Of a stretch of 64,000 nt of DNA, positions 1 to 64,000 are shown piece by piece. The stretch comes from Aliiroseovarius crassostreae (GTDB lineage: Bacteria > Pseudomonadota > Alphaproteobacteria > Rhodobacterales > Rhodobacteraceae). The notes below the pieces were generated by a model. It did no database searches and had not been told where the DNA came from. It saw nothing but the letters and a program-made list of their open reading frames with translations. The position numbers and the translations under genes were made by a program. The stretch lies in NCBI RefSeq assembly GCF_001307765.1, contig NZ_LKBA01000008.1, forward strand, positions 1-64,000, in the 5' to 3' direction. Numbering within the stretch: the first letter of the stretch is position 1; every line of letters starts with the position of its first letter.

Positions 1-75
1 AAGCCCCATAGTGCTGATGGTCTGTGCGGACCCATTAGAGGCATAGGTGGTGGTGGAGGAGCTGCCACCGGCCCG

Positions 76-114
76 GGGTTGAACCGCTTCAAAGGTTTGT
101 TGGCCTTTCAACCC
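76..114. repeat. Inverted repeat at left edge
   Basis: GGGTTGAA (76-83) and TTCAACCC (107-114) are perfect 8-bp arms, with a second overlapping pair AAAGG/CCTTT inside. It could be a terminator of a gene ending left of the window, but the following run is C-rich rather than T-rich. Confidence 0.4.
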
Positions 115-222
115 TCCCCCTTGGCATCACACCCCTGCACTTTTTGCCAGTTTTGGGACAAGTTATTGTTTTTATTACCATTTTTCGCCCTCCTTTCTGA
201 CTTTTTCGCGTTTTAGTGGCTA

Positions 223-356
223 ATTTCTGGTGTCTACATGTATATGTATACCTGATCCCGCACCCTGGGTCAACCCCCTATTTTCATTATTACATATACT
301 TTATTTCTGGTGTATATGTTTATTCCCCTTGTGTTAGTCGTGGTGTATATGTATAA
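223..356 (+). promoter_or_regulatory. Upstream region with three GTGTATATGT-type repeats
   Basis: Positions 1-383 hold no convincing gene. Three related direct repeats lie here: TTTCTGGTGTCTACATGTATA near 223, TTCTGGTGTATATGTTTAT near 304 and GTGGTGTATATGTATAAC near 340. They directly precede the start of the rightward gene train at 384, so they are probably its promoter and operator region. The AT-rich TATATGTATA tracts could serve as -10 elements. The binding factor is unknown. Confidence 0.4.
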
Positions 357-383
357 CCGTATGTAGAGAGACGGAGCAAGCAC

Positions 384-626
384 ATGACCGGATACAGAGC
401 CACAATCGCCCAACTTGTCGAAATCGACGCCGCCGAAATTCAGGCGACAAAAGACGTGAGCGGTTCCCGCGTTAACATCATTCTCCGCAAAATCCGTCGC
501 TATAACCAAGCGCAGGACGCGGCCCCAAAATTCGGCCTCCTCGGCGTTGGGATCATCAGCTTTGCGGACAGCCGTCTCGCCAAATTCTCACAGCGCATCG
601 AGCCAATCGTGGGAACCAAACAATGA
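384..626 (+). CDS. Hypothetical protein, first gene of the left gene train
   Basis: This 80-residue protein belongs to no family I recognise. Its middle is basic and arginine-rich (ILRKIRRYNQAQ), and no signal peptide or membrane segment is visible. A GGAG element lies about 8 bases before the ATG. The stop overlaps the next start (ATGA at 623-626), so the gene is translationally coupled to the ATP-pyrophosphatase-like gene and is probably the first gene of the operon. Confidence 0.7.
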   Translation: MTGYRATIAQLVEIDAAEIQATKDVSGSRVNIILRKIRRYNQAQDAAPKFGLLGVGIISFADSRLAKFSQRIEPIVGTKQ

Positions 627-1414
627 CCCCTGAAACCGAAAACCTGATCGCCGAAGGCATGACAAACATGCCTGCCGAAATCCGCGAGATGGCCGACCTC
701 GGCGCTCTGTTTGTAGTGAATCATAGTGCAGGCAAGGACAGCCAATCCATGATGATCTACCTGAAAGAAATCGGCATATCACCAGAGCAAATGCTCGTAA
801 TTCACGCCGATCTGGGCGAAGTCGAATGGGCCGGAAACTTGGACCACATTCGCAACACAGTAGGCAACGTCGAAATCATCACCGCCGAAGCGAAAACCAG
901 CTTCTTCGAGATGGTTGAGCGCCGCCAGATGTTCCCAAGCCCATCGCAACGCCAATGCACCTCAGATTTGAAAAGGGGGCCGATAGAGCGCGAAATCCGT
1001 CGCTATCTGAAGGCACACCCTGAGTTTCGCGGCCTCGTGGTCAACTGCATGGGAATGCGGGCGCAGGAAAGCGCGTCTCGCGCGAAAAAAAGCGCGGTGC
1101 AGTTTTCCAATCGCAACAGCAAAGCCGGACGCCATTGGTTTGACTGGCTCCCGATCCACCACCTCACCACAGCGGAAGTGTTTCGCATGATCGAAGATGC
1201 TGGCCAGCAACCCCATTACGCCTACCAGATGGGCATGACGCGCCTGTCCTGCTGCTTCTGCATCATGGCCTCAGTGAACGACCTTACCGTTGCTGCAAAG
1301 GCCAATCCCGAACTCTACGCCCGTTACGTCGCCACTGAAAAGCGCCTTGGACACACCTTGAGCATGTCCAGAAAGCCGCTCGAAGAAATCACCGGCATCA
1401 AAGCCGCTGCATAA
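623..1414 (+). CDS. Phosphoadenosine phosphosulfate reductase family (PP-loop) protein
   Basis: The 263-residue product has an N-terminal PP-loop, SAGKDS at residues 35-40, typical of the adenine-nucleotide alpha hydrolase fold shared by PAPS reductases and DndC-like enzymes. It is followed by HADLGEVEW and then cysteine-containing segments: QCTSDLK near residue 111 and LSCCFC near residue 208. The cysteines could bind a metal or an Fe-S cluster. Family members on phages and plasmids often act in nucleic-acid modification or sulfur transfer rather than sulfate assimilation. No cysteine-biosynthesis or dnd neighbours are present, so the substrate is unknown. The start overlaps the upstream stop. 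Confidence 0.85.
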   Translation: MTPETENLIAEGMTNMPAEIREMADLGALFVVNHSAGKDSQSMMIYLKEIGISPEQMLVIHADLGEVEWAGNLDHIRNTVGNVEIITAEAKTSFFEMVERRQMFPSPSQRQCTSDLKRGPIEREIRRYLKAHPEFRGLVVNCMGMRAQESASRAKKSAVQFSNRNSKAGRHWFDWLPIHHLTTAEVFRMIEDAGQQPHYAYQMGMTRLSCCFCIMASVNDLTVAAKANPELYARYVATEKRLGHTLSMSRKPLEEITGIKAAA

Positions 1415-1425
1415 GGACCGTCACC

Positions 1426-1899
1426 ATGAAAATCGAACTGAAATCCGTCAAACACGCCGCCTTCGCCAGCGAAGAAACGCAGTGCTACAGCGCAAGCCTC
1501 TGGGTTGACGGCAAGAAGATTGGCACCGTGTCCAATGAAGGGCGTGGGGGCTGCGATAGCTTCAACGGCGATAGGGGCGCATACAGCAAGGCCGATGAAT
1601 GGTGCAAAGCCAACCTTCCTAAGTGGGAAGGATTTGACGGCAAGATGATCGAAACCGACCTCGAAATGCAATGCGGCAACCTCTTGGACGAATGGCTCAC
1701 CACCCGCGACCTCAAACGGGCAATGGGCAAGAAAATCCTGTTCCGGAAGCCTGACGGCAACGTCTACGAAATCGCTCACAAGGGGCAGAAAGACGCTGCA
1801 ATCGCGATGATCCAGCGGGATCACCCGAAGGCTGAAATCCTCAACACAATGCCTCTGGAAGACGCTCTTGCGATCTACCGCACCATTGGCGCGGCATAA
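1426..1899 (+). CDS. Hypothetical protein
   Basis: This soluble 157-residue protein has no family I recognise. The N-terminal part (LKSVKHAAFASEETQCYSA followed by LWVDGKKIG) looks like a small beta-sandwich, and the C-terminal half is helical. It starts 11 bases after the upstream stop and is followed after 11 bases by the DUF4314 gene, so it sits inside the same operon. Similar proteins occur in alphaproteobacterial plasmids and phages, as far as I can judge by eye. Confidence 0.7.
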   Translation: MKIELKSVKHAAFASEETQCYSASLWVDGKKIGTVSNEGRGGCDSFNGDRGAYSKADEWCKANLPKWEGFDGKMIETDLEMQCGNLLDEWLTTRDLKRAMGKKILFRKPDGNVYEIAHKGQKDAAIAMIQRDHPKAEILNTMPLEDALAIYRTIGAA

Positions 1900-1910
1900 G
1901 GAAAACCACC

Positions 1911-2336
1911 GTGAAAAATCAACCACCAGCACCATGCAAAGAGGGTGATCGGATCGAACTAATCCAGATGGCGTCTGACGATCCATGCCCAATCCCAGCG
2001 GGAACACGCGGCACCGTTATCTCGGTCTGCTTCTTTCAGAACAGCCACCAGATCACGGTTGATTGGGATGCACCCCGCTCTTTGTCCTTGGTCTGCCCAC
2101 CGGATCAATTCCGCATTCTACCGCCTGAGCGCGAATACACGATGGATGTGAAGCTGTTCACCTCAATCCGCGTCAAAGCAACCAGCCAGGAAGAGGCCGA
2201 ACGCATGATCCAAAGCGCCCTCGACGGCGCAGAGGCCAACTTCGGAGCATGGGAGACAAGCGGCGACCCAATCCTTTCAACCGTGTCCACTGATGGAACA
2301 CCCGATCTGATTGAAATCGACGGCGAAGCCGTCTGA
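1911..2336 (+). CDS. DUF4314 domain protein
   Basis: The start codon is GTG. Residues about 10-70 match the DUF4314 pattern: GDRIELIQM, then DDPCPIPAGTRGTV, then ITVDWDAPRSLSLV, ending in DQFR. This is a small SH3-like beta barrel common in plasmid and phage proteins of unknown role. Residues from about 75 on form a second, ferredoxin-like-looking part (MDVKLFTSIRVKATSQEEAE) ending in an acidic tail. It lies within the rightward small-gene operon. Confidence 0.75.
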   Translation: MKNQPPAPCKEGDRIELIQMASDDPCPIPAGTRGTVISVCFFQNSHQITVDWDAPRSLSLVCPPDQFRILPPEREYTMDVKLFTSIRVKATSQEEAERMIQSALDGAEANFGAWETSGDPILSTVSTDGTPDLIEIDGEAV

Positions 2337-2347
2337 AGGAGCAACAC

Positions 2348-2740
2348 ATGGCAAACTATTCACCAGTGCTGCGCAGCAACCCTTTCCGCGTCAAAGACCG
2401 TGAGGCCTTCGCTGCGTGGCTCGAAGACGGCATCGAAGGCGAGTTGGATGTGGATTTCATCCGTGATGAACCAGATCAGCTTGTAATGTACGGCTATTCC
2501 GATGTTCCCAGCCACGACCAGAATGGCGAGGAAATCGACTTCTTTGCCGTGCTGGCCAGCCACCTGAAACCCGATGATGTGGCCCTTGTCTTCGGCATTG
2601 GCTCCGAAAAGCTGCGCTATCTTGTCGGCTTTGCCTACGCCGTCCACTCATCCGGCGACGTGATCGAGGTGAACCTCAACCAAATCTACCGAGAAGCGGC
2701 AGAGAACTTTCCCGGCTGCACCATCACTGAGGCGTGGTGA
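2348..2740 (+). CDS. Hypothetical protein
   Basis: This acidic 130-residue protein has no known family that I can name. It reads as alternating alpha/beta segments (NPFRVKDREAFAAWLED, DQLVMYGYSDVPS, VALVFGIGSEKLRYLVGFAYAV) and resembles small ubiquitous plasmid leading-region proteins in size and character. A GGAG element precedes the ATG. It follows the DUF4314 gene after 11 bases. Confidence 0.7.
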   Translation: MANYSPVLRSNPFRVKDREAFAAWLEDGIEGELDVDFIRDEPDQLVMYGYSDVPSHDQNGEEIDFFAVLASHLKPDDVALVFGIGSEKLRYLVGFAYAVHSSGDVIEVNLNQIYREAAENFPGCTITEAW

Positions 2741-2768
2741 AACCACGCCGCAATAGAGGGTATCTATT

Positions 2769-3086
2769 ATGACCAAGACGCTATCCACCTATGCCTACGG
2801 CGACATAGTAAATGCTCACCTGGGCAAGCTGATCGCATTCACACCTGTTGTATGCGAACACGGGATCGCGCTGGGCATCGCGACTGCCAACGAGCCTGGC
2901 TACCACCCCGTTTCTCCAACCCATTACTGCGTTCCTGATTGGGACGTGGCATCCGCCGAAGCAGAACGGCTCAACACCCTTTACGGCCACACCGTCGAAG
3001 CCGCTGAGCGCATCGTCGCCTCAAGTATGGCCGCGAGCAATCGCAGGAAATCCGAAGCCGCTGTTGGCGGCAAAGAGGACGCATAA
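2769..3086 (+). CDS. Hypothetical protein
   Basis: This is a 105-residue soluble protein of no recognised family. The core is a beta-rich segment with CEHGIALGIATANEPGYHPV, and a helical C-terminus carries EAERLNTLYGHTVEAAERIV. It contains one in-frame copy of the polarised 9-mer GCGCTGGGC (2868-2876). The next gene begins 2 bases after its stop. Confidence 0.65.
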   Translation: MTKTLSTYAYGDIVNAHLGKLIAFTPVVCEHGIALGIATANEPGYHPVSPTHYCVPDWDVASAEAERLNTLYGHTVEAAERIVASSMAASNRRKSEAAVGGKEDA

Positions 3087-3087
3087 G

Positions 3088-3420
3088 ATGGCCTTTGAAA
3101 ACCAAACCAATGCCGACCGCGTTCAAAAGATGATCGACCTCTTTGGACACATCCTGAAGTCAGCGCGGTCCAATGGGTCCGACAATCAGGCCATGCGGGC
3201 CATGATGCTGCCCTTGCTTGAAGTTTTGGCCGCGAACGGATTGCCCGATGCGCTGGGCGAAGGTTCAGCACCCCAAGGGGCTAATATGCCTCTACTCACA
3301 GCCGGAGAGCGGGCCGCTCTGCACTTGGCCGACAAATCATCACTCCGGGATCTGATAGCGGCCCTGCTGGGCCGTCTGGAAGCGCATGACGCACGTCTTG
3401 CGGCACAGGACACCACGTAG
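3088..3420 (+). CDS. Hypothetical helical protein
   Basis: A longer open frame exists upstream, but ATG at 3088, just after the preceding stop, is the sensible start because the upstream extension would overlap a real gene for 240 bases. The resulting 110-residue protein is almost entirely helical (RVQKMIDLFGHILKSAR, MRAMMLPLLEVLAANG, RDLIAALLGRLEAHDARL). It has no signal or membrane segment. It is followed directly by four 11-bp GC-rich tandem repeats. Confidence 0.6.
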   Translation: MAFENQTNADRVQKMIDLFGHILKSARSNGSDNQAMRAMMLPLLEVLAANGLPDALGEGSAPQGANMPLLTAGERAALHLADKSSLRDLIAALLGRLEAHDARLAAQDTT

Positions 3421-3427
3421 ACCCCGC

Positions 3428-3471
3428 GAAGCCCCTTCAAAGCCCCCACGAGGCCCCTCCGAGGCCCCTAC
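3428..3471. repeat. Four 11-bp GC-rich tandem repeats
   Basis: The units GAAGCCCCTTC, AAAGCCCCCAC, GAGGCCCCTCC and GAGGCCCCTAC follow one another without gaps, one helical turn each, between the stop at 3420 and the next gene at 3489. They may be a protein-binding array or a slippage-prone spacer. Confidence 0.6.
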
Positions 3472-3488
3472 AACCGAAAGGAACCACC

Positions 3489-3698
3489 ATGAGCCTGAAC
3501 GACAACAAAACCACCGTCACCCTCGACACCCGGCAACTTGCCGCTGTGTTGGCCGGTTTGCGCCTGATCCAGGCCGAACTGCCCCGCAGCGAGTTTCTGC
3601 CGCATGGGGTTTCAGAAATCTACGACGATGGCGGAACCATTGACCCGCTGTCAGCCGAAGAACTCGACAACCTCTGCGAGACCATCAACTGCGCCTGA
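3489..3698 (+). CDS. Small hypothetical protein
   Basis: This 69-residue protein has no assigned family. It contains a helical segment (TRQLAAVLAGLRLIQAELP) and an acidic C-terminus ending in EELDNLCETINCA, a pattern seen in many short plasmid and phage proteins. A GAAAGGAACC element precedes the ATG by a few bases. The 11-bp tandem repeats lie immediately upstream. Confidence 0.6.
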   Translation: MSLNDNKTTVTLDTRQLAAVLAGLRLIQAELPRSEFLPHGVSEIYDDGGTIDPLSAEELDNLCETINCA

Positions 3699-3737
3699 AA
3701 AAGGCTTTGAGAACAAAATAGCAACAGGAGCAAAGAC

Positions 3738-4382
3738 ATGGGCTGGACAAGCTATTGCACCCCACCTTCTGACCCAAAAGCGGAACTGATCCGCATTATC
3801 GAAGCCAGCACGCAAGACGGGCCAACCTTTGAGGTGGTCCAGACCTCAAAGCGCGGCGCGATCTTCTACTTCGCGGTGAAAATCACCCCTGTTGGCACAG
3901 ACCCCAGCAGCTATGCGCCCTATACGCTCGATGCAGATGGCACCTACACCATTGGGGCGGTAGCCCAAACCAACCGATACCGTGGTGAATGGGGCTACAA
4001 GCTGACCGAAGAGACACAAGGGCCGGTTCTGTCGGATGCTCCCATTTCCCTGATCGAACGGCTGTCTGATCTCCCAATGTTCCCCGACCAGGACACGGGC
4101 GCAGATTGGGCGACCAAATGGCGAGCGCGTTGCATCAACAACACCAAACAGCGGTCCAGCGGAAAGCTGTCACATGGCGACGTGATCGAGTTTCACGAGG
4201 ATCTGAACTTTCAACGCGAAGGCGTTGGAGAAAGTAGGAAATTCCTCATCGTCAAAGAACCCACATGGAACGGTCGCAAGCGCACTGTTTTCAAGTGCAT
4301 ATCCACCAATACCCGCTGCCGCATCTATGGCGCACTGAAACGCCCTCATACGCTCCACAAGGGAGGCGCTGGGCATGGATAA
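3738..4382 (+). CDS. Hypothetical MGWTSY-type protein
   Basis: The 214-residue product begins MGWTSY, an N-terminus I associate with a family of uncharacterised plasmid and phage proteins (DUF69xx-type; the exact number is not certain). It is a beta-rich soluble protein with a conserved-looking WATKWRARC segment around residue 130 and a basic C-terminus. A GGAG sequence precedes the ATG. The gene overlaps the next one by 8 bases (4375-4382), which implies translational coupling. Confidence 0.65.
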   Translation: MGWTSYCTPPSDPKAELIRIIEASTQDGPTFEVVQTSKRGAIFYFAVKITPVGTDPSSYAPYTLDADGTYTIGAVAQTNRYRGEWGYKLTEETQGPVLSDAPISLIERLSDLPMFPDQDTGADWATKWRARCINNTKQRSSGKLSHGDVIEFHEDLNFQREGVGESRKFLIVKEPTWNGRKRTVFKCISTNTRCRIYGALKRPHTLHKGGAGHG

Positions 4383-4962
4383 GCGCATCTACCACGGCTG
4401 GCGCATGTACCGCTGTAGGGTCATGTGCGACGGCGAAATTGGCGTCAACCATCTTCGACGCCCGAAGTGGTTTCCCGCCAACTCCCCCATCAACAGCACA
4501 TGGATCACCCGCGAGGAAGCAGCCAGGACGCTGCGCCTAGAGCGTAACTTTGAACCCCAAGAGGCCAACATGAACGACGTAATGATCCCCGCACCGACCG
4601 ACCTTGCCGGCCATATTGAAACACTCGAATCCGAAGATGAAACCCGCGCGAAGCTGCGCAAGGCGCTGGTTGCGCTGGGCGTCACCAAAGCCGAACTCTG
4701 CTACAATGGCAGTGGTGATGAAGGGAATATTGAGGAAGCGACCCTTTCCACCGAGCAGAAGGCCGAACTCTCAATTCCATACGATCTGCACATTCGCCTT
4801 ACCGATTGGGCATGGGACTTCGTGTGCGGTTACCACTCAGGCTTCCAGGACAACGATGGTGGTTTTGGCACGCTGACATGGGACATGGCGACCGGCGCGA
4901 TAACCCTCGATCACAACGACAATGTGATCGACTCGGTTCAAACGCTCCGCGAGGGCGTGTAA
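4375..4962 (+). CDS. DUF6878-like protein
   Basis: The 195-residue product looks bipartite. Residues 1-65 are a basic, tryptophan-rich module (YHGWRMYRCRVMCDGEIGV). Residues from about 66 on, beginning at an internal MNDVMIP preceded by GAGG, resemble the DUF6878 family: LCYNGSGDEGNIEE, then WAWDFVCGYHSGFQDNDGGFGTL, then ITLDHND. An internal start at 4570 could yield the second module alone. Function is unknown. The following gene starts immediately after the stop. Confidence 0.65.
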   Translation: MDKRIYHGWRMYRCRVMCDGEIGVNHLRRPKWFPANSPINSTWITREEAARTLRLERNFEPQEANMNDVMIPAPTDLAGHIETLESEDETRAKLRKALVALGVTKAELCYNGSGDEGNIEEATLSTEQKAELSIPYDLHIRLTDWAWDFVCGYHSGFQDNDGGFGTLTWDMATGAITLDHNDNVIDSVQTLREGV

Positions 4963-5418
4963 ATGGCCCACCCGCTGCACCATGCACAATCTTCAGCTCG
5001 ACGCTTTGGCGGCGAGCCTGAAGACTATCAGGCTATCCATGACTGGTTTGATGCAACCAAGGAACACATGGCGTTCTTTACCCATCGCGCGGTGCGCCAC
5101 AACACGATGGGCATTTTTGAAGCCGAGCGGTTGTTTGGCACTGCGATCATAAACAGCGCTGGGCGCACCGTTCCGGTTCGCTTCATCGGAGAACAGCACG
5201 TCAAAGAGGATTGCCGTGGCCGCATACCATCGCTGGCCGATTGGCTTAGCCGCATTCAACCTGCGCCGTGGATGGCCAACGGTCATATCGACAACCACCC
5301 CAACCCGATCATCGGCGACCCAGCCGCCGCGTGGCGTGACGCCGTTGCGAAGCAAGAAACCAACATGGGTCTGGCCGACTGGCTGGCCATGAAATCAATG
5401 GAGCAAGAAGCAGCATGA
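4963..5418 (+). CDS. DUF6915 family protein
   Basis: The 151-residue protein opens with MAHPLHHAQSSARRFGG and continues EDYQAIHDWFDATKEHMA and HRAVRHNTMGIFEAERLFG, which fits the DUF6915 pattern. These are small soluble proteins of unknown role found on phages, plasmids and in genomic islands. The histidine-rich N-terminal half might bind metal. The start follows the previous stop with no gap, and the end overlaps the next start (ATGA). Confidence 0.8.
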   Translation: MAHPLHHAQSSARRFGGEPEDYQAIHDWFDATKEHMAFFTHRAVRHNTMGIFEAERLFGTAIINSAGRTVPVRFIGEQHVKEDCRGRIPSLADWLSRIQPAPWMANGHIDNHPNPIIGDPAAAWRDAVAKQETNMGLADWLAMKSMEQEAA

Positions 5419-5735
5419 CGCCTTTACCGATTGAACTCGACTTGACGCTGGATGATTGGCAGGCCGAGGACGGCTCCGTCCCGCCAAACCCTATCCAGGC
5501 GAAGCTCAAGATCCAGAACAACCGGATCGACCTGGAGTTTCACGACGGTCGATCTGTCTGGATCGAACAACAGGACGGCAAGATCCGCATTCACGGATAC
5601 CTGTCTGAAGAAACAGGCCACCATGAACCTATGAACCTCGACATTGAAGACACCCAATTCGTCGTCAGCACCGACGCTCCGGGCGATCTCCAGTTTGAGC
5701 GGGTCATCAAAATCGAAAGCGACAAAGATGGGTAA
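5415..5735 (+). CDS. Hypothetical acidic beta-rich protein
   Basis: This 106-residue protein has no recognised family. The sequence alternates short hydrophobic strands with acidic turns (IQAKLKIQNNRIDLEFHDG, VWIEQQDGKIRIHGYL), suggesting an all-beta fold. Its start overlaps the DUF6915 stop and its stop overlaps the next start by 8 bases (5728-5735), so it is tightly coupled in the operon. Confidence 0.65.
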   Translation: MTPLPIELDLTLDDWQAEDGSVPPNPIQAKLKIQNNRIDLEFHDGRSVWIEQQDGKIRIHGYLSEETGHHEPMNLDIEDTQFVVSTDAPGDLQFERVIKIESDKDG

Positions 5736-6033
5736 CACTGATGCTAACACCACTGCTAACACTATTCCTTCTCAGCATGGCAACATCCGGCCATTTCTTG
5801 ATCTCAGCACGGCGCACCTGCGCTACCCAACCACACAATGGCTTTCCAGCCAGCCAGGCACGTTCGAGAGCGAGACTGGCTATGTGGTTTGGGTGCCAAC
5901 CGAATTTTCACAGGAAACCACCTATCCAGACGAGCTGATGACCATTTTCAAGGCGGCGCTGGGCGTTGCTGATTACATCATGTTCGATCGGGATGGCCCG
6001 ATGGATGAAAGGTTCCCCGTATATGACTGGTAA
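5728..6033 (+). CDS. DUF5983-like protein with iteron-like 5' end
   Basis: ATG at 5728 is preferred over the longer open frame because it overlaps the previous stop. The 101-residue product has the pattern FLDLSTAHLRYPTTQWL, then YVVWVPTE, then YIMFDRDGP, ending in PVYDW, which I recall for DUF5983 of plasmid and phage proteins. Its first codons (MGNTDANTTANT) are encoded by a near-perfect copy of the plasmid's 20-bp iteron dimer (5742-5761), which may explain the odd Asn/Thr-rich N-terminus. Confidence 0.6.
   Translation: MGNTDANTTANTIPSQHGNIRPFLDLSTAHLRYPTTQWLSSQPGTFESETGYVVWVPTEFSQETTYPDELMTIFKAALGVADYIMFDRDGPMDERFPVYDW
5742..5761 (+). repeat. Iteron dimer copy inside a coding region
   Basis: Two TGCTAACA units sit 12 bp apart. 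The 20-bp block differs at one position from the block at 53075-53094 beside the iteron array, and the same arrangement recurs at 55847 and 55963. It may be a remote initiator-binding or handcuffing site. Confidence 0.6.
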
Positions 6034-6277
6034 ACCTACTGATTTCACAATTCACAGACACCCGGTACTTGCTGTTTATTGTCCGGACTGCCGCAAAGGG
6101 CCTGGCGCTTGGTGCGCCCGCCCAAGCGGGCATAAGGCCAGCGATTTCCACAAGTCACGGAAGATCGAGGCCGATAGGCTGTTCGTTGAAATTCACGGTG
6201 AAGACGCAAGCATTGAACGCGAAGGGTCTGGCTGGCGGATAGACCCAACTGGACGGGCTGACCAAAAGCCAGAATAG
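6023..6277 (+). CDS. Small zinc-knuckle protein
   Basis: ATG at 6023 overlaps the previous stop region and is chosen over an upstream in-frame Met. The 84-residue protein carries CPDCRKGPGAWC followed by PSGHKASDFHKSRK, matching the Cys-x2-Cys/PSG/His pattern of a small zinc-finger family common in actinobacterial and phage proteins. It probably binds nucleic acid or acts as an adaptor. It is the last closely coupled gene of the left operon. Confidence 0.65.
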   Translation: MTGKPTDFTIHRHPVLAVYCPDCRKGPGAWCARPSGHKASDFHKSRKIEADRLFVEIHGEDASIEREGSGWRIDPTGRADQKPE

Positions 6278-6346
6278 TTGTCATGATTGCGCTAGGCTTG
6301 CAGCAGCACCACAGGTAGAATCCTCGAAGCTATTGAAAGGCCCACA

Positions 6347-6580
6347 ATGCGAGCATGGGACTATCCATTTCCTGTAGTCGTAATCAGATGTGACGCCTGC
6401 GGTCGCGCCGGGCGATATTCAAAGGCTCGGTTCGTTGAACTTGTTGGACGCGACACACAACTTCCCACCGCGCTGGGCATCATTGCCAAATCCTGCCCCA
6501 AGGCCAACAAACCCGCTGACGTTTTGCACGATAGATGCCGCGCGCACTATCCGGAGCTTGGCGAGCGCAAATCGCGCTGA
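6347..6580 (+). CDS. Small cysteine-containing hypothetical protein
   Basis: The 77-residue product has CDACGR near residue 15 and later cysteines (SCPK near residue 50 and DRC near residue 64) that could complete a zinc site. The region RYSKARFVELVGRDTQLPTALGII is helical. No family is assigned. It is separated from the upstream gene by 69 bases, so it may have its own promoter. Confidence 0.6.
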   Translation: MRAWDYPFPVVVIRCDACGRAGRYSKARFVELVGRDTQLPTALGIIAKSCPKANKPADVLHDRCRAHYPELGERKSR

Positions 6581-6704
6581 CTATAAATTCAAGAGTGATC
6601 CTTTGTGACATCGGAAAAGTAGCGTAAACTTTTACTCTGGAGTTTTACCTTAGCGAAGCTGCAAAACTTGCCGTAGGCTGCCCCAGAACGCACGGAGGCC
6701 TACC

Positions 6705-6995
6705 ATGAGCCAGCAAAACAACCCGCTGTACAGCGACAGGACCAAGATCCAACGCGGCCTAATGTCTGTTGCAACTAGGGTCGATAGCCCAGACGATCAG
6801 TCTTTACTCGTGGATGCCGCGAACTGGATGTCCAAGTATGGCCTGGGCCACGCGGCCATAGATGCCGTCATGGCCGAAGCAAAGCGACTTTGCGACGATG
6901 CTACGTTGACGGCGCTTGAAGATGCAAAAGAGAGGGCAGTGCGCAGCGCGATAGAAGGCCGATCTCAAAAATCACCCCACACAAACTCTGAATAG
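6705..6995 (+). CDS. Hypothetical helical protein
   Basis: This 96-residue, predominantly helical soluble protein has no recognised family. GGAGG lies about 7 bases before the ATG. It is preceded by 124 bases without a gene that contain AT-rich tracts and the small inverted repeat GTAAACTTTTAC. It closes the rightward left-hand gene train. Confidence 0.6.
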   Translation: MSQQNNPLYSDRTKIQRGLMSVATRVDSPDDQSLLVDAANWMSKYGLGHAAIDAVMAEAKRLCDDATLTALEDAKERAVRSAIEGRSQKSPHTNSE

Positions 6996-7029
6996 TCACC
7001 AATTTATCAAACATGCCGGCATAGCCGCA

Positions 7030-7154
7030 CACCACCGGGAGTTTACCACAGGGCGATCTCTCCGATATTTGAGGTCTCCGATATCGCCATGCTTCGGTCG
7101 ATCCATTTTCTCCCAAGGTCGAACAATGAACCGACTGGAAAACTCCCGGTGGTG
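7030..7154. repeat. Perfect 15-bp inverted repeat pair, MITE-like
   Basis: CACCACCGGGAGTTT (7030-7044) is exactly inverted at 7140-7154, with 95 bases between. The interior holds a direct repeat TCTCCGATAT (7057 and 7075). The 125-bp unit sits in the gap 6996-7240 and codes for nothing convincing. It could be a miniature inverted-repeat element, a structured RNA or a resolution site. Confidence 0.55.
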
Positions 7155-7191
7155 GCCCGTGCCATGACACCCTCGACTAAACCGCGTATTA

Positions 7192-7220
7192 GAGTTATCT
7201 TTTGTTTTGATAGTTAACTT
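7192..7220. promoter_or_regulatory. Plasmid-wide 29-bp operator, site 1
   Basis: GAGTTAT-N15-TTAACTT with core CTTTTGTTTTGATAG. It lies 20 bp before the DUF3299 gene start. It shares exact half-site spacing and the TTGTTT core with the other sites. Confidence 0.7.
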
Positions 7221-7240
7221 TATCATGCTGAGGATATGCC

Positions 7241-7804
7241 ATGTCGCCCAAACACCCTTTCCTATCCCGTCGATCCACGCTGCTCATGGGTATGAGCGGT
7301 GCGCTGCTGCCCACTGTCGCGAGTGCAGACAAGCCCGCCGCATTGACCATCCCTAAAGATGAGGTGAAGCCCGACGGGCCTCCTGCCTTGTCCTGGGAAG
7401 ATCTCATTCCTCCGGGCACCCCTTATTCGGAGATCATTGCAGAAGGCGAAATCGACCGCGTGAATGATCGCTGGAAGCCAGTATTCGACGAACATGGCAC
7501 CAAGCTGAACCACAAGTTTGACGGGCAGACCGTGCAGATCTCGGGCTTCATCGTCCCCTTTGGGGTTACCAAGGGTGGCGTCCGCGAATTTCTCCTGGCA
7601 CCGCGCCAGTCAGTCTGTTCTCATGTCGCCCCGCCCCCGCCTAACCAGATCGTCCTGGCATCGTCTGAAGAGCCGATTCCGAGCAACCTTCTCTGGGCAG
7701 CCGTTCGTATGACGGGAACGCTCAAGGCCGAACCCCTGTCCACCTCGATCGCAGAAGTCGGCTACCAGCTATCAGTTGACCAGGCCGAAATGTTCTTCGG
7801 GTAA
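7241..7804 (+). CDS. DUF3299 family exported protein
   Basis: The 187-residue protein begins with a twin-arginine-like signal (SRRSTLLMGMSG) and a cleavage region near ASA at residue 29. The mature part shows the DUF3299 hallmark: VQISGFIVPFG, then VREFLLAPRQSVCSHVAPPPPNQIV, followed by WAAVRMTGTL. The family is periplasmic or membrane-associated, often near ABC-type envelope transporters, with a conserved Cys and His that may bind metal. GAGGA precedes the ATG at good spacing. The operator at 7192-7220 is directly upstream, so it is probably co-regulated with the transfer genes. Confidence 0.8.
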   Translation: MSPKHPFLSRRSTLLMGMSGALLPTVASADKPAALTIPKDEVKPDGPPALSWEDLIPPGTPYSEIIAEGEIDRVNDRWKPVFDEHGTKLNHKFDGQTVQISGFIVPFGVTKGGVREFLLAPRQSVCSHVAPPPPNQIVLASSEEPIPSNLLWAAVRMTGTLKAEPLSTSIAEVGYQLSVDQAEMFFG

Positions 7805-7808
7805 AACG

Positions 7809-8771
7809 CTATCCCGCCGCTTGGTGGGTCTCCACGTCTGACATTGAAAACAACTCGCCTATTCTTGCCACCACTCCATTCCGGATCTCCGGAACTTCAG
7901 AAAATACATCGTGCCTGGCGTTTGGTATCATCTCCAACCTTCCGCCAGGCCACCGCGACATACGATCTCGAACTGCCGAGATCTCGACCACCTCATCTTG
8001 CTCACCGCAGAAAGTGATGCACGGTATCTCTGGAGATGCCACTTTCGACAGTGCCTTGGTCTCTTTGAGCGTTTGAAACAGCCATCCCAGACTAGGACCA
8101 CCGATCTGATGATCGGTCAGTGTCGTCGCCTGCCTAATGTAGTATTCATACATCTCCGCGTCGTTTGTCAGGCGGTTTGCCTCGTAGGGCGTGCTGAGAA
8201 CGTAGCTGGTGCCATCGGTGCCCGGAGCATAGATATGCCCCTTCCCAAGCGTCTGAGCTGCCCATGACAACGGCCATGCCGCCGCTCGCTTCACAGCAGG
8301 CAGCTTGATGTTCCACATCGGGCCGGTGAAAGCACAAGCCGACATTGGGAAGCCGTCAATCAATGCACGCAGACCGATACAAGCGCCAAGCGAATGCCCA
8401 ATCAGATACCACGGCTTCGGCAGGCTCAGCTCCTCTGCGGCTTCGATCATCGCCGCGACATCCTTGTGATAGTCAGAAAACCGATCCACATGACCTGTCA
8501 TAGCGTCCGTTGTGGATCTATCGGCGAGGCCCTGGCCGCGCCAATCAATCAAGAACGTGCCGAAGCCTAACTTGCTCAGCTCTGTGATAGTGCGGCCGTA
8601 TTTTTCGATGTATTCCGAGCGACCCGGAAATACGAAAACTGTGCCCTTTTGCGGGCTGTCAGGTTTCCACAAACCCACCCGAAGACGAACCCGGTCTTTG
8701 GCGTAAACCCAATAGGCCGACCCGCCTTCAGGGGCCTCTGCAATTTCAGGGTAAAGTGGTGCTTGGTCCAT
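7809..8771 (-). CDS. Alpha/beta hydrolase, lysophospholipase-like
   Basis: This 320-residue serine hydrolase of the Hydrolase_4/PldB type has the nucleophile elbow GHSLG near residue 126, the acid in GEQDEVV near residue 258 and the histidine in NARHDVF near residue 286. The early motif FPGRSEYIEKYGRTI and DWRGQGLADR fit lysophospholipase L2-like enzymes. There is no signal peptide, so it is cytoplasmic or peripheral. It starts 3 bases after the stop of the HTH-like/multi-TM gene at 8775, forming a two-gene module that recurs at 18.8-21.4 kb with an unrelated-looking hydrolase. Substrate unknown; a lysophospholipid or acyl ester is inferred. Confidence 0.8.
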   Translation of the reverse strand: MDQAPLYPEIAEAPEGGSAYWVYAKDRVRLRVGLWKPDSPQKGTVFVFPGRSEYIEKYGRTITELSKLGFGTFLIDWRGQGLADRSTTDAMTGHVDRFSDYHKDVAAMIEAAEELSLPKPWYLIGHSLGACIGLRALIDGFPMSACAFTGPMWNIKLPAVKRAAAWPLSWAAQTLGKGHIYAPGTDGTSYVLSTPYEANRLTNDAEMYEYYIRQATTLTDHQIGGPSLGWLFQTLKETKALSKVASPEIPCITFCGEQDEVVEISAVRDRMSRWPGGRLEMIPNARHDVFSEVPEIRNGVVARIGELFSMSDVETHQAAG

Positions 8772-8774
8772 TAT

Positions 8775-10409
8775 TCAATTCCCGCCGGTTTCCAGCTCTC
8801 GAAGTGGTGCCTGTTCAAACATAGGGTCGTACAGGCTGTACACGGCAACCAAGACACAAATGCCTAGTAAAATGGAAAAGCCAGAAATCTGCCCTATTAG
8901 CAAGAAGTTCACGCCAAGCAACATTATGACGGCGAGCATTTTCCACCACGGAATGCCACCCCTTACAACTTCGCCAATATTGGGAGCATGTTGAGTTCCG
9001 GAACCGCGCTGAACAACAGCGTGGATCTGGACAAAGCAAAAAAGAAAAACGCAACAGGTTGTAAACAGGAGAAGGAAACTGGTGAAGTTTGCCAACGCTC
9101 TTTGATCGAGCCAACCGTTTTCGATATCTGTCAGCCCCAATACCGACAGGGTATCGTTCCGCAACCAGTTCAGAATATTATCGCCATCCGAAAGCAAGTA
9201 AGTCGCCTGAAGTTTGATGCTGGTGGCAATGAAAATTCCCAAAATAGAACACCGAAAAGCAGCGCTCATAACCCTGGCACCGACGGCTCCAATCCGGCTC
9301 AACTGGTCATCCGTCACATACGACTTTGACGCGCGGCAGATGGCATTAAAGTCATGCACAATCATATACAGCAGCACCAAGCCAACCAAAAAAACCCAGC
9401 AGATCGCCGCTGTGTAGAGAAATGCCAACATGGAAAGAACAATGGCCTCTGGCGCCGTTATGACATCAGGACGGACAATCGCCATGATGTTCCAATCCAC
9501 CATGATGTTGCCGGTTTCGCCTTGCAACAGGGCGCGCAAATGAACGCCCGACCATTGGACAACAAAGACGATCACAAAGCAGACGAATGTGACCGTCCAA
9601 AACGAGACTGCAAACGCCTCTACCTTGTCCTCCCAACTCTCCTCATTGTCAGCACCACCACACGCCGCGACGAGCGCTGAACGTCCCTCGTCTTTCCAAA
9701 AGGTGAGCAGATTTATCAATATGACCAGGAAAAGGGGCAGTATCACCAGCTCCAAAACTGTCCAGTTCGGTGCCCAGAGGAATCCGACCTGCTTATGCAG
9801 CCCGACAGATGGGCTGTATGTGACGCTATGAACGCCCATGATGTACGAAAGAACGCCAAGAGTGACGCAACCAGCCCATACTGAAGCTGGTAGATTCAAT
9901 GGGGACTTTCCGCTGAAGAGTGACTCCGAAGCCCTTGCTAAGCTGAAGCGCCGACGTTCGGCCTGGTCATTGTTTACCACGGCCTCGGCGGGTCGCTCAG
10001 CAGGCTGATCGTCTACTTCAGGTGTTGCCGAAGCACCCGCCGCCTTCTTCCGTTTCCATCTCTTTGCGGCAAGACGCGCTTGAGCTTCGCCCAATGCTAC
10101 CTGCCAATCACTCGTGGCTTCAGGATCATCGCAGCCGAAGACCCTGGCCAGCCAGCGGATGTTGTCGGGGCGAACCCCCCTATCGTTATCCTGAAACCAT
10201 GTCTGGACAGTTCGCAGATCCACCCCGGCATGATTGCTTTCTATTTCCGAGATTGCCTCGGCAAGACTATATGGGGTCCAAGGTCCGTCGGGAAAGCCGT
10301 GTTTATCTAATGGCCGACCTGCACCAACCGAAGTCAGGTGCTTGAGCAATTCCTTAATATCACTCTCACCTGTCGGTGGTGGGACGTAGTATTTGTTTGG
10401 ATTAATCAC
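8775..10409 (-). CDS. HTH-like N-terminus plus multi-TM protein (RcgA-like?), copy 1
   Basis: This 544-residue protein starts with GTG. Residues 1-115 form a soluble domain with GRPLDKHGFPDGPWTPYSLAEAI and RTVQTWFQDNDRG followed by PDNIRWLARVFGCDD, which reads like a DNA-binding-type helical domain. A basic linker leads to about eight membrane helices (e.g. VILPLFLVILINLLTFW, FVCFVIVFVVQW, MLAVIMLLGVNFLLI). A close paralogue lies at 19757-21361. From memory this pattern matches proteins called RcgA family putative transporter, linked to rhizobial plasmid conjugation. That link is unverified. It heads a two-gene unit with an alpha/beta hydrolase. Confidence 0.7.
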   Translation of the reverse strand: MINPNKYYVPPPTGESDIKELLKHLTSVGAGRPLDKHGFPDGPWTPYSLAEAISEIESNHAGVDLRTVQTWFQDNDRGVRPDNIRWLARVFGCDDPEATSDWQVALGEAQARLAAKRWKRKKAAGASATPEVDDQPAERPAEAVVNNDQAERRRFSLARASESLFSGKSPLNLPASVWAGCVTLGVLSYIMGVHSVTYSPSVGLHKQVGFLWAPNWTVLELVILPLFLVILINLLTFWKDEGRSALVAACGGADNEESWEDKVEAFAVSFWTVTFVCFVIVFVVQWSGVHLRALLQGETGNIMVDWNIMAIVRPDVITAPEAIVLSMLAFLYTAAICWVFLVGLVLLYMIVHDFNAICRASKSYVTDDQLSRIGAVGARVMSAAFRCSILGIFIATSIKLQATYLLSDGDNILNWLRNDTLSVLGLTDIENGWLDQRALANFTSFLLLFTTCCVFLFCFVQIHAVVQRGSGTQHAPNIGEVVRGGIPWWKMLAVIMLLGVNFLLIGQISGFSILLGICVLVAVYSLYDPMFEQAPLRELETGGN

Positions 10410-10502
10410 ATGACTATCCGCGTACTCGTATTGAAATAATTTCGAAACCTATAATGTATGTATCGGAAAACACTTTTGAAACCTCGCGCTGGGCGTAGTG
10501 CT

Positions 10503-11039
10503 TTATCGCTTCACAGAGTCGTTCTTTGGCCTTGATAAAACGCCCTCAGGTGTGATGGACGAAATCCGCTCCGGGGTCGAACTGGACAGTTCCTCACCAT
10601 CAGCAGACATCATCGCACGCGAGTATGGCGTCTCCTTCAGGACAAACCCGTCCGCCTCGATGTAGGTAGTATCGATCTCCGTTTGCCGCTTCACTCCCCC
10701 ATCGTGACCAACCCTGATCCAGGTGCCCCCGACCTGGACATGAACATCGAACTCACTGACCACGATGCCTTTCCAGTAATCATCAGCGTCCCGCCGCAGG
10801 ACAATTTTGTCCGGATGCAGCTTTATCTGAACGTCTTGGCTCCGATCACCAGCAGCGCTGGACACAACGCAAAAGACCTCCGTGTCCTTCGGATCATCTT
10901 TGATCGTTGCGCTTGCGTTCTTGGGAGACCACATTTTCGGCTCAGCTCTCAAGATGCCCTCCGGATCTCGGTGAAAGCCAATAAACAGCCGCACACGCCC
11001 CCAGGTGCGCTGAATACGCTTCGCCACCGAATTGCTCAT
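10503..11039 (-). CDS. Hypothetical protein
   Basis: The 178-residue protein has no family I recognise. The N-terminus is basic (MSNSVAKRIQRTWGRVRLFIGF), and the centre is a beta-rich segment (VQIKLHPDKIVLRRD, VVSEFDVHVQVGGTWIRVGHDGG) resembling a small carbohydrate- or ligand-binding sandwich, or a phage-baseplate-like fold. The tail is polar. It is coupled (ATGA, 11036-11039) to the upstream DUF2726 gene. Confidence 0.65.
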   Translation of the reverse strand: MSNSVAKRIQRTWGRVRLFIGFHRDPEGILRAEPKMWSPKNASATIKDDPKDTEVFCVVSSAAGDRSQDVQIKLHPDKIVLRRDADDYWKGIVVSEFDVHVQVGGTWIRVGHDGGVKRQTEIDTTYIEADGFVLKETPYSRAMMSADGEELSSSTPERISSITPEGVLSRPKNDSVKR

Positions 11040-11536
11040 GCCTTCATCCTTTGCTTGGCGTCACTACGGGAAGCGATCACTGACGCAAGGAGCTCCCCCA
11101 CAGTGTCATTGTTGAACTCAGGAGGAACCTCGATCATGGGAACATCAGCTTCCATCAGAGCACGCCGCTTTTGACGATCTCTGCGCTGGGCATCGGTGCG
11201 AGATCTACGGGAATTTCCGTAGTGGCCTCCCCCTTGGTATTCGATTACCGCGACCGGTACGAAGCTTGCATCACACAAAACGAAGTCCGCTCGTTTAGCG
11301 TTGATACTGAAAAACTTGCGGCTGCTCTTGCATCTCAAAAATTCGCCATAGGATACCTGGCTCATGACGTGCCAACCGCGAGGTGCGAGTTTCACCAAGA
11401 TCCAGAACAATCGGCGCTCGCTGCGATTCAACAGAGCTCTCGACGAAAATCTGGGTTGGCTCAGCTTTCCCGCGACGACGACAAGAACCGCGACGACGGC
11501 CACAAACACGGCCGCTATGGGAGCTAGATTTTGCAT
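11036..11536 (-). CDS. DUF2726 nuclease-fold membrane-anchored protein
   Basis: The start is placed at the Met of MQNLAPIAAVF (11536), which has AAGGA upstream and leads straight into a membrane helix (AAVFVAVVAVLVVVA). The rest matches DUF2726: LLNRSERRLFWIL, then FFSINAKRADFVLCD, then AVIEYQGGGHY, and DRQKRRALMEADVPMIEV. The family has a restriction-endonuclease-like fold with acidic and lysine residues in DFV/EYQ/K positions, so a membrane-tethered nuclease or DNA-binding role is possible. It overlaps its upstream neighbour by 13 bases and its downstream one by 4. Confidence 0.75.
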   Translation of the reverse strand: MQNLAPIAAVFVAVVAVLVVVAGKLSQPRFSSRALLNRSERRLFWILVKLAPRGWHVMSQVSYGEFLRCKSSRKFFSINAKRADFVLCDASFVPVAVIEYQGGGHYGNSRRSRTDAQRRDRQKRRALMEADVPMIEVPPEFNNDTVGELLASVIASRSDAKQRMKA

Positions 11537-11799
11537 TGGCTGATATCCTTTGGCCCTCGTAGTGATCCCCAAAAGAACAACGGTGCGTCTTTCTGTGTCA
11601 GTGGCCGGTTGTCATGCCGCGACAGGTATTCGCGCTGGGCGGTGAGCCACGCCTGATATCGCCACCCTTTTCGCTCCCCGAAAGGATAGCCGGCACGAAG
11701 TGCGGCGCGGCGCTCCTCATAGGAAGCATCTGGGCCGAGTTCCGCATCGAGCTGGGCAATGTGCTTAAAGGCACGATCTGTCCATGTTTCTTTCGCCAT
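11524..11799 (-). CDS. Small hypothetical protein
   Basis: Start at MAKETW (11799) is preferred to the Met 18 bases upstream because AAGGGG precedes it. The 91-residue product is soluble and helical (AFKHIAQLDAELG, SYEERRAALRAGYPFG, YQAWLTAQREYLSR). It heads a three-gene leftward operon with the DUF2726 gene. The operator at 11823-11851 lies 24 bp upstream, in the divergent gap with the rightward gene at 11873. Confidence 0.65.
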   Translation of the reverse strand: MAKETWTDRAFKHIAQLDAELGPDASYEERRAALRAGYPFGERKGWRYQAWLTAQREYLSRHDNRPLTQKDAPLFFWGSLRGPKDISQCKI

Positions 11800-11822
11800 T
11801 ACCCCTTTTTGTCGCATTGCTT

Positions 11823-11851
11823 AAGTTAATTTGCAATTTGATTTTTAACGC
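11823..11851. promoter_or_regulatory. Plasmid-wide 29-bp operator, site 2
   Basis: AAGTTAA-N15-TTAACGC with a degenerate core (TTTGCAATTTGATTT). It lies between the divergent genes starting at 11799 (-) and 11873 (+), so it may serve both. Confidence 0.6.
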
Positions 11852-11872
11852 TGAGAAGGGTAGTAGTGGGTC

Positions 11873-12139
11873 ATGCTGGATGAACCTCTAACGCCACCAA
11901 AGCCTAAGAGCTTTCGATGTCCTTGTGACTTCGCCGCGAAAACTGGCAAAGATCCACGGGCGATGCGCCTTGTGGGTTTGGCCGACACCGTTCTCTATAA
12001 TACAGTTCTGGTGACCATTGATCCTACCGAAGCTCCAATAAACCGCTTCGGAGACCAACAGCATTATGAGTTTCAACCTTGCAAACAAAACTGCAATCCA
12101 CCGCCTCCTGGTGAGCTGCCCAAACCACCCTCTGATTAA
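11873..12139 (+). CDS. Small hypothetical protein
   Basis: This 88-residue product is rich in proline and cysteine (FRCPCDFAAKTGKDPRAM, FQPCKQNCNPPPPGELP). Paired cysteines at both ends could form a zinc site or disulfides. There is no signal peptide. The ribosome-binding site is weak, so the start is uncertain. It precedes the 12152 gene by 12 bases. Confidence 0.45.
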   Translation: MLDEPLTPPKPKSFRCPCDFAAKTGKDPRAMRLVGLADTVLYNTVLVTIDPTEAPINRFGDQQHYEFQPCKQNCNPPPPGELPKPPSD

Positions 12140-12151
12140 CGGATAAATCCT

Positions 12152-12487
12152 ATGCCTTCGCACACAGTCGAACTTGAGTACGGTGGAACGATCCACACCA
12201 CCTTCACTGCAATGGATGTCGCCGCTGGTACGGCCCAACCCATGAAAACGATCGACGACGCTGAATATTGGTTTGGCGAGCAATTCACAGACGAAAAAGG
12301 AGCGCTGGGCACCGCAACAGATCTTCAGTCCGGCCAAAAGACCTACTTCGCATGTTGCGCAACGTCATGGGACCGCTCGGGCAGTGCCGATGAATGGGAA
12401 AGCTTCACGACACAAAATCGCGCCGAAGCTGACCGCTTCATTGCCCGATACGCAATTCTTAATGGCTTAACTGAGCAAAGCGCGTGA
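12152..12487 (+). CDS. Hypothetical protein
   Basis: This 111-residue soluble protein has no recognised family. It begins with a beta hairpin-like segment (HTVELEYGGTIHTTFT) and carries KTYFACCATSWDRSG and a helical end (NRAEADRFIARYAILNGL). GGAT precedes the ATG. It converges on the methyltransferase gene at 12513. Confidence 0.6.
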   Translation: MPSHTVELEYGGTIHTTFTAMDVAAGTAQPMKTIDDAEYWFGEQFTDEKGALGTATDLQSGQKTYFACCATSWDRSGSADEWESFTTQNRAEADRFIARYAILNGLTEQSA

Positions 12488-12512
12488 CACGCCACGCGCG
12501 GCCAGATGAGGT

Positions 12513-13073
12513 TCAGTTCACCCGGCGACGATAGAACGTGTAAGATGTTGCCGGAGGCATATTGCCCCAGATCTTCTGAGATCGCGTCCAGCCGAGCTGT
12601 AGCTCTTCTCGGACCACCTTCCGGATCGGCGGAAGCGGCCCATAGGTGAACTGGATGTATAGTCCACCAGGGCGAAGATTCTCGAATGCTGCGCCAACAA
12701 TCTTCATCTGTGTTTCTTGATCCATCGACAACAGCGGAAGGCCACTCACAACAGCCTTAATGTTCGAAATTCCATGACGGCCAAGATGTTCGGCGCGATC
12801 ACGATAGACGCGCAGGCCGGGAATTTCCGCCTCAAGGTGATCGCAAAAGACCGGATTGATCTCAAAGCTATGAATGTCATCCAGCGACACACCTGCCCCC
12901 AAGAGCGCGGATGTGATCTTACCGGTCCCCGCCCCAAGCTCGATAACGCTTCCTTCTCCTTCGGGCACCGCCTCTGCCATGCGCTGGGCCAGTGCTCGTG
13001 ACGATGGCGCGACCGCGACCACTTCACCTGGCTTGGTAACAACTTGCTTCAGAAAGAGTCCTAGATCCGACAT
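12513..13073 (-). CDS. PmtA-like phospholipid N-methyltransferase
   Basis: This 186-residue class I SAM-dependent methyltransferase has motif I VIELGAGTGKIT at residues 43-54, an acidic motif II (SFEINPVFCDHLEAE), and the family signatures VVSGLPLLSM, then YIQFTYGPLPPIRK and IWGNMPPATSYTFYRR. These signatures are typical of Rhodobacter/Sinorhizobium PmtA-type phosphatidylethanolamine N-methyltransferases, which make phosphatidylcholine precursors at the inner face of the membrane. A rRNA adenine dimethylase-like relative is the alternative, but the QFTYGP and PPA motifs favour PmtA. The operator at 13089-13117 lies 16 bp upstream, so it is probably in the transfer regulon. Confidence 0.8.
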   Translation of the reverse strand: MSDLGLFLKQVVTKPGEVVAVAPSSRALAQRMAEAVPEGEGSVIELGAGTGKITSALLGAGVSLDDIHSFEINPVFCDHLEAEIPGLRVYRDRAEHLGRHGISNIKAVVSGLPLLSMDQETQMKIVGAAFENLRPGGLYIQFTYGPLPPIRKVVREELQLGWTRSQKIWGNMPPATSYTFYRRRVN

Positions 13074-13088
13074 TCACCAATCCTCAAT

Positions 13089-13117
13089 TAGTTATATATC
13101 GTTTCTATAATTAACTT
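13089..13117. promoter_or_regulatory. Plasmid-wide 29-bp operator, site 3
   Basis: TAGTTAT-N15-TTAACTT with core ATATCGTTTCTATAA, upstream of the leftward PmtA-like gene. Confidence 0.7.
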
Positions 13118-13138
13118 TGTAATCCGTCTAGTGGGCAC

Positions 13139-13168
13139 AAAAAAGCCCGGCAGGACTAACCAGCCGGG
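13139..13168 (-). terminator. Rho-independent terminator of the 13208 gene
   Basis: Arms CCCGGC (13146-13151) and GCCGGG (13163-13168) are followed on the minus strand by six T (13139-13144). It lies just downstream of the leftward gene ending at 13208 and insulates the PmtA-like promoter. Confidence 0.8.
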
Positions 13169-13207
13169 TCACAATGCAAACCAAAGAGGATAACTTCGGT
13201 TAAATCA

Positions 13208-13522
13208 TTATTCCGTACCTACGAAAATGCTGTCCTTGGCCCACGTTGCCCCACACAAGTCTTTCACGGCTACCATACCATCCAATGCGATATGCGCCCC
13301 GTGCGAAGCACGACCTCGCCGTGAAGATCCGCTTACTGCCGCTACCCTTTCCAGAACCGCTTGTCGGTCGGTCTGGTCCGCCTCGTTGTAAACTGCAGTC
13401 AATAGATCAATAGCGGCAACGAGTTTGGCACAATGATCAGCGTTGATTTCGTCCGCTACCTCCGCTGTCGCGGGCGATCCAAACGACAACGCCAGTGCGA
13501 CGACGCATAGACGTGGGTTCAT
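13208..13522 (-). CDS. Small periplasmic protein
   Basis: Start at MNPRLC (13522) is chosen over an upstream Met because GGAG precedes it and a signal peptide follows at once (CVVALALSFGSPATA, cleavage near residue 21). The mature protein of about 83 residues has two cysteines (ADHC and KDLCGATW) that could form a disulfide, and a helical core. It starts 11 bases after the stop of the upstream lipoprotein gene. Confidence 0.65.
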   Translation of the reverse strand: MNPRLCVVALALSFGSPATAEVADEINADHCAKLVAAIDLLTAVYNEADQTDRQAVLERVAAVSGSSRRGRASHGAHIALDGMVAVKDLCGATWAKDSIFVGTE

Positions 13523-13533
13523 ATCGGAAACTC

Positions 13534-13896
13534 CTATTCTTTGATTTCGTTGACCATCCAACCCAAGTCGCCTTGGTACACCCGCGCTTTGACATCCGGA
13601 ATCTCGTCCAGCATCACGTTGGCCCCATTGATGGGCGTCATATTATAGAGGCATACGAACCCGGTATCGTCGTCCTCTTTCTCACAACCCGTGAGCTCGA
13701 CCTTTGCTGTGGTCTCGATCATACCCACCAAAATTGGGGGCATGTTGTCGCGAGTTCCATAGTCCGCCAGTGCGCGCTCCATGTTGACTTTGACCAGGTT
13801 GCGATATCCTTCTTCGATATCCGCCGCTGTCGGTTCTTCGTCGTTGCAACCAGCCAATAAAGCCGCCGCCATTACCATCATCAATGCTGTTCTCAT
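13534..13896 (-). CDS. Small lipoprotein
   Basis: This 120-residue protein has a type II signal peptide and lipobox LLAGC (Cys16), so it is a membrane-anchored periplasmic lipoprotein. The mature part starts NDEEPTAADIEEGYRNLVKVNME and contains a second cysteine pair (TGCEKE, FVCLYN), resembling small lipoproteins that inhibit or scaffold envelope factors. No family assigned. An operator lies 59 bp upstream at 13956-13984. Confidence 0.75.
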   Translation of the reverse strand: MRTALMMVMAAALLAGCNDEEPTAADIEEGYRNLVKVNMERALADYGTRDNMPPILVGMIETTAKVELTGCEKEDDDTGFVCLYNMTPINGANVMLDEIPDVKARVYQGDLGWMVNEIKE

Positions 13897-13955
13897 AATT
13901 CACCTGTCCAAGGCCTGCCTAATCATCACTGTAGCAAAGACCGCTGCAAATCGTA

Positions 13956-13984
13956 ACGTAAATCTTCAAATCACCTACTAACTC
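13956..13984. promoter_or_regulatory. Plasmid-wide 29-bp operator, site 4
   Basis: ACGTAAA-N15-CTAACTC has the correct spacing, with 5 of 7 matches in each half. It is upstream of the leftward lipoprotein operon. Confidence 0.5.
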
Positions 13985-14009
13985 GCCGTAAGATTGCCGA
14001 CGATTCGTT

Positions 14010-14064
14010 TAATGGTCAAAATTTTACTTGCTATGTTTTATAACGGTCATTATTTAGACCATTA
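14010..14064. promoter_or_regulatory. Candidate HipB operators
   Basis: TAATGGTC (14010-14017) is inverted as GACCATTA (14057-14064), and a closer dyad GGTCAT...TAGACC occupies 14045-14060, overlapping the hipB-like start. Such dyads are expected for autorepression by a HipB-type antitoxin. Confidence 0.5.
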
Positions 14065-14432
14065 TGAAACAACAAACCTACACACCTGCTGTTCGTTCCA
14101 CCTTAAAGACCTTGGGACGCAACATCCACATCGCTCGGCGCAAGAGACGACAGTCTCAACAAGATTTCGCCGACCGCATGGGTGTTTCTTTAGGTACGCT
14201 GAAACGGTTGGAGAAAGGCGAACCGGGCATCAGCATTGGGACGTTATCAATGGCCTTCCTTGCGCTGGGCGAACTGGAACGCCTGTCAGATGTGCTCGAT
14301 GTCGCAGCTGATGACGCAGGCCTTCTGATGGACCAGGACACACTGCCCAAACGGATTAGAAAACCGAAAAAGACGAGTAAGTCTGGGTCTGAAAAACCAA
14401 ACACCATTGACCCCAAAGGTATGACCCTATGA
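14064..14432 (+). CDS. hipB: HipB-like antitoxin, XRE-family HTH
   Basis: This 122-residue protein has a cro/C1-type helix-turn-helix at residues about 17-70 (GRNIHIARRKRRQSQQDFADRMG, then VSLGTLKRLEKGEPGISIGTL). The C-terminal tail is basic and lysine-rich. It overlaps hipA by 4 bases (ATGA), the standard arrangement of a type II toxin-antitoxin pair in which HipB neutralises the kinase and represses the operon. GGTC dyads cover its start. The basic tail is longer than in classical HipB. Confidence 0.85.
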   Translation: MKQQTYTPAVRSTLKTLGRNIHIARRKRRQSQQDFADRMGVSLGTLKRLEKGEPGISIGTLSMAFLALGELERLSDVLDVAADDAGLLMDQDTLPKRIRKPKKTSKSGSEKPNTIDPKGMTL

Positions 14433-15715
14433 GCACCGAGAAATCAAAGATACGAGTAGCCATCGGCGCAAGCCTCATGCCAGTAGGAGAGCTGATTTTC
14501 GAAACCGACGGCCGTCGCCAAACCAGCGTGTTTACCTATGCCGACGAATGGCTAGAAAACCCTAACAGTTTCGAACTGGCCCCATCTCTGCCACTCAACG
14601 AATACCCTCAGATCTCGACGGGAAATCGGGAGAACCGCCGCACCGCTTTGCCAGGCGCAATCTCGGATACGCTTCCTGATAGCTGGGGGCGCGGGATCAT
14701 TGCTAAGGTTCTCGGAGGAACACCAACGGAACTCGACTTTCTGGTCAGCGTCAACGACGCCACCAGGATCGGAGCGCTGAGGTTTCTTGACGATGACGGT
14801 ATTCCCATGGCGCAGTGGACTGATCCCGTACCAAGGTTGAACCAACTTCCGGATCTCCGCAGGCTGGGTGCAGCCTACGAGTCTCAGGCCAAAAACATCA
14901 AAGAGGTTGCTTGGGAAATACTCGGCTCATCTGGCGGTCTGGGCGGCGCACGCCCCAAATCCGACTTTGACGACGACGGCACGTTGTCGATCGCAAAATT
15001 CACTTCTGTCCGCGACAACCTCCCTGTTGAACGAGCGGAGGTAGCAACGCTGAACATGGCCCGTCTGTGCGGTATCAACGCGGCCGAAGCTCGTCTTGAA
15101 TTGCTCGACACCGATCACCCCGTAGCGATCATCAAGCGCTTTGATCGGGAAGGTGAAGGACGTAGGCACTATATCTCCGCACAAACCTTCCTGCAGGCTG
15201 GCCACCGCGACCTTAAACACTACACTGATCTGGCCGACTTGATGCGCGAATATGCCGCCGAGCCTTTGGATCAACTGAAGGAGCTGCATTCGCGGATCAT
15301 GTTTGATTGCCTAATCAAGAACCAGGACAATCATCTTCGCAACCATGGCTTCCTGTATGCAGGCGGGAAGAACCAATGGGTGCTCTCCCCTGCCTTCGAT
15401 ATCAACCCCGTCCCTTCAAAGGGTCACGAGCTGGAAACAGGTATCAGTGAACTCAGCGGCAACGAAGGATCTGTAGAAGCCGCGATCGAGGCCGCGCCGT
15501 TCTTCGAGATCGATCAGGACGCCGCCGCCGTCCGCGCAAAGGAGATGGCACAAACCATCTCGGAGAGCTGGAAGCGCCTTTTCCGTCAGCAAGGAATGAC
15601 CTCTGCGGCAGTAGCAGCGTACAGCCCTGCGTTCGAGCATAAAGAAATGAAGTATGCGCTGGGCATCGGCAACTCCGCTACAGCAACCAAGTCATCAGAG
15701 ATAGATGGGCCATAA
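14429..15715 (+). CDS. hipA: HipA-like serine/threonine kinase toxin
   Basis: This 428-residue product has the HipA N-terminal domain (LMPVGELIFETDGRRQT, LPGAISDTLPDSWGRGII) and the kinase-like C-terminal domain. The latter has a glycine loop SSGGLGGARPK, the lysine-bearing VAIIKRFDREG, the catalytic-loop pattern NQDNHLRNHGF near residue 300 and the metal-binding PAFDINP. HipA phosphorylates a tRNA synthetase and causes growth arrest, so on a plasmid it favours retention or persistence. All catalytic motifs appear intact. Length is usual for the family. Confidence 0.9.
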   Translation: MSTEKSKIRVAIGASLMPVGELIFETDGRRQTSVFTYADEWLENPNSFELAPSLPLNEYPQISTGNRENRRTALPGAISDTLPDSWGRGIIAKVLGGTPTELDFLVSVNDATRIGALRFLDDDGIPMAQWTDPVPRLNQLPDLRRLGAAYESQAKNIKEVAWEILGSSGGLGGARPKSDFDDDGTLSIAKFTSVRDNLPVERAEVATLNMARLCGINAAEARLELLDTDHPVAIIKRFDREGEGRRHYISAQTFLQAGHRDLKHYTDLADLMREYAAEPLDQLKELHSRIMFDCLIKNQDNHLRNHGFLYAGGKNQWVLSPAFDINPVPSKGHELETGISELSGNEGSVEAAIEAAPFFEIDQDAAAVRAKEMAQTISESWKRLFRQQGMTSAAVAAYSPAFEHKEMKYALGIGNSATATKSSEIDGP

Positions 15716-15816
15716 GCGAAACCCGCCAACTACTGGAGGTACGTTGACGGGCTTCATCTGCCGTGAGTGGTGTTTCGGTTCACTAAGATAAGCATAGGTT
15801 GTGGCTCCCGGTCAAT

Positions 15817-15845
15817 AAGTTAATATTCATTTTGACATTTAACAC
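15817..15845. promoter_or_regulatory. Plasmid-wide 29-bp operator, site 5
   Basis: AAGTTAA-N15-TTAACAC with core TATTCATTTTGACAT, 47 bp before the PH-domain gene at 15893. Confidence 0.7.
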
Positions 15846-15892
15846 ATTTTATTGGATTTTCCGTTACCGAACCCAAAGGTGATGGATCTGCA

Positions 15893-16309
15893 ATGTCTGC
15901 TGAAAAGAATGCTTCCGAAGTTCTCTATGTGAGCCGTCCAGTGATGTTTCGGGACAAGCCGTTCCGCTTTGCTTTCTACCTGATTACGACACCAATTCTC
16001 ATAGGGTTAATTGGCTTCGGAGTCTGGTATCTCGCCTGCCTGGCCAACCGGCTCACCGTTACCAAACACCAGATGACACGCGAAGTGGGTATCTTGAGCA
16101 AGGAACGAACCGAAGTGGCCTTGGAAAGCATCAGGTCGGTCAACGTAAAACAATCGCTGATGAACCGGATTTTTGACACCGGGCAAGTATCAATCTCGAC
16201 CATTGGCGACAATCCGGAAATCGTTCTTTCCGGATTGCCCCGACCAAATGAAATCCGAACGATTGTGAATGACAGCCGCGATAACCACGCTGTTGCTGGA
16301 ACCGCTTAA
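15893..16309 (+). CDS. Bacterial PH-domain membrane protein
   Basis: The 138-residue protein has one membrane hairpin near residues 28-52 (FAFYLITTPILIGLIGFGVWYLACLA), then a bPH_2/YdbS-like pleckstrin-homology domain: NRLTVTKHQMTREVGIL, then ERTEVALESIRSVNVKQSLMNRIF and VSISTIGDNPEIVLSGL. Such proteins lie at the membrane and often accompany lipid or envelope functions. It converges with the acyltransferase gene with a 4-base overlap (16306-16309) and has an operator upstream. Confidence 0.8.
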   Translation: MSAEKNASEVLYVSRPVMFRDKPFRFAFYLITTPILIGLIGFGVWYLACLANRLTVTKHQMTREVGILSKERTEVALESIRSVNVKQSLMNRIFDTGQVSISTIGDNPEIVLSGLPRPNEIRTIVNDSRDNHAVAGTA

Positions 16310-16824
16310 AACTCAAGCCGTATTTTCGGCCACAAGCGATCCCCTTCCGGAGCAAAGAGCTTGCTCTGGTCCGCCCCACTGATGGAAATAGACACAATAC
16401 TCGCCTCTGAACGAGAGGCGAGCCATTGATATCCGGGCATCCACTCTTGCGTCTCTGATGGTCCCACTATCCTGCCCTGAGGAAAAATTGCCACCGAGTC
16501 GCCATCCTCCAACTTCTTGGCCAGCGCCCTGATACCGAACGGATGGTTGCCGTTCATTGCCACTTGTTCGCCGAGCCCAACAAGGCCCAGAACAATCAGA
16601 CCATAGCGGGTGAAACGGATTTCTCTGCTTTGTCTGTTCGAGATCGGGAAACACAGTCGCTCTGGTGACGCAAGCGCGACGATGATCCCATCCAGAAAGG
16701 ATTGGTGATTGCATACCAGCAACGCTCGACCCTCCCTAAGCTTTGCCAACGTCGCGGGTCGATAGACAACCTCAACACGAAGCACAGACAGCGCCCATCG
16801 CCGCCACAACGCAATCCGCGTCAT
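16306..16824 (-). CDS. PlsC-like 1-acyl-glycerophosphate acyltransferase
   Basis: The 172-residue product has the acyltransferase block I NHQSFLD (His40, Asp45, the HX4D catalytic dyad), block II around YGLIVLGLVGLGEQVAMN, and block III FPQGR at 114-118 where FPEGTR is usual. The Gln replaces the common Glu, which may change substrate specificity. It is shorter than typical PlsC (about 240 residues). It lies 4 bases after the NYN-domain gene in a two-gene leftward operon with an operator upstream of the first gene. It may reacylate lysophosphatidate or other lysolipids. Confidence 0.8.
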   Translation of the reverse strand: MTRIALWRRWALSVLRVEVVYRPATLAKLREGRALLVCNHQSFLDGIIVALASPERLCFPISNRQSREIRFTRYGLIVLGLVGLGEQVAMNGNHPFGIRALAKKLEDGDSVAIFPQGRIVGPSETQEWMPGYQWLASRSEASIVSISISGADQSKLFAPEGDRLWPKIRLEF

Positions 16825-16828
16825 CGAT

Positions 16829-17398
16829 TTACGTCCTCTCGCGCTCGATCTGATCCCTCAAATCGTCCAACTCTACGAAGAAGTCAGCCTGGCGGCGCAA
16901 ACCATCAGACACATTGTCGCCTTTCATAGTTCCCACGACGGTAACTCGGGCCCCAATCCGCTGCGCCTCTTCCACAGCTGGGGCCAGTGATCCATCGCCA
17001 GTGAACAGTAAGATGTGATCAATTCGCGGCGAGTCAGATACCAGCTTTAGTGCAATACTGACTGCCATGCTTCCGCGCAGCCTGGTGCGGCCGGAACCAT
17101 CGTCATACGGTCGAACAAAGCGTGTATCGACCACAAACCCATTGTAAGCAAGAAAGTCCAAAAGTCCTTTCAGGGCGCGCTCTGCCCCATCTTCACCATC
17201 TTCGATTTTCGATGCTGCGAGTGAAAAGTATCGCGCTCGAACGAGATGCGTTTGCTCTTGCACCACCTTCCGCAGCTTTTTGAAGTCAAGGGTCCAACCG
17301 ACTGCGCGGCTTGCGGCGGCTGTAGAAGCGCCATCGATCATCAGAACAGTCCGATCTGCTACTCGAAGTCCAAAGCCTTTTTGGGATGCCTTATTCAT
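16829..17398 (-). CDS. NYN-domain (LabA/DUF88-like) protein
   Basis: The start at 17398 is decided by a strong AAGGAGG element 9 bases upstream. The longer frame runs through the promoter. The 189-residue protein has the NYN/PIN-like pattern: VLMIDGAS with Asp22, RARYFSLAASK, a middle acidic region, IDHILLFTGDGSLAPAVEEAQRIGARVTVVG, and LRRQADFFVELDDL. The family has PIN-like nuclease fold residues and usually acts on RNA. Its operon partner is the PlsC-like gene. The operator at 17451-17479 lies 53 bp upstream. Confidence 0.8.
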   Translation of the reverse strand: MNKASQKGFGLRVADRTVLMIDGASTAAASRAVGWTLDFKKLRKVVQEQTHLVRARYFSLAASKIEDGEDGAERALKGLLDFLAYNGFVVDTRFVRPYDDGSGRTRLRGSMAVSIALKLVSDSPRIDHILLFTGDGSLAPAVEEAQRIGARVTVVGTMKGDNVSDGLRRQADFFVELDDLRDQIERERT

Positions 17399-17450
17399 TG
17401 GGTCGCGCCTCCTTTTCCGTTGGTTAAACAGATAGGCGTTACCCCTTCTT

Positions 17451-17479
17451 AAGTCAATTATTGTTTTGACTATTAACTT
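17451..17479. promoter_or_regulatory. Plasmid-wide 29-bp operator, site 6
   Basis: AAGTCAA-N15-TTAACTT with core TTATTGTTTTGACTA, between the leftward NYN-plsC operon and the rightward FadL-like gene (17634). Confidence 0.75.
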
Positions 17480-17633
17480 TAGGATAGCCGCGAGACGCGC
17501 GGAAATATTGATCTTGGCAAAGATGCCGCCCACCCGGCTAGATTGATAGCCACATAGGGTTCAGGCCTTCTACTCACCCGAGAAATCGTGTTAACACCTG
17601 ATTTACAAATTAACGTGGTGAAAGTGAACAAGT

Positions 17634-18743
17634 ATGACCCAGACAAGAAAGAGGTGTATCCAGCAGACAACTACAGCAACCACGGCGCTGCTGCTCACCG
17701 CAACAATAACTTTTGCAGGCGGAATTGAACGCCAAGGCGACCCTTCACAGATCCTGTTTGAAGAAGGCAGGAACTACCTCGAATTTTCGGCGATCACCGT
17801 GAACCCCACCATTTCAGGGAACCCGCTTCCCGGCATTCCCGCTGGCCCTACGGGCAATATCGCCAATAGCTATCAGACCTATGCCCTCGGATATAAGCAC
17901 CAGCTGAACGATCGGATCGCGCTGGCCCTCGTCATTGACGAGCCCGTTGGAGCGTCCTTGGCATACACCAGCCCGCTCGCGTTCTTCGGTGGATCAAGCG
18001 CAGAGGTATCGTCCATCGCCTATACCGGCATGGCCAAGTACCGAGTGAACGAACGGTTCAGCGTCTATGGTGGCTTGCGCCTCGTGGGCGTTGACGGGGA
18101 TATTACTGTCAATTCACCCGTCACTATATCCAGCCCTTATAATCTGAGCGTAAGCAAAGACTACCAGGTCGGCTATCTTGCCGGTGTTGCCTATGAGATC
18201 CCGGATATTGCGCTGCGTATCGCTGCAACTTACGAATCCAAGACGACTCATGATTTTCGCGACAACACGGGCGCTCCGTTCGAAGTTGAGATCCCGCAGT
18301 CTTTCACGCTGCACGCACAAACCGGGATTGCCCCCAAGACCTTACTCTTCGGTTCGGCACGGTGGCGTGAATGGTCGAAATTTAATGTGCAACCGCCAGA
18401 CTTCCTTACATTCGTTCCTGGTGTTGGCCCCAAGAACAGGCCTGTTGCCAGTGGCACCAGCAATATCTGGACCTATGAGCTGGGCGCCGGGCACAAATTC
18501 ACCGACAATTGGAGCGGTGCCGCAGCCATTGGCTATGAAAAGGATCTCGGAGACACCGTAGGCAATTTCTCAGGCACTGACGGCTACATCAGCTATGGGT
18601 TGGCCGTATCCTATGAAACCGACGACTGGAAAGTGACAACAGGAGTCCGTTACATTGATCTTGGCAGCGCAGATTCTTCGGTCACGTCGTTCTCCGGAAA
18701 CAGCGCCGTATCAGCCGGTGTGAAAGTCAGCTATACGTTCTAA
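17634..18743 (+). CDS. OmpP1/FadL-family outer membrane protein
   Basis: This 369-residue protein has a signal peptide (about residues 1-28, ending ITFAGG). The mature start GIERQGDPSQILFEEGRNYLEFS is characteristic of alphaproteobacterial FadL-like porins. The body is beta-strand-rich with alternating aromatic residues and ends in a C-terminal Phe (VSYTF), as expected for BAM-dependent barrels. FadL proteins import hydrophobic compounds such as fatty acids. Its neighbours suggest a role in lipid supply or removal. It is shorter than E. coli FadL (about 420 residues mature) but normal for this subgroup. Confidence 0.85.
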   Translation: MTQTRKRCIQQTTTATTALLLTATITFAGGIERQGDPSQILFEEGRNYLEFSAITVNPTISGNPLPGIPAGPTGNIANSYQTYALGYKHQLNDRIALALVIDEPVGASLAYTSPLAFFGGSSAEVSSIAYTGMAKYRVNERFSVYGGLRLVGVDGDITVNSPVTISSPYNLSVSKDYQVGYLAGVAYEIPDIALRIAATYESKTTHDFRDNTGAPFEVEIPQSFTLHAQTGIAPKTLLFGSARWREWSKFNVQPPDFLTFVPGVGPKNRPVASGTSNIWTYELGAGHKFTDNWSGAAAIGYEKDLGDTVGNFSGTDGYISYGLAVSYETDDWKVTTGVRYIDLGSADSSVTSFSGNSAVSAGVKVSYTF

Positions 18744-18765
18744 TCGAGCAGCCGGGGCGCGCGCC

Positions 18766-19767
18766 CTATCGACCGCGCCCTAGCAACTTCTTCAATCTCA
18801 AACCGGCGAAAAGGATATGCGGCGGCAGCGCGAGCGAGTAGTGCCCGCAGTTGAGCTCAAGCACATCCGGACTTCCTCCCACCTCCTTCAGCCTCTGAAC
18901 GAAGCTGTGCGAGATCTGCGGCAGCACCACCCTGTCTCTCTTCGCAAGAATAAGCTGAAGGTCCAGATCTGGACGCACTAGCTGGCGCGCGTAGTTCTCT
19001 TGGTTAATCGTTCCCCAAGCTCTCCGCAGGTCAGGCAAGCCCACCTTCCCTTCTAGGCTCTGGCGGATCGCTTGTGTCGCACGTCCGGTCCAAACCATAT
19101 CCGCCATGCTACCCGCTGTCAGGAACAACGATGCCTTTGACACGGTAGTATCGTGAGCCGCAACTAATCCAGCCACCCATGATCCCAGGCTCATCCCGAG
19201 AACAGCGATTTCGCTGTACCCTTCGGCCTTGAGCCAACGGATCAATTTTCGTCCGTCGCAAACAGCTTGTCGCATTGCCCCAACAGTTCGGCCGAGATTC
19301 GAACTCAGCATATAGTCCGCATATGAGGAGCCAGGTCGGCTGCGCTCGAAGTGATATGGCAACGCCATCTCAACAACGGTGACGCCACGCCGTGAGAAGA
19401 AACTGGCAATCTGGCTTTGCCGTGAACTAGCGTTCCAATGGTGAAACACGACCAATGCCTGATTGAGAGACCCACCTTCTGAAACCTTTGCCCAAACGGT
19501 GTTGTTCTCCTCGATCTCAGAGGAAATTGAAGATGGAAATTTTAGCCAATCACCCTCTCTTACGAAACCCTGATCGATGTCACGCTCTTCATAGAAAGTA
19601 GGATCAGCAACAGCCTGATCAGCCAAAGCGCAGAATTCTTCAATGCTCGCTGCCGTTGCATCTGGGAAGCCAAGCCCGGCATCATGCGAGAATTTCGTTA
19701 CCTTCTTCTCTTCTTCGCCACGCTGCGCCCGACGCTCATCCCAGCGATCCAAGCAACTATGATACAC
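18766..19767 (-). CDS. Alpha/beta hydrolase (second module)
   Basis: The alpha/beta hydrolase fold is supported by GMSLGS (nucleophile serine), AKRDRVV (acid) and NCGHYSLA (catalytic histidine), with an oxyanion region LVVFHHWNASSRQ. Homology to the hydrolase at 7809 is not obvious, so two different hydrolase types accompany the paralogous TM proteins. The start is uncertain: GTG at 19767 overlaps the upstream stop by 11 bases, while an upstream GTG at 19845 would give 359 residues and an 89-base overlap. No signal peptide is clear. Substrate unknown. Confidence 0.7.
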   Translation of the reverse strand: MYHSCLDRWDERRAQRGEEEKKVTKFSHDAGLGFPDATAASIEEFCALADQAVADPTFYEERDIDQGFVREGDWLKFPSSISSEIEENNTVWAKVSEGGSLNQALVVFHHWNASSRQSQIASFFSRRGVTVVEMALPYHFERSRPGSSYADYMLSSNLGRTVGAMRQAVCDGRKLIRWLKAEGYSEIAVLGMSLGSWVAGLVAAHDTTVSKASLFLTAGSMADMVWTGRATQAIRQSLEGKVGLPDLRRAWGTINQENYARQLVRPDLDLQLILAKRDRVVLPQISHSFVQRLKEVGGSPDVLELNCGHYSLALPPHILFAGLRLKKLLGRGR

Positions 19768-21361
19768 TCTTATTGCCCCCCAAATGACTCGACCGTCTGG
19801 ACCCAAAACCCGGATCAAACAAGCCGTATATCGAAACCAGCACACCTACGCTCAACAGGATCGCAAAACCCGGAAACGCACCGATCATCAGATAGCTGAC
19901 AACGAGCAATACAATCACTGCCGCCATGATGCCCAACGGCACCTGAAACCGGCTCCCAACGCCCAGCCGTATCGAGCCATACAGAAAGGGCGCACAAGTC
20001 GCTAGCGCGACGAGAAGACTCGTGTAGTGCGTCGGCATACTGTAGTTGAATTCAGCGCTCAGCTCGTGGTGCCCATAAACGGCAAATGTCATGTCATTTA
20101 GTAACCAGCCGACAATACTTGTTCCGCTGGACGAAAGGTAGAAGCTCTGCAGCTTCATGCAGACCGCGACCAAAACCCCGCAAATAGTACACCGAAAGAT
20201 CCCGCGCATCACGCGAAGGCCCATTTCGTTGAAGTCCTGGCTGAAATCCAAGTCAGGACGAAGCTTCGAGTCCTCGCCGACCTGCCAAAGATCAAAAGCA
20301 ACCGTGTAGAGCAATATGAGCCCAACGAAGAACAGGTAAAAACACAGGCACATATACAGATATGCGAAACCAGTGAATCCAATCGCCTCCGGCACCGAAA
20401 TCACTTCTGGGCGCACGATCGCGAGGGAACCCCAATCAATGGCGTAGTCACCACCTCCCCTTAATAACGGAATCAGCCGAACACCGATCCACTGAAAGAG
20501 GCCCGCGAAAGCCAGGCAGATTAAGAAGACCGCCCAATAGGTGTAGGACGACGTTTCGACCTGGCGCTCCCACTCCATTCTGCTTATCGCGCGATCTCGT
20601 TCGGGAAAGAACTTTGGGCGCCCCTCATTTTTCCAGAACACAACCAAATCTACCACGAAGGCAAAGAACAGCGGCAGGAAGGCCATGAAAAGGAAGGTCC
20701 AGTTCGGAGCCCATATGAAGCCGACCTGCTTTATCAGACCGTCCACACGCTCGTAGAGCACGTTGTGTATCCCCGCAAGATACGACAAGAAGCCTAGCGC
20801 CACGGCCCCGGCAAAAACGGTCGAAGGCAAATCCAAAGGTGAACCACGGCTAAAAATTGCTTCTGACCGCATCGCCAAACTGCGCCTGCGCTTTGTGATT
20901 GATGCTATAGGCTGCTCAACAGCTGGATCAGTTCTATCGTCGGCCGGAACTGGAGGTGCCGGATCTGCAGTCGCCGCCGATCCATTGCCTGACTGCCTGC
21001 GTTTCGCTCTCCGCTTTGCGATCAACTCTGACTGTGCTGCGCTCAGTACAGATTGCCAACCACTCGTCGCCACCTGGTCATCACACCCAAACACCCTCGC
21101 CAACCAGCGAATGTTGTCTGGGTTCGGCCCCTTCTCATTGTCCTGGAACCAAAGCTGAACAGTCCGGAGATCAACCCCTTTCTCATTGCCATCCAGCCTT
21201 GAAATCGCATCTGCGAGTAGGTCAGGGGTCCAAGGCCCTTCCGCGAACCCATCCTTGTCTACCGGCCGCCCTGCTCCGGCCGTCGCCAATCGTTTGAACA
21301 CAGCCTTAAAATCGCCACCGTCATGCTGCGGTGCGACGAAAATTTTACCATTCTTGATCAA
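19757..21361 (-). CDS. HTH-like N-terminus plus multi-TM protein (RcgA-like?), copy 2
   Basis: This 534-residue paralogue of the protein at 8775-10409 shares an N-terminal domain with GRPVDKDGFAEGPWTP, RTVQLWFQDNEKG and PDNIRWLARVFGCDD, a basic Ala/Pro linker and about eight membrane helices. It appears to start with TTG (21361) and has a weak ribosome-binding site. Four phased 10-bp TCTTCG repeats lie just upstream (21376-21415). Like copy 1 it is followed by an alpha/beta hydrolase gene. The N-terminal domain could make it a membrane-bound regulator. The RcgA name is recalled, not verified. Confidence 0.7.
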   Translation of the reverse strand: MIKNGKIFVAPQHDGGDFKAVFKRLATAGAGRPVDKDGFAEGPWTPDLLADAISRLDGNEKGVDLRTVQLWFQDNEKGPNPDNIRWLARVFGCDDQVATSGWQSVLSAAQSELIAKRRAKRRQSGNGSAATADPAPPVPADDRTDPAVEQPIASITKRRRSLAMRSEAIFSRGSPLDLPSTVFAGAVALGFLSYLAGIHNVLYERVDGLIKQVGFIWAPNWTFLFMAFLPLFFAFVVDLVVFWKNEGRPKFFPERDRAISRMEWERQVETSSYTYWAVFLICLAFAGLFQWIGVRLIPLLRGGGDYAIDWGSLAIVRPEVISVPEAIGFTGFAYLYMCLCFYLFFVGLILLYTVAFDLWQVGEDSKLRPDLDFSQDFNEMGLRVMRGIFRCTICGVLVAVCMKLQSFYLSSSGTSIVGWLLNDMTFAVYGHHELSAEFNYSMPTHYTSLLVALATCAPFLYGSIRLGVGSRFQVPLGIMAAVIVLLVVSYLMIGAFPGFAILLSVGVLVSIYGLFDPGFGSRRSSHLGGNKSVS

Positions 21362-21375
21362 CCGGTTACGCGCCT

Positions 21376-21415
21376 ACTCTTCGCATCTCTTCGCTAGTCT
21401 TCGTATCCTATCGTG
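21376..21415. repeat. Four phased 10-bp TCTTCG repeats
   Basis: The units CTCTTCGCAT, CTCTTCGCTA, GTCTTCGTAT and CCTATCGTGC run in register, one per helical turn, directly before the start of the leftward gene at 21361. This suits a cooperative regulator-binding array. Confidence 0.5.
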
Positions 21416-21530
21416 CAATTGCGACAAATGTAAGTTCAACTGGAGCGTGCTAGCCGTTAGAGTGCCAGCATGACTTTGAATTCGGCAATTTTGACATGAA
21501 AATGGCCAGCCAACAGAGAGGGACTCCGAG

Positions 21531-22073
21531 TTGAATACTGCCATCAGAACTCTGCCAGACCCTGAGACCCTTGTTTTGAGCGACAAAATCAAGGTTCCGG
21601 AGGCGGTGACCAAAGACCCGATTATCGGGCAAGAATTAACTGTAAGCGAAGAGGTTAGCGCGGAATCGTGGCTGACCTCGATCCTTCGCAGCCAAGACGT
21701 GATTGAAATCGGTTGTGACGTTGGACGCCGCGCCGCATACCTCTCCCAGGTTGCTAGACGCATCGTATGTACCGATACCGAGGCGAAGCGGCGAACTTTC
21801 GCCGAACAGACCATCGCGATGAACCGGGTGTGCAACACGGTCGTTGTTGATGACTTGAAGCCGGAAGATCTCGCGCTCGGCGATGTCCTGCTCCTCAATT
21901 CGCGCCGGCCGATCTCGCAGAAGCATCTTGATGCAATCAGCGACAGGCCAACACGCATGATCGTCGTGCTGGGACCGTTGAGCAAAGAACTCGCTCGGGA
22001 CATTTTGAGTGCCGGGTACGAATACTGCAGCGAGTTTTCTCGTGGTGCGGTATTCTGTGCCGAAGCGGCTTGA
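21531..22073 (+). CDS. Class I methyltransferase-like protein
   Basis: The 180-residue product has a Rossmann motif I-like stretch DVIEIGCDVGRRAAYLSQVA near residue 60, followed by RIVCTDTEAKRR (motif II acidic residue) and NTVVVDD. The third segment DVLLLNSRRPISQ replaces a normal catalytic motif, so it may be a degenerate or short SAM-binding protein. It has no partner on its strand and converges on the topoisomerase gene with a 2-base gap. Substrate unknown. Confidence 0.6.
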   Translation: MNTAIRTLPDPETLVLSDKIKVPEAVTKDPIIGQELTVSEEVSAESWLTSILRSQDVIEIGCDVGRRAAYLSQVARRIVCTDTEAKRRTFAEQTIAMNRVCNTVVVDDLKPEDLALGDVLLLNSRRPISQKHLDAISDRPTRMIVVLGPLSKELARDILSAGYEYCSEFSRGAVFCAEAA

Positions 22074-22075
22074 CG

Positions 22076-24343
22076 CTACTTGTTAGCGTCAATCCACTTC
22101 GAGATCTTGCCCATTTCGGCCAGGCATTCAGCTGGTACGGTCAGCCCTTTTTTCTTCGCGATTTTCTGAGCAAACGAAATCTGTTTAGGAGAGGGCTTAC
22201 CCGTTCCGCCTCCGCCTTTTTTCGGCAGCGCATTCTTGTTAGCATCGATCCAGGACTTCATGACATCTCTGTTCTGCAGGGCCTGCTCTGGAACTTCGGT
22301 GTCAGCGGCAGCCGCTATCTTGTTTGCGAAAGCTACCTGACCTTCGGATGGCGGGTATGACCCGTCAGCGTTGGCTTTGGGCATCGGCCCCAAATACTCC
22401 GAACAAGCCTGGAAACTGGCTGATACGCCCTTGGGCAACTTCTTACCTTGCCGTTTGGCTTTGGCGCGCGCTGCCTTCAGCATATTGGCCGTGGGTCGCC
22501 GCGCTGCCTGCATATTCAATTGCGGGCCATTCGCGGCCGCGCGCTTTATGCCTTCAATCGCTGTCTCCGCTTGGCCGATAATCTGCTCAACGGTGTCTGT
22601 TGCTCTGACCTCACCCTTCTGCACTTGGTCCAACAACATCTCCATCCTTGCAGTTTGAGCCACGTCCAAAAGGTTTGGAGCGTTCTGCTGCAGGACGCGA
22701 TAAAGCTTCAGGCCGGTGTCGGTCGCGAACAGCTTCCCGCCCTCAGTTTTGATGAATCCGCGGTTAAGCAAATTCTGCACGATCCCGTTCCTGGTGGCTT
22801 CGGTGCCAATGCCCTTGGCTTCCTTTAGCCGCTGAGCCTCAACCTCATCATCCACCAATTTCCAGGACTGGATCATAAGCTCGATCAGAGTACCTTCGGC
22901 CAGTCGCTTCGGTGGTGTGGTTTTCTTGTCCTCAACAACCGTCTCAACAACCCGCACAGGATCGCCATCCTTGAAAGGCGGCAGTGCGCCCTCCTCTTCC
23001 CCATCGTCGTCAGACGCAGAGCTCGCCGCTGCGCCCCATGCCTCTTTCCAACCAGGTTTAGTTTCTACCGAGCCTGACGCCCTGAAAGTCGCTTCATTTA
23101 TAGTAATTGAAAGGGTCGTGCTGTCATATTCCCGATCCGGGCCCATCGCCGCAAGATAACGACGGGCGATCAGCTCAAATAGCTTCTTCTCATCTCCGGA
23201 CATGCGTTCATAGCAAGACTTCCACTTGTCCACTGTGTTGATGTTTGGAACCACAGCGAAGTGGCTTGCCCCCTTCAAGTCTTTGTCGCTGAAGTATCCC
23301 TTCACCTTCCGGATCACTGGATCATAGCCAACCGTGCCGAAGATCCCCTGAATGCCCTCCATCATCTGCGGCACGTTCTCAATTTCCGCCTCTGGCAGGC
23401 TGACTTCTGAGGATCTGGGATATGTCGTTACCTGATAATTTGAGTAGAGCGCCTGCAGAACATCCGCGACCTTGTTGGCACCCCACTTCCATCTGCGAGA
23501 TGCTTCAACCTGCAGCGTGGACATCGAGAACAACCGGGGTGGCTTCTGGCTCTTGCCCTTTGTCGTGACACTGATAGGGCCTGAATACCCCGATGCTGCT
23601 GCTGCAAGCGCTTCCGCATTCGATCTATCCAAGATCCTATCGTCTTCACCAGAGGGCATACGGAGGGCAGTTCGCCCAGCCTCCCCCTCAACGGTCACCG
23701 CAGGGACAAAGTAGTCTACTGGCTTGAACTCTGTGATCGCGACCTCTCGCGAACACACGATCCCCAAAGTCGGCGTGACAACACGGCCGATGCTGACGAC
23801 ACCCCCGCTCGAAAGCAAAGTCGTCGCAGCGCGGGTCAATGATAGATTGAAAATATGATCGCTCTGCGCTCGTGCCTTATAGGCGTTGTATAGCTGCTTG
23901 AACTCCTCGATCGGCCGCGCGTTTTCAAAAGCTGACCGAACAGACTTAGCGTCTTCCCCCAACGGCAAGACACGAACGACCTCCCCTGAGAAGTTGATGT
24001 CGTTCTTAAGCTGGTTGAGGATGTCCTGTGCAATCCCCTCACCTTCTCTGTCAGGGTCGGTTGCAAGGTAGATCCTGGTGGCTCGTTTCGCGCCCTCTTT
24101 GATATCCTTGTACCGCTTCCGTATGTCGGCCTCATCCTTGAGCTCTGACGGATACCAGCCTTTTGCAGGACGAAGCAGCGCGGCGGACCACTGCGCCCAT
24201 TCTGGATTGAGCTTTTCCGGGTCCAGCAACTCAAACAAGTGACCTCGTGCCGCGAAGACCTGGCCAAATGATGTCCCGATATGCTTGGAGTACATTCTCG
24301 CCTGAGACGGTTTCTCGGCGATGACAATAGAAGATGGGGCCAT
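22076..24343 (-). CDS. Type IA DNA topoisomerase (topoisomerase III/TraE-like)
   Basis: This 755-residue enzyme has an N-terminal Toprim domain (VIAEKPSQA; metal-binding ATDPDREGEG near residue 93), then YKARAQSDHIFN and SIGRVVTPTLGI, and the catalytic tyrosine in TTYPRSSEV near residue 305. The core ends with a GFIKTEGGKL-type segment. The C-terminus has two degenerate repeats of about 38 residues (SEGQVAFANKIAA... and SPKQISFAQKIAK..., each ending WIDANK) in place of zinc fingers. Plasmid enzymes of this kind decatenate or relax DNA during replication and conjugation. A weak operator is upstream. Confidence 0.9.
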   Translation of the reverse strand: MAPSSIVIAEKPSQARMYSKHIGTSFGQVFAARGHLFELLDPEKLNPEWAQWSAALLRPAKGWYPSELKDEADIRKRYKDIKEGAKRATRIYLATDPDREGEGIAQDILNQLKNDINFSGEVVRVLPLGEDAKSVRSAFENARPIEEFKQLYNAYKARAQSDHIFNLSLTRAATTLLSSGGVVSIGRVVTPTLGIVCSREVAITEFKPVDYFVPAVTVEGEAGRTALRMPSGEDDRILDRSNAEALAAAASGYSGPISVTTKGKSQKPPRLFSMSTLQVEASRRWKWGANKVADVLQALYSNYQVTTYPRSSEVSLPEAEIENVPQMMEGIQGIFGTVGYDPVIRKVKGYFSDKDLKGASHFAVVPNINTVDKWKSCYERMSGDEKKLFELIARRYLAAMGPDREYDSTTLSITINEATFRASGSVETKPGWKEAWGAAASSASDDDGEEEGALPPFKDGDPVRVVETVVEDKKTTPPKRLAEGTLIELMIQSWKLVDDEVEAQRLKEAKGIGTEATRNGIVQNLLNRGFIKTEGGKLFATDTGLKLYRVLQQNAPNLLDVAQTARMEMLLDQVQKGEVRATDTVEQIIGQAETAIEGIKRAAANGPQLNMQAARRPTANMLKAARAKAKRQGKKLPKGVSASFQACSEYLGPMPKANADGSYPPSEGQVAFANKIAAAADTEVPEQALQNRDVMKSWIDANKNALPKKGGGGTGKPSPKQISFAQKIAKKKGLTVPAECLAEMGKISKWIDANK

Positions 24344-24392
24344 GTCTATTCCTCTCGATGCTTCTCGAAAGAATAGCCCGCATGGCCCGCTA

Positions 24393-24421
24393 AGGTAAAT
24401 AGTTAAATCTATTAGTTACTT
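24393..24421. promoter_or_regulatory. Plasmid-wide 29-bp operator, site 7 (weak)
   Basis: AGGTAAA-N15-GTTACTT keeps the spacing but matches only 5 of 7 in each half. It lies 50 bp upstream of the topoisomerase gene and overlaps the end of the MlaC-like gene. Confidence 0.35.
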
Positions 24422-24994
24422 TTCAAACTCACCCATTCCAGCCAAGACCGCCTGTAGATTACCCTGGCTGATCTCGAACAACTGATTGACGTGATACGCT
24501 TGAACCTCGATCGCGCTTCGCCCTGCGACGTTCACATCAGAGATCTTCGAAATCCCAAGGTCTCGAACGACCGTCCAGGTAACGTCGATACCGTCTCGCA
24601 GTCCGTCCACGGGCGCTTTCAAGACGGAAGAGACCGAAACCTCCCCGTCTCCAATGCTTTCAGAACCTGTAACCTCGATGGTCTCGGTTCCTTCCAATGC
24701 TGCCCCCAATACGACGGCCGTCGAGCTGATCAAGCTTTCCTCGGCCGCGTTAACCTGCTGAGAGCTCATCGCCTCATAGTGAGCGCCGAAAACCGCTTCA
24801 GTCACTGCGTCAATATCCATGCGTTCGCGGAGAAGGTCAGCAAGAGCAGACGTTTCCGATGAGCTGGTCCCAGATTGAGCAATCCTAATCATGTTGTTCG
24901 CGAGATCTCGAACCAATCGTTCCTCGCCCGTACCGGCTAGCGCCGGTTGTGCGATGCTAGCCGCAACAGCAAAAACCCAAAGTGAACACTTCAT
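24416..24994 (-). CDS. MlaC/Ttg2-like phospholipid-binding periplasmic protein
   Basis: This 192-residue protein has a signal peptide (residues 1-20, ending QPALA). The mature sequence follows the MlaC pattern: VRDLANNMIRIAQ, LADLLRERMDIDAVTEAVFG, GDGEVSVSSVL, GIDVTWTV, ISDVNVAGRSAIEVQAYHVNQLFEISQGNLQAVLAGM. MlaC proteins shuttle phospholipids across the periplasm. There is no MlaA/B/D/E/F neighbour, and the gene is the last of a five-gene operon with transfer-type membrane proteins. It may therefore act with the transfer apparatus or with a chromosomal Mla system. Confidence 0.75.
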   Translation of the reverse strand: MKCSLWVFAVAASIAQPALAGTGEERLVRDLANNMIRIAQSGTSSSETSALADLLRERMDIDAVTEAVFGAHYEAMSSQQVNAAEESLISSTAVVLGAALEGTETIEVTGSESIGDGEVSVSSVLKAPVDGLRDGIDVTWTVVRDLGISKISDVNVAGRSAIEVQAYHVNQLFEISQGNLQAVLAGMGEFEK

Positions 24995-24996
24995 CT

Positions 24997-25563
24997 CTAA
25001 GCCCCCAATGCAGTGCAGATGGCGTCAAAACCAACATCGAATCCAAATTCGTTGCCGACCACATCAATCAGATCGTCGATGAAGAAACACCCGATACCAC
25101 CGATCAAAAACATCGTCCCCGTGCGATATCCTTCTCGGTGAAACCCGGTTGCTCCGTCATTCCAGAGCAAGAATCCGCGATAGATAGCGATCGCGCCGAA
25201 TGCCATGAAACCCAATTGAATCGCTCGCGCAAAGTTGTCACATCCGGTCAGCGCTCCACCTCCCGACACGTATGTCAGCAAGTCCCCGGCCGTCGAGTCC
25301 CCACCATCGAGAAATAGATTGGCCGCGTGCCAAAGCGTGACAGACGGAACGACCATCAGCCCGCCAATAAGCAATTGGACCATGCTGCCGGTTTGAGTTG
25401 GTCCGCCTGGCTGCGGCCCGCCTTCGCTGGCTATCTCGTACATATTCTTGAGACCGAACCCGATCACAACCACACCCGCCAAGGCCAACAACACCCAGAC
25501 AAACTGGATGATGTTCGGGAAGATCCCTTCGCCGAGGCCCGTTATTACGTCTTGGATATCCAT
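24997..25563 (-). CDS. Multi-TM transfer protein, TraQ/IcmC(DotE)-like
   Basis: This 188-residue membrane protein has four predicted helices: FVWVLLALAGVVVIGFGL, MVQLLIGGLMVVPSVTLW, AIQLGFMAFGAIAIYRGF and TMFLIGGIGCFFIDDLIDVVG. Size, topology and glycine-rich loops fit the small inner-membrane proteins of type IVB systems (TraQ in IncI plasmids, IcmC/DotE family in Legionella). That match is by character rather than a diagnostic motif. It overlaps the upstream stop by one base. Confidence 0.55.
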   Translation of the reverse strand: MDIQDVITGLGEGIFPNIIQFVWVLLALAGVVVIGFGLKNMYEIASEGGPQPGGPTQTGSMVQLLIGGLMVVPSVTLWHAANLFLDGGDSTAGDLLTYVSGGGALTGCDNFARAIQLGFMAFGAIAIYRGFLLWNDGATGFHREGYRTGTMFLIGGIGCFFIDDLIDVVGNEFGFDVGFDAICTALGA

Positions 25564-25892
25564 TATCTGATCACTCCCGCGTCCTTGAGGAGATCCTCAA
25601 GTCGCTGTCGTCGCTCCTTCTCGGTCTGCAGCCGTTCAACTGCGATACCCAGAGCTTCTTCAAGCCGCTGCACACGCAGTTCTAAAGATTCAAACCTTGC
25701 ATCCGCGAATGGTGATGATTCCGGCGCGACATACTCGCGTGTGCCTTCCAGCTCAGCTTGTCCATCAGTGATCGAGAGCTGTTCTTGCAAAACAGTCCCG
25801 CCACTATCGGTCGGCTGCGCTTCCTGAGCCCAACCAGGTGATACAGACAGAGCAACGACAAAGGCAGCTAGTTTATATACGACACGTTCCAC
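25563..25892 (-). CDS. Secreted coiled-coil protein
   Basis: The 109-residue protein has a signal peptide (ending PGWAQ near residue 22). The C-terminal half is an amphipathic coiled coil (FESLELRVQRLEEALGIAVERLQTEKERRQRLEDLL, shown here only to describe its heptad character). It overlaps the upstream gene by 20 bases. It may be a periplasmic structural or adaptor component of the transfer machine. Confidence 0.65.
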   Translation of the reverse strand: MERVVYKLAAFVVALSVSPGWAQEAQPTDSGGTVLQEQLSITDGQAELEGTREYVAPESSPFADARFESLELRVQRLEEALGIAVERLQTEKERRQRLEDLLKDAGVIR

Positions 25893-26334
25893 TCAGGGCC
25901 TCCGTTTGTTTCGCGAGCTCTTCCGAGATCGGTGGGCGAACAATTTCCCAATCACCGTTGGGCTCCAAGGTCATCGCCATGGCGCGGTCAGCGGAGAAGT
26001 CTTCGCGATATGAAATGTGGTCAATAACAACGATGCTCTTCGGACCAGCGGGTTCGATCAGCTCGCAAATTGTCGGGGCTTCCCCCGCATCCAAACGAAA
26101 GTTGGCCTGCAGCTGCGCAACGATTTCTTCAGAGGCCGGGACATCGGGTGAGACCAGGATTGAAACAACCAGGTCGCGCTCCGCCAACGCGACAAGAGCA
26201 TCAAGAAGATCCGGCTTCGGCTCCTCTGCCAGATAGACCTCGACTTGCTGTTCTGCCGCAAGAACAAACTCTTCAGCCTGGGCCTCATGAACCATATCTT
26301 CTAGGCAGGCAGCTATGAACAGACATTGGATCAT
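25873..26334 (-). CDS. Hypothetical envelope protein
   Basis: This 153-residue protein has a short hydrophobic N-terminus (MIQCLFIAACLEDMVHEAQAEE) that may be a signal peptide with cleavage after AQA. The mature part is acidic with a helical core and IVVIDHISYREDF, and carries two late cysteines (TICELIE, LSGTCRI). TrbC/Ftype-like thioredoxin relatives were considered, but no CxxC is present. It overlaps the M23 peptidase gene by 4 bases. Confidence 0.55.
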   Translation of the reverse strand: MIQCLFIAACLEDMVHEAQAEEFVLAAEQQVEVYLAEEPKPDLLDALVALAERDLVVSILVSPDVPASEEIVAQLQANFRLDAGEAPTICELIEPAGPKSIVVIDHISYREDFSADRAMAMTLEPNGDWEIVRPPISEELAKQTEALSGTCRI

Positions 26335-27284
26335 TCTGTCATACCCGCCACAAGACCAGCCCAGCCAAGGGCTCGGTGTGAAGCACCCACCCCATCGTTC
26401 GACCGGCTAACCAGGTCACCAACCGCCGCCTGTGCGACATTGATAATCGCCTCCTTCCGTTCTTGAACGGCCGCAGCAACAGCCTCGTCGGCACCCTGGC
26501 GCGCGAATTCGGACTGAATGCCATCGGCGGACGAAACGCCACCGTTCGAGCTGCGGGCAGCGGCCATATCAAAGAACTCGGTGCTGGGCGTGCAGGTAGG
26601 CTCCAAAGTCAAGTTGTCTGGCCGGATGACGCCCTGCGCCTGATAGGCAGCCGGCACGTTGAACTGAATGCGATGGTGCAGGTAGGTTTCCGGATTCACG
26701 AAATAGTAGTCGTTGGGGAGCGCTCCCTCGATTTGCGATGCCGACAGGGGCGAAGTGCCCTTCGTGCCGACCCAACCATGAGAAGTCCGCCAGACACGCC
26801 CGGTATTTCCGTGCGCTCGAAGCACATCACCGCGCAGCAGCGAAGAGAGGTGAAGGTGAACGGCGCTGTAACTGACGCCAGTAGATCCTTGAATTCCTAT
26901 TTGGGTGTCAGGTGTTACGGTGTCACCAACACGAACGCTGTAGGAATCCAAATGGAAGAAGACAAAACGCTGCGTACCGTCGGTACTGGTGATACCAACT
27001 TTCTTACCGCCACTGCCATCCTTCGCGACGAATACTGTGCCGTGTATCCCGGCAAAAATCGGGTCTCCCCGACCGGCCGAGTTCACGATGTCCAAGCCCT
27101 GATGATATCCCGAAGATGCACCAGGCCGCGAGCTACGATCGACCCCATAGGGCGACATGATCCGCTCGCCAGCTTCGGACATCACCGGAACCGCCAAGCA
27201 GCTCTCCGTTGCGCCCTTCGTAGCTACCATGATCGGCAGAAGAGCAATAAGGCCAATGCGCGCCATCTTAGGAAACATCTTCAC
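26331..27284 (-). CDS. M23-family metallopeptidase
   Basis: This 317-residue exported protein (signal peptide to about residue 25) has a LytM/M23 domain: HQGLD (His61, Asp65) and HLHLS (His143, His145) provide the zinc ligands, with SPYG and GIQGSTG conserved around them. The C-terminal third is helical and probably interacts with partners. M23 enzymes cut peptidoglycan cross-bridges, and in conjugation operons they open the wall for the secretion channel. It is the first gene of a five-gene leftward operon. The operator at 27292-27320 lies just before it. Confidence 0.85.
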   Translation of the reverse strand: MKMFPKMARIGLIALLPIMVATKGATESCLAVPVMSEAGERIMSPYGVDRSSRPGASSGYHQGLDIVNSAGRGDPIFAGIHGTVFVAKDGSGGKKVGITSTDGTQRFVFFHLDSYSVRVGDTVTPDTQIGIQGSTGVSYSAVHLHLSSLLRGDVLRAHGNTGRVWRTSHGWVGTKGTSPLSASQIEGALPNDYYFVNPETYLHHRIQFNVPAAYQAQGVIRPDNLTLEPTCTPSTEFFDMAAARSSNGGVSSADGIQSEFARQGADEAVAAAVQERKEAIINVAQAAVGDLVSRSNDGVGASHRALGWAGLVAGMTE

Positions 27285-27291
27285 ACCTCTA

Positions 27292-27320
27292 GAGTTAATG
27301 TCTAAAACAATTTATAACAT
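27292..27320. promoter_or_regulatory. Plasmid-wide 29-bp operator, site 8
   Basis: GAGTTAA-N15-ATAACAT. Read on the minus strand the core is AAATTGTTTTAGACA. It lies between the divergent M23 operon (-) and the gene at 27356 (+). Confidence 0.65.
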
Positions 27321-27355
27321 AAGGAATTGATAACTCAACCACGAGGAAGAAGCCC

Positions 27356-27709
27356 ATGAGCTATGATGCTGAACAGCTTCGACGGGGCCTGGAATTGGCA
27401 GACGCACCAAGCTTCTTGGTAGCTTTGACGCACCTTGAGGATGGTCAAACCTCGATCGAAACTGAAACCGGTGCTGAAGCACGAATTTCAATCGACACGT
27501 TCGACGGAGTTCGCTCCGCGACCTGCGAAGTGACCGAAGGGCGAATCCTTCACAGGATCACTGCGAAGCCTGACCACTTTCTGTACGAACAGATCTCGCT
27601 TGCAGACGGAGCCGAAACCCTACTGCAAGAGCGGTTGGACTTCGAGCGGATCTGCGAGCCAGACCCACGCGATGCAATTCATGAATGGTTGGAGTTTATC
27701 GAGCTATGA
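27356..27709 (+). CDS. Hypothetical protein
   Basis: This soluble acidic 117-residue protein has no known family. It begins MSYDAEQLRRGLELADAPSFLVALTHLED and ends in a tryptophan-containing helix (DAIHEWLEFIEL). GAGGAAG precedes the ATG. Its stop overlaps the next start (ATGA). It is divergent from the M23 operon across the operator at 27292. Confidence 0.65.
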   Translation: MSYDAEQLRRGLELADAPSFLVALTHLEDGQTSIETETGAEARISIDTFDGVRSATCEVTEGRILHRITAKPDHFLYEQISLADGAETLLQERLDFERICEPDPRDAIHEWLEFIEL

Positions 27710-28239
27710 CAAAAAGGAAGTTCTCGCTGTTCAAACCTCGCCTGCCCCGTGTTTCTGGCCTGGGCGACACAACAAAAAGCTCAGCCACATGGGCAAGGGA
27801 AGCTTTCTCGCGATCGGGATCTCGGTGCCCCATAGAGGGCTGCGGAGGAACGCTCACCATCCTTGACGTGATCGACGGTGAAGAGGGCGACGCACAGGCC
27901 GTGAGGAGCCTTGTCTGCCAAAAGTGCAATACCAGCCAACCTATCGACCACTTGATTGACCGTGCGGCCGCACAGATTGACGGCCTAAGATCCGGTGAAC
28001 GCATTTTCTTCATATCTGGGATGGCGTTGTTCATAGTCTTCACCGTCATGGCGTTCCTCAACGGCAGTTTCCTTACATTGTTCGGCGGTGCTGTTTTTGC
28101 CCTACTGCTGATCATGCGTGGTTTCGTGTTTCGGTACAAAGCATGGCAAGCTACCAATCGTAAGATGTTCGAGGATCGTCCCCCCGTCTTAGAATGGTTG
28201 CGTGAGGAGTTTGGAAAAAATGTGATAAATGACACCTGA
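27706..28239 (+). CDS. Zinc-ribbon membrane protein
   Basis: Start at 27706 overlaps the upstream stop (ATGA) and is preferred to the longer frame. The 177-residue product has a zinc-ribbon-like part (CPIEGCGG near residue 42, and LVCQKCNTSQ about 35 residues later). Two membrane helices follow (IFFISGMALFIVFTVMAFLNG and FLTLFGGAVFALLLIMRGFVF) with a cytosolic basic tail. Function unknown. Confidence 0.65.
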   Translation: MTKRKFSLFKPRLPRVSGLGDTTKSSATWAREAFSRSGSRCPIEGCGGTLTILDVIDGEEGDAQAVRSLVCQKCNTSQPIDHLIDRAAAQIDGLRSGERIFFISGMALFIVFTVMAFLNGSFLTLFGGAVFALLLIMRGFVFRYKAWQATNRKMFEDRPPVLEWLREEFGKNVINDT

Positions 28240-28630
28240 TCGTTCCTTTGCGACAGGTTTTTTCCTTATTGAAAGTGCGGTCATGAAAGACTCAGAGAGT
28301 TGGTTAGAAAAAGCATCGCGAGAATTTTTCGAAAGCCCTGAGTGGGAACGCAGTGAAGCGTTGCTCGCTGACATAGGCTCACGAACAGATTTTGAGAATA
28401 TACTCATCATCACTGATTCCGGCCCGGCGCGGCTTGCAGATCAATCATCGCAAGCGTCAGATCATCCAGACGGTGATCTTATAGAGATTACCGGCACGTT
28501 GGGCACAACGGTAGAACAGGTTTTGAACACTTATGCCCATATTGCTCATGCGATCATTCCTGACGATCACACAGTAGTTCCTTGGTCAGCGATTGTAGAC
28601 AACAAGGGGAACGGGGTTTGGCTAGAATGA
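28229..28630 (+). CDS. Hypothetical protein
   Basis: The start overlaps the previous gene by 11 bases. An internal start at 28283 (MKDSESWLEK) would give a 115-residue protein and is also plausible. The product is acidic, with DFENILIITDSGPARL and a C-terminal IVDNKGNGVWLE. No family assigned. It is followed by a hairpin whose T-run is on the other strand. Confidence 0.55.
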   Translation: MTPDRSFATGFFLIESAVMKDSESWLEKASREFFESPEWERSEALLADIGSRTDFENILIITDSGPARLADQSSQASDHPDGDLIEITGTLGTTVEQVLNTYAHIAHAIIPDDHTVVPWSAIVDNKGNGVWLE

Positions 28631-28642
28631 TGGCTGAAAAAG

Positions 28643-28708
28643 AAAAAAGGCTTGGGTGCTACCAACACTCCAAGCCCATTTCGATGTCATTTCTGGCCAC
28701 CTAGTCTG
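28643..28708 (-). ncRNA. Candidate small RNA 2 (minus strand)
   Basis: On the minus strand a near-consensus promoter (TTGACA at 28742-28737, 16 bp spacer, TAATAC at 28720-28715) is followed by about 66 nt and a hairpin GGCTTGG (28676-28670)/CCAAGCC (28655-28649), then T6 (28648-28643). No open frame of useful length fits, so a short untranslated RNA is the best explanation. It lies between genes 28229 and 28761 and is divergent from the latter. Confidence 0.45.
28649..28676 (-). terminator. Terminator hairpin with minus-strand T-run
   Basis: The perfect 7-bp arms GGCTTGG/CCAAGCC have six T on the minus strand, while the plus side has only ATTTC. It ends the candidate minus-strand RNA and may weakly stop the rightward operon too. 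Confidence 0.65.
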
Positions 28709-28760
28709 ATCCGAGTATTAGATATTTAGACGAAACTGTCAATGGATGGAGAAGTAAACA

Positions 28761-29081
28761 ATGACAATCGAAGACGTATTATCCAAGATGAAGGCTGAAG
28801 ACACTGGCGATATGTGGCAGGGTCGCGCGATCAACTTGCTCGAAGCGCTGGTCGAGACTGACATCGACTTAGCCCAAACGAACGATGACCTATTGAACAG
28901 CATGGAAGCTGGGCGTGAAAACCACCCACAAATCGACCTGTTTCTTTCAAACCTACCTGGATACCCAAACAATCGGGAGCACGCTCTGGAAATGCTTGGA
29001 TACCTAACCATGCAGCTTCATGCAGCTGCCGGTCAGAGGGCAAATTCCAGCGTCGATAAAGGAAAATCAGGTGTCGTCTGA
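28761..29081 (+). CDS. Small protein resembling a segment of the plasmid's own coupling protein
   Basis: The 106-residue protein aligns with the middle of the DotL-like coupling protein encoded at 33646-36039. DMWQGRAINLLEAL matches DMWAGRAISFMEAI, FLSNLPGYPNN matches YLENIPSYALSK, and EMLGYLTMQLHAAA matches EQHGYITMQLVRAV, in the same order with shorter spacers. It lacks both nucleotide-binding motifs and any membrane segment. It may be a remnant, or a free-standing module that binds a coupling-protein partner and so blocks transfer (entry exclusion or fertility inhibition is inference). Confidence 0.6.
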   Translation: MTIEDVLSKMKAEDTGDMWQGRAINLLEALVETDIDLAQTNDDLLNSMEAGRENHPQIDLFLSNLPGYPNNREHALEMLGYLTMQLHAAAGQRANSSVDKGKSGVV

Positions 29082-29188
29082 TTTCGCTCTACCCCAAGCA
29101 AACGAGGCGTTCGCGCCGTAACCAACGGAACGGTTTCTTCCTTTTTTCAAAAGCCAAAAGAAGATAACAGCTTTGGTAAAGCCACAAA

Positions 29189-29212
29189 CCAGACTTCCAG
29201 CGAAGAGTCTGG
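29189..29212 (+). promoter_or_regulatory. Hairpin in the leader of the 29234 gene
   Basis: CCAGACT (29189-29195) and AGTCTGG (29206-29212) can pair in the untranslated leader 22 bases before the ATG. No T-run follows. It could affect translation of the small gene downstream. Confidence 0.3.
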
Positions 29213-29233
29213 CTCCAACAAAGGTGCAGACAA

Positions 29234-29458
29234 ATGCAGAAATTTATGCCGTTCAAAGCCGACCCGCCAAATGGCCCGCATGAAGCCGCTTTTCGGCGTG
29301 GCTACCATCACGGCGCGGTAGCTATGATAGAAGCGATGAAAGAGGGTGTTTCGGTCGAAGAACTTGAGGGCTTTGTTAACGCCGAGTTGCGTGCATGGCG
29401 CGAAGATCACGCCGTTCCAGCCTTTCCACCGGAGCCGGGCAAAAGCAATCGAGTTTGA
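29234..29458 (+). CDS. Small hypothetical protein
   Basis: This 74-residue protein contains a helical hydrophobic-to-acidic segment (RRGYHHGAVAMIEAMKEGVSVEELEGFVNAELRAWRED, described here as a single helix bundle). GAGCC-type context makes the start fairly weak. No family is known. The following gene begins 18 bases later. Confidence 0.5.
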   Translation: MQKFMPFKADPPNGPHEAAFRRGYHHGAVAMIEAMKEGVSVEELEGFVNAELRAWREDHAVPAFPPEPGKSNRV

Positions 29459-29476
29459 ACTCAAGAAGGGTGTCGA

Positions 29477-29836
29477 ATGATGACTGTTGGTGCCGCTAGA
29501 CTTGCAACCCTATCAGAGGCCGCAGACTTGGTTTTGAAGGGTGGTGGCATTTTGGCAATCGCGAGCGTTGTCGGATCAACTGCCTTCAAGTTTGCGGCTT
29601 GGAATCTAACATCCTTGATAATTTTTGTTCCTATGTTGTCCTCGGCCTTCTTATTATGGGCTTTCGCGGGTTTTTTGTTGATGTTGGCGTCTTTGAAACT
29701 GGAAGACGCCTTTCAGTTTGGTCAATCTTTACCTGCAGCAGCGCCTACTATTTTGGGATATACTCTCGCCACCTTAATTGTATTCTCAATGGGCGGGCTC
29801 CTTATTGATCTGGCGGCGGGAGTAATGCGGCAATGA
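29477..29836 (+). CDS. Small membrane protein
   Basis: The 119-residue product has three hydrophobic stretches (GILAIASVVGSTAF, SLIIFVPMLSSAFLLWAFAGFLLMLA and LGYTLATLIVFSMGGLLIDLAAG), consistent with an inner-membrane protein. GAAGGGTGTCG precedes the ATG. No family assigned. It may form a pair with the 29234 gene. Confidence 0.55.
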   Translation: MMTVGAARLATLSEAADLVLKGGGILAIASVVGSTAFKFAAWNLTSLIIFVPMLSSAFLLWAFAGFLLMLASLKLEDAFQFGQSLPAAAPTILGYTLATLIVFSMGGLLIDLAAGVMRQ

Positions 29837-29858
29837 ATGGCACAAGTATAGACCAACA

Positions 29859-30671
29859 ATGATCATGAATTACCGCAGCACCGCCCGCACCCATTGCCAG
29901 ACCGCCAAAGCACTCCTATCGAGCGGCACAGACGACGACGTGTTACTTGCCGCGCTGAAGCTGCGCATGGCCTTGGAAAGCATCACCTACGATAGATCCA
30001 AAGGCTTTGCTGAAGATCTGGGGCCCGAGGCCATGAAGACGTGGCAACCCAAGAAGCTCATGGAACGTATGCTGGAAGTCGATCCACAAGCCGATGCTGA
30101 CGCAACGCTGTCCTTTGGCGAAGAACCGTCGCTCGGCGAAACGCCAGAAACCATGCAGCTCCTCGGCACAGATCACGTCTTGAACCTGCGGACGCTGAAG
30201 AAGCACTATGACGCCCTCGGCTCATACCTTCATACGCCGACACTCGCCCAGATCGAGCAAGGCAAAGTCCACGATTTTGCGAGGCTTAGCCAGCGGTGTT
30301 CCAAGATCATCGACGCCCTTGACGCCGCTCTGGGCTCCAAGGTCTGGAATTCCACCTTCGCAACACGAGGCGTTATGGATTGCAGCGAGTGCGGGTCAAC
30401 CATTCGACGCCGCTTGCCAAAGAGCATGGCCGAGCGCGTGGTCCAATGCTGGTCATGCCCAGCCAGTTACACAATGACCGAGATCGAAGACCAAAAGGTG
30501 CGCTTTGAGCCACGACAGGTCCGGGCCACATGCCCTAAACCGGATTGCGGCGATGAATCCTATATCTGGGAGCGTAATGTCGAACGGGGAAACTCGTGGC
30601 CCTGCGACGGTTGTGGCTCAAAGCTGATGTTCGCACTCGGAGTTGCCGTCGCGCCTAGCGACAAACCGTAA
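29859..30671 (+). CDS. Hypothetical protein with C-terminal zinc ribbons
   Basis: The 270-residue product has a helical N-terminal half (KALLSSGTDDDVLLAALKLRMALESITYDR), similar in feel to HEPN-like or abortive-infection-associated proteins. A C-terminal part carries three CxxC-type pairs (DCSECGST, QCWSCPAS, ATCPKPDC with PCDGCGSK), giving probably two zinc ribbons. It may bind nucleic acid. It is the gene just left of the Abi/small-RNA locus. Exact family unknown. Confidence 0.6.
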   Translation: MIMNYRSTARTHCQTAKALLSSGTDDDVLLAALKLRMALESITYDRSKGFAEDLGPEAMKTWQPKKLMERMLEVDPQADADATLSFGEEPSLGETPETMQLLGTDHVLNLRTLKKHYDALGSYLHTPTLAQIEQGKVHDFARLSQRCSKIIDALDAALGSKVWNSTFATRGVMDCSECGSTIRRRLPKSMAERVVQCWSCPASYTMTEIEDQKVRFEPRQVRATCPKPDCGDESYIWERNVERGNSWPCDGCGSKLMFALGVAVAPSDKP

Positions 30672-30730
30672 AGACCAGCCACTGATTTGTCCGCCGTAGA
30701 ATATCCAGCGAATTTGCTATAGCTATGCCC

Positions 30731-30810
30731 AAAAAAGCGAAAACCCGCGAGGACCGATGAAGGCTGTCGCGGGCATCTAAGAGGTTGAAGACCTAAAGCT
30801 GTCTTCGATT
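30731..30810 (-). ncRNA. Candidate small RNA 1 beside the Abi/HEPN gene
   Basis: A minus-strand promoter has TTGACA (30846-30841), an 18-bp spacer and TATATT (30822-30817). The spacer contains the dyad GGGTG-GAAAT-CACCC. The predicted RNA of about 80 nt has hairpin 1 GAAGAC/GTCTTC (30806-30787) and hairpin 2 CCCGCGA/TCGCGGG (30773-30744), then TTTTCGCTTTTTT. No coding gene fits. Its divergent placement next to an AbiF-like gene suggests an RNA partner, because AbiF-family toxins are known to have structured RNA neighbours. Confidence 0.6.
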
Positions 30811-30853
30811 GATGTGAATATAGGGTGATTTCCACCCGAATGTCAAGAAAAAC

Positions 30854-30863
30854 GGTCTAGACC
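30854..30863. promoter_or_regulatory. Perfect palindrome GGTCTAGACC upstream of the Abi gene
   Basis: This 10-bp palindrome lies 30 bp before the Abi-like start and just outside the small-RNA promoter. It is a candidate operator for a toxin or regulator. Confidence 0.35.
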
Positions 30864-30892
30864 CATTAAGGACCGAGCGGAGCAGTAAGGCA

Positions 30893-31507
30893 TTGGTTGT
30901 AAATATAATTTCTCAGGAGCGCCTGACAAAGTACCTTAGAGAGGCTGGTCACGATCAGCAGCGGGCACTGGCGCTTTATGGATGGAACATCCAACTGAGC
31001 GAAGCATTTTTCCCGGTTCTGAGCGCTTCTGAGGTCTGCCTTCGCAATACCATCTGCACACAATTAATCGCCCTGTATGGCCAAACGTGGTGGGATGACC
31101 CAGCTTTTCTCCTTCAGATCAAGAAGAATGGCACGCGGATTGTAAAGACAGCCCGTGACAAACTCAGAACCCGTGGTCCTGTCACCTCGGGCGGAATGAC
31201 AGCTGAACTCAACTTCGGGTTTTGGGTCAACATGCTCCTACCAAGACACGAACCTGTGTTTTGGCAGAACCTGAATGCTGCCTTCCCAGATCTGCCACCG
31301 GCAGTCACCTACGCCGCCCTCTACAAGAGATGCGATGATGTCCGTGAGTTTCGGAACCGGATTTTCCACCATGAGCCGATCATGCACCGCAACATCACCA
31401 AAGAATACAGTCAGATCATGGAACTCATCGGTTGGCTGAGCCCAGATAAGGCTAAGTGGATCAAGCCATATTCTCGGGTGATGACAGTGGCACGACAAAA
31501 GCCTTAG
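30893..31507 (+). CDS. Abi_2/AbiF-like HEPN protein
   Basis: The 204-residue protein appears to start with TTG (30893), after an AGTAAGG element. There is no ATG in the first two thirds of the frame. It shows the Abi_2/AbiD-F pattern: LSASEVCLRNTICTQL, FGFWVNMLLPRHEPVFW, and VREFRNRIFHHEPI near residue 154. The R-N-x4-H arrangement is the HEPN ribonuclease signature. Such proteins abort phage infection or act as toxins by cutting RNA. The divergent small RNA is the probable antitoxin or regulator. Length is slightly short for Abi_2 (usually 250-320 residues). Confidence 0.75.
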   Translation: MVVNIISQERLTKYLREAGHDQQRALALYGWNIQLSEAFFPVLSASEVCLRNTICTQLIALYGQTWWDDPAFLLQIKKNGTRIVKTARDKLRTRGPVTSGGMTAELNFGFWVNMLLPRHEPVFWQNLNAAFPDLPPAVTYAALYKRCDDVREFRNRIFHHEPIMHRNITKEYSQIMELIGWLSPDKAKWIKPYSRVMTVARQKP

Positions 31508-31534
31508 AACGCCAGCGCGACGAATCAAGCATCC

Positions 31535-32545
31535 TCAGAAGCTCCAGTTACACGTTTCGGCCAACTCCCCTAGCACCCCGCGCAGCCCAGATATATCAAA
31601 GATCGCGGTGTTTGGGTTCTCACCATAGGGAATGATCTGAAGAACAAGCCTGTCTTCGTCTAGGAGTTCCTTCAGGAGGTTTCCGGCCCAGCTGGGGGCA
31701 AAGGTGGCGTTGCGGTCTGTGGACACACCCCACCGCTCTTCTCTCGCCTGCCCCGCGCCGATCCGGACGGTGACGCGCTTCCACTCCGAATACACATCGT
31801 TGGAATCGTCACCGAGAAAGTCGCCCCAGACGACATAGGCCTCCGTCGTATTGGATTTGCACCGGGCGATGAACGTGACGGGATCTCCGGAACGCGAAGT
31901 GCCGGTCTCGGCCGCAAGCGACAGTGTGATCGTCTGGGTATCGTCGATCGGGTTAGTGGCCGTCCGCACACGCCATGCGCCCGTTCCAGCGCTTTCGTTC
32001 ATCGATGTGACCGGCTCAGCTGGCACGGCCGTCTCGTCGATCACCGCGCCGATCTCATAGGTGAACGTCCCACACAGACCTGGACTGTTGATGTCAAACG
32101 GCGGCTCCACCGACTGGAAGACCGCCATTGTCAGCGTCGGATCGCCGCCAAAACGGCTTTGCTGATAGAAGACGACATAGAGCGGTTCTGGATTTCCACC
32201 ACCGCAGAGCATGTTCCCATTCTGCAAAGAACCAGGATTCTCAGAAAGCCGAAACACCTCGGCAGTCTGCTTGCCCTGCCCGCCAACATCCCACGTCCGC
32301 CAGGATGCACCCTCGGAAGTCAGATCCACGGCAGCGCCGCTCTCAAAGGTCAGGCCCATCGAACTGCCTTCAGTTGCAAACTCTGGATTACCCGACAGCG
32401 CAATCTCACCCGTGATAGCACTGGCCGTCCGGCTAATCGGCGCAAACGACCCCGCCTCCTGCCAGACATGCCGCTCGATCGCTGATTGAGAGTAAGCTGG
32501 CGTAGACAGAATTACGATCGAAAGGAGTAGAGGGCTTAGATTCAT
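31535..32545 (-). CDS. Periplasmic protein with C-terminal VasI-like domain
   Basis: Start at MNLSPLLLS (32545) is chosen because it begins a signal peptide (cleaved after AYS near residue 19). The 336-residue protein has an N-terminal beta-rich half of unknown type. Its C-terminal half resembles the VasI family of type VI secretion-associated proteins: ITLSLAAETG, FIARCKSNTTEAYVVWGDFLG, RVTVRIGAGQAREERWGVSTDRNATF, ending GELAETCNWSF. No T6SS genes are near, so it is probably a stand-alone periplasmic protein. The longer frame reaches 32596. Confidence 0.6.
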   Translation of the reverse strand: MNLSPLLLSIVILSTPAYSQSAIERHVWQEAGSFAPISRTASAITGEIALSGNPEFATEGSSMGLTFESGAAVDLTSEGASWRTWDVGGQGKQTAEVFRLSENPGSLQNGNMLCGGGNPEPLYVVFYQQSRFGGDPTLTMAVFQSVEPPFDINSPGLCGTFTYEIGAVIDETAVPAEPVTSMNESAGTGAWRVRTATNPIDDTQTITLSLAAETGTSRSGDPVTFIARCKSNTTEAYVVWGDFLGDDSNDVYSEWKRVTVRIGAGQAREERWGVSTDRNATFAPSWAGNLLKELLDEDRLVLQIIPYGENPNTAIFDISGLRGVLGELAETCNWSF

Positions 32546-32735
32546 AGGACGTTCCACAGGTGTCGATAAGACAGGTTGCGAGATCACAGGTATCAAAGGA
32601 AAATATCACTGTCGAAAGAGGAAAAGTCCATGTCGCAAGCAGTGTCGCATATGCCAGTAATTTATGGTCGCACATATGAGGTCAAAGGAACGGTCTCGTG
32701 ACGTTTCACAAAATTCTCGTGAGGCAAGCTAACTG

Positions 32736-33113
32736 GTGACCTGGCTCGCGCTTCTCCTAACATCCGCCATTGCCGGTATGCTCTACTACAAAATCAAAGT
32801 TCGCCCTCGGCGGGTGCGAATCTCGTTTTATGTGGGCGTTATCCAGCTTGGACTTGGATCTCTTTCCGCCCTGGCGACTACAATAGCGCCCATCTCTCCG
32901 ATCAGCTGCGTAATTGGTGGGGTTGGCGTGTACATCAACCCGATCATCACCCTGATCGATGTCGTCATGCTCTTGTCGGTCATACCTACCAAACTCAGAG
33001 CGAACGATCGGCTTCAGATCCTGATCTACGTTGCCTTCATCGTCGCGCGGATCGCGCTGCACATCATGGCGGGTGCTGTACACTATTGGGCGTTCAGCTA
33101 CTGCACTATCTGA
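32736..33113 (+). CDS. Small multi-TM hypothetical protein
   Basis: The 125-residue product starts with GTG and has three or four hydrophobic helices (WLALLLTSAIAGMLYYKI, FYVGVIQLGLGSLSAL, LIDVVMLLSVIP and ILIYVAFIVARIALHIMAG). No strong ribosome-binding site is visible, so the start is uncertain. No family assigned. It converges on the leftward gene at 33172 with a terminator between. Confidence 0.5.
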   Translation: MTWLALLLTSAIAGMLYYKIKVRPRRVRISFYVGVIQLGLGSLSALATTIAPISPISCVIGGVGVYINPIITLIDVVMLLSVIPTKLRANDRLQILIYVAFIVARIALHIMAGAVHYWAFSYCTI

Positions 33114-33127
33114 TCCATTTAGAAACG

Positions 33128-33149
33128 AAAAAGGGCCCCAGCGGGGCCC
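33128..33149 (-). terminator. Rho-independent terminator for the transfer operon tail
   Basis: Arms GGGCCCC (33133-33139) and GGGGCCC (33143-33149) are followed on the minus strand by T5 (33132-33128). It is the end point of the leftward gene at 33172. Confidence 0.8.
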
Positions 33150-33171
33150 AATTCCGTGTTTGTATAAATCT

Positions 33172-33567
33172 TCAGCTAGCGCCGTATTTGAAGCGGTTGT
33201 GCTTCGAAACCGGGCGACCAGTCATCGGGTCGATGATGTAGCCAGTTTCGGTCGCGGCGCTGCGAACCATTTCTTCCATCTCTTCGACGCTCAGAAATGC
33301 AGGGCGAGCCTTGCCTTCTTTCTTGGTGGGCAGTTCACCACGCACGGGAACTTCGAAAAGATCGCCTTTGCGGTCGATGGCCCAACCATAGAACGACAGA
33401 CGGGCATTCAGCTTCGAGAGCGCCATATGCGCGCCCGCTTTCGCCAGAAGACCCTTCACGCCGCCCTCAGGATAGATCTCCGCGAGTTTGGCCTGGGCAT
33501 ACGCCTGAAGGACGTTGAACTCTGCCGAACCGCGAGCTACTTTGCCTTGCTTCAGTTTGTCGATCAT
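33172..33567 (-). CDS. Hypothetical protein after the coupling protein gene
   Basis: This 131-residue soluble protein has a very strong AAAGGAGG element before its ATG. It starts MIDKLKQGKVARGSAEFNVLQAYAQAKLAEIYPEGGVKG (described as helix plus loop). It continues with LSFYGWAIDRKGDLFEVPVRG and ends YIIDPMTGRPVSKHNRFKYG. No family assigned. The strong translation signal suggests an abundant product, perhaps a structural or DNA-binding protein. It lies 78 bases after the coupling protein gene, so it may be in the same operon or have its own promoter. Confidence 0.7.
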   Translation of the reverse strand: MIDKLKQGKVARGSAEFNVLQAYAQAKLAEIYPEGGVKGLLAKAGAHMALSKLNARLSFYGWAIDRKGDLFEVPVRGELPTKKEGKARPAFLSVEEMEEMVRSAATETGYIIDPMTGRPVSKHNRFKYGAS

Positions 33568-33645
33568 AGCGTCCTCCTTTCATGTCATTGCGCTTTGTCT
33601 CAATACTCATATAAGCATTCTTAGGTTAATTTTCAACCCTACCCT

Positions 33646-36039
33646 TTACAAAACCCCCACCGCCTTACGGGCGTTCTCTGCCACGGCATCAACTTCTGCG
33701 GGTTTGGCCGGCAACTCTTGGCTAAGGTCATCCAAAATGTCGCGAGCTGCATCTCGCACATCATTAGATCCGAGGTTTGCAAGAAGCGGATCAGCAACTT
33801 TGCCCACGATTTCTGTTCTGGACGCGAACTCACTGGCACGGCGATTCTTTTCCCGCTGCTCAACCGTGTCCTGGACGAATTGCGCGATGTCCTCACGCTG
33901 CAATTTGCCCTTGGCAATCTTCCGAAGCATCAGGCCGATCATATCGTTCTCAACCTTTTCGAAGAGCTCGTATGCTTCAGAACCCTCTGTCCCGACCTCA
34001 GCCAGCGTGCGTGTGACCCCTGCCCTAGCTTCAGTACGAACAATTTCACGTTGACGGATATTAGGTCCATCAGCAGGTGTCAGCGGCTTTACCCCGACAA
34101 AGGGATTTCTCCGCCACTCCTCGACGCTGGGAATCGAGCCCGTGTAGAATGCGAGCATTCGAACAATGCGCGCGCCACCTGTCTCTCGGCCGTGTCGATC
34201 GAGCGTCTTTGAGCCCGTCACCATGTGGAACTGACCATTCTCTTGCTCAACAAGGTCATCGTATTCAATTTGGGCCACCTCCTGCAGGGATGAGCCCTTT
34301 TGGACCCTCAGACCTGAAGCAAAGGCATCCTTCTGGTATTCCATCTCGTTAGCGACTTGGACATGTGCCTTGCCCCCGATCTGGATCGCGGCGCGGGCAG
34401 TATCCGAGTCCTCGGACGACACCAAGCGCCCGAACCACTTTACAGCCGTGTTATCGAGAATGGCCTTTCCTTCGGCCTCCGAGCCTTTCATCAACGACGA
34501 AATATCCTGAGTTCCGAAATACACAGCAACTCCCAATGAACGCGCCTGCGCCGGGATCACCGAGAGGCCCTTCACGATGTAATAACCAACCTCATCAAGC
34601 ACAGCGCCGAACGGTATCTTCGAGTTCGACGGGCTCGCGTCAATGATCTCACGCTTGGACCCTTCGGACTCGGTATTGAGCAAGGAACCCAAGGCTGACT
34701 TCAGTGACAGAATTGTCAGCTTGCCAAGCTGCTCAAGGTTTTCAGGCGATTTTTCCAGTGATGGGAGCAGAACAACAAGACTACGGCGGTTGAGTACAAC
34801 ATCTTCAAACGAAATCTCGGAAAGCTCATTGTTGTAGATATAGCCGTAGTTGAAGGATAAGTTTACCACCGCACGAACGAGCTGCATTGTGATGTATCCG
34901 TGTTGCTCTTCGACCTTCTGACGGCTCTGATCGTTCGGATCTTCCTTATCAGGAATATCGCTGTATTTCGCCTCAAGGTTTGCATAGACATCTGCGCCCA
35001 TGCGGATGTGCTTCACGACTTTCTCAGGCTTCGACAACGCATAGGACGGGATGTTTTCCAGATACCGCCTCAGAGCTACCAACCTCTTTGTCAGAGCCGT
35101 CCAGTCCTCCGGGTGGTCTTTCTGCAGATCGACAAATCGGCCGTGCATGTCTTCAATCACGCCGAACCAGGCTAAGTTTTCCAGATTGGTCAGCAGGAAA
35201 TAGTCCGCAAGCAAAGACGGGTTCAACAGGATGTGGCCACGCTCTGCCAGGAACGCCAATGGTGGCATAATTGCTTCCATGAACGAGATGGCCCGGCCAG
35301 CCCACATATCGGCACCGTCTCCGGTGTCCATCAGGGAAACCATTGTTTCACTCATCTGGGCCGATCCGCCAAACCCAAGCGGATTGTACCCGTGGCTTCG
35401 GCGGTGCTTTTGTGGGCCCTGAATATCTCGACCACCGGTAAGATAGTCAGTGACGAACAGATCCTCGTCTCTCCCTAGCAGGCGGGAGATCTTATAAAGA
35501 GAGTCGAACGTGTTTACCGATGCCTTCCCGTCAACCAGCAGCACACCGGAACCCAATGCAAGCAAGCAAAAGGCTTGCCCCATAATGTTCTCGGTTTTGC
35601 CCGAACCTGTGGTCCCGATCATCAGCGCGTGCTTGTTCACGTCGTTGCTGCTCATCCAAACTTGCTGCCCGGTTTCTTGATCCATGCCTGCAAAAATGTT
35701 TGCCGCAGCCGGTTTCGATGTCGAAGCATCAATGACCTTGTGACCCATCAGGCCATTAATCCTTTGAGGCAGCCTGAAGGCTCCCTCCCACTTCTTCGAC
35801 TTCAACCGATAGCACCGGAAAAATACCACCAGCGCCGCCACAAAGATGATCTCGGGAATGAAGGGCGCCCATGAGAACAACAGACAGGCTATTCCGAGCG
35901 TCCCGAAAACCTTGAAGGTTCCCTCGGCTGTAGAACAGCTGTCTTCCATGCGCTGCCAGAAGGTCCGCACGTCATCACGACGCGCCTGGATGTTTACCTT
36001 CTGACCTCGCTTGACGCCTTTGACGACCTTCTGCGACAT
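33646..36039 (-). CDS. dotL: Type IVB coupling protein, DotL/IcmO (TrbC) family
   Basis: The 797-residue ATPase has an N-terminal membrane hairpin (FGTLGIACLLFSWAPFIPEIIFVAALVVFF, two helices), then FtsK/VirD4-type motor motifs: Walker A GTTGSGKT near residue 142, VLLVDGKAS, and Walker B-like FGAVLDEVGYY near residue 480. The all-alpha insertion contains DMWAGRAISFMEAI, HGYITMQL and the C-terminal helical tail used by DotL to bind adaptors. It recruits the relaxosome and substrates to the secretion channel at the inner membrane. Size matches DotL (about 780). It is the last gene of a ten-gene operon (33646-43954). Confidence 0.85.
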   Translation of the reverse strand: MSQKVVKGVKRGQKVNIQARRDDVRTFWQRMEDSCSTAEGTFKVFGTLGIACLLFSWAPFIPEIIFVAALVVFFRCYRLKSKKWEGAFRLPQRINGLMGHKVIDASTSKPAAANIFAGMDQETGQQVWMSSNDVNKHALMIGTTGSGKTENIMGQAFCLLALGSGVLLVDGKASVNTFDSLYKISRLLGRDEDLFVTDYLTGGRDIQGPQKHRRSHGYNPLGFGGSAQMSETMVSLMDTGDGADMWAGRAISFMEAIMPPLAFLAERGHILLNPSLLADYFLLTNLENLAWFGVIEDMHGRFVDLQKDHPEDWTALTKRLVALRRYLENIPSYALSKPEKVVKHIRMGADVYANLEAKYSDIPDKEDPNDQSRQKVEEQHGYITMQLVRAVVNLSFNYGYIYNNELSEISFEDVVLNRRSLVVLLPSLEKSPENLEQLGKLTILSLKSALGSLLNTESEGSKREIIDASPSNSKIPFGAVLDEVGYYIVKGLSVIPAQARSLGVAVYFGTQDISSLMKGSEAEGKAILDNTAVKWFGRLVSSEDSDTARAAIQIGGKAHVQVANEMEYQKDAFASGLRVQKGSSLQEVAQIEYDDLVEQENGQFHMVTGSKTLDRHGRETGGARIVRMLAFYTGSIPSVEEWRRNPFVGVKPLTPADGPNIRQREIVRTEARAGVTRTLAEVGTEGSEAYELFEKVENDMIGLMLRKIAKGKLQREDIAQFVQDTVEQREKNRRASEFASRTEIVGKVADPLLANLGSNDVRDAARDILDDLSQELPAKPAEVDAVAENARKAVGVL

Positions 36040-36042
36040 GGC

Positions 36043-38250
36043 TTATCCCTTCGACAGACGTTTGACGGCCGCGCCGGACAACTTTTTCCCGCCAGCGGCA
36101 CCAGCATTTTTGGTAACTCTTCCGATATTGCTGACCTCATTCAGAACACGACCAGTTGGCCGCGCTGTCTGAGAAACATTGTCGCCGATGTTCAGTTTGC
36201 CGATGTTGGACAGCATAATGCCTGCGCCAGCCATCGCGCCGTCACCAAGCTCAATGATCAATGATGAAGCCTGCATAATCAGGATCAGCGTCGTCACGAT
36301 GTACATGAAGATCAGCCCGATCATGATGATGATCGTGAACCAAGAGCCACCCGCAGTCATGAAACCCAAGAAACCTGAGAACAGCAGGAACAAGAAATCC
36401 ATGCCGATCCGCATAAGGATGAGGCTCGCGATAAATCCGATGATCGTGAAAATCGGCCGCAAAGCGATACCAAACAACGTCAGAATGATCTTGTTTGCTG
36501 GGCCGATCAAAGTCCCATCACGCGCAGGGGCAAAGTACGCCAGCACAGACAATGGAACGGCAAACATTGCCTCGATGCAGAGCAGAAGCCAAGACAGCAC
36601 GGCCGCAAAGAAATACACCAGAGGAATAGCTGGAATGATCGAAATGAGAACAAATCCCGCTATCAGCAGGAACCATCCCACCGGATATAGCAGATAATCG
36701 GCGACATATCCCGTCACCGCCCCACCAACGACACCACCGAAGACCGCGCCACCAACCTCAGTCACTGCCCCAGCTGCCATGATAGTACCGCCCACGGTCG
36801 TGATCTGCTTTCCAACAGCGATCACATCAGCCATAGGATCGAGATAGGCGGCGGTTGCACCACCGTCTGTTACGGTGAAGACCTCAAGCACAACTTGATA
36901 AAGAGAGTACAGCAGGCCACCGCCATCGGCATCACCGCCATTCGTTACTGCAGCCGTTGCGCTAGGCCTATGCGTTCCGAGTTCCTGGGCATAGCCATGA
37001 AACTGGTTGAGATACCCAAAATCGTCCACGACTTTGACGAACATCCCGCGATCGACGCCCGAAGAGCGCCCACTCAGGTAAGCACCGAGACCGCTGAAAT
37101 AGTCATCAATCGAGTTTTCCGGGTTGGCGTAAATCTGTAGCTCTGTGGCAGCGGAGTTTGCGGAATAAGAGGCCATCGTAATCCCGCGATGCCAGCTCAT
37201 AGCAAACGGCCAACCGAGCGTGTCTACTTCATCGAGCAATGCTTCGTGGAGATCTTCATATTCTCCGCTTGTGATCCCGCCACCGCTCACCCCGCTCATG
37301 TAGTTTGTGAACGCAGCAGCCACCGCATCGCGCATAATCGTCTCGATCTGGCTGCGATTTCGTTCACCCGCGAAAACGCGGTTCGCGATCTGCTCCGCTG
37401 CCGGAACCAGGTTCGTGGTTATTGCCGTGTCCGCAGCATTGAAGCGGTTAAGAACGACAGCCGAGCCAACACGCTCGGCGAAATCACCTGCCCCGGTCGT
37501 TGCAGCGGTCAACACTTCTGCTCTGTGTGAGATGCTTCCACAGAGATTGTCGGCCTCACCATACGAACCGCCAACATCGGAATAATAGATCTTCCGATGG
37601 TAGTTCGTGTATGAGGTGCCGGCACCCCAGAGACCCATTCTGGTAGAGGTGTCCGTCTCCAAGGTGGCTTGTCGATTCACATCAGCCGCTGGATTGCTCG
37701 CCAATGTCGCCAGACGCTCCATTTCACGCTGACAAAGCTCACCATGCGCAAGCGCATATAGGGCATTCGAAAACTGCTGCCTGACAAGAAAGTCTGTCTC
37801 AGAAAGCGGGTCGGTCGCGGCCAAGACAGGCTCGTCCCTCAACGCGCCATCTGCGACCGCACGCCACGCGACATCTCCTAAAGCCGACCCTTGTACCGTG
37901 AGCCAAACCAAAACCAGCTGCGCCACAGTAAGACCGCCCTGGATCGGAACAAAGGCGATCGCGCCCACCAAGATGCGAACGATGGTGTACTTCGTGTCCG
38001 ATTGGTTGCCGAAGGTTTTGCCGTCTGCGGCGGTATCAAAAACCAAAACGTAGGTCGTGTAGCTTCCGACGACCAACGCAGCCAGCAGACATGCAGTGTT
38101 GAAAATCGAGATCAGATTGGTCAGCAGCGTTCCATCTGTCAGTGACCCCCCTTCCCCAGAAACGAACTCGACAACACCGCCGAAAACGCGCGACAACAGT
38201 CCGACCGCATAGTCGTCTGTTGAAAGGTCAAAGAGGTCTGAAAAATCCAC
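36043..38250 (-). CDS. dotA: Type IVB inner-membrane protein, DotA/TraY family
   Basis: This 735-residue protein has an N-terminal motif block characteristic of DotA: LTNLISIFNTACLLAALVVGSYTTYVL, TKYTIVRILVGAIAFVPIQGGLTVAQLVLVW, then a long periplasmic loop (about residues 130-430) and a C-terminal helix cluster (PVGWFLLIAGFVLISIIPAIPLVYFF and following). DotA/TraY is a polytopic component of the type IVB channel. The stop overlaps almost directly into dotL, 3 bases apart. Length is somewhat shorter than Legionella DotA (1048). Confidence 0.8.
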   Translation of the reverse strand: MDFSDLFDLSTDDYAVGLLSRVFGGVVEFVSGEGGSLTDGTLLTNLISIFNTACLLAALVVGSYTTYVLVFDTAADGKTFGNQSDTKYTIVRILVGAIAFVPIQGGLTVAQLVLVWLTVQGSALGDVAWRAVADGALRDEPVLAATDPLSETDFLVRQQFSNALYALAHGELCQREMERLATLASNPAADVNRQATLETDTSTRMGLWGAGTSYTNYHRKIYYSDVGGSYGEADNLCGSISHRAEVLTAATTGAGDFAERVGSAVVLNRFNAADTAITTNLVPAAEQIANRVFAGERNRSQIETIMRDAVAAAFTNYMSGVSGGGITSGEYEDLHEALLDEVDTLGWPFAMSWHRGITMASYSANSAATELQIYANPENSIDDYFSGLGAYLSGRSSGVDRGMFVKVVDDFGYLNQFHGYAQELGTHRPSATAAVTNGGDADGGGLLYSLYQVVLEVFTVTDGGATAAYLDPMADVIAVGKQITTVGGTIMAAGAVTEVGGAVFGGVVGGAVTGYVADYLLYPVGWFLLIAGFVLISIIPAIPLVYFFAAVLSWLLLCIEAMFAVPLSVLAYFAPARDGTLIGPANKIILTLFGIALRPIFTIIGFIASLILMRIGMDFLFLLFSGFLGFMTAGGSWFTIIIMIGLIFMYIVTTLILIMQASSLIIELGDGAMAGAGIMLSNIGKLNIGDNVSQTARPTGRVLNEVSNIGRVTKNAGAAGGKKLSGAAVKRLSKG

Positions 38251-38265
38251 GGCAATGCTCCCCTA

Positions 38266-39798
38266 TTAAGGCTCAACAGAGGCCGCTACGACCTGTCGTT
38301 TTTCGTGTTTCAATGCTTGCTTCTGATCCAGCAGCTCATTCAGTCCTGTCAGGAACTTCTCTGTCAGTTCTGGATCTCCGACCGGCGAAAATTCATCGCC
38401 GGGAAAGCCAGCCGCGAACCCGCCGACATCCTTAAGAGACCGGTCATCTTTCTGCAGGGCCCGATTTAGGATCGCCGCTTCGAAGGTTCGCGCGAAGATC
38501 TCAGTATCTGATCGCAGGTACTCTGCCATCTTGTCGTCGATCAGCTCTTTATCAAGAGCATCGCGGACAGCACGGAAAGCGCGGCCACGTACGCCGCTGC
38601 TTTCGAGAATGTCTTTCCGCTCTTCAACCGTGATGTTGTACGCGGATTCGACCAGGTGCCCGGTCTCGTGGACAAAAGCACCGCCATAAGTGGCTGATAC
38701 GGCAACAGCGGATACGCTGTCCAAATCGTCGTCATCACCGCTGGCATCCACGCTCACAGATGCCCTCACACCCAATTTCCGTTCGTCGGCCATCGCCGAT
38801 TTCCGCGAAACCCGGAGAACCACACCTCCTTGACCAGGCACAACGGAGCGCGGGTCTCTATTGAGAGCATCCGCAATCGCTTCAAGGCTCACGCGCATCG
38901 ATATAAGAGAGTGCCTGTACTGAGCTGTCGGCAATGATTTGTCGCGTCTTACCGACATTCCCAAATCTGCTTCCAGCTCAGCTGTTTGCTTTGGTGAAGT
39001 CCGAAGCTGCTCCAACGCCAGAACGGGCGTGCTGTGTCGCAACATACCAAGAGCCGCCTCATAACGAGAGCCTTTGCCATTGGTCATGATCTGATCTGAC
39101 TCCATGTACTGATCAACATGGCGCTCGACAACATCGACAATATGCTCCGATACGAGCGAACCCAGCTTTTCCACTAAGTCAGGAAGTTGATCACTGTCAG
39201 CGTCCGCGATTTCGACCATCACCTCTTCAAGTGCTGGCGTCTTATGAGGTCGGATCGCATCGATCACACTCGCAACAGCTAAACCTGGACCGGCAATTGA
39301 ATGCACCTTGTCCGCGATTTCCAGGCCGCGCCCTCCCAGAGGTTGCGCAACAACTTGCTTCTCCATCTCTCGGACTTTGCTCTGCGCCCGCAGAATGGAT
39401 GCCTTGATACGCGCAACATCTTCGCCGTCCACACCTGCCATGTCTTGCTCAAAGTCATCCATCGTCGCCATATCGCGGGTCTTCAGACCTTCGATACGTT
39501 CACCTTGGATGAGCTCATTGACCGGCCGGTGGGCTTCTCGGATAACCTGCTCCGGCCAAAACACCAGAAGACTTTGCGCAACATCAGCGGCCTTCAAAAT
39601 CGCTCGATGGTTCTCAAAGCTGATCCGGCCCTCGACCACATCCCGAGTGATCCACCCGTACATCTCAAGCTCGTCGGGTGTGGTCTCCTCAAGGATCGGG
39701 TTTTCTGCGCTCATTTCCAGCAAGAGGACATGATGCCCTGGCCCGGTGCGAACCCGCTCCAACTTTGCGGCACTGTCAGCAAAATCAAACCACTTCAT
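38266..39798 (-). CDS. Zincin-like polyvalent-type protein in the transfer operon
   Basis: This 510-residue soluble protein has a metallopeptidase motif HETGH near residue 375 (FVHETGHLVESAY) and later TEIFARTFEAAI, the ELFARAFE-like third-ligand pattern of LPD1-type domains found in large polyvalent proteins that travel with conjugative DNA. The N-terminal region has QSLLVFWPEQVI and long helical stretches. It lacks a signal peptide, so it acts in the cytoplasm. It could be a translocated enzyme or a protease that processes transfer proteins. No relaxase motifs are seen. Confidence 0.65.
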   Translation of the reverse strand: MKWFDFADSAAKLERVRTGPGHHVLLLEMSAENPILEETTPDELEMYGWITRDVVEGRISFENHRAILKAADVAQSLLVFWPEQVIREAHRPVNELIQGERIEGLKTRDMATMDDFEQDMAGVDGEDVARIKASILRAQSKVREMEKQVVAQPLGGRGLEIADKVHSIAGPGLAVASVIDAIRPHKTPALEEVMVEIADADSDQLPDLVEKLGSLVSEHIVDVVERHVDQYMESDQIMTNGKGSRYEAALGMLRHSTPVLALEQLRTSPKQTAELEADLGMSVRRDKSLPTAQYRHSLISMRVSLEAIADALNRDPRSVVPGQGGVVLRVSRKSAMADERKLGVRASVSVDASGDDDDLDSVSAVAVSATYGGAFVHETGHLVESAYNITVEERKDILESSGVRGRAFRAVRDALDKELIDDKMAEYLRSDTEIFARTFEAAILNRALQKDDRSLKDVGGFAAGFPGDEFSPVGDPELTEKFLTGLNELLDQKQALKHEKRQVVAASVEP

Positions 39799-39799
39799 G

Positions 39800-40339
39800 T
39801 CAGCTCTCCAAATCGCCTGAATACAGGGTCGCCCCGTTTACAAAACTGTTGCGAAAACCGGACAGAAACGATTGCAGCGCGCGCTCAGAAAGATCGTCCA
39901 TCTTCCTAAACTCGCCATCCTCGATCGCCACCTTGCCCGCTGTTACGAATGTCACTGGCGCCGTGGACTTGACCACGGCCAACCCGGCACACGTCACATC
40001 AACTTCGTTGTCTTTCGTGATGGTTCCGGACGCGATGATGAACCGGTCACCATCTTTGAACTTTTCATTGGACCACTCACAATAAAGCCAGTTTGCGATG
40101 TCATTTCCGGTCGCGCCTTCATCACCCTCAGACGATGCAAGTTTGCGATCAAAAACAATCTGAAAGGTTCCCTGCCCCACCAAACCGCCATCCGCCTTGC
40201 GCGGAGGAAAGCTGAGATCCTTCAGAAGCCGATCAAGGTAACCGGGCTTTGTCTCTTGGAGCGCGGCGGCAGCACTAGGCGCTACTTTGCGAACTTCTTC
40301 GCCGTGGGATTTGGTGATCAACCCTTCCTGTCCCATCAC
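39800..40339 (-). CDS. Hypothetical protein of the transfer operon
   Basis: This 179-residue soluble protein has no known family. It has a beta-rich middle (FQIVFDRKLASSEGDEG, RFIIASGTITKDNEVDVT, APVTFVTAGKVAIEDGEF) and helical ends. It overlaps the upstream gene by 4 bases and starts at a double Met. It follows a 73-residue acidic protein, so it may form a complex with it. Confidence 0.6.
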   Translation of the reverse strand: MMGQEGLITKSHGEEVRKVAPSAAAALQETKPGYLDRLLKDLSFPPRKADGGLVGQGTFQIVFDRKLASSEGDEGATGNDIANWLYCEWSNEKFKDGDRFIIASGTITKDNEVDVTCAGLAVVKSTAPVTFVTAGKVAIEDGEFRKMDDLSERALQSFLSGFRNSFVNGATLYSGDLES

Positions 40340-40557
40340 ATTCCCCCACCACTAGGAGCAAAGTCGCCCAATGCCTGGTCTGTTTCGGGGACTGGATCAC
40401 CAACCTCGACAAGTTTCTCGACCGGCTCACCTGGTGTCACATCACCAGACAAACTGGACAACAGAGCCAGTAAGGGCTCAGAATCGTATTTGTGATCTGC
40501 GCTCGCGCCCAGCTCATCAACAAGATCCTTTACCCAACTTGTCTCGACAAACGTCAT
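40336..40557 (-). CDS. Small acidic hypothetical protein
   Basis: The 73-residue protein is acidic throughout (GEPVEKLVEVGDPVPETDQALGDF) and Pro/Gly-rich at the C-terminus. It overlaps both neighbours by 4 bases, which supports it as a real coupled gene despite lack of homologues I can name. It may be an adaptor or chaperone. Confidence 0.6.
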   Translation of the reverse strand: MTFVETSWVKDLVDELGASADHKYDSEPLLALLSSLSGDVTPGEPVEKLVEVGDPVPETDQALGDFAPSGGGM

Positions 40558-41573
40558 TCACCGACCTCTGTTGCTAGGAGCGTCGCAAGAACAGCTTGTT
40601 GTCGGTCAGAGCTTTGATTGCGCTCAGTGGTTAGAGCCAGATTGATCGCGCGCAGGCGGGCCAGTTCCTTCAGCAGGCCGGTCTCGCTTTTTGTGACCAG
40701 CTCGGCCATCCATTGTTCGTATTCGTCACCGCCGCCATACCGATCAACTAGCCAGTCGATGGTCTCATCAAGTGAACGGTTGACCGCACCCGACACGCCG
40801 CCGCCACCAAAATGCCCCGGAGCTTCATAATAGGCGCGAACAGATGCAAGAGACGCAATAGCCGGAGAACGCAACGCCTCGGCCTGGCGAGCCCTCATGA
40901 ATTGAATGCTATCTTCGACACCATCCAGATCCGTGGGCTTCTCGACCGGCATCCCGATCACATTGTTCATGAAGGTGTCTTTTACGGCCGCCGAAGTACC
41001 TGGATCTACGAACGCAACAGCGCTTACCACATTGTCGAAATCTGTCGATGCAACGTAGGAACGACGCGAAAGAGCGGTGTCCAGATCGATTGTTGACCCC
41101 GGCCTGGTATCCAATCCACCCGACATCACGATCTCTGAAGCCCGCTCCTCAACCGCGTCCAAAGCAGTATTCATCACCTCGATGTCGCGAACAAAGTCAC
41201 AGCTGCCAACCGCCTGCCCCGGAGGGCCGTACGTGTTGTGCGCCTCTAGAAGTTCTTCCGCCGTACGCTGTTCGACATAGGTTTCCGCTGCAGCCTTCAT
41301 AGCTTGCTGTGATCCGACCGCTTCGGTGTTTGCTCCTGCAGAAGTTTGCTGGGCCAACACTTTGATCGCAGACACGATCTGTTGAGTGGTAAGCGTCGAG
41401 TTGGCCGCAAAAGTTGCAACCATAGCGTCGATGCCTGTGGTGATAGTTGTCTGAGAGGACGTGTGACCGGCCCGCCATATCGGATCTGCAACAAGGCAAA
41501 CAGCGCCGCCAGCAGTGGCAACCTGAGGGACGCTTAACAGCGCCCCAGCCATAATCATGGATCTGAGTTTCAT
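40554..41573 (-). CDS. Secreted transfer-associated protein, paralogue A
   Basis: Start at MKLRSMIMAG (41573) gives a signal peptide (cleaved near VATAGG). The 339-residue mature protein is helical: TQQIVSAIKVLAQQTSAGANTEAVGSQQ (description), CDFVRDI, and a C-terminal helical part. The TQQIV-x-VLA element recurs in the neighbouring gene (41570), indicating duplication. Position and topology resemble VirB5/TrbJ-like pilus or channel tip proteins, but no diagnostic motif allows a firm call. It overlaps the next gene by 4 bases. Confidence 0.6.
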   Translation of the reverse strand: MKLRSMIMAGALLSVPQVATAGGAVCLVADPIWRAGHTSSQTTITTGIDAMVATFAANSTLTTQQIVSAIKVLAQQTSAGANTEAVGSQQAMKAAAETYVEQRTAEELLEAHNTYGPPGQAVGSCDFVRDIEVMNTALDAVEERASEIVMSGGLDTRPGSTIDLDTALSRRSYVASTDFDNVVSAVAFVDPGTSAAVKDTFMNNVIGMPVEKPTDLDGVEDSIQFMRARQAEALRSPAIASLASVRAYYEAPGHFGGGGVSGAVNRSLDETIDWLVDRYGGGDEYEQWMAELVTKSETGLLKELARLRAINLALTTERNQSSDRQQAVLATLLATEVGE

Positions 41574-42547
41574 GGCCGACCTCCCAGCCCTTGCCAATCA
41601 CCAAGTCGGCGATCGGTGTACGAAAGAGCAAATGTTGAAAGAGCAAATTCCTCACGGAACTTTTTCCGGAGTTCCATCGCCGACGCCGTTATGTTCGCGG
41701 CCTCGATCCGCGTCAGATCCAGCAACGCCGCTCGGCCTGGACCGGCGGCTAGTGTCGCGGACCATTCTTCTCCGCCATCATCACCTAGCCAGGTATCGCT
41801 TATGGATTCCATTTGATCGGTGATGAGCCGATCCGCCGCGATGTCCGCGATGACCTTGGTCACAACGCTCCGGCGCGACGTGTCCTGCATACGGACGATG
41901 GTTTCGAGACCAGAGGCCGTTCCACCACCCCCGATCGGCGGTGAAGGTGGTCCAAGCACCAATCGCGCAAACTGTTCAGCTGCGGCTTGGTCGCCTTCCA
42001 AAACATCGGTAGCCGTAACCGTTGTCGCCGTCTGTGCAAGATTTGACCAATCCTCGACAGCAGCGTCATGCTCAGCCTGAGTTTGGATGCCGTAGTTCGC
42101 GATGACCGTGTTGTGGATGTCCGCTGAGGCGGTGCGCGCGGTGTCACGAGCCGTCCGGAGCGCCACCCCTTCAACAATCAGATCGCAAGCGCCATAACCC
42201 GTATGGCCGAACTCCTCGGCCGCATCAGCAATTTGCGAAGTGACACTTTCCTCAACGATCGTCTGACCAAGGGCTTTTGCGGCCGCTTGTTGGGCCGACA
42301 CCTCTTGATCAAGGCTCACGTCCTTTTGCTCCGCCAAAACCCGAAGGCTACTCATAATGAGCTGGCGTTCCACGATCTGCTGAGCGGTATAAGTTGTGGT
42401 TGCTGTCGCAATCGCGGATGTCACCGCAGCCGTCAGCTGAGACGTGCGGGCATTCACCCTTCCCTCTACTCCGGCGCAGGATTGCGCAATGACAGCTCCT
42501 GGAAACAGGCCAACCATAATGGCAACGCCCAAACGTAGTTTGATCAT
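41570..42547 (-). CDS. Secreted transfer-associated protein, paralogue B
   Basis: The 325-residue protein has a signal peptide (MIKLRLGVAIMVGLFPGAVIAQS). The mature part repeats the pattern of paralogue A: TTTYTAQQIVERQLIMSSLRVLAEQKDV, then GYGACDLIVEG and a Gly/Pro-rich loop SPPIGGGGTAS. It is coupled with both neighbours (overlaps of 1-4 bases). Probably periplasmic or surface-exposed, with a role in pilus or exclusion functions. The cysteines (SCAG and GACD) could form a disulfide. Confidence 0.6.
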   Translation of the reverse strand: MIKLRLGVAIMVGLFPGAVIAQSCAGVEGRVNARTSQLTAAVTSAIATATTTYTAQQIVERQLIMSSLRVLAEQKDVSLDQEVSAQQAAAKALGQTIVEESVTSQIADAAEEFGHTGYGACDLIVEGVALRTARDTARTASADIHNTVIANYGIQTQAEHDAAVEDWSNLAQTATTVTATDVLEGDQAAAEQFARLVLGPPSPPIGGGGTASGLETIVRMQDTSRRSVVTKVIADIAADRLITDQMESISDTWLGDDGGEEWSATLAAGPGRAALLDLTRIEAANITASAMELRKKFREEFALSTFALSYTDRRLGDWQGLGGRP

Positions 42548-43341
42548 TACTCTCCTCCTTCCAGGCCGCGAGCCAGAACATCTGCCAACGCACCTCTTGC
42601 AATTGACAAGCTCGCCATCTCTTGCAGGGCATTCAGGTTGCGAATGGCCTTATCAACATCGGCGGCTGCTTCGTCCGGTGGAAACATGGTTGGGAACGCG
42701 GTTACTGTGTCGATGTAATTCACACCGTTCACCGCCTCGGCACTGCCGTAACTGCGGTTCAACAACCAATCGGACGCATTTGTATCCCCGGCTGGCGGAG
42801 AAGCCGCCTCGTTGGACGCTCCGGAGTTTGTTCCGCACAATCCGGCCTCAAATTCTGCGTTTGAACAGTAGACTTGCTGCCGCATTTCCAAGGCAAAAGA
42901 AAATTGCTCAGCTGCGTCTCCGCCGTTCTCACGCCACGCCACCCCAGCGGTTTCCACACCTTCACGAACAATGTCCGCTACATCCTTCGCGCGCTGGTGG
43001 CTCACGCCAACATCAGCAGCACCACATAACGAAGCCCCGCTGGTCAAAGGCGACGAATACTCGTTAGTGGCGCGTGCAACCGCTAGGTTCGTTTCGAATT
43101 CAACAATAGTACGAGCGGCCGCTTTGAACGATGAGGTTTCTGTGGCTGAGATCTGTTCAGCCGACACAGAACGCTGCTTGGTTGAAACCGCGAGTCCCGA
43201 GATTGCTCGCTCTGTGTTTGTGAACCACGCGGCAATCGCTGGGCCCAATGCTTGAGCCGAAGACGCTGAAGGCGCTCCGATCGTCAGAGCCACCACCAAC
43301 CAACCTGTAGTTCGGCCGATCACAGCGACAAGCCTTCCCAC
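42547..43341 (-). CDS. Secreted transfer-associated protein, paralogue C
   Basis: The 264-residue protein has an N-terminal signal region (TTGWLVVALTIGAPSASSAQ, cleavage near residue 29). Its helical mature part (RSVSAEQISATETSSFKAAARTIV) resembles the SAEQI-type element of its two neighbours more weakly. Four cysteines (SLCGA, YCSN, GLCG) could form disulfides. It overlaps the upstream gene by 22 bases. Third member of a likely duplicated trio. Function unknown. Confidence 0.55.
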   Translation of the reverse strand: MGRLVAVIGRTTGWLVVALTIGAPSASSAQALGPAIAAWFTNTERAISGLAVSTKQRSVSAEQISATETSSFKAAARTIVEFETNLAVARATNEYSSPLTSGASLCGAADVGVSHQRAKDVADIVREGVETAGVAWRENGGDAAEQFSFALEMRQQVYCSNAEFEAGLCGTNSGASNEAASPPAGDTNASDWLLNRSYGSAEAVNGVNYIDTVTAFPTMFPPDEAAADVDKAIRNLNALQEMASLSIARGALADVLARGLEGGE

Positions 43342-43751
43342 CCGTTCTGCAGGATACCGTCCAAATCGGAGGTCAGTGTTGAACTGTGGTCGGAGATGGC
43401 AGTGTTAACTGATCCAACGGTGTCGTCGATCGTGCCCTGGATAGCCTGACAAATCTGCGTCTTTGCATCGTTGATTGCGTTGTTGATTGCATCCGTCACG
43501 GCTCCGGTCACCAACGACAGAGGGTCGATAATCAGATTTGACAGGTCGAAGCTGTTCAGCAGGTTCGGATTGATGCAGCTGCTGGGGCCGGTGAAAATGT
43601 CTTCGACATCCACTGCCGACGACTTGATGATTTCGACCTGACGATCCAAGGCCGCTTGTGCGGCATCATCGACGATGCACTGCGCCTGAGCCGAGTGCGC
43701 GGCCACAATAAAGAGGGTCGCCCAAAAAGCGCGTTTCACTGTTGAGAACAT
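43320..43751 (-). CDS. Small secreted transfer-associated protein
   Basis: This 143-residue protein has a signal peptide (MFSTVKRAFWATLFIVAAHSAQAQ). The mature part has three cysteines (QCIVDD, SCINPN, QICQAI) and helical repeats with Asn/Ala (AVTDAINNAINDAKTQ). It overlaps the small acidic gene (43736) by 16 bases. Likely periplasmic partner of the three paralogues. Confidence 0.6.
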   Translation of the reverse strand: MFSTVKRAFWATLFIVAAHSAQAQCIVDDAAQAALDRQVEIIKSSAVDVEDIFTGPSSCINPNLLNSFDLSNLIIDPLSLVTGAVTDAINNAINDAKTQICQAIQGTIDDTVGSVNTAISDHSSTLTSDLDGILQNGWEGLSL

Positions 43752-43954
43752 TGTTTTCTTCCTTCCGCGAGAATTGAAGCCACTTCCAAAGCATCCGGAT
43801 CGAGAACCGTTTTTGCTGCTACGGCGGCACGAACAAGTTCAGGATTGAGGAAACGCTCAGACAGCACAGTCGGTAGACCATGCGCGGCCCCGAGGTGACC
43901 TAGCGCAAGCGCCGCTTCTGCGGCGTCCTCTTCTCGTTCCTGATCGTCAGCCAT
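43736..43954 (-). CDS. Small acidic protein, first gene of the transfer operon
   Basis: Start at MADDQ (43954) has GGAAGAG upstream and gives a 72-residue acidic, helical protein (EDAAEAALALGHLGAAHGL, ELVRAAVAAKTVLDPDALEVASI). It is too short for most families. It begins the ten-gene leftward operon that ends with dotL. The operator at 43966-43994 lies 12 bp upstream. Confidence 0.65.
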   Translation of the reverse strand: MADDQEREEDAAEAALALGHLGAAHGLPTVLSERFLNPELVRAAVAAKTVLDPDALEVASILAEGRKQCSQQ

Positions 43955-43965
43955 ATCTCTTCCAA

Positions 43966-43994
43966 ATGTGAATAGTAGTTTCAATATTTAACTT
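43966..43994. promoter_or_regulatory. Plasmid-wide 29-bp operator, site 9
   Basis: ATGTGAA-N15-TTAACTT with core TAGTAGTTTCAATAT. It sits directly before the first gene of the dotA-dotL operon, overlapping the probable promoter. Confidence 0.65.
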
Positions 43995-44040
43995 AAGCAG
44001 CGCAAAACGCAATGCCGAAATCCGCCAGTTTAACGGACAC

Positions 44041-45063
44041 TCAAGTCGCGTAACGGGGGATTAGGCCTTCAGAAGCTGCTAAATGGCGGAGGAACTGGTC
44101 GTAGGTTCTTTGCACATACTGGTTCATGAATGACGTTTTTCCCGTGTAGATCAGCGCATCACCGTCAACGGACAAATCTGCCTCGTGGAACCATGAGCGG
44201 TAACTGGCCGGGCTGTGTTCGAAAATGCCGCGACGGATTCGATCAAGCAGACCATCGCCTTTCGGTTCAATTGCCGAATAATCTGGCTTAGGTTCCGCTT
44301 TCCTCGTTGTCTTGCTCGCCGTATTCGACGGGTCGAAGCCGTTCACGTATGGGATTTTGCACCATTTCGCGAACTGGAACAGAAGGCCGATGTATGTTTT
44401 TCCCGATTTGAGGACAAATCCATCCTTGCTGATCCATTCTCGGAAAAAGCGAAAGATCACATCGGGGTCGATGCCGGGGCGCATCTTTCTGATAATGCCC
44501 AACAGCTGTGGTACACAGCGCACCGAACCCGTCACACTCAAAAAATCTTCTTTCGAAGAAAATCGCATATACGTATTTTTCTTAGAATAAGAACCCTGTT
44601 TAATAGGGGTTTCAGATGTGACACCCTCCCCAGCCTCTGCTGTGTCATGTTCATCGTCGCAATCGCTACCAGCCGTCAGAGCATCAACAATTTCAGAGAC
44701 CTTCAGCTCATTCAGCCAAGCGGTGAGCTTCGGAAAAATGTACTCGCTGGATTGCTGACGACCTTGTGGTGAAAACTGTTCGATAGCTACGACCTCGCCA
44801 GCTTCGCGCAAACCGGTCAGCCTGCGCCTGATGGTGGACTTACTGACACCCTGGCACTCAGCCATCTTGCCGATACTCAGCGCTATCGATTTCAGTGTTC
44901 CGCGCTTGGCGCTATCCCAATGAACCCATGTCTTTAGCAGCTGAAGGAGTGACCTCTCCCCAGCTGACAGCGACGACGTTTCATTCGCGATGTACCTGTC
45001 CGCGTTGCCCGAAGTGATAGCCCGAGCCCGCGTTTTGCTCATGGCTTTGCATGAATCATCCAT
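44041..45063 (-). CDS. Plasmid replication initiator candidate, HTH plus DnaA_N-like domain
   Basis: Start at 45063 is supported by GAGGAGAG upstream, while the longer frame lacks one. The 340-residue protein has an N-terminal winged-HTH of the RepA/helix-turn-helix_36 type (LLKTWVHWDSAKRGTLKSIALS, VSKSTIRRRLTGLREAGEVV). A C-terminal segment resembles the DnaA N-terminal domain: LLDRIRRGIFEHSPASYRSWFHEADLSVDGD, ALIYTGKTSFMNQYV. This fits DnaA-like plasmid replicases of Rhodobacterales. It is far (8 kb) from the iteron array, and no AAA+ motif is visible. It is preceded by a leader with a terminator. Confidence 0.6.
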   Translation of the reverse strand: MDDSCKAMSKTRARAITSGNADRYIANETSSLSAGERSLLQLLKTWVHWDSAKRGTLKSIALSIGKMAECQGVSKSTIRRRLTGLREAGEVVAIEQFSPQGRQQSSEYIFPKLTAWLNELKVSEIVDALTAGSDCDDEHDTAEAGEGVTSETPIKQGSYSKKNTYMRFSSKEDFLSVTGSVRCVPQLLGIIRKMRPGIDPDVIFRFFREWISKDGFVLKSGKTYIGLLFQFAKWCKIPYVNGFDPSNTASKTTRKAEPKPDYSAIEPKGDGLLDRIRRGIFEHSPASYRSWFHEADLSVDGDALIYTGKTSFMNQYVQRTYDQFLRHLAASEGLIPRYAT

Positions 45064-45194
45064 TTCTCTCTCCTCATGGAGAGCGATCAAGCAGACACAA
45101 AAACACCGTTCGGTGGCCAAGAAAGCATTGACCTCCGGTCTGCCGGTGACTATGTTCGGAGTTGACAAATAACTGCAGCCGAACACGGTATGTG

Positions 45195-45230
45195 AAAAAG
45201 CCCATGGTAGCGCCAACTACCGGGGCTTTT
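45195..45230 (-). terminator. Rho-independent terminator upstream of the initiator gene
   Basis: Long arms AAAAAGCCC/GGGCTTTT flank inner arms GGTAG/CTACC. The minus-strand run is TTTTT. It lies between the giant gene (ends 45356) and the initiator gene (starts 45063), so it either ends the giant-gene transcript or attenuates the initiator gene. Confidence 0.75.
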
Positions 45231-45327
45231 GCTTTTCTCGCTCTAGGTCATTGTTGAACCTTCTTCTTGTTTTCCATTCAGGCACTGCGAAAGTGCCCAC
45301 TCTAGCGATAGAGCAGACTGCACAGTA
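45195..45327 (-). promoter_or_regulatory. Candidate attenuator leader or small RNA
   Basis: Downstream of the operator at 45328-45356, the minus strand has a hairpin GGCACT/AGTGCC (45297-45281), a nine-codon open frame MENKKKVQQ and the strong terminator at 45195-45230. This is either a leader that attenuates the initiator gene or a short RNA. TTGACT (45333-45328) could be the -35 element, with a poor -10. Confidence 0.4.
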
Positions 45328-45356
45328 AAGTCAATTTTAGAAACAACCCTTAACAT
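45328..45356. promoter_or_regulatory. Plasmid-wide 29-bp operator, site 10
   Basis: AAGTCAA-N15-TTAACAT. Read on the minus strand the core is GGGTTGTTTCTAAAA. It abuts the stop of the giant gene and precedes the leader of the initiator gene. Confidence 0.7.
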
Positions 45357-48300
45357 TACATGCCCGGAGAACTAACGAGAGTTCTCTCCTGTGCTGTTAT
45401 GTCTGGTCTGCCTGCATTGATCTCCGCCGACTGCTCTGTGACGGGGTTATCTTGGAGTTTTTGCAACCCTTTATAGATTCGCTTACCGCCACCGTTCAAA
45501 AGTAGCTCATTTTGGTGATACTTGGCAATTGATGACAAGATGTCGGCTAGACCTACCACATCCTGTTGTTCATCAAGGTAGTATGTCCGGCTCAAAACGC
45601 CTCTGGGAAGCTTCATATCTCCCAGGTGGTCGGTGCTCTCGCCCACCAGCCCACTGAAGTCCGGATCATCCTTAACAGCGGGGTTCGTCTTTTTGAAGAA
45701 AACCGTCATGGTTCCCCTCTCAACAGACGCTGCCACCATGCCTGTTTGTGAAAGGCCTTCAAGCCCTAGTTTGAGCGATCCTTTATCCACGTTGTACGAG
45801 AGGACATATCTCTTGTTGTTCCAGTCGTCGCCATAAGCGCCGCGCTCTATGACTTCTGTCGTTGCAGGGTACAGCTCACGTTGTTCGTTGGCCTGGCTCC
45901 GCCCTCCGCGCGTGCCGACATCATAGAACCAGCGCCACGGATCACCCCCAGCTGCAATGCTGAGGGGCAGATCCTCGGCCACATTGCCAAGTGACTGCGC
46001 AACTTCAAAGACAACCGCATCAGGGCTTTCATCGAACCTGGCGGAGACGGATGCCCATCCCTCCCGGTCCAGCTCGTACATTGCATCAGCGAAGGTTTTT
46101 AGGAGATCTTCGCGTTGATCCGCTGACACGCTGTAGTCACTACCGAACGCATGAACGACGCCGATAATCTCAAGATACGCTTGCATCTTGCGGACATCGG
46201 ACAGCTCTGGCGCGATCACCGCGTTGTTTTGGCTCTTCGACGCCAGCTTATCCAAAATCTCTTCGGTGTTGTTCTCGGACAAGACAACCGCGTGACGGTT
46301 GACGCCAGCAGAGTCCGTGAACACCGCTTTTTCGCCTTCCGCCTTCTTACCCGACTGAACGAGCTGAAGAGCGGCAAAGAGGTTACCTTCCAGCACGAAC
46401 CGTTCACGCAGCCGCGTTCCAGAGGGTACGTGGTCATTCACGGTAGAGAACAGGCGATATCCCAATGGGTTCGTAACGTCCGGCTTCACGCCCTCCGTTC
46501 TTAGCTCCTGGGCAGCCTCTGCGATCTCACGCACGACCCCGTTCCACCGCTCGCCATAAACTTTGGCAAGGACATCAGATGATTTCGAAGAACGGCCCAT
46601 CCAGTTTACAAAAGCTTCGATAGGAACAATTGGCCTATCGCTCTCTTTGTGTGTTCCACTGAAATCAAGACCACTCATCATCGAAGAAAGCGAAGATCCG
46701 AAATAGCCCTGTGACCCAGCCGCGACGAAGGAAACATGCCAATTCGAAGGGGTGCCAACTTCATCCTTCGGGAACCGAACAGCGGTAATAACCGCAGGAA
46801 TAACGCCGTCATCATCACCAACAGCCTTTAGCGCCTTCCCAAACTCACCTTGCATGAAATCAGAAATCGCATCCGGCCTGATACCAACCACTCGTCCCGG
46901 CTTTAGGAGATCACGCATACTGGAAAACAGCTCCGCACGCTCCACCGCCCGCGAAATGGGAACCATATACCTTGCCGGATTGAACGCCCTGCCAGACTTG
47001 GCCTCAATGTCCCGTATATTGTTCCACGCCTTTCCGGTCTCGCCGTCCGGCGTTCGATCAAGCTCAAACTTCATCTTGTCGAGGAACAGATCTGAAGCGA
47101 CTTCGCGACGGGTTCGATCCTCGTCGTTTTTGGCTAGGTTCTCAGCTCGTCTCCAAGCGTCGTGCAGCTGCCGCAACAGAAGAGGATCAAGGTTTCGGAA
47201 CTCTTCACCAGCGGCGGAGCCACCGTGCCGGGCTTCCTTGAATACATCGTGGGCGAAGTTGAAGCCGTATCCGACCCCATCCTTTTGGTAGATGCGATCG
47301 AGCCCAAGATAAGCCTCTGGGTCAGATCGATCCCCTGCCCTCTCTGCGTTCGATGCTACGCGCTCAGAAACCTCTTTCGTGGTTTCCCATCGCACATGCT
47401 CAACGTACGCCGCCCTGTTCAGGTAGACGGGCTGTTCCGCCAATGCGGTCGCATCCTCGCGACCATCGACCAGGACACTCACGGTCTCTACTTCCGCGTT
47501 CCAATCGAACTGAGCCAGGCGAAGCGGATTCCGGCCTTCTCGCGTAAGTTTCTCCATATAGAGGCTGAAAATCGTATCCACCTCGGCAAGCACCGCTTCT
47601 TGTCGATCGAGGGGCAAGCACACGATGCGGCCCAGCAACTTCCGGCCGAGGTCGCTACCTTTCGGGTCCAAATCCATGCGATCTGCGATCTCTGGGTTAT
47701 TCTTGGCAAATGCTGCGACAGCCATATCCCCAACAGGATTGAGCAGGTCGATACCTTCGATGTTCGTTGCATTCTCACGGCTCGCGCTCGTGGAAGATGT
47801 GAGGTTTCGGTTTGCACGGTTGAAGAGGTTCGCAAGACGCTCATCGGCCGCAAATCCGGTGCTTGGCGTGTAGTAGATTGGAGCAGATTTCTGCGCAAAC
47901 CGGTTGATCCGGCCTTCAACTTGACGCTGATCGGTAATGTCCTTCTGGAATTGAAGGGGTATCATTGAGCGCCTGCGTAGGTCCGGCCCAACGGCAGGAC
48001 TTGCATGAGCTGACAAGCCAGTCGCAGCGCCCTTGTTCAAGCCCAGCACGTCTGTACGCCCGGCACCAAATTCCCTGATGGCTTCAGCCTTCGTCACGGG
48101 ATCGCGGCGCTCAACATAGAAACGACCATCGCGCTCGACGACAGAAAGGCTCCGTTTCGTGATGTCCCGGAATGTGAGACCGTTCTCATCACAAACCTCG
48201 GCAATCAGATCCAATACGTTGATCCGCATACCGGACCAGTCAAACTCATCAACCCGCTCGCAGAACTCGGAATACCAACCTTCGAATTCTGACAGGCGGA

Positions 48301-51300
48301 TGGTTTCGCTGTCGCCCATCGCGGTCTCAATACGCGCATCCAGCAAACGGCTGGCATTTCGCTTCAAGACGTGACCAATGTTCGGGTGACCATCTACTTG
48401 ATCGTCAAGACTATTGGATTGTGAGCGCACCCATTCAGTCAGTGTGTCTGCTGTTGAATCGACAACCAATGTAGGCTTCTCGCCTTTGCTGATCGATTTC
48501 ATCATCAGCTCTTCGGCAAACAAGCCTTTCACCGCCAGCATGAGGTATCGTGAGTAGTTGTCGAACTGAGAAACCGGGCTCGTGGTAGTGACATCGACGG
48601 TTTTGTCCTGGCCGTTCAGGATGGCACCGCCAAACTTTGCTTTCGCGATCGTTTGAGCGAGGTCTTTCAGCGTTGGCGCAATATCGACCAGTTCAGCAAG
48701 GAAGTCCGCCGCCAGGTCGGTCGCCTCGCGAGCATAAAGCATCTTGCGCTCGTTGAGATCGGCCAGCTGCACCATCTCACGCTCGATCCCGGCCGAGCTC
48801 ATCTCGCGTTCAATAAGGCGTCCACCAGAAGCCATCTCAGCCGAAAGCACTTCCTGCATTGACAGCGGGTTGGCTTCCATCAGCTTCATCAAATCCGATG
48901 TCGCAATCCCTGTGTTCGGCAATGCTGCAGAGTAAACAACGATGTTTTTTCCGGACTTCATGGAAGTGGCCGAGGAATAGACAACATCTCCGCCAACTGC
49001 CTCTGCTTTATCAATAATTGCCTGTACCCAAACGCCAGTTCGGCTATCGACACCCGCAGCCTTGTGTACCTCATCCAACTGTACAAGGGGCTTCTTGCCA
49101 GCGTTGTCATCGAGCCAATTCAGGATCGATTGCAACCGCCAGTGACCCGACTGCGTTTGAAGCTGACTGTAGGTGAGCATGACCAAATTGTGGTCTGGAT
49201 CAATACGAGAAACCTTCTTAGCAACGCCGCGTTCGGACGCGGACGTATGGAAGATAGTTTCACCGGTTTCAGGGTTCCTGAGACCAGCATCGGGATTCGG
49301 ATTGAAGATAAATGGCCGGATTTCACCATCTGAGATCCACTTATCAATCGACCGCCCCGAAACATCGCGCAGATCCCGAGATGCAAAATCTGTGAACAGT
49401 GTTGGGTCAAGCGTTGAGAACAGAACTGGTTGATCGTTCCGTATTGCGCTGAGAGCCAAGGCCGCTAGCTGGCGTCCCTTACCGACACCCATCTTGTCGC
49501 CGATGATCATCGCTTCGCCCTTGGTGCGGCGATATAGTCCCAATGCGATCGAGTCGACTTGCTCAGGACTGAGGATTTCACCCGACATAAGCGCTTGGCG
49601 ATCAACGCCCAGCTGATCGCTTACAAAATCGTCTAGATCACCCACCTCATCCTGGACCGACTTCAGGGCGCGATAAACAGGCCCTTGAAGCGTCTTCTGA
49701 ATGACGACTGACCCCTGCCCTACAGCCGAGAACGGCACATAGGGTCTCGTAAAGGCATCATCTTCGATATCGTCATCGTACCAATCGGCAACTTCGATGC
49801 CGGTATCCTCGACCTCTTCTGCGCCATCAGCGGCTTCCTGTGGTGTCTCAGCAGGCGCTTCGGGCCGCACTGGCGCCGGAACGGGCTCTGAAGGCTCTAC
49901 AGGCGCGTCAGGGCGTCTCTCAGGCTCTGAGGGTGCGCTAGCCGTATCGCGTGGCCCCTGAGGGTCTGCAGGAGCTTCTACGGGCTCTGTGGTGTCTACC
50001 GGGGCAGGAGGGGCAATGTCAGGCCCTGTGTCCAGTTTAACGGGCATCAGGGACAGGTTATCGTCTGCCCATTCATAGAGCTCATCATAGGAGCCAACAA
50101 CTTGAACCTCGTCAGCAGCGGCTTCGACCGCTTTATCGAGATCCAGCAGAGTATCCATCTTGCCCGAAAGAAAGTGAACCAAGACTGGCGTGTTCGCGCC
50201 CATGGACTTGTAGAGGTTTGCATTGAGCGCAACAGAGCGGACTTCAGAGAACATCCTGTTGAACAAAATTTGTTGCTTTAGCCGGCCGCCATCTAATTTG
50301 GCGGGATCAAACATATCGGCTGGCATCACCAAAACGGCGTCTCCGCCACGCTTTACTCTGGCAAGCGATTTAACGGTGACCTCGGCATCCAGAGTGTTTA
50401 CCGAAAATTCAGCGGTTCCATAGCCCAGAGGAACCTTGATCCCAGAGGCAAGCTTTCCAAATGGCGGATTTATTAGAGCCCCATCAAACTCCTTTGGATG
50501 TGTGGCCTTCAATCCTTCATCAAAGTCAGCCGCTTTTACCGATGAATTGGAACCGAGCGCAGCTGCAGCTCGCGCAGCTCGTGGCTTGAAGAGCTCAAAC
50601 CCCGTTACATGTCCGCCTGCGGATGCAACAGCCGCTGCCAGAACACCGTTGCCAACAGTGGGTTCCAGAATGGTTTTTCCACCAGGCTGCAAAAACTCCG
50701 CCGCGAGTTGCCCAACCGCAGGTGGCGTAGAGAACTGCGCAAGAGTCAGCTTCACTCCGTCGCGTTCGGCGAAAGGAGGTAGGCCGGTTGAAAGCTGAGA
50801 GGCAGCCTCGCGCCCTGAAACAAAGCCCTTCGAGATGACCGTCGCCATTTCACCTTCGATCAGTTCTCGAAATTCACCAGCGGTTGGTGATTCACCGTCA
50901 CCGGCTGCGCCTACAGCAAGCAACTCGTCGATTTCTGCTTGACTGACGCGGCCATACTTGGACGCCGTTGCAACAGCGGTACGGGCAATCAAACGCCAAT
51001 CATTCGCGTTATCGCCATACAGGAAGAGCGAGCCACGCCCCCCTGCCCTTTTGGTTTCACCGTCCTGATGGTTCTGCCACTCCGCATGAACTGTCTTGGC
51101 ATCTGCGAACGTCCGGCCCAACAACCTTTGGAACACATCCTTGCCTGAAAGGTTCTGCCCGATGAGACGAGGTGTGATTGCATCGCCCTCAAAGCCGTAG
51201 CGCGGAGCATCACGATCGAACAACTTTGTCACCGTTGCTTTGTCAGCAAGGTTGATCAGGTTCTCAGGGCGTCGAATAACTCGACCAGGGATACCCAAGG

Positions 51301-51544
51301 CTTCAAAGAAGCCCTCTGTGTCTGAAGGCAGGGCCACCACAACCATTGTGTGGCTATTAGAGGATAGAGAGCCAGCAACAACAGTGCCGTTGTGGCGGGC
51401 TACTTGGCGAATACGAGCGGATTGCGAGCGCTTCTCAGAGTTCGGAACGACGATCGCAAGAGCTTCATGCGAGCCATCGTATCGATCTGATGGGACGATA
51501 AGGCCAACTGGCCCCTCACCGCTGCGTGGGACGAACAATCTCAT
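45356..51544 (-). CDS. Giant DNA methylase plus strawberry-notch helicase protein
   Basis: The 2062-residue product has several modules. Residues about 270-400 form an N6-adenine methylase-like domain: TILEPTVGNGVLAAAVA (motif I) and NPPFG near residue 358 (motif IV). Residues about 500-590 are a Pro/Glu/Ala-rich linker. Residues about 600-1300 match the strawberry-notch NTPase/helicase: GDKMGVGKGRQ near 681, QLDEVHKAAG near 823 and DQRQVEGRINRFAQ near 1206. The rest is of unknown function. Such proteins travel with conjugative plasmids and are thought to protect or remodel incoming DNA. The operator at 52931 leads the operon. Confidence 0.85.
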   Translation of the reverse strand: MRLFVPRSGEGPVGLIVPSDRYDGSHEALAIVVPNSEKRSQSARIRQVARHNGTVVAGSLSSNSHTMVVVALPSDTEGFFEALGIPGRVIRRPENLINLADKATVTKLFDRDAPRYGFEGDAITPRLIGQNLSGKDVFQRLLGRTFADAKTVHAEWQNHQDGETKRAGGRGSLFLYGDNANDWRLIARTAVATASKYGRVSQAEIDELLAVGAAGDGESPTAGEFRELIEGEMATVISKGFVSGREAASQLSTGLPPFAERDGVKLTLAQFSTPPAVGQLAAEFLQPGGKTILEPTVGNGVLAAAVASAGGHVTGFELFKPRAARAAAALGSNSSVKAADFDEGLKATHPKEFDGALINPPFGKLASGIKVPLGYGTAEFSVNTLDAEVTVKSLARVKRGGDAVLVMPADMFDPAKLDGGRLKQQILFNRMFSEVRSVALNANLYKSMGANTPVLVHFLSGKMDTLLDLDKAVEAAADEVQVVGSYDELYEWADDNLSLMPVKLDTGPDIAPPAPVDTTEPVEAPADPQGPRDTASAPSEPERRPDAPVEPSEPVPAPVRPEAPAETPQEAADGAEEVEDTGIEVADWYDDDIEDDAFTRPYVPFSAVGQGSVVIQKTLQGPVYRALKSVQDEVGDLDDFVSDQLGVDRQALMSGEILSPEQVDSIALGLYRRTKGEAMIIGDKMGVGKGRQLAALALSAIRNDQPVLFSTLDPTLFTDFASRDLRDVSGRSIDKWISDGEIRPFIFNPNPDAGLRNPETGETIFHTSASERGVAKKVSRIDPDHNLVMLTYSQLQTQSGHWRLQSILNWLDDNAGKKPLVQLDEVHKAAGVDSRTGVWVQAIIDKAEAVGGDVVYSSATSMKSGKNIVVYSAALPNTGIATSDLMKLMEANPLSMQEVLSAEMASGGRLIEREMSSAGIEREMVQLADLNERKMLYAREATDLAADFLAELVDIAPTLKDLAQTIAKAKFGGAILNGQDKTVDVTTTSPVSQFDNYSRYLMLAVKGLFAEELMMKSISKGEKPTLVVDSTADTLTEWVRSQSNSLDDQVDGHPNIGHVLKRNASRLLDARIETAMGDSETIRLSEFEGWYSEFCERVDEFDWSGMRINVLDLIAEVCDENGLTFRDITKRSLSVVERDGRFYVERRDPVTKAEAIREFGAGRTDVLGLNKGAATGLSAHASPAVGPDLRRRSMIPLQFQKDITDQRQVEGRINRFAQKSAPIYYTPSTGFAADERLANLFNRANRNLTSSTSASRENATNIEGIDLLNPVGDMAVAAFAKNNPEIADRMDLDPKGSDLGRKLLGRIVCLPLDRQEAVLAEVDTIFSLYMEKLTREGRNPLRLAQFDWNAEVETVSVLVDGREDATALAEQPVYLNRAAYVEHVRWETTKEVSERVASNAERAGDRSDPEAYLGLDRIYQKDGVGYGFNFAHDVFKEARHGGSAAGEEFRNLDPLLLRQLHDAWRRAENLAKNDEDRTRREVASDLFLDKMKFELDRTPDGETGKAWNNIRDIEAKSGRAFNPARYMVPISRAVERAELFSSMRDLLKPGRVVGIRPDAISDFMQGEFGKALKAVGDDDGVIPAVITAVRFPKDEVGTPSNWHVSFVAAGSQGYFGSSLSSMMSGLDFSGTHKESDRPIVPIEAFVNWMGRSSKSSDVLAKVYGERWNGVVREIAEAAQELRTEGVKPDVTNPLGYRLFSTVNDHVPSGTRLRERFVLEGNLFAALQLVQSGKKAEGEKAVFTDSAGVNRHAVVLSENNTEEILDKLASKSQNNAVIAPELSDVRKMQAYLEIIGVVHAFGSDYSVSADQREDLLKTFADAMYELDREGWASVSARFDESPDAVVFEVAQSLGNVAEDLPLSIAAGGDPWRWFYDVGTRGGRSQANEQRELYPATTEVIERGAYGDDWNNKRYVLSYNVDKGSLKLGLEGLSQTGMVAASVERGTMTVFFKKTNPAVKDDPDFSGLVGESTDHLGDMKLPRGVLSRTYYLDEQQDVVGLADILSSIAKYHQNELLLNGGGKRIYKGLQKLQDNPVTEQSAEINAGRPDITAQERTLVSSPGM

Positions 51545-51608
51545 GAATAAGTTCCTGACAGGACAGACCTACCGGGCAACACAACGGTCACCCGACAGAT
51601 CGAATTGA

Positions 51609-51632
51609 AAAGGGGATCGCGAAACGACCCCC
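51609..51632 (-). terminator. Terminator between the 51638 gene and the giant gene
   Basis: Arms GGGGATCG (51612-51619) and CGACCCCC (51625-51632) pair with one G-U, and the minus strand then has TTTTC. It would reduce read-through from the upstream gene into the giant gene. Confidence 0.6.
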
Positions 51633-51637
51633 TCATT

Positions 51638-52879
51638 TCACATTGCTGGCTGGCCGAATTCTTGGCCTGCGGTCCGTGATCGTTCCTGCTCATTCTGCAT
51701 CTTCTTGGCTGCTTCGAGTTCAGCTTCTTGTTTCGTCAGCGCAACGTCAGAAATACGCGCGGCAACTTCACTGACATAGACTGCCATGAACCGATCATCC
51801 GTTGTCTTTGTTAGGAACCGTTCGGTCGGCAAGATCTGGCGAATACCAGCAGTGTATGTCTTGTTGGTGTCGGGAATTTGCCCGCCCTTTTCAACGCCGA
51901 TATGGGCGGGAAAATAACCGCGATCGGACAGGCGCGAGCCCTTCCCTATCTTTTCCCGCTGTTCGCTGTCCATGACATCCTCACGAACATACTGCATCAA
52001 ATTCCCTTGCAGCGTCGGCCCAACCGAAACGTCGGCATTCGAGTCCAGAATTGCGTCATACAACGAGGCTAGATACTCAGGATTGTACCCATCATCGGCC
52101 TTCTCTGGCGCTTGCAAGTTCTCGAATGGAATCCCGACCTTAGCGGCCAGGAGAGTTTGCGCATTCGCCTCTCGGAAGTCGTATGGCTGCCGGAGAATGT
52201 TTTCTCGAAGCCCATTGATCGGCTCCCTCGCCTCGTCATCCCAACCTGTCATGAGGCGGAAACCCTTGGCCTCTTCCTCTGTAGAGACCGCGACAGTGAC
52301 ACCCGATTTGGCGTCAAACGCGAATGGGAGTGATCCGTCACGGTTGTTCGATAGCAGGCTTTCGAGCTTGTCGAGGTTCGCCTCCCCCGGCACGAAGGAA
52401 TCTTCGACGAATACAATGTTCGCCGATCGCCGAGGGTTTGTTTCGTTGTCGTTGTACGGTTTCCGAACCTCGACAAGCGCTGTAAATCCTGCCTGGTTTT
52501 CGGGGCTTGTCGTAACGGCCTTGCCCCAACGGGCCACCAGCTCATCGTTACGGTTCTTAACGACGTTCTGCATTTGAACGATCGAGCCGGGTTTGCTTTT
52601 TTCTGCCATTGACTCTGCAGATGGCTGCTTCCGCATCTGACGACGGGCTTCGTTCTCCCGCTTTTCATCCGTATCGAACTTATCCTTGTCGTACACGAAG
52701 AGTGCCGCGAATTCTTTCGGGGAAGACGGAAAACGTACGGTGACTGATTCGCCGGTGTTGATATCATGTCCATGGACTGCGTTTTTCTCAACGTCGAATT
52801 CATCGACCTGCATAGCAACATGCCCTACTTGGTTGTTTTGGCGCGGTTTTCCGTTCCCAGCCTGCAGTTTGAAAGCCAT
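51638..52879 (-). CDS. Hypothetical partner of the giant protein
   Basis: This 413-residue soluble protein has no recognised family. Residues 1-100 include VGHVAMQVDEFDVEKNAVHGHDINTGESVTVRF, a small beta barrel-like element, and charged helical stretches follow (KENEARRQMRKQPSAE, GEANLDKLESLL). The C-terminus is a coiled coil (LTKQEAELEAAKKMQNEQERSR). It is the first gene after the operator at 52931-52959 and lies 93 bases upstream of the giant gene, suggesting a shared process. Confidence 0.6.
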   Translation of the reverse strand: MAFKLQAGNGKPRQNNQVGHVAMQVDEFDVEKNAVHGHDINTGESVTVRFPSSPKEFAALFVYDKDKFDTDEKRENEARRQMRKQPSAESMAEKSKPGSIVQMQNVVKNRNDELVARWGKAVTTSPENQAGFTALVEVRKPYNDNETNPRRSANIVFVEDSFVPGEANLDKLESLLSNNRDGSLPFAFDAKSGVTVAVSTEEEAKGFRLMTGWDDEAREPINGLRENILRQPYDFREANAQTLLAAKVGIPFENLQAPEKADDGYNPEYLASLYDAILDSNADVSVGPTLQGNLMQYVREDVMDSEQREKIGKGSRLSDRGYFPAHIGVEKGGQIPDTNKTYTAGIRQILPTERFLTKTTDDRFMAVYVSEVAARISDVALTKQEAELEAAKKMQNEQERSRTAGQEFGQPAM

Positions 52880-52930
52880 CTCTAAATCTCCTTTTAGGTG
52901 CGTGCGCTCGGCACCGAGTGCGCCAGCGAT

Positions 52931-52959
52931 AAGTTAAAAGTAGAAACAAAAACTAACTG
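52931..52959. promoter_or_regulatory. Plasmid-wide 29-bp operator, site 11
   Basis: AAGTTAA-N15-CTAACTG. Read on the minus strand the core is TTTTTGTTTCTACTT. It lies 52 bp before the 51638-52879 gene. Confidence 0.75.
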
Positions 52960-53074
52960 TGTCAATTCGCTTTGGTTTGTAACCCTTTGGGATCACACAA
53001 CTTCTAACAGCCGACCTAACAGGGGCGCTCACAGAAGCGTTAACAGAAAAATGTTAGCGGCCTTGGACTTGTGT

Positions 53075-53094
53075 TGCTAACACCAGTGCTAACA
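53075..53094 (+). repeat. Iteron dimer beside the array
   Basis: TGCTAACACCAGTGCTAACA has two units at 12-bp spacing, unlike the 24-bp spacing of the main array. Near-identical or degenerate copies lie at 5742, 55847 and 55963. Confidence 0.7.
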
Positions 53095-53131
53095 TGAAAG
53101 TGTGACGGTGGATGAATCGTGGTGGTGGCAA

Positions 53132-53370
53132 TGCTAACACATAGGTGTGAGCAGATACTAACAGTGCGGTGTGACAAAATGCTAACAGGACCATGTGAGT
53201 AAGTGCTAACATGGTGGTGTGACAAGTGCTAACACGACTATGTGGCGAAATGCTAACAGGCAGGTGTGAGAGTAGCTAACATAAAGGTGTGGCGAAATGC
53301 TAACAGGCGTATGTTAGAGATTGCTAACAGGACGGTGATAGCGTATGCTCACACAAAAGTGTGACAAGAG
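53132..53370 (+). repeat. Iteron array: replication origin
   Basis: The 8-mer TGCTAACA (or one-base variants) starts at 53132, 53156, 53180, 53204, 53227, 53251, 53274, 53298, 53322 and 53346: ten units with a 23-24 bp period, each followed by a GTGTG-type element. This is a classical iteron origin, in register with two helical turns, directly upstream of parA. The 52880-53380 gap holds this array, a dimer and an operator. No gene is needed to explain it. Confidence 0.85.
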
Positions 53371-53380
53371 GTGTGAGCAA

Positions 53381-54199
53381 ATGGCAGTAATTGCATTCGT
53401 GAATCCGAAAGGCGGTTCCGGAAAAACCACCCTGAGCATGGTGCTTGCGGAGCAATATGCGAAACAAGGGTTGTCCGTGGCCTTGATCGATACCGATCCG
53501 AACGGGTTTCATAAGATCTGGTTGGAAGACCGGCCCGAAGAGTTGGGCGATCCGGGTTTCACGATCATGTTTGAACCTGAAGAACTAAATGTTATCAGGA
53601 CGTTGGAAGATGCTGCGGAGAAGTTCGACCTTGTGCTTGTGGACACCGAGGGGACATCCAGTAAGACCGTAACTCGTGTCATTTCGAGGACGCACCTGGT
53701 CGTTGTCCCGATCAACCCAAGCACTATGGACGCCAAGCAAGCGAGCAGAGCCGTCAGGCTGATCAAGGATGATGCCCATATGCTCGGCCGGGATATTGAG
53801 TTCCGCCTGATCTTTTCCCGCACGAAAAACATCAGAAGCCGAACGCATCGAAACCTAGTTAGGGACTTGGAAAACGCTGGTTTGCCAGTCCTGGAGACGC
53901 AAATGACCGAAAGGGCGGCTTTCTTAGAGATATTCGAGTACAGCGCCACCATCCAAGAGCTGATTGAGGACGCGCAATCCGACCTTTCTGAAGCGCAAAC
54001 GGCGCTCGACGCACTCTTAGAGGACAGCCAAGAAGAAGAGGCCGTCCAAAAAGAAAATAAGAAGCAAGCAACTAAGCAAAAAGCAGCGGTCACAGCGGCG
54101 ACGAAAAAGATTGAATCCCACGGGAAAGCGGCGGTGAACGCTCAAGCTGTAGCTGCAGAGATAACCACCGTTCTAACCAGCATGGCGGAGGTCGCGTGA
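53381..54199 (+). CDS. parA: ParA-family partition ATPase
   Basis: Start at MAVIAFVNPKGG (53381) is typical of small ParA proteins. The longer frame runs into the iterons. The 272-residue product has a deviant Walker A KGGSGKTT (residues 10-17), ALIDTDPNG, LVLVDTEGT and VVVPINPSTMDAKQ. The C-terminal third is an unusual helical Lys/Ala/Gln-rich tail. ParA drives segregation of the plasmid with a centromere-binding partner. The stop overlaps the next start. It lies next to the iteron origin, forming a replication-partition unit. Confidence 0.9.
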   Translation: MAVIAFVNPKGGSGKTTLSMVLAEQYAKQGLSVALIDTDPNGFHKIWLEDRPEELGDPGFTIMFEPEELNVIRTLEDAAEKFDLVLVDTEGTSSKTVTRVISRTHLVVVPINPSTMDAKQASRAVRLIKDDAHMLGRDIEFRLIFSRTKNIRSRTHRNLVRDLENAGLPVLETQMTERAAFLEIFEYSATIQELIEDAQSDLSEAQTALDALLEDSQEEEAVQKENKKQATKQKAAVTAATKKIESHGKAAVNAQAVAAEITTVLTSMAEVA

Positions 54200-54756
54200 T
54201 GGCACTTAAAAGATCCTCAGCATTCGCGGATAAACTTGAACCGATTAAGCCTGATCCAGCGAAAGAAGAGGCTTTTCTCGATAAGGCTGCGGAAGGGGCT
54301 TGGCACGATCGCAACGTGAAGCCAGAAGGGCAGGGGGGCGATGAACCGAAGGCAAACGCGAAGCCGGAACCCACCCCTAAACCGGCCAGTAAACCCAAGG
54401 CGGCCAAACCCAAAACTAAGGCTAAACCTGAGCCTGTAGTAGAGCCGAAAGTCGAGGCCGAAAAACTGGCTGCAACGGCTCCGAAAAAGCCTGCTCGCCC
54501 AGCGCCGGTATCAGCCTCATTTCCCGAGCTTGTGGAGCAGTACACCGAGGCCATGAGGGCAGGGGAGAACTTACCGCTTCCACCCAACCCTTTCTTCCAG
54601 AAGGTGGACCGCCACAGGGTCTACACCATGTGCCCTGTTCACACTGCGGCAGCCCTTCAAGCTTACTCTGATGCCAAAGGGTATAACCAGATGTGGATGG
54701 CCATTGACGATCTGCTGCGTAATGCGGAGCTGTACGGCCCTGAGGGCGCTCAGTAG
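54199..54756 (+). CDS. Candidate ParA partner, Lys/Pro-rich protein
   Basis: ATG at 54199 overlaps the parA stop (a GTG one codon upstream is the alternative). The 185-residue protein has a basic N-terminal part, a long low-complexity KPxxKP linker (residues about 45-105) and a compact C-terminal domain: FPELVEQYTEAMRAGENLPLPPNPFFQKVDRHRVYTMCPVHTAAALQAY (described). It is in the position of a ParB-like centromere-binding protein, but no ParB motif is visible. A rightward GCCCTGAGGGC palindrome closes the gene. Confidence 0.55.
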   Translation: MALKRSSAFADKLEPIKPDPAKEEAFLDKAAEGAWHDRNVKPEGQGGDEPKANAKPEPTPKPASKPKAAKPKTKAKPEPVVEPKVEAEKLAATAPKKPARPAPVSASFPELVEQYTEAMRAGENLPLPPNPFFQKVDRHRVYTMCPVHTAAALQAYSDAKGYNQMWMAIDDLLRNAELYGPEGAQ

Positions 54757-54760
54757 GCCG

Positions 54761-55801
54761 CTACCGCGCCTTAGGGCCGTTCACGCCTTCAGGCGCCCTC
54801 TCAGGCCCTCTCAGGGCGTTTCCGGGCCTCTCGGGAGGTGTGGGTACATTCAGGTTATCGACGGCCTCTACTGACGCTGCTGAAGGCCTCATCATCACGC
54901 CGGAACGTCCCAGCTGTCTGCGGCCATAGCTATCTACCGCAGTCCGCGCAGAAGCGTGTCCAAGAAGCGCCGCAGCTCCACCCGTCACCGTACCCAAATT
55001 CGCCTTGGCGTCTGCCGCTGCCTGATGCCTGAAGCTGTAGATCGTCAGCTTTAGAAACAGCCTTTGAATGATCCCATTTTCGACCAGTTCCAAAAGGCAG
55101 TGATCAAGCTCGCGCCTGAGCCCTTTCTGACACCTTTTCCAAGGCTGTTCTTCTTCGTATTCCAAGAGCTCCCGGATGTCTGCCAGAAGCACTTCGGCCT
55201 CGTCTTCTTCGGCATCAAAAACCAACTCACGATAAGGCCCATTTCCACGCCTCGCTGTGGGCATGGTAGACCTGCTGTTTACAGTGCCCGGAGGAACGTA
55301 TTTCCCATTCACGACGCGCAACCGAAAAGGCTCACCCGTAGGCAGCAAGATCGAGGTGTCAGACCACTCCTTCGGCCTCAAACCAGTTGCGAGTGTGCAG
55401 CATAAAAGCACAGCGAGGTGGCGGCTAAATTTGCGCTTCGACCGATGCGCCGTTTCGATCACGGCCGATCCGACATCGGGAGGAACAAACTTCAGCACAT
55501 GCCGCTTCCTCGGATCAGGACGCTCCACCCCATCCAGCTCAAAGTCGAAGCTTCTTAGCGCTTGGTCATTGCCGCCGTCTTCGAGGCACCACCGGATTGC
55601 GGAGGCATACTGCTTAAAGCTTGCCAGCCCCAAATCGCTCTCGCCTAGACCAGCTGCGAGGGCTTGCCCGAGGGAAGGGCTATCATCTTCGCCGTTAACC
55701 AACTCACGAGCCTGTTCGAGACGATTGGCAAAGATGACCCGATATTTTTCCGCCGTGTCCGAGGTAACTGTTTGTTCCGATTCCTCAAAAAGATCATCCA
55801 T
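54761..55801 (-). CDS. Tyrosine recombinase/integrase
   Basis: Start at MDDLFEESEQ (55801) is chosen because GGAGA precedes it. The longer frame runs to 55921. The 346-residue product has the catalytic pattern of tyrosine recombinases: Arg in ATGLRPKEWSD (box I), IYSFRHQAAADAKA (second Arg and His), LLGHASARTAVDSYG with the nucleophile Tyr. It may act as a plasmid resolvase that separates dimers, since it lies beside parA and an iteron origin. A mobile integrase is the alternative. Its C-terminus is extended and Pro/Arg-rich. Confidence 0.75.
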   Translation of the reverse strand: MDDLFEESEQTVTSDTAEKYRVIFANRLEQARELVNGEDDSPSLGQALAAGLGESDLGLASFKQYASAIRWCLEDGGNDQALRSFDFELDGVERPDPRKRHVLKFVPPDVGSAVIETAHRSKRKFSRHLAVLLCCTLATGLRPKEWSDTSILLPTGEPFRLRVVNGKYVPPGTVNSRSTMPTARRGNGPYRELVFDAEEDEAEVLLADIRELLEYEEEQPWKRCQKGLRRELDHCLLELVENGIIQRLFLKLTIYSFRHQAAADAKANLGTVTGGAAALLGHASARTAVDSYGRRQLGRSGVMMRPSAASVEAVDNLNVPTPPERPGNALRGPERAPEGVNGPKAR

Positions 55802-55846
55802 GCCAAGTCTCCGTTGCGGGCCATCTGCCACCAATTCTCTCACCGC

Positions 55847-55866
55847 TGCTAACACCATCGCTATCA
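55847..55866 (+). repeat. Degenerate iteron dimer
   Basis: TGCTAACACCATCGCTATCA matches the 53075 dimer at 17 of 20 positions. It lies just upstream of the recombinase start, on the opposite side of the origin from the array. Confidence 0.5.
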
Positions 55867-55962
55867 CTACACCCCAGCGATACACCCTCGAAATGTCCGT
55901 TAAACTGTATGTGAGCCACAAACCAGATAACGGGAGCGCGTACCGCTGGGGGATGTCAGAAG

Positions 55963-55982
55963 TGCTAACACCTATGCTCTCA
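55963..55982 (+). repeat. Degenerate iteron dimer
   Basis: TGCTAACACCTATGCTCTCA matches the 53075 dimer at 16 of 20 positions, and lies just before the promoter of the rightward transfer operon. Confidence 0.45.
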
Positions 55983-55987
55983 TTACG

Positions 55988-56015
55988 TTGACACGCGGAA
56001 TTCGTAAAGTATAAG
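55988..56015 (+). promoter_or_regulatory. Near-consensus promoter of the right transfer operon
   Basis: TTGACA (55988-55993), a 16-bp spacer and TATAAG (56010-56015) form a good housekeeping-type promoter. The operator at 56007-56035 overlaps its -10 element and start site, as expected for repression. Confidence 0.75.
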
Positions 56016-56035
56016 GTAGAAACAACCTTTAACTT
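56007..56035. promoter_or_regulatory. Plasmid-wide 29-bp operator, site 12
   Basis: AAGTATA-N15-TTAACTT. Read on the minus strand the core is AGGTTGTTTCTACCT. It overlaps the -10 element of the right transfer operon. Confidence 0.75.
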
Positions 56036-56040
56036 AACGG

Positions 56041-56262
56041 ATGATCACCATGCACAAGCTATCTCGGGTAACATTCCTCATCCTCGCCGCTGGCTCCCTT
56101 GCCGCGTGCGCTGGCAACTACAACCCCCATCGCCCTGGCGACCTCGTGAATACGGACACCTTTGTTTCGAATGTTCTTGAGGAGCACGGTGTGATCCGTC
56201 GCCAGAACACGAAGCCCATTCCTGGCACCAGCACTGACGAAGAAGAAGTGCCAACAAGCTAA
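56041..56262 (+). CDS. Small transfer lipoprotein
   Basis: The 73-residue protein has a lipoprotein signal with lipobox LAAC near residue 22 from the Met at 56050 (that Met is a likely alternative start). The short mature part (AGNYNPHRPGDLVNTDTFVSNVLEEHG) is polar and acidic. As the first gene of an operon with DotC and DotB homologues, it takes the place of DotD/TraH but is much shorter. It would be anchored in the outer membrane. Confidence 0.65.
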   Translation: MITMHKLSRVTFLILAAGSLAACAGNYNPHRPGDLVNTDTFVSNVLEEHGVIRRQNTKPIPGTSTDEEEVPTS

Positions 56263-56277
56263 GCGAAGGGCGTCCCA

Positions 56278-56556
56278 ATGATAGGACAAAAAGGCGTCAT
56301 AATTCTGTGGTCGGCGATCATTGGAACCCTCTGGGTGTCTACCGTGATTTGCGTGCTGGTCATCAGAAGTGAGGCCAATGCGCTCATCGAACGGGCGCGT
56401 TTAACTGACCCCAGCATTACGGAACACACTGCGCTCATCTCAGGAAACGGAGGGTTGGGGAAGTTCCTTCTGATCCGTCTCGACGGACCAGTGACAGAGG
56501 TGTTCGAGAGGTGCCCAGGGCTGATCGAAAATGCCATCTGCATGAGGCTGAAATGA
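56278..56556 (+). CDS. Small membrane protein of the transfer operon
   Basis: This 92-residue protein has one N-terminal membrane helix (GVIILWSAIIGTLWVSTVICVLVI) and a C-terminal region with FLLIRLDGPVTEVFERC and ENAICMRLK, each with a cysteine. GAAGGG precedes the ATG. Position suggests a transfer component, but no homologue is clear. It overlaps the next gene by 4 bases. Confidence 0.6.
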   Translation: MIGQKGVIILWSAIIGTLWVSTVICVLVIRSEANALIERARLTDPSITEHTALISGNGGLGKFLLIRLDGPVTEVFERCPGLIENAICMRLK

Positions 56557-57470
56557 GAGCCGTTTTAATCCCCTTCGACTTGGCTCGCAAAGCCACATCC
56601 TGGGCCGTCACATCACCTACCGAACAGGACATCTGTGCCACCGTTTTTTGCGCTCAGATCATCAGAGGTTTTGACGGCCGGAAAGACATGGACCCCGAGC
56701 ACTATTTTGTCGGGAAAGATGTCACCCAGATTTCACTCGATGAAGTGTTCACCGTTCGCTCTGAAGACGCGGTTCCAGAGCAACGCAAAGGGGCGCACTT
56801 GTCACTCTTCAATGAGATCCGTTCAGCAGAATTTTCAGCTCTCCTCACACACCTAGTTCATGACGCCATGGTGACCGAGGATGTCGCCCTAATCTTCCCC
56901 GATGCAGTGAGCTTTGAGTACGGTGATCCGGCTACCTTCATCGCGGCGAATTCTGTCAGTTTGAGGTTGGATGCTGATCTCAATCCTCTGGGTGAACCCG
57001 TCAGCCCAGATCGCTTCACAGTCTTCGGCATGGGCGAGTTACTTCTGCTCGATCATGTGCTTCAGGTCTGGGATGACATTCCTGATTGCGCCGCGCCAAA
57101 TGAGGATATCTGCGGTAGCGACTTTGGAAAGGTTCTGACCGCTCGTGTTGTCACTCAGGGGCACGAAGAAGGAGAGAGAACGGTCTCGCTTTTCGAAGTG
57201 ACGGTTCTCGAAAACGAAGTTCAGATTTCGATGACAGAGAAGCCCGAAATCGTTCCGACTGAACAGGCGGTCGGCGGGGATGAAGACATCGTTCTGGTCC
57301 CCTCGGAATTTCGCGAAGACGGGCAGGTGGTGACCACAGACGGCGAGGTTTTGAACCCGCTTCTCGGTCTCGCAAAAAACAATCTCGCAGGACAAGACGA
57401 GCAACAAGAAAACGGAGGCGGCGATGACAGCAGCGGGCAGACCACCCAGCAGTCAAACGAGTTGGATTAA
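56553..57470 (+). CDS. Hypothetical transfer-operon protein
   Basis: Start at MRAVLIPFD (56553) overlaps the upstream stop (ATGA). The longer frame is unlikely. The 305-residue soluble protein has an acidic mixed alpha/beta body (LSLFNEIRSAEFSALLTHLVHDAM, VALIFPDAVSFEYG, FTVFGMGELLLLDHVLQVWDD) and a Gln/Gly/Ser-rich tail. No family assigned. It may be a cytoplasmic adaptor or chaperone for transfer substrates. It overlaps the next gene by 47 bases. Confidence 0.6.
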   Translation: MRAVLIPFDLARKATSWAVTSPTEQDICATVFCAQIIRGFDGRKDMDPEHYFVGKDVTQISLDEVFTVRSEDAVPEQRKGAHLSLFNEIRSAEFSALLTHLVHDAMVTEDVALIFPDAVSFEYGDPATFIAANSVSLRLDADLNPLGEPVSPDRFTVFGMGELLLLDHVLQVWDDIPDCAAPNEDICGSDFGKVLTARVVTQGHEEGERTVSLFEVTVLENEVQISMTEKPEIVPTEQAVGGDEDIVLVPSEFREDGQVVTTDGEVLNPLLGLAKNNLAGQDEQQENGGGDDSSGQTTQQSNELD

Positions 57471-57849
57471 GGTGCAGGAATTTCGCTTTGATCCGAACGA
57501 CAGCAACGACAAGAGCTTGGCCGTTTTTTTGCGCCAGGCTCCGAAGCGCGGCGTTCGCAGCCGCATGAAGGAGCTGATGGTTATCGGATACCGCCAGCAC
57601 CTTTTGGCAGTCGAGAAAGAAGTCGGAGAATATGACGAGCCCAAGGGCCGTAACAAGATTGGGGTGATCGGCAAGTTCTCTTTCGATCGCACAGACCCCA
57701 TTGAGCGCGATTTGTACGAGTACCTTAAGCGGACAAAGAACCGTCGGATGATGGTGAAAGATCGAATGCAGACTTTCATCCGAGACGGCTTCGCTGCGCG
57801 CCATTCCACCAAGAAACCCACGCAACAGACTGACGAGGTTAAGTCATGA
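57424..57849 (+). CDS. Basic protein with internal duplication
   Basis: The start (GGAGG upstream) overlaps the previous gene by 47 bases. The 141-residue protein is basic and contains two similar blocks: EFRFDPNDSNDKSLAVFLRQAPKRGVRSRMKEL and KFSFDRTDPIERDLYEYLKRTKNRRMMVKDRMQ (described as blocks). Each ends in a basic helix. It may be a tandem ribbon-helix-helix or other DNA-binding protein, perhaps an accessory protein of the relaxosome or a regulator. It is coupled to dotC by an ATGA overlap. Confidence 0.6.
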   Translation: MTAAGRPPSSQTSWIKVQEFRFDPNDSNDKSLAVFLRQAPKRGVRSRMKELMVIGYRQHLLAVEKEVGEYDEPKGRNKIGVIGKFSFDRTDPIERDLYEYLKRTKNRRMMVKDRMQTFIRDGFAARHSTKKPTQQTDEVKS

Positions 57850-58685
57850 TTCAAGGAACCCTTAAAACGGTCAGCGCAGTTTTGTTGCTGATCACTGTCG
57901 CAACCGGTGCCACGGCGCAGTCCACGCCGCAGCAGCCCTTACCAGTCGATATCCGTGATGTCGTAAACCGGCCAACACCGGAGTTCGATCGCAATGATAT
58001 CGTCAACCCCGACAGCCGCTTTTACCAGAACAACGGGACATTCGCTGCGAGTGGTGCTCGTCGTACACTGATTGAAAATGCTGCCCGTGGGGTTGGTATT
58101 CGTGCAGGCTTTGCAGCTGAAGCAGAGCAGATCAATGCGATCGTGATGCAGAAATGGCGTCGGATTCTTGACCAGCACTACAATTTCCGGCCGCTGCTGA
58201 TGCAGAATGGTGTGGTCGTGCCGCCCGTCATCACCCGTATTCAAGGTGTGCGGGAACTCCCCAGCTCACGACTGCTCTACAGTGCGCAGATCCAATACGA
58301 GATTGTCAAAGAGCCCCGGCTGTCAACATTGCCGCCGTCGTGGATGGATTATGCCTTGCTGCCAATCCGCGACGTTCGTCCTCCGAACAACGTCTCGTTC
58401 GAGAACAACGCCGAGAAGGATCTGTGGCGCTCTGCTGCGCGGGCTGGTTGGGACGAGGGTGTAAGGGAAGCGCGGCTAGCCTTCGTGGATGCCTTCAATG
58501 TTCTGGCGCGAGACTATGCTGGGATGCAGCTCTTTCACGAGCTTGCTCGTAGTGGTTTCGTAAGCGTTCCTCGTGTGGACATTTCGCGTCAGGCAACGCG
58601 CATCGACGAAAACGGTCGTCGGGCCTTCGTCAACGAGCAGGCCGTGCGCCTGGTCGCGGGTTCGCGTTTCCGGCTCAGAAACTGA
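57846..58685 (+). CDS. dotC: DotC/TraI-like type IVB protein
   Basis: The 279-residue protein has a signal peptide (residues 1-25, ending TGATAQS) and the DotC pattern: RRTLIENAARGVGIRAGFAAEA, FRPLLMQNGVVVPPVI, ARLSTLPPSWMDYAL-like block, AGWDEGVREARLAFVDAFNVLARDYAGMQLFHEL. Legionella DotC is a lipoprotein. Here no lipobox Cys follows the signal, so it is probably soluble in the periplasm. It forms part of the outer-membrane core complex with DotD and DotH. The next gene is dotB, as in IncI plasmids and Legionella. Confidence 0.85.
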   Translation: MIQGTLKTVSAVLLLITVATGATAQSTPQQPLPVDIRDVVNRPTPEFDRNDIVNPDSRFYQNNGTFAASGARRTLIENAARGVGIRAGFAAEAEQINAIVMQKWRRILDQHYNFRPLLMQNGVVVPPVITRIQGVRELPSSRLLYSAQIQYEIVKEPRLSTLPPSWMDYALLPIRDVRPPNNVSFENNAEKDLWRSAARAGWDEGVREARLAFVDAFNVLARDYAGMQLFHELARSGFVSVPRVDISRQATRIDENGRRAFVNEQAVRLVAGSRFRLRN

Positions 58686-58730
58686 TGCCATCTTTCTCCC
58701 TTGCATCAATCACGAATGAGGACTTGAGTA

Positions 58731-59906
58731 ATGTTAGACGGTAAGCGCGACGATCACGTCTTTGATAGGCACATTCAGAATTCGGATGACCTGAAGGCGT
58801 TTCTCAATCACGCGATCCGGACACAGGTGTCGGATGTCTTCATCCAGGCAGGGAAGCGGATCAGAGGCCAGGTGCATGGCCGTCTGGTCTTCCTAACTCG
58901 CTACTCTGTCCAGATCGACCAGATGAACCTTCTTCTACGGCTGGTCATCGGGAGCGACGAGATCCGGACGGCGCTGGCGGCTCAGCGCGACTATGATGCG
59001 GCGTTCTCAATTCCAGATGAGACAGAGACGGATGGTCACGGTGTCGCGAAGAAACACCGGTTCCGCCTCAATGCTACAGCGGTATTCAATGTTGGTGCGG
59101 ACGGGGGACAAGTCGTGTTGCGGCACATTCCGTCCGAACCGCCTTTGCTGAGTGCAATCGGCTTTCCCGAACACCTGATCCCTGAGTTCACCCTTCAGCA
59201 GGGGGCTTTCATTATTGCTGGCGAAACCGGGTCGGGGAAAACGACGACGTTTGCTGGCTGCATCCGTTATGTGCTGACGAACGACACGCCCATCAAAGGC
59301 AACATCGTAACCTATGAGTCGCCGGTAGAATATCTGTTCACGGGCATCGAAAGCGATCACTGTATCATCGCCCAGAGTGAGATACCGCGCCACTTGCCGA
59401 CTTTCGAGGATGGTGTTCGCAACGCAATGCGTCGGAAGCCAGCGCTTGTGGTTATCGGCGAAATGCGGGACGCCGAGACGATCCAAGCCGCCGTCGAGGC
59501 AAGTAATACCGGTCACCCGGTGTTTGGCACGGTTCACGCCTCACACTCTGGAATGATTATCCAGAGGATGGTTCAGCGTTACCCGTCTTACGCGCAGCAC
59601 CAAGCCTTCACCGACATCGTACAGATCAACCGCTTGTTGATGAGCCAAACCCTTGTCCCGCGTGTGGGGGGAGGGCGTGTCTGCTTGCGCGATTGGATCG
59701 TCATTACACCGGAGCGCCAAGAGGAGCTTTTGGCAGCTGGATACGAAGGACACGCCAGGCTGATGAAGGAATGGATGCAGAACGGCGACCACGCCCAGGA
59801 CATGCTCACAACCATCAGCAAGGAATTTATCGCGGGCACCATTGATGAGGTAACTCGGGATGAGGCCCTGAAACGCTACGGCGGAACAATCACAACGAGG
59901 AGCTGA
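58731..59906 (+). CDS. dotB: DotB/TraJ-like secretion ATPase
   Basis: The 391-residue VirB11/PilT-family ATPase has Walker A GETGSGKTTT near residue 164, an Asp box (ENIVTYESPVEYL-like), Walker B-type ALVVIGEMRD near residue 242 and the His box TGHPVFGTVHASHSG. It is a hexameric motor at the base of the type IVB channel. The length fits DotB (377). It follows dotC after 45 bases and precedes the M15-like peptidase gene. Confidence 0.9.
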   Translation: MLDGKRDDHVFDRHIQNSDDLKAFLNHAIRTQVSDVFIQAGKRIRGQVHGRLVFLTRYSVQIDQMNLLLRLVIGSDEIRTALAAQRDYDAAFSIPDETETDGHGVAKKHRFRLNATAVFNVGADGGQVVLRHIPSEPPLLSAIGFPEHLIPEFTLQQGAFIIAGETGSGKTTTFAGCIRYVLTNDTPIKGNIVTYESPVEYLFTGIESDHCIIAQSEIPRHLPTFEDGVRNAMRRKPALVVIGEMRDAETIQAAVEASNTGHPVFGTVHASHSGMIIQRMVQRYPSYAQHQAFTDIVQINRLLMSQTLVPRVGGGRVCLRDWIVITPERQEELLAAGYEGHARLMKEWMQNGDHAQDMLTTISKEFIAGTIDEVTRDEALKRYGGTITTRS

Positions 59907-59932
59907 CTGCCAGTCGCTGAGGAGAACACACT

Positions 59933-60493
59933 ATGCTTAACCGAAGAGCTTTCATGACTACCGGGTTGGCCGCAGCTACAAGTGCGTTGGCCGCCCCTGC
60001 TATTGCACAAGTCGCATCGTTGTCGGGCCGAAAGGTCGGTCGCGACAGGATATGGATGCGCCGGGCTGGCATCGGTGAGGAAATCTCGATCCGCCTGCAG
60101 CATAGGACTGTGCCGGAAGCTCAAGCGGCGATGGCAGAACTCAGCTGGTTTTTCAGGGATTGGAAAGACGATGATAGGGCTCTCTGGATTGATCCGGATC
60201 TCATTCATCTGATTTCTGGCATCCAGGTTCGGGCGACACGGCTCCATGGATCTGAAAGGTGTGTGATGCTGACCAGTGGTTATCGGACACCAGAGCGCAA
60301 CGCCACACTGGAAGGTGCTGCTTTGAACTCGTTTCACCTGAAAGGGCAGGCAGGAGACATCTACTTCAATGGTTTCAATTCACGCCAGGTTGCGCACATG
60401 GCCCGTCTTTCCGGGGCAGGGGGCGTCGGCACGTACACAAGATCCGGTTTCACTCATGTCGATACCGGCCCACGTCGAAATTGGGGAAGCTGA
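59933..60493 (+). CDS. DUF882/M15-type exported peptidase
   Basis: The 186-residue protein begins with a twin-arginine signal (NRRAFMTTGLAAAT). The domain matches DUF882: LTSGYRTPERNATLEGAALNSFH, then LKGQAGDI (His-x6-Asp zinc ligands near residue 133) and FTHVDTGPRR with a third ligand His near 174. Family members cut peptidoglycan peptides. Together with the M23 enzyme of the other operon, it would clear the wall for the transfer channel. Placement between dotB and icmT is unusual for IncI plasmids. Confidence 0.8.
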   Translation: MLNRRAFMTTGLAAATSALAAPAIAQVASLSGRKVGRDRIWMRRAGIGEEISIRLQHRTVPEAQAAMAELSWFFRDWKDDDRALWIDPDLIHLISGIQVRATRLHGSERCVMLTSGYRTPERNATLEGAALNSFHLKGQAGDIYFNGFNSRQVAHMARLSGAGGVGTYTRSGFTHVDTGPRRNWGS

Positions 60494-60504
60494 GGAGGCT
60501 TTAC

Positions 60505-60771
60505 ATGAACAATGAATACCACACGATGTCGGATGTTGACTGGCGCTGGTCCAGTCAAAGGGTCAAGGTGTTTGGCCTCGATCCGACGGTCTTGCTCGTT
60601 TTTCCCGTCTTGATCCTGTCGGGGATCAGCACTCTTTCGATGGTGTTTTGCGCGTTATGGGTGGCCTTTCTCGTCTATATTGCAGTCCGGACAAAACATG
60701 GTTCTGTTGTTGGGTTCCTGGCTGAAAGCCGCACACGTTATTTTCAGAGGAACAAATGGGAAGTTCTTTAA
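60505..60771 (+). CDS. icmT: IcmT/TraK-like small membrane protein
   Basis: ATG at 60505 with GAGGAGGC upstream gives an 88-residue protein. It has the IcmT pattern: DWRWSSQRVKVFGLDPTVLLVFPVLIL, then a second membrane segment LSMVFCALWVAFLVYIAVRTKHG, ending with AESRTRYFQRNKW. IcmT/TraK is needed for pore formation and egress in type IVB systems. It overlaps the next gene by 16 bases. The longer frame upstream overlaps the peptidase gene and is rejected. Confidence 0.8.
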   Translation: MNNEYHTMSDVDWRWSSQRVKVFGLDPTVLLVFPVLILSGISTLSMVFCALWVAFLVYIAVRTKHGSVVGFLAESRTRYFQRNKWEVL

Positions 60772-61313
60772 CCCAGACCGACCACTTGGTTGAGCTGACC
60801 GGTCGCGCGGTCAGCCTGATGACCGTTAGGCACTTTCGGAGTGAGGCCAGCGTAACGATGTTCCGGGCAACATTGGCACGGGAATTTGTCCGGCCAACCG
60901 CTGCACAATCACTGACGGCAAATGATCGATTTCGGAGGACCATTTTTCCGTTCAAGGTGGAAGGGGATCGGATTCAGGATGCAGTCAACCCGATTTGGAG
61001 CAACCCGGCATTCATCTTGCCTGCGGTTGCTTCCTTGGCCTGGCTGTTTGACGCGATCCTGTCTCCATCGCGCCACGCCACATTCCGGCCGGTTGTCGAG
61101 CCCAGCGCGGACGCCCTGTACAAGAAGAGGCTGACAGGAATTGAAACAGGTGATCGATTTAGCGAGGCACGTTTCAACATCATGATTTCGGGAGCAGCAA
61201 AGGCCTATCTTGGGGAGCCTGATTTTTTGACCCTTTCACGATGGGCTCTCGCAAGTCTCAACTCAGAGGGTTCCGCGCCTTCTCTCGATCGGATGGTTAG
61301 GGATGCTGGGTGA
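60756..61313 (+). CDS. Transfer-operon protein (TraL position)
   Basis: This 185-residue soluble protein has no diagnostic motif. It is mainly helical (FRATLAREFVRPTAAQSL, NPAFILPAVASLAWLFDAIL) and starts in the middle of the IcmT gene end. Its position after icmT corresponds to traL of IncI plasmids, but similarity to TraL cannot be confirmed by eye. It overlaps the next gene by 11 bases. Confidence 0.55.
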   Translation: MGSSLTQTDHLVELTGRAVSLMTVRHFRSEASVTMFRATLAREFVRPTAAQSLTANDRFRRTIFPFKVEGDRIQDAVNPIWSNPAFILPAVASLAWLFDAILSPSRHATFRPVVEPSADALYKKRLTGIETGDRFSEARFNIMISGAAKAYLGEPDFLTLSRWALASLNSEGSAPSLDRMVRDAG

Positions 61314-61629
61314 CAAACATGGCGACCGTCTTTTGCAGATGTACTCGGAGCGCGTTTGTGTAGCTGAACCTACTGTACAGAAATCGCCCATGATCGGGCA
61401 CAATAGGCCCCCCAAAGACGTTAAAAAAAAGGGGCCTCAAGCAAGTAAGCTGTTCGGTTTGAAAGCGGCTTGGCTGCGATTTGCAAAAGAGAGAGAGTTG
61501 GCGCGTCTGGCAAAGCTGCATGTACGCATTGAACTGAAAGAACGGGCGCTTAAGGATCTGCGCGCAGAGCGCACCATGATCATGAACCGCTGTATTCGGC
61601 GTATGAGGCGATCAGCTGGAAAGGACTGA
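61303..61629 (+). CDS. Small basic protein, end of operon
   Basis: This 108-residue, very basic helical protein (LKAAWLRFAKERELARLAKLHVRIELKERALKDLRAERT, shown only as character) overlaps the preceding gene by 11 bases and has a TAGG element upstream. It may be a nucleic-acid-binding or scaffold protein. It is the last gene of the right transfer operon that starts at 56041. Confidence 0.5.
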   Translation: MLGDKHGDRLLQMYSERVCVAEPTVQKSPMIGHNRPPKDVKKKGPQASKLFGLKAAWLRFAKERELARLAKLHVRIELKERALKDLRAERTMIMNRCIRRMRRSAGKD

Positions 61630-61699
61630 CGCCCGTTCACGACTTGTCACCAAGTCCGACCTAACGATAAGACATCTCGTCAAAGTGTAGATTAATAAC

Positions 61700-61716
61700 T
61701 AACTATCTGGTAGTTA
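61700..61716. repeat. Small perfect inverted repeat TAACTA-TCTGG-TAGTTA
   Basis: The 6-bp arms lie in the 159-base gap before the gene at 61789, and AGTGTA...TACACT lies outside. It may be an operator or part of the promoter of the 61789 gene. It does not match the 29-bp motif. Confidence 0.4.
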
Positions 61717-61788
61717 CACTGTGTTTATTCACACGCTGTAATCGCTAGGGGCACCAGGTGGGCTCCGAAAGGTCGGATCGAGGAACCA

Positions 61789-62463
61789 ATGAGAGAAATG
61801 AGATATGGGGTAACAACCCGTGTTTTGGACAACATAGACGATACCAGGGTACAAAAACTCCTGAACCGTTACGGCATCGATCCTGACCAAGAAGACAGTG
61901 AAATCAAAGAGGCTTTGACCTCTCTTCCCGAAGACGAGTTCAACCGACTTGGTGAGGATTTTCGCCGGACTACGGAATCTGACCTCATTGCCGAGATTTC
62001 GCTCAAGATCGAGGATAAGGCGAAAGCTCTTTGGGACCGTCAGATACGAGATCTCGACGACAGGTCTGCGACTCTTCGCAACAAGACGATTCCCGACGCC
62101 CTAGCGCTTTACGACAAGGGTGATCGACCTGCGTTCGAAGAGGCCTTGAAAGACATCGATGCTGAATCGGTTTCGATCGTGACTGATGTTCATCAGCAGC
62201 GGCTTAATGTCCGAGAGGAGCTTCGCCGGTATGCGCTCGAAATCTCGCCTCACCTCTCACGCCCAGAGCGCAATCAGATCGTGAATGAGAAGGCGAGCGC
62301 CGAAGATCTGGCGAACACTGCCTTGTATACGCCGCCCTCGTCTCAACAGCAGGCGCGTGCAGTCGCGGAGCTAAAGCGCAACATCAATCGCCGAGATTTG
62401 GAAAGCGACCAGGATATCGATCTGCAGATGGCTGCGAGACGGTCTCACGACCCCAGACCGTAG
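61789..62463 (+). CDS. Hypothetical protein
   Basis: This 224-residue soluble, charged, largely helical protein has no family I recognise. Long amphipathic stretches (LIAEISLKIEDKAKALWDRQIRDLDDRSATLRNK, character only) suggest a coiled coil, and the C-terminus is polar. It has its own upstream region and ends just before the double operator at 62473-62554. Confidence 0.55.
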   Translation: MREMRYGVTTRVLDNIDDTRVQKLLNRYGIDPDQEDSEIKEALTSLPEDEFNRLGEDFRRTTESDLIAEISLKIEDKAKALWDRQIRDLDDRSATLRNKTIPDALALYDKGDRPAFEEALKDIDAESVSIVTDVHQQRLNVREELRRYALEISPHLSRPERNQIVNEKASAEDLANTALYTPPSSQQQARAVAELKRNINRRDLESDQDIDLQMAARRSHDPRP

Positions 62464-62472
62464 CAATTCCTT

Positions 62473-62501
62473 AAGTTAAAAGTTCTTTTGACTTTTAACT
62501 T
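62473..62501. promoter_or_regulatory. Plasmid-wide 29-bp operator, site 13
   Basis: AAGTTAA-N15-TTAACTT, where the symmetry extends to 12-bp arms (TAAGTTAAAAGT/ACTTTTAACTTA). It is the most perfect copy in the window and precedes the dsbC-like gene. Confidence 0.8.
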
Positions 62502-62505
62502 AGCA

Positions 62506-62534
62506 TTGACACTCTGAAGACCCTACAGTTAAAA
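62506..62534 (+). promoter_or_regulatory. Promoter of the dsbC-like operon
   Basis: TTGACA (62506-62511) with a 17-bp spacer and TTAAAA (62529-62534) as -10. It lies between the two operators at 62473 and 62526, the second of which covers the -10 element. Confidence 0.55.
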
Positions 62535-62554
62535 ATGAAACCAGACATTAACTT
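62526..62554. promoter_or_regulatory. Plasmid-wide 29-bp operator, site 14
   Basis: CAGTTAA-N15-TTAACTT. Read on the minus strand the core is TGTCTGGTTTCATTT. It ends 20 bp before the TTG start at 62575. Confidence 0.75.
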
Positions 62555-62574
62555 TTGGTTTCAGGAGAGAGCTG

Positions 62575-63540
62575 TTGGCCTCAGAGACGATCGCACCCGC
62601 CGAGACGGGACACTTCCGCACCTTCGCAATTGCGCTGTCAGTTATCTCTGTCGCGGCCGTCACCGGTCTGACGGTGGTTTCAGTGTCAGCGCTCCGTTCG
62701 CCGGCAGGTGAGCCTACCTTCCAGCTTGTACAAGGGGCATCAGTTCCGCAGGTCGCGCAGGGACAACAACCACGCATTGTTCAAGAGCCTTATGTTCCGG
62801 CTGCACAGCAACCTCAGCAGGCCGCTATCCCCACACCGCCGACCGTCACTGGTCCGTCTGTCGAGGAGATGGTGCGTGCAGCGCAGGCAGCCGCGATTGC
62901 GGCGAACCCGAATGCTGGTGCCAGCGGCGCAGCACCTGAGTTGCAGCCGGTTGTCCAGGCTCAGCCGACCGGTCCAACTTTGTCCGATCTTTTGGCTCAC
63001 CCTGAGAGTGGTCCTCAGATCGTCGATTCGCTCAAGCTTGCTGCAGGTATTGAAGCGCCAGGAGAGATCGACAATGGCACTCCGATATTTGCCTTCTTCG
63101 ATCCACGGTGTCCGTACTGCCATGCGGCCTATGAAGACCTGAACGGGAAGTATCGTATCAAATGGCTGCCAACTCTCGCCCTTGGAGTTACGCCAGAGGG
63201 TGAAGCAACCATCGCCACCCTGTTGGGTGTGACCGAAGCGGCGATGGAGGGGGATCGGATGATGGCAGCGTCGTTATCCGATGATGATCAGCGGCTCGAA
63301 CGTCTGAATGCCGTTCTTTCTGGCGGTCGGCTGGACGGTGGGGAAATTACCGAAGCCCAGCGCTTTGTGATCAATGATAATCTGCAGATCGCGTTGCAGC
63401 TCTACGAATATCACAATGAGCCATTTGGCGTTCCGACGTTCATCATTCCGAAACCTGATGGCACGGCTGTCTTGGCTCGCGGATGGGATGCGCGCAGCAC
63501 TCTTGAGACCATCAGCTCAGCATATGGCACTGGCTCATGA
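62575..63540 (+). CDS. Membrane-anchored DsbC-like thioredoxin-fold protein
   Basis: The 321-residue protein starts with TTG (GGAGAG upstream). It has an N-terminal membrane helix (FAIALSVISVAAVTGLTVVSV), a Pro/Gln-rich periplasmic linker (residues about 45-120) and a C-terminal thioredoxin-fold domain with redox motif CPYC (near residue 180) and cis-Pro in FGVPTFII. It resembles TrbB/DsbC-type disulfide isomerases of transfer systems, which help fold secreted channel proteins. The cysteine-rich secreted proteins at 42-44 kb are potential clients. It overlaps the next gene by 4 bases. Confidence 0.8.
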   Translation: MASETIAPAETGHFRTFAIALSVISVAAVTGLTVVSVSALRSPAGEPTFQLVQGASVPQVAQGQQPRIVQEPYVPAAQQPQQAAIPTPPTVTGPSVEEMVRAAQAAAIAANPNAGASGAAPELQPVVQAQPTGPTLSDLLAHPESGPQIVDSLKLAAGIEAPGEIDNGTPIFAFFDPRCPYCHAAYEDLNGKYRIKWLPTLALGVTPEGEATIATLLGVTEAAMEGDRMMAASLSDDDQRLERLNAVLSGGRLDGGEITEAQRFVINDNLQIALQLYEYHNEPFGVPTFIIPKPDGTAVLARGWDARSTLETISSAYGTGS

Positions 63541-63803
63541 ACCTTTTCGGACTTGGCAAAAAGAAACAGGTCGCGGTCACACCTTTCGGTGGTGAACTGC
63601 GGCCACCTGTCGTTGCCCCGCAACGTGCCATTTCCGGATTTGCTGTGCGCGAGTTCATCATTCTTCTGATGTTGGTCATAGCAATCGTACTGACCATTCT
63701 GAATGTCGGACTTGCCTTCATCGCCCAATCAAGAGCGGACGCCACACCTTACGTCGCCGACGGTTCACCGTTCGGTTGCGAAGTCCAGGAGATGCGGCAG
63801 TGA
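63537..63803 (+). CDS. Small single-pass membrane protein
   Basis: The 88-residue protein has a basic N-terminus (MNLFGLGKKKQ), one membrane helix (FIILLMLVIAIVLTILNVGLAFIA) and a short periplasmic tail with one Cys (FGCEVQEM). It sits between the DsbC-like gene and the DotI/IcmL-like gene, so it is probably a channel component. It is coupled to both by 4-base overlaps. Confidence 0.6.
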   Translation: MNLFGLGKKKQVAVTPFGGELRPPVVAPQRAISGFAVREFIILLMLVIAIVLTILNVGLAFIAQSRADATPYVADGSPFGCEVQEMRQ

Positions 63804-64000
63804 TCAAGGGGCTTACCACCATTACAATGACTATGGCGGTTCTCGGGACCGTCAGTGCGGCTGTCATGAATTGGATTGCTCTCTACCAGCAAGATCCGGT
63901 TGAATACACATGGATCACCACTGGTGACGACGGCAAGCAGACCGTTGCTTGCCCCGCTGTCGTGCTGGATAGACCGATCATCAACAATGCCTCGATCACG
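63800..64000 (+). CDS. DotI/IcmL (TraM)-like gene, cut by window edge
   Basis: The visible 67 codons start with GTG (GTGA overlap with the upstream stop). They encode a short N-terminal region and a membrane helix (LTTITMTMAVLGTVSAAVMNWIALY), then WITTGDDGKQTVACPAVVLDRPIINNASIT. The D-G-(R/K)...P-L-D-x-P...A-x-(L/I) pattern fits the start of the DotI/IcmL periplasmic domain. The remainder, and probably the dotH and dotG homologues, lie beyond the right edge. Confidence 0.6.
   Translation, partial: MIKGLTTITMTMAVLGTVSAAVMNWIALYQQDPVEYTWITTGDDGKQTVACPAVVLDRPIINNASIT

Follow-up and report, generated by a model that had tools for sequence, protein, structure and literature searches.

The stretch of DNA analysed here, 64,000 nt long and called the window below, makes up the left part of C9, a 101-kb contig that is ~96% identical to pS26_106, a linear protelomerase plasmid of Phaeobacter piscinae. 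The plasmid carries both a protelomerase gene and a gene annotated as a site-specific integrase, and an Rfam scan of the window gave no family at gathering score. The main type IVB gene runs and a set of accessory operons are headed by copies of a 29-bp element in which two inverted 7-bp arms stand 15 bp apart (AAGTTAA-N15-TTAACTT), and this element is the strongest gapped dyad of the plasmid. A sequence-only reading had listed 14 such sites in the window, and all were recovered where it had placed them, with the 15-bp spacer in each (Table 1).

Table 1. Sites of the 29-bp element in the window, with weight-matrix scores and neighbouring genes
Feature	Position	Strand	Score	Context
29-bp operator	7192..7220	+	30.8	20 bp before DUF3299 gene g016
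29-bp operator	11823..11851	+	27.4	23 bp before g021 (- strand); 88-aa ORF begins on opposite side
29-bp operator	13089..13117	+	32.4	15 bp before g023 (- strand)
Weak 29-bp operator	13956..13984	-	20.7	Between g025 (- strand, 59 bp) and hipB (+ strand, 79 bp)
29-bp operator	15817..15845	+	31.4	47 bp before PH-domain gene g028
29-bp operator	17451..17479	+	36.7	52 bp before NYN-plsC genes (- strand); paired with 17588
29-bp operator, newly found	17588..17616	+	23.3	17 bp before OMP gene g031
Weak 29-bp operator	24393..24421	-	20.8	49 bp before topoisomerase gene (- strand)
29-bp operator	27292..27320	-	29.0	Between M23 peptidase gene (- strand, 13 bp) and g041 (+ strand, 35 bp)
Doubtful site	33623..33651	-	14.4	55 bp before g055
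29-bp operator	43966..43994	+	32.1	11 bp before g065-DotA-DotL run (- strand)
29-bp operator	45328..45356	-	31.0	264 bp before g066, terminator-like hairpin between
29-bp operator	52931..52959	-	34.1	51 bp before g068 (then SNO helicase gene)
29-bp operator	56007..56035	-	28.3	5 bp before unannotated ORF heading TraI/DotB run; TTGACA -35 and overlapping TATAAG -10
Unannotated 73-aa lipoprotein-like ORF (by eye)	56041..56262	+		Directly behind site 56007
29-bp operator	62473..62501	+	34.4	Perfect arms; paired with 62526
29-bp operator	62526..62554	-	29.9	20 bp before g080, head of DotI/DotH/DotG run

With up to 3 mismatches allowed, the bare motif matched 13 times in the window against 0.87 expected (sd 0.90, maximum 5) from 100 dinucleotide shuffles of the window, the excess over shuffled sequence that the sequence-only reading had proposed as a check, and 12 of its 14 sites are among these matches. 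Sites 13956 and 24393 have 4 mismatches each, yet a matrix from which they were left out scores them at 20.7 and 20.8; the earlier count of 13 clear sites and one weak one was right about 24393 and passed over 13956, so there are two weak sites. A weight-matrix scan of C9 gave 20 sites scoring at least 20, with 0.007 expected from 300 column-permuted matrices, and added 17588 to the earlier list, which had also lacked the doubtful 33623. To the right of the window lie 86194, 91379, 91548, 93663 and 98494, together with a second doubtful site at 72458. One motif recurs beyond chance at many promoters, as in a plasmid-wide operator regulon. Across the whole genome the bare pattern has 43 matches. 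C9 makes up 2.7% of that genome and accounts for 18 of them, which points to a regulator carried by the plasmid; outside C9 a reversed control pattern is commoner than the motif (73 vs 43 for the whole genome).

The asymmetric core that had been described in the spacer is real, as an off-centre core gave a leave-one-out gain of 28.8 bits, where 60 null simulations averaged 15.1 (sd 4.6) and reached 26.1 at most. Its sequence varies among sites and its orientation is not fixed, running with transcription in 14 of the 20 site-gene pairs and against it in 6 (p = 0.12), which makes a double-stranded DNA element likelier than an RNA element. Three pairs of sites in the same region are 53, 137 and 169 bp apart, near whole helical turns, in what are three cases only. 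The CtrA box, TTAA-N7-TTAA, was considered and ruled out, as its two TTAA boxes are separated by 7 bp, whereas the arms here are inverted with a 15-bp spacer.

Two boxes 15 bp apart also look like promoter geometry, and the arms could be read as the -35 and -10 of promoters for a dedicated sigma factor; the replicon does encode a sigma-region-4-like protein, g104, with a site 69 bp upstream of its gene. However, g104 matches only region 4 and LuxR-type HTH families, the arms are palindromic with the core in either orientation, and by our reasoning a start 7 bp past the right arm would remove the Shine-Dalgarno sequence at sites like 7192 and 43966, and we regard this reading as very improbable. 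We give almost no credence to recombination or telomere-resolution sites, which the annotated integrase and the protelomerase might suggest: the core is variable, most sites are close to gene starts, the integrase gene has no Pfam family, and in the leftmost 1 kb just one match reaches 8 or more, with a score of 11.6.

Thirteen of the 20 sites end 5–24 bp ahead of the start codon of the gene they are paired with (12 without the unannotated ORF at 56041), a zone that random intergenic placement reaches in 12.9% of cases. By our reasoning, an end this close to the start codon leaves space for a Shine-Dalgarno sequence and hardly for a promoter downstream of the site. Intergenic position is by itself weak proof, since 73% of the chance matches of permuted matrices are also wholly intergenic. 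At 56007 and 62526 the site had been said to lie over the -10, and -10-like hexamers behind TTGACA do overlap both. Across 19 sites, enrichment of a -35-like hexamer on the upstream side is only weak (p = 0.038), with windows 34–45 bp upstream scoring equally high. From this placement we infer that the putative regulator would act as a repressor. Sites for activators of the AcaCD/FlhDC type lie upstream of the promoter core. Activator boxes for a master transfer activator, like AcaCD on IncC plasmids, would account for one motif ahead of many operons and for the joint induction of the plasmid type IVB region of S26 (PMC9942592), but the spacing to the start codon in the 13 pairs would place the activator on or behind the promoter, and the TTGACA-N16-18 -10-like pairs put the site over the -10 at the two promoters just named. 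We therefore consider an activator unlikely.

The main type IVB runs are headed by sites, as the sequence-only reading had held for type IVB operon starts, and its label of a transfer regulon fits these runs while being too narrow for the whole, as sites also accompany DUF3299, g021, g023, g025/hipB, PH-domain, NYN/plsC, OMP, DUF2513, g109, g113 and g120. Its placement of every site at an operon head is true of most, but 24393 falls inside a same-strand run, between two of its genes, and 45328 stands 264 bp from its gene. The left gene train lacks sites, as it had said; the same statement about hipBA fails as worded, as 13956 lies where g025 and hipB diverge. Units g043 to g054 (29234-33113) have no site, and none was found near the ParA, protelomerase, SSB, ribonucleotide reductase or DnaB genes. 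The presence of a ParA gene does invite comparison with KorB of RA3, a ParB-family protein that doubles as a global regulator (PMC8124265), and the sites might be scattered centromere or partition sites with a second role in gene regulation. The closest 29-bp site is, however, 421 bp from parA, and upstream of parA lies a separate array of ~24-bp repeats at 53087-53364, TGCTAACA-N5-GTGTGA, unlike the 29-bp site. The gene after parA has no Pfam family, and the KorB-type arrangement of a ParB-family regulator with operators that include the centromere was not found on this replicon. A partition role is, in our judgement, improbable.

Comparison with pS26_106 showed the sites to be under constraint. 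Only 2 of the 638 bases in the sites are changed; the 29-bp flanks next to them have 42 changes in 951 bases and the remaining intergenic DNA has 639 in 10,614, a contrast that indicates purifying selection on the sites in this one pair of near-identical plasmids. All 22 site places are occupied in pS26_106, and so conservation upstream of orthologous operons, on which the earlier proposal had been staked, holds there and is absent on distant relatives: the 29-bp set was not found on distant plasmids whose type IVB genes follow the same order, or in 393 other genomes of the family. Gapped-dyad counts gave nothing resembling it in parts of Paracoccus TOH p2, in R. oryzihabitans p6, in 50 kb of the A. 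deltaense plasmid or in short type IVB loci. Four matches of 14.1–14.6 occur in R. oryzihabitans at 9.5–10.2 kb, as two identical inverted pairs without the full right arm; they show that a score of ~14 can arise in AT-rich DNA without an operator, and 33623 and 72458 therefore remain doubtful. In seven family genomes with a DotO relative, matches with up to 2 mismatches numbered 28 against 173 for the reversed control, and 18 of the 28 were in one genome. An exact pattern picked out 30 stretches of viral contigs with a single match apiece; 29 of them contain a score of at least 15 (maximum 21.2), though no more than three such scores per locus and in DNA of 30–38% GC, and the viral contigs were rejected as a regulon. 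Queries with the protelomerase, DotO and DUF2513 proteins confirmed no viral relatives. Paroceanicella pD4M1D, another kind of plasmid with a protelomerase match, served as a scan control and gave a best score of 10.1. Among the matches listed from the open-licence PMC literature, no paper on this operator was found.

Expression data from the relative bear on this region. In the S26 tdaB mutant, the region OL67_003884-003920, which includes Icm homologues and lies on one of the plasmids of S26, is described as systematically up in both transcriptome and proteome (PMC9942592), and the 29-bp sites offer a cis-element for this rise. Gene counting suggests that this range lies on pS26_106 and corresponds to g056-g090; if that mapping is right, the raised region includes parA, which has no nearby site. 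The induction might instead stem from something else, for instance the drop reported for the H-NS-like HvrA; the HvrA-like OL67_000327 was the most significantly lowered protein in this mutant (PMC9942592). The coincidence would fit a host HvrA that silences the region while the 29-bp sites have some other local role, but a fixed 29-bp motif, 15-bp spacing and near-zero divergence are at odds with H-NS-like binding, and we think this quite unlikely. Binding of that kind is not expected to require a fixed motif with set spacing.

Candidates for the regulator on the replicon are g091, g103, g104, hipB and g066. The first has one weak HTH match below the Pfam cut-off (YdaS-like, 8e-4; phrog_8008, 4e-5), no support was found for a second HTH seen by eye, and its AlphaFold2 model (pLDDT 41) is uninformative. 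The DUF2513 protein g103 is identical in both plasmids and has a site 20 bp upstream; its relatives are too few, and a single-sequence model reached pLDDT 38. Solved structures gave no useful match for g091, g073 or the gene after parA. The XRE protein g094, whose gene closes the second type IVB run, was judged an unlikely regulator because Leisingera unnamed3 and pP13_g share its GVKFQQIQKYETG stretch, the presumed recognition helix by eye, and lack the motif, their best sites scoring 7.6 and 11.2; the argument presumes that helices of the same sequence bind the same sites.

Taken together, we think it probable that the 29-bp elements are operators of one regulator, most likely a plasmid-encoded repressor, placed over the -10 and start region of transfer and accessory operons and sparing the replication, telomere and partition genes. 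Such a regulator would read the two inverted arms, about two helical turns apart, along with the off-centre core, and would occupy the -10/start region immediately before the start codon. The type IVB transfer operons and many accessory operons may thereby be held down together, with replication, telomere and partition genes staying outside this control, and repression would be released when transfer is switched on. A bolder version, which we put forward tentatively and consider rather unlikely, is that a single plasmid regulator keeps the linear conjugative element quiescent in the manner of a phage immunity repressor, with transfer and cargo off and replication and telomere functions spared, until a signal tied to tropodithietic acid releases it. 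If true, a type IVB linear plasmid would have a switch resembling lysogeny. The set of ~20 operators makes control of the plasmid directly testable, as it supplies bait DNA for the regulator and a prediction of which operons should move together.

KorA and KorB of IncP plasmids are multi-operon plasmid regulators of the kind that a plasmid-encoded repressor would represent here. KorB and KorC of the IncU plasmid RA3 are likewise plasmid-encoded and act at operators of several backbone operons, linking transfer and maintenance (PMC8124265), as the putative regulator here might. RA3 KorB belongs to the ParB family, whereas the partition region here carries a separate repeat array, and parA has no operator nearby. 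The AcaCD regulon of IncC plasmids resembles the one proposed here in placing conjugation operons of a large plasmid under one control system, but AcaCD is an FlhDC-type activator (PMC10954446), and the sites here stand close to start codons, a placement that suits a repressor. The operators and stoperators of repressors from L5-like mycobacteriophages are similar in that more than 20 sites with an asymmetric recognition element are spread across promoters and short intergenic spaces of one mobile genome; those sites are 13 bp long, asymmetric and oriented with transcription (PMC9283540), whereas ours are 29 bp long with inverted arms and have no such orientation. Linear dot/icm protelomerase plasmids were described in the Rhizobiaceae in 2025 and were, to those authors' knowledge, the first linear plasmids identified there (PMC13293297). 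Two other plasmids of that family with protelomerase and DotB, R. oryzihabitans p6 (whole) and A. deltaense pEL101-131 (50 of 131.5 kb), yielded no 29-bp set. The described plasmids share with ours the protelomerase, the dot/icm genes, ParA, a type I topoisomerase and terminal inverted repeats (PMC13293297).

The 29-bp element AAGTTAA-N15-TTAACTT is a genuine, constrained, plasmid-wide operator on contig C9 (NZ_LKBA01000008.1; 101,234 bp, part of a 3.72-Mb genome), of which the window covers bases 1-64000. Within the window, 13 matches to the bare pattern (up to 3 mismatches) were found against 0.87 expected, so the motif noticed from sequence alone is real. Genome-wide the forward pattern had 43 matches, 18 of which fall on C9, against 73 for the reversed control pattern, and there is therefore no excess of the motif outside C9. 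Counting gapped inverted 4- and 5-mers without a prior motif also placed GTTA-N17-TAAC and GTTAA-N15-TTAAC at the top by a wide margin; 2 of the 15 GTTA-N17-TAAC places belong to the terminal repeats and do not count as sites. A weight matrix was built from 18 sites (named here by start coordinate), which scored 17.2 to 33.8 when each was left out in turn, and this matrix, to which 13956 and 24393 had not contributed, gave these 20.7 and 20.8. Two doubtful sites were also recovered, 72458 (15.4) and 33623 (14.4), and the next score on C9 was 11.6, excluding reverse readings of sites. C9 has 20 sites scoring at least 20 and 22 scoring at least 14, compared to means of 0.007 and 0.23 (maximum 3 at the lower threshold) for 300 column-permuted matrices. 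Since 73% of the permuted matrices' 70 matches scoring at least 14 were wholly intergenic, intergenic position alone is weak evidence.

A 17-kb query had a single plasmid match, pS26_106 from Phaeobacter piscinae S26 (NZ_CP080277.1), at 96.5% identity over 94% of the query; across the entire contig 4,111 of 99,040 aligned positions differ, and tblastn found C9 matches for 120 of the 127 annotated pS26_106 genes (numbered g000 to g126 here), with 7 absent, including those of an IS1380/hydrolase/catalase/redoxin block. All 22 site places are occupied in pS26_106, so the sites are conserved at matching places, and just 2 of 638 site bases differ, both in the spacer, compared to 42 of 951 in the adjoining 29-bp intergenic flanks (p = 5e-8), 65 of 1,600 in 60-bp flanks and 639 of 10,614 in other intergenic DNA. 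The 60-bp flanks of 33623, 43966, 45328, 72458 and 86194 are unchanged, and these sites therefore add no evidence of constraint individually.

According to its record pS26_106 is linear and has a protelomerase gene, and both ends carry aligned inverted sequence (197 bp in C9, 148 bp in pS26_106). Phaeobacter therefore has a type IVB system on a linear plasmid with a protelomerase gene and terminal inverted repeats. Linear plasmids were previously not known in Rhizobiaceae or Alphaproteobacteria, according to passages of a Rhizobiaceae paper (PMC13293297). The type IVB set includes DotA, DotB, DotG, DotH, DotI, the coupling protein and the DotM C-terminal domain. No relaxase was recognised among the C9 genes scanned, and PLSDB types pS26_106 as non-mobilizable despite the type IVB system.

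To place the sites relative to genes, 20 were paired with the nearest downstream gene, excluding the outer pair members 62473 and 91548. The distance from site end to start codon was 5–24 bp in 13 of the 20, 47–59 bp in six and 264 bp in one, whereas 12.9% of random intergenic placements fell within 24 bp of a start codon (p = 8e-8). This holds without the unannotated ORF at 56041 (12/20, p = 9e-7) and without the two doubtful sites (12/18, p = 2e-7). The promoters described earlier at 56007 and 62526 are present. For the 19 sites that lie no more than 60 bp from a gene, -35-like hexamers starting 14–22 bp upstream were in weak excess (p = 0.038), in a scan of fourteen window positions where the top mean was at 16–24 bp and the 34–45 bp windows equalled 14–22. 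Three site pairs share an intergenic region with spacings of 53, 137 and 169 bp, or 5.05, 13.05 and 16.10 turns at 10.5 bp per turn; near-whole-turn spacing, in three cases only, is suggestive of cooperative binding on one helix face.

The asymmetric core noted in the sequence-only reading also held up, with a gain of 28.8 bits for an asymmetric over a symmetric site model (leave-one-out, 20 sites) against a mean of 15.1 and a maximum of 26.1 in 60 sets simulated under symmetry. When the core is read so that TTGTTT is on the top strand, it runs with the gene in 14 of 20 pairs and against it in six (p = 0.12), and in the 13 close pairs eight run with and five against. The core has no fixed orientation, though a weak trend is possible. 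This argues against an RNA element and also against stoperator-like polarity.

Using a same-strand rule (gap of at most 80 bp), 21 of 50 C9 transcription units have a site no more than about 300 bp upstream of their first gene, divergent units being counted separately and one counting through the doubtful 33623. The TraI/DotB run escapes this rule, as the lipoprotein-like ORF with which it begins (orf73) is unannotated. Sites head the runs g065-DotL, g066, g068 (then SNO), orf73-g078, g080-g089 and M23-topoisomerase, while g079 and g090 have no site of their own. They also precede accessory genes, namely DUF3299, g021, g023, g025/hipB, the PH-domain gene, NYN/plsC, OMP, DUF2513/g104, g109, g113 and g120. 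On C9 no site is near the protelomerase, SSB, ribonucleotide reductase, DnaB or the left gene train, the last as originally stated, or near ParA (closest 421 bp off). The set thus comprises transfer and accessory genes and leaves out the replication core. The proposed transfer regulon is right in that the main type IVB runs have sites, but accessory operons have them too and the regulon is wider than transfer; hipBA, thought to be spared, has a weak site upstream. Candidate regulators from the plasmid genes scanned for domains, and further features, are listed in the table.

Candidate regulators and other features (positions on C9 unless stated)
Feature	Position	Character	Relation to sites or genes
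g091		weak HTH, below cut-off	doubtful site 11 bp upstream
g103		DUF2513	site 20 bp upstream
g104		LuxR/sigma-region-4-type HTH	site 69 bp upstream
HipB			weak site 79 bp upstream
g066		HTH-like and DnaA_N-like parts, both below cut-off	
orf73	56041-56262	unannotated, lipoprotein-like, 73 aa (by eye)	directly behind site 56007
Second ORF	within 56041-56556	92 aa, membrane helix (by eye)	with orf73 heads TraI/DotB run; both unannotated in pS26_106 record
Repeat array	53087-53364	about a dozen ~24-bp repeats (TGCTAACA-N5-GTGTGA); likely partition or origin array	just upstream of parA
Possible small RNA or leader	45190-45356, - strand	~140 bases, terminator-like hairpin at end	behind site 45328, before g066
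Block missing from C9	NZ_CP080277.1 28979-35260	IS1380, hydrolase, WGR, catalase, redoxin	
XRE gene	Leisingera unnamed3 (NZ_CP083549.1) 38056	unannotated	

The XRE protein g094 is an unlikely regulator, since the motif is missing on two plasmids whose XRE protein shares its presumed recognition helix. Plasmids matching both protelomerase and DotB were found in Paracoccus, Shinella, Rhizobium and Agrobacterium, and in Paracoccus TOH p2 the type IVB gene order is largely retained, at ~23–58% protein identity. Conservation did not extend to the distant relatives: the motif is missing from the 150 kb of the 225.5-kb TOH p2 that were scanned (best score 5.1), a 14-kb Tabrizicola contig (2.8) and 50 of 131.5 kb of an A. 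deltaense plasmid (7.4), and R. oryzihabitans p6 has just four matches (14.1–14.6), none with the full right arm. Among 394 family genomes, sampled at nearly one per genus, a stricter pattern (up to 3 mismatches) matched nine including this one, with at least 9 matches on C9 and 1–2 in each of the other eight genomes. Searches of 390 order genomes for the protelomerase and of 21 genus genomes for the coupling protein each found one genome, in both cases this one. Given these absences, the operator seems to be confined to this plasmid lineage, of which two copies are known. The TOH p2 record, given as circular, contains an lnt-ssb-topoisomerase-protelomerase block twice, as a fusion of two linear plasmids would. 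Leisingera unnamed3, with capsid, portal, terminase and tape-measure genes beside RepA/ParB, is a phage-plasmid.

Passages of a study of a P. piscinae S26 tdaB mutant (PMC9942592) report OL67_003884-003920 as increased in transcriptome and proteome and place the region, with its Icm homologues (OL67_002884, 003913, 003915 and 003918), on one S26 plasmid. Assuming that 002884 was printed in error for 003884, the spacing of 29, 2 and 3 fits DotL, DotI, DotG and DotO, counting two ORFs absent from the RefSeq table. The region would then be g056-g090 of pS26_106, although those passages do not name the plasmid, and would include parA, to which no site is close. The same study (PMC9942592) also reports a decrease of an HvrA-like protein, which would be an alternative cause of the type IVB increase. 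Our best reading is that the 29-bp element is probably the operator of a repressor. The kind of replicon that carries it is little studied, and comparable operator regulons have been described for other plasmids and for phages.
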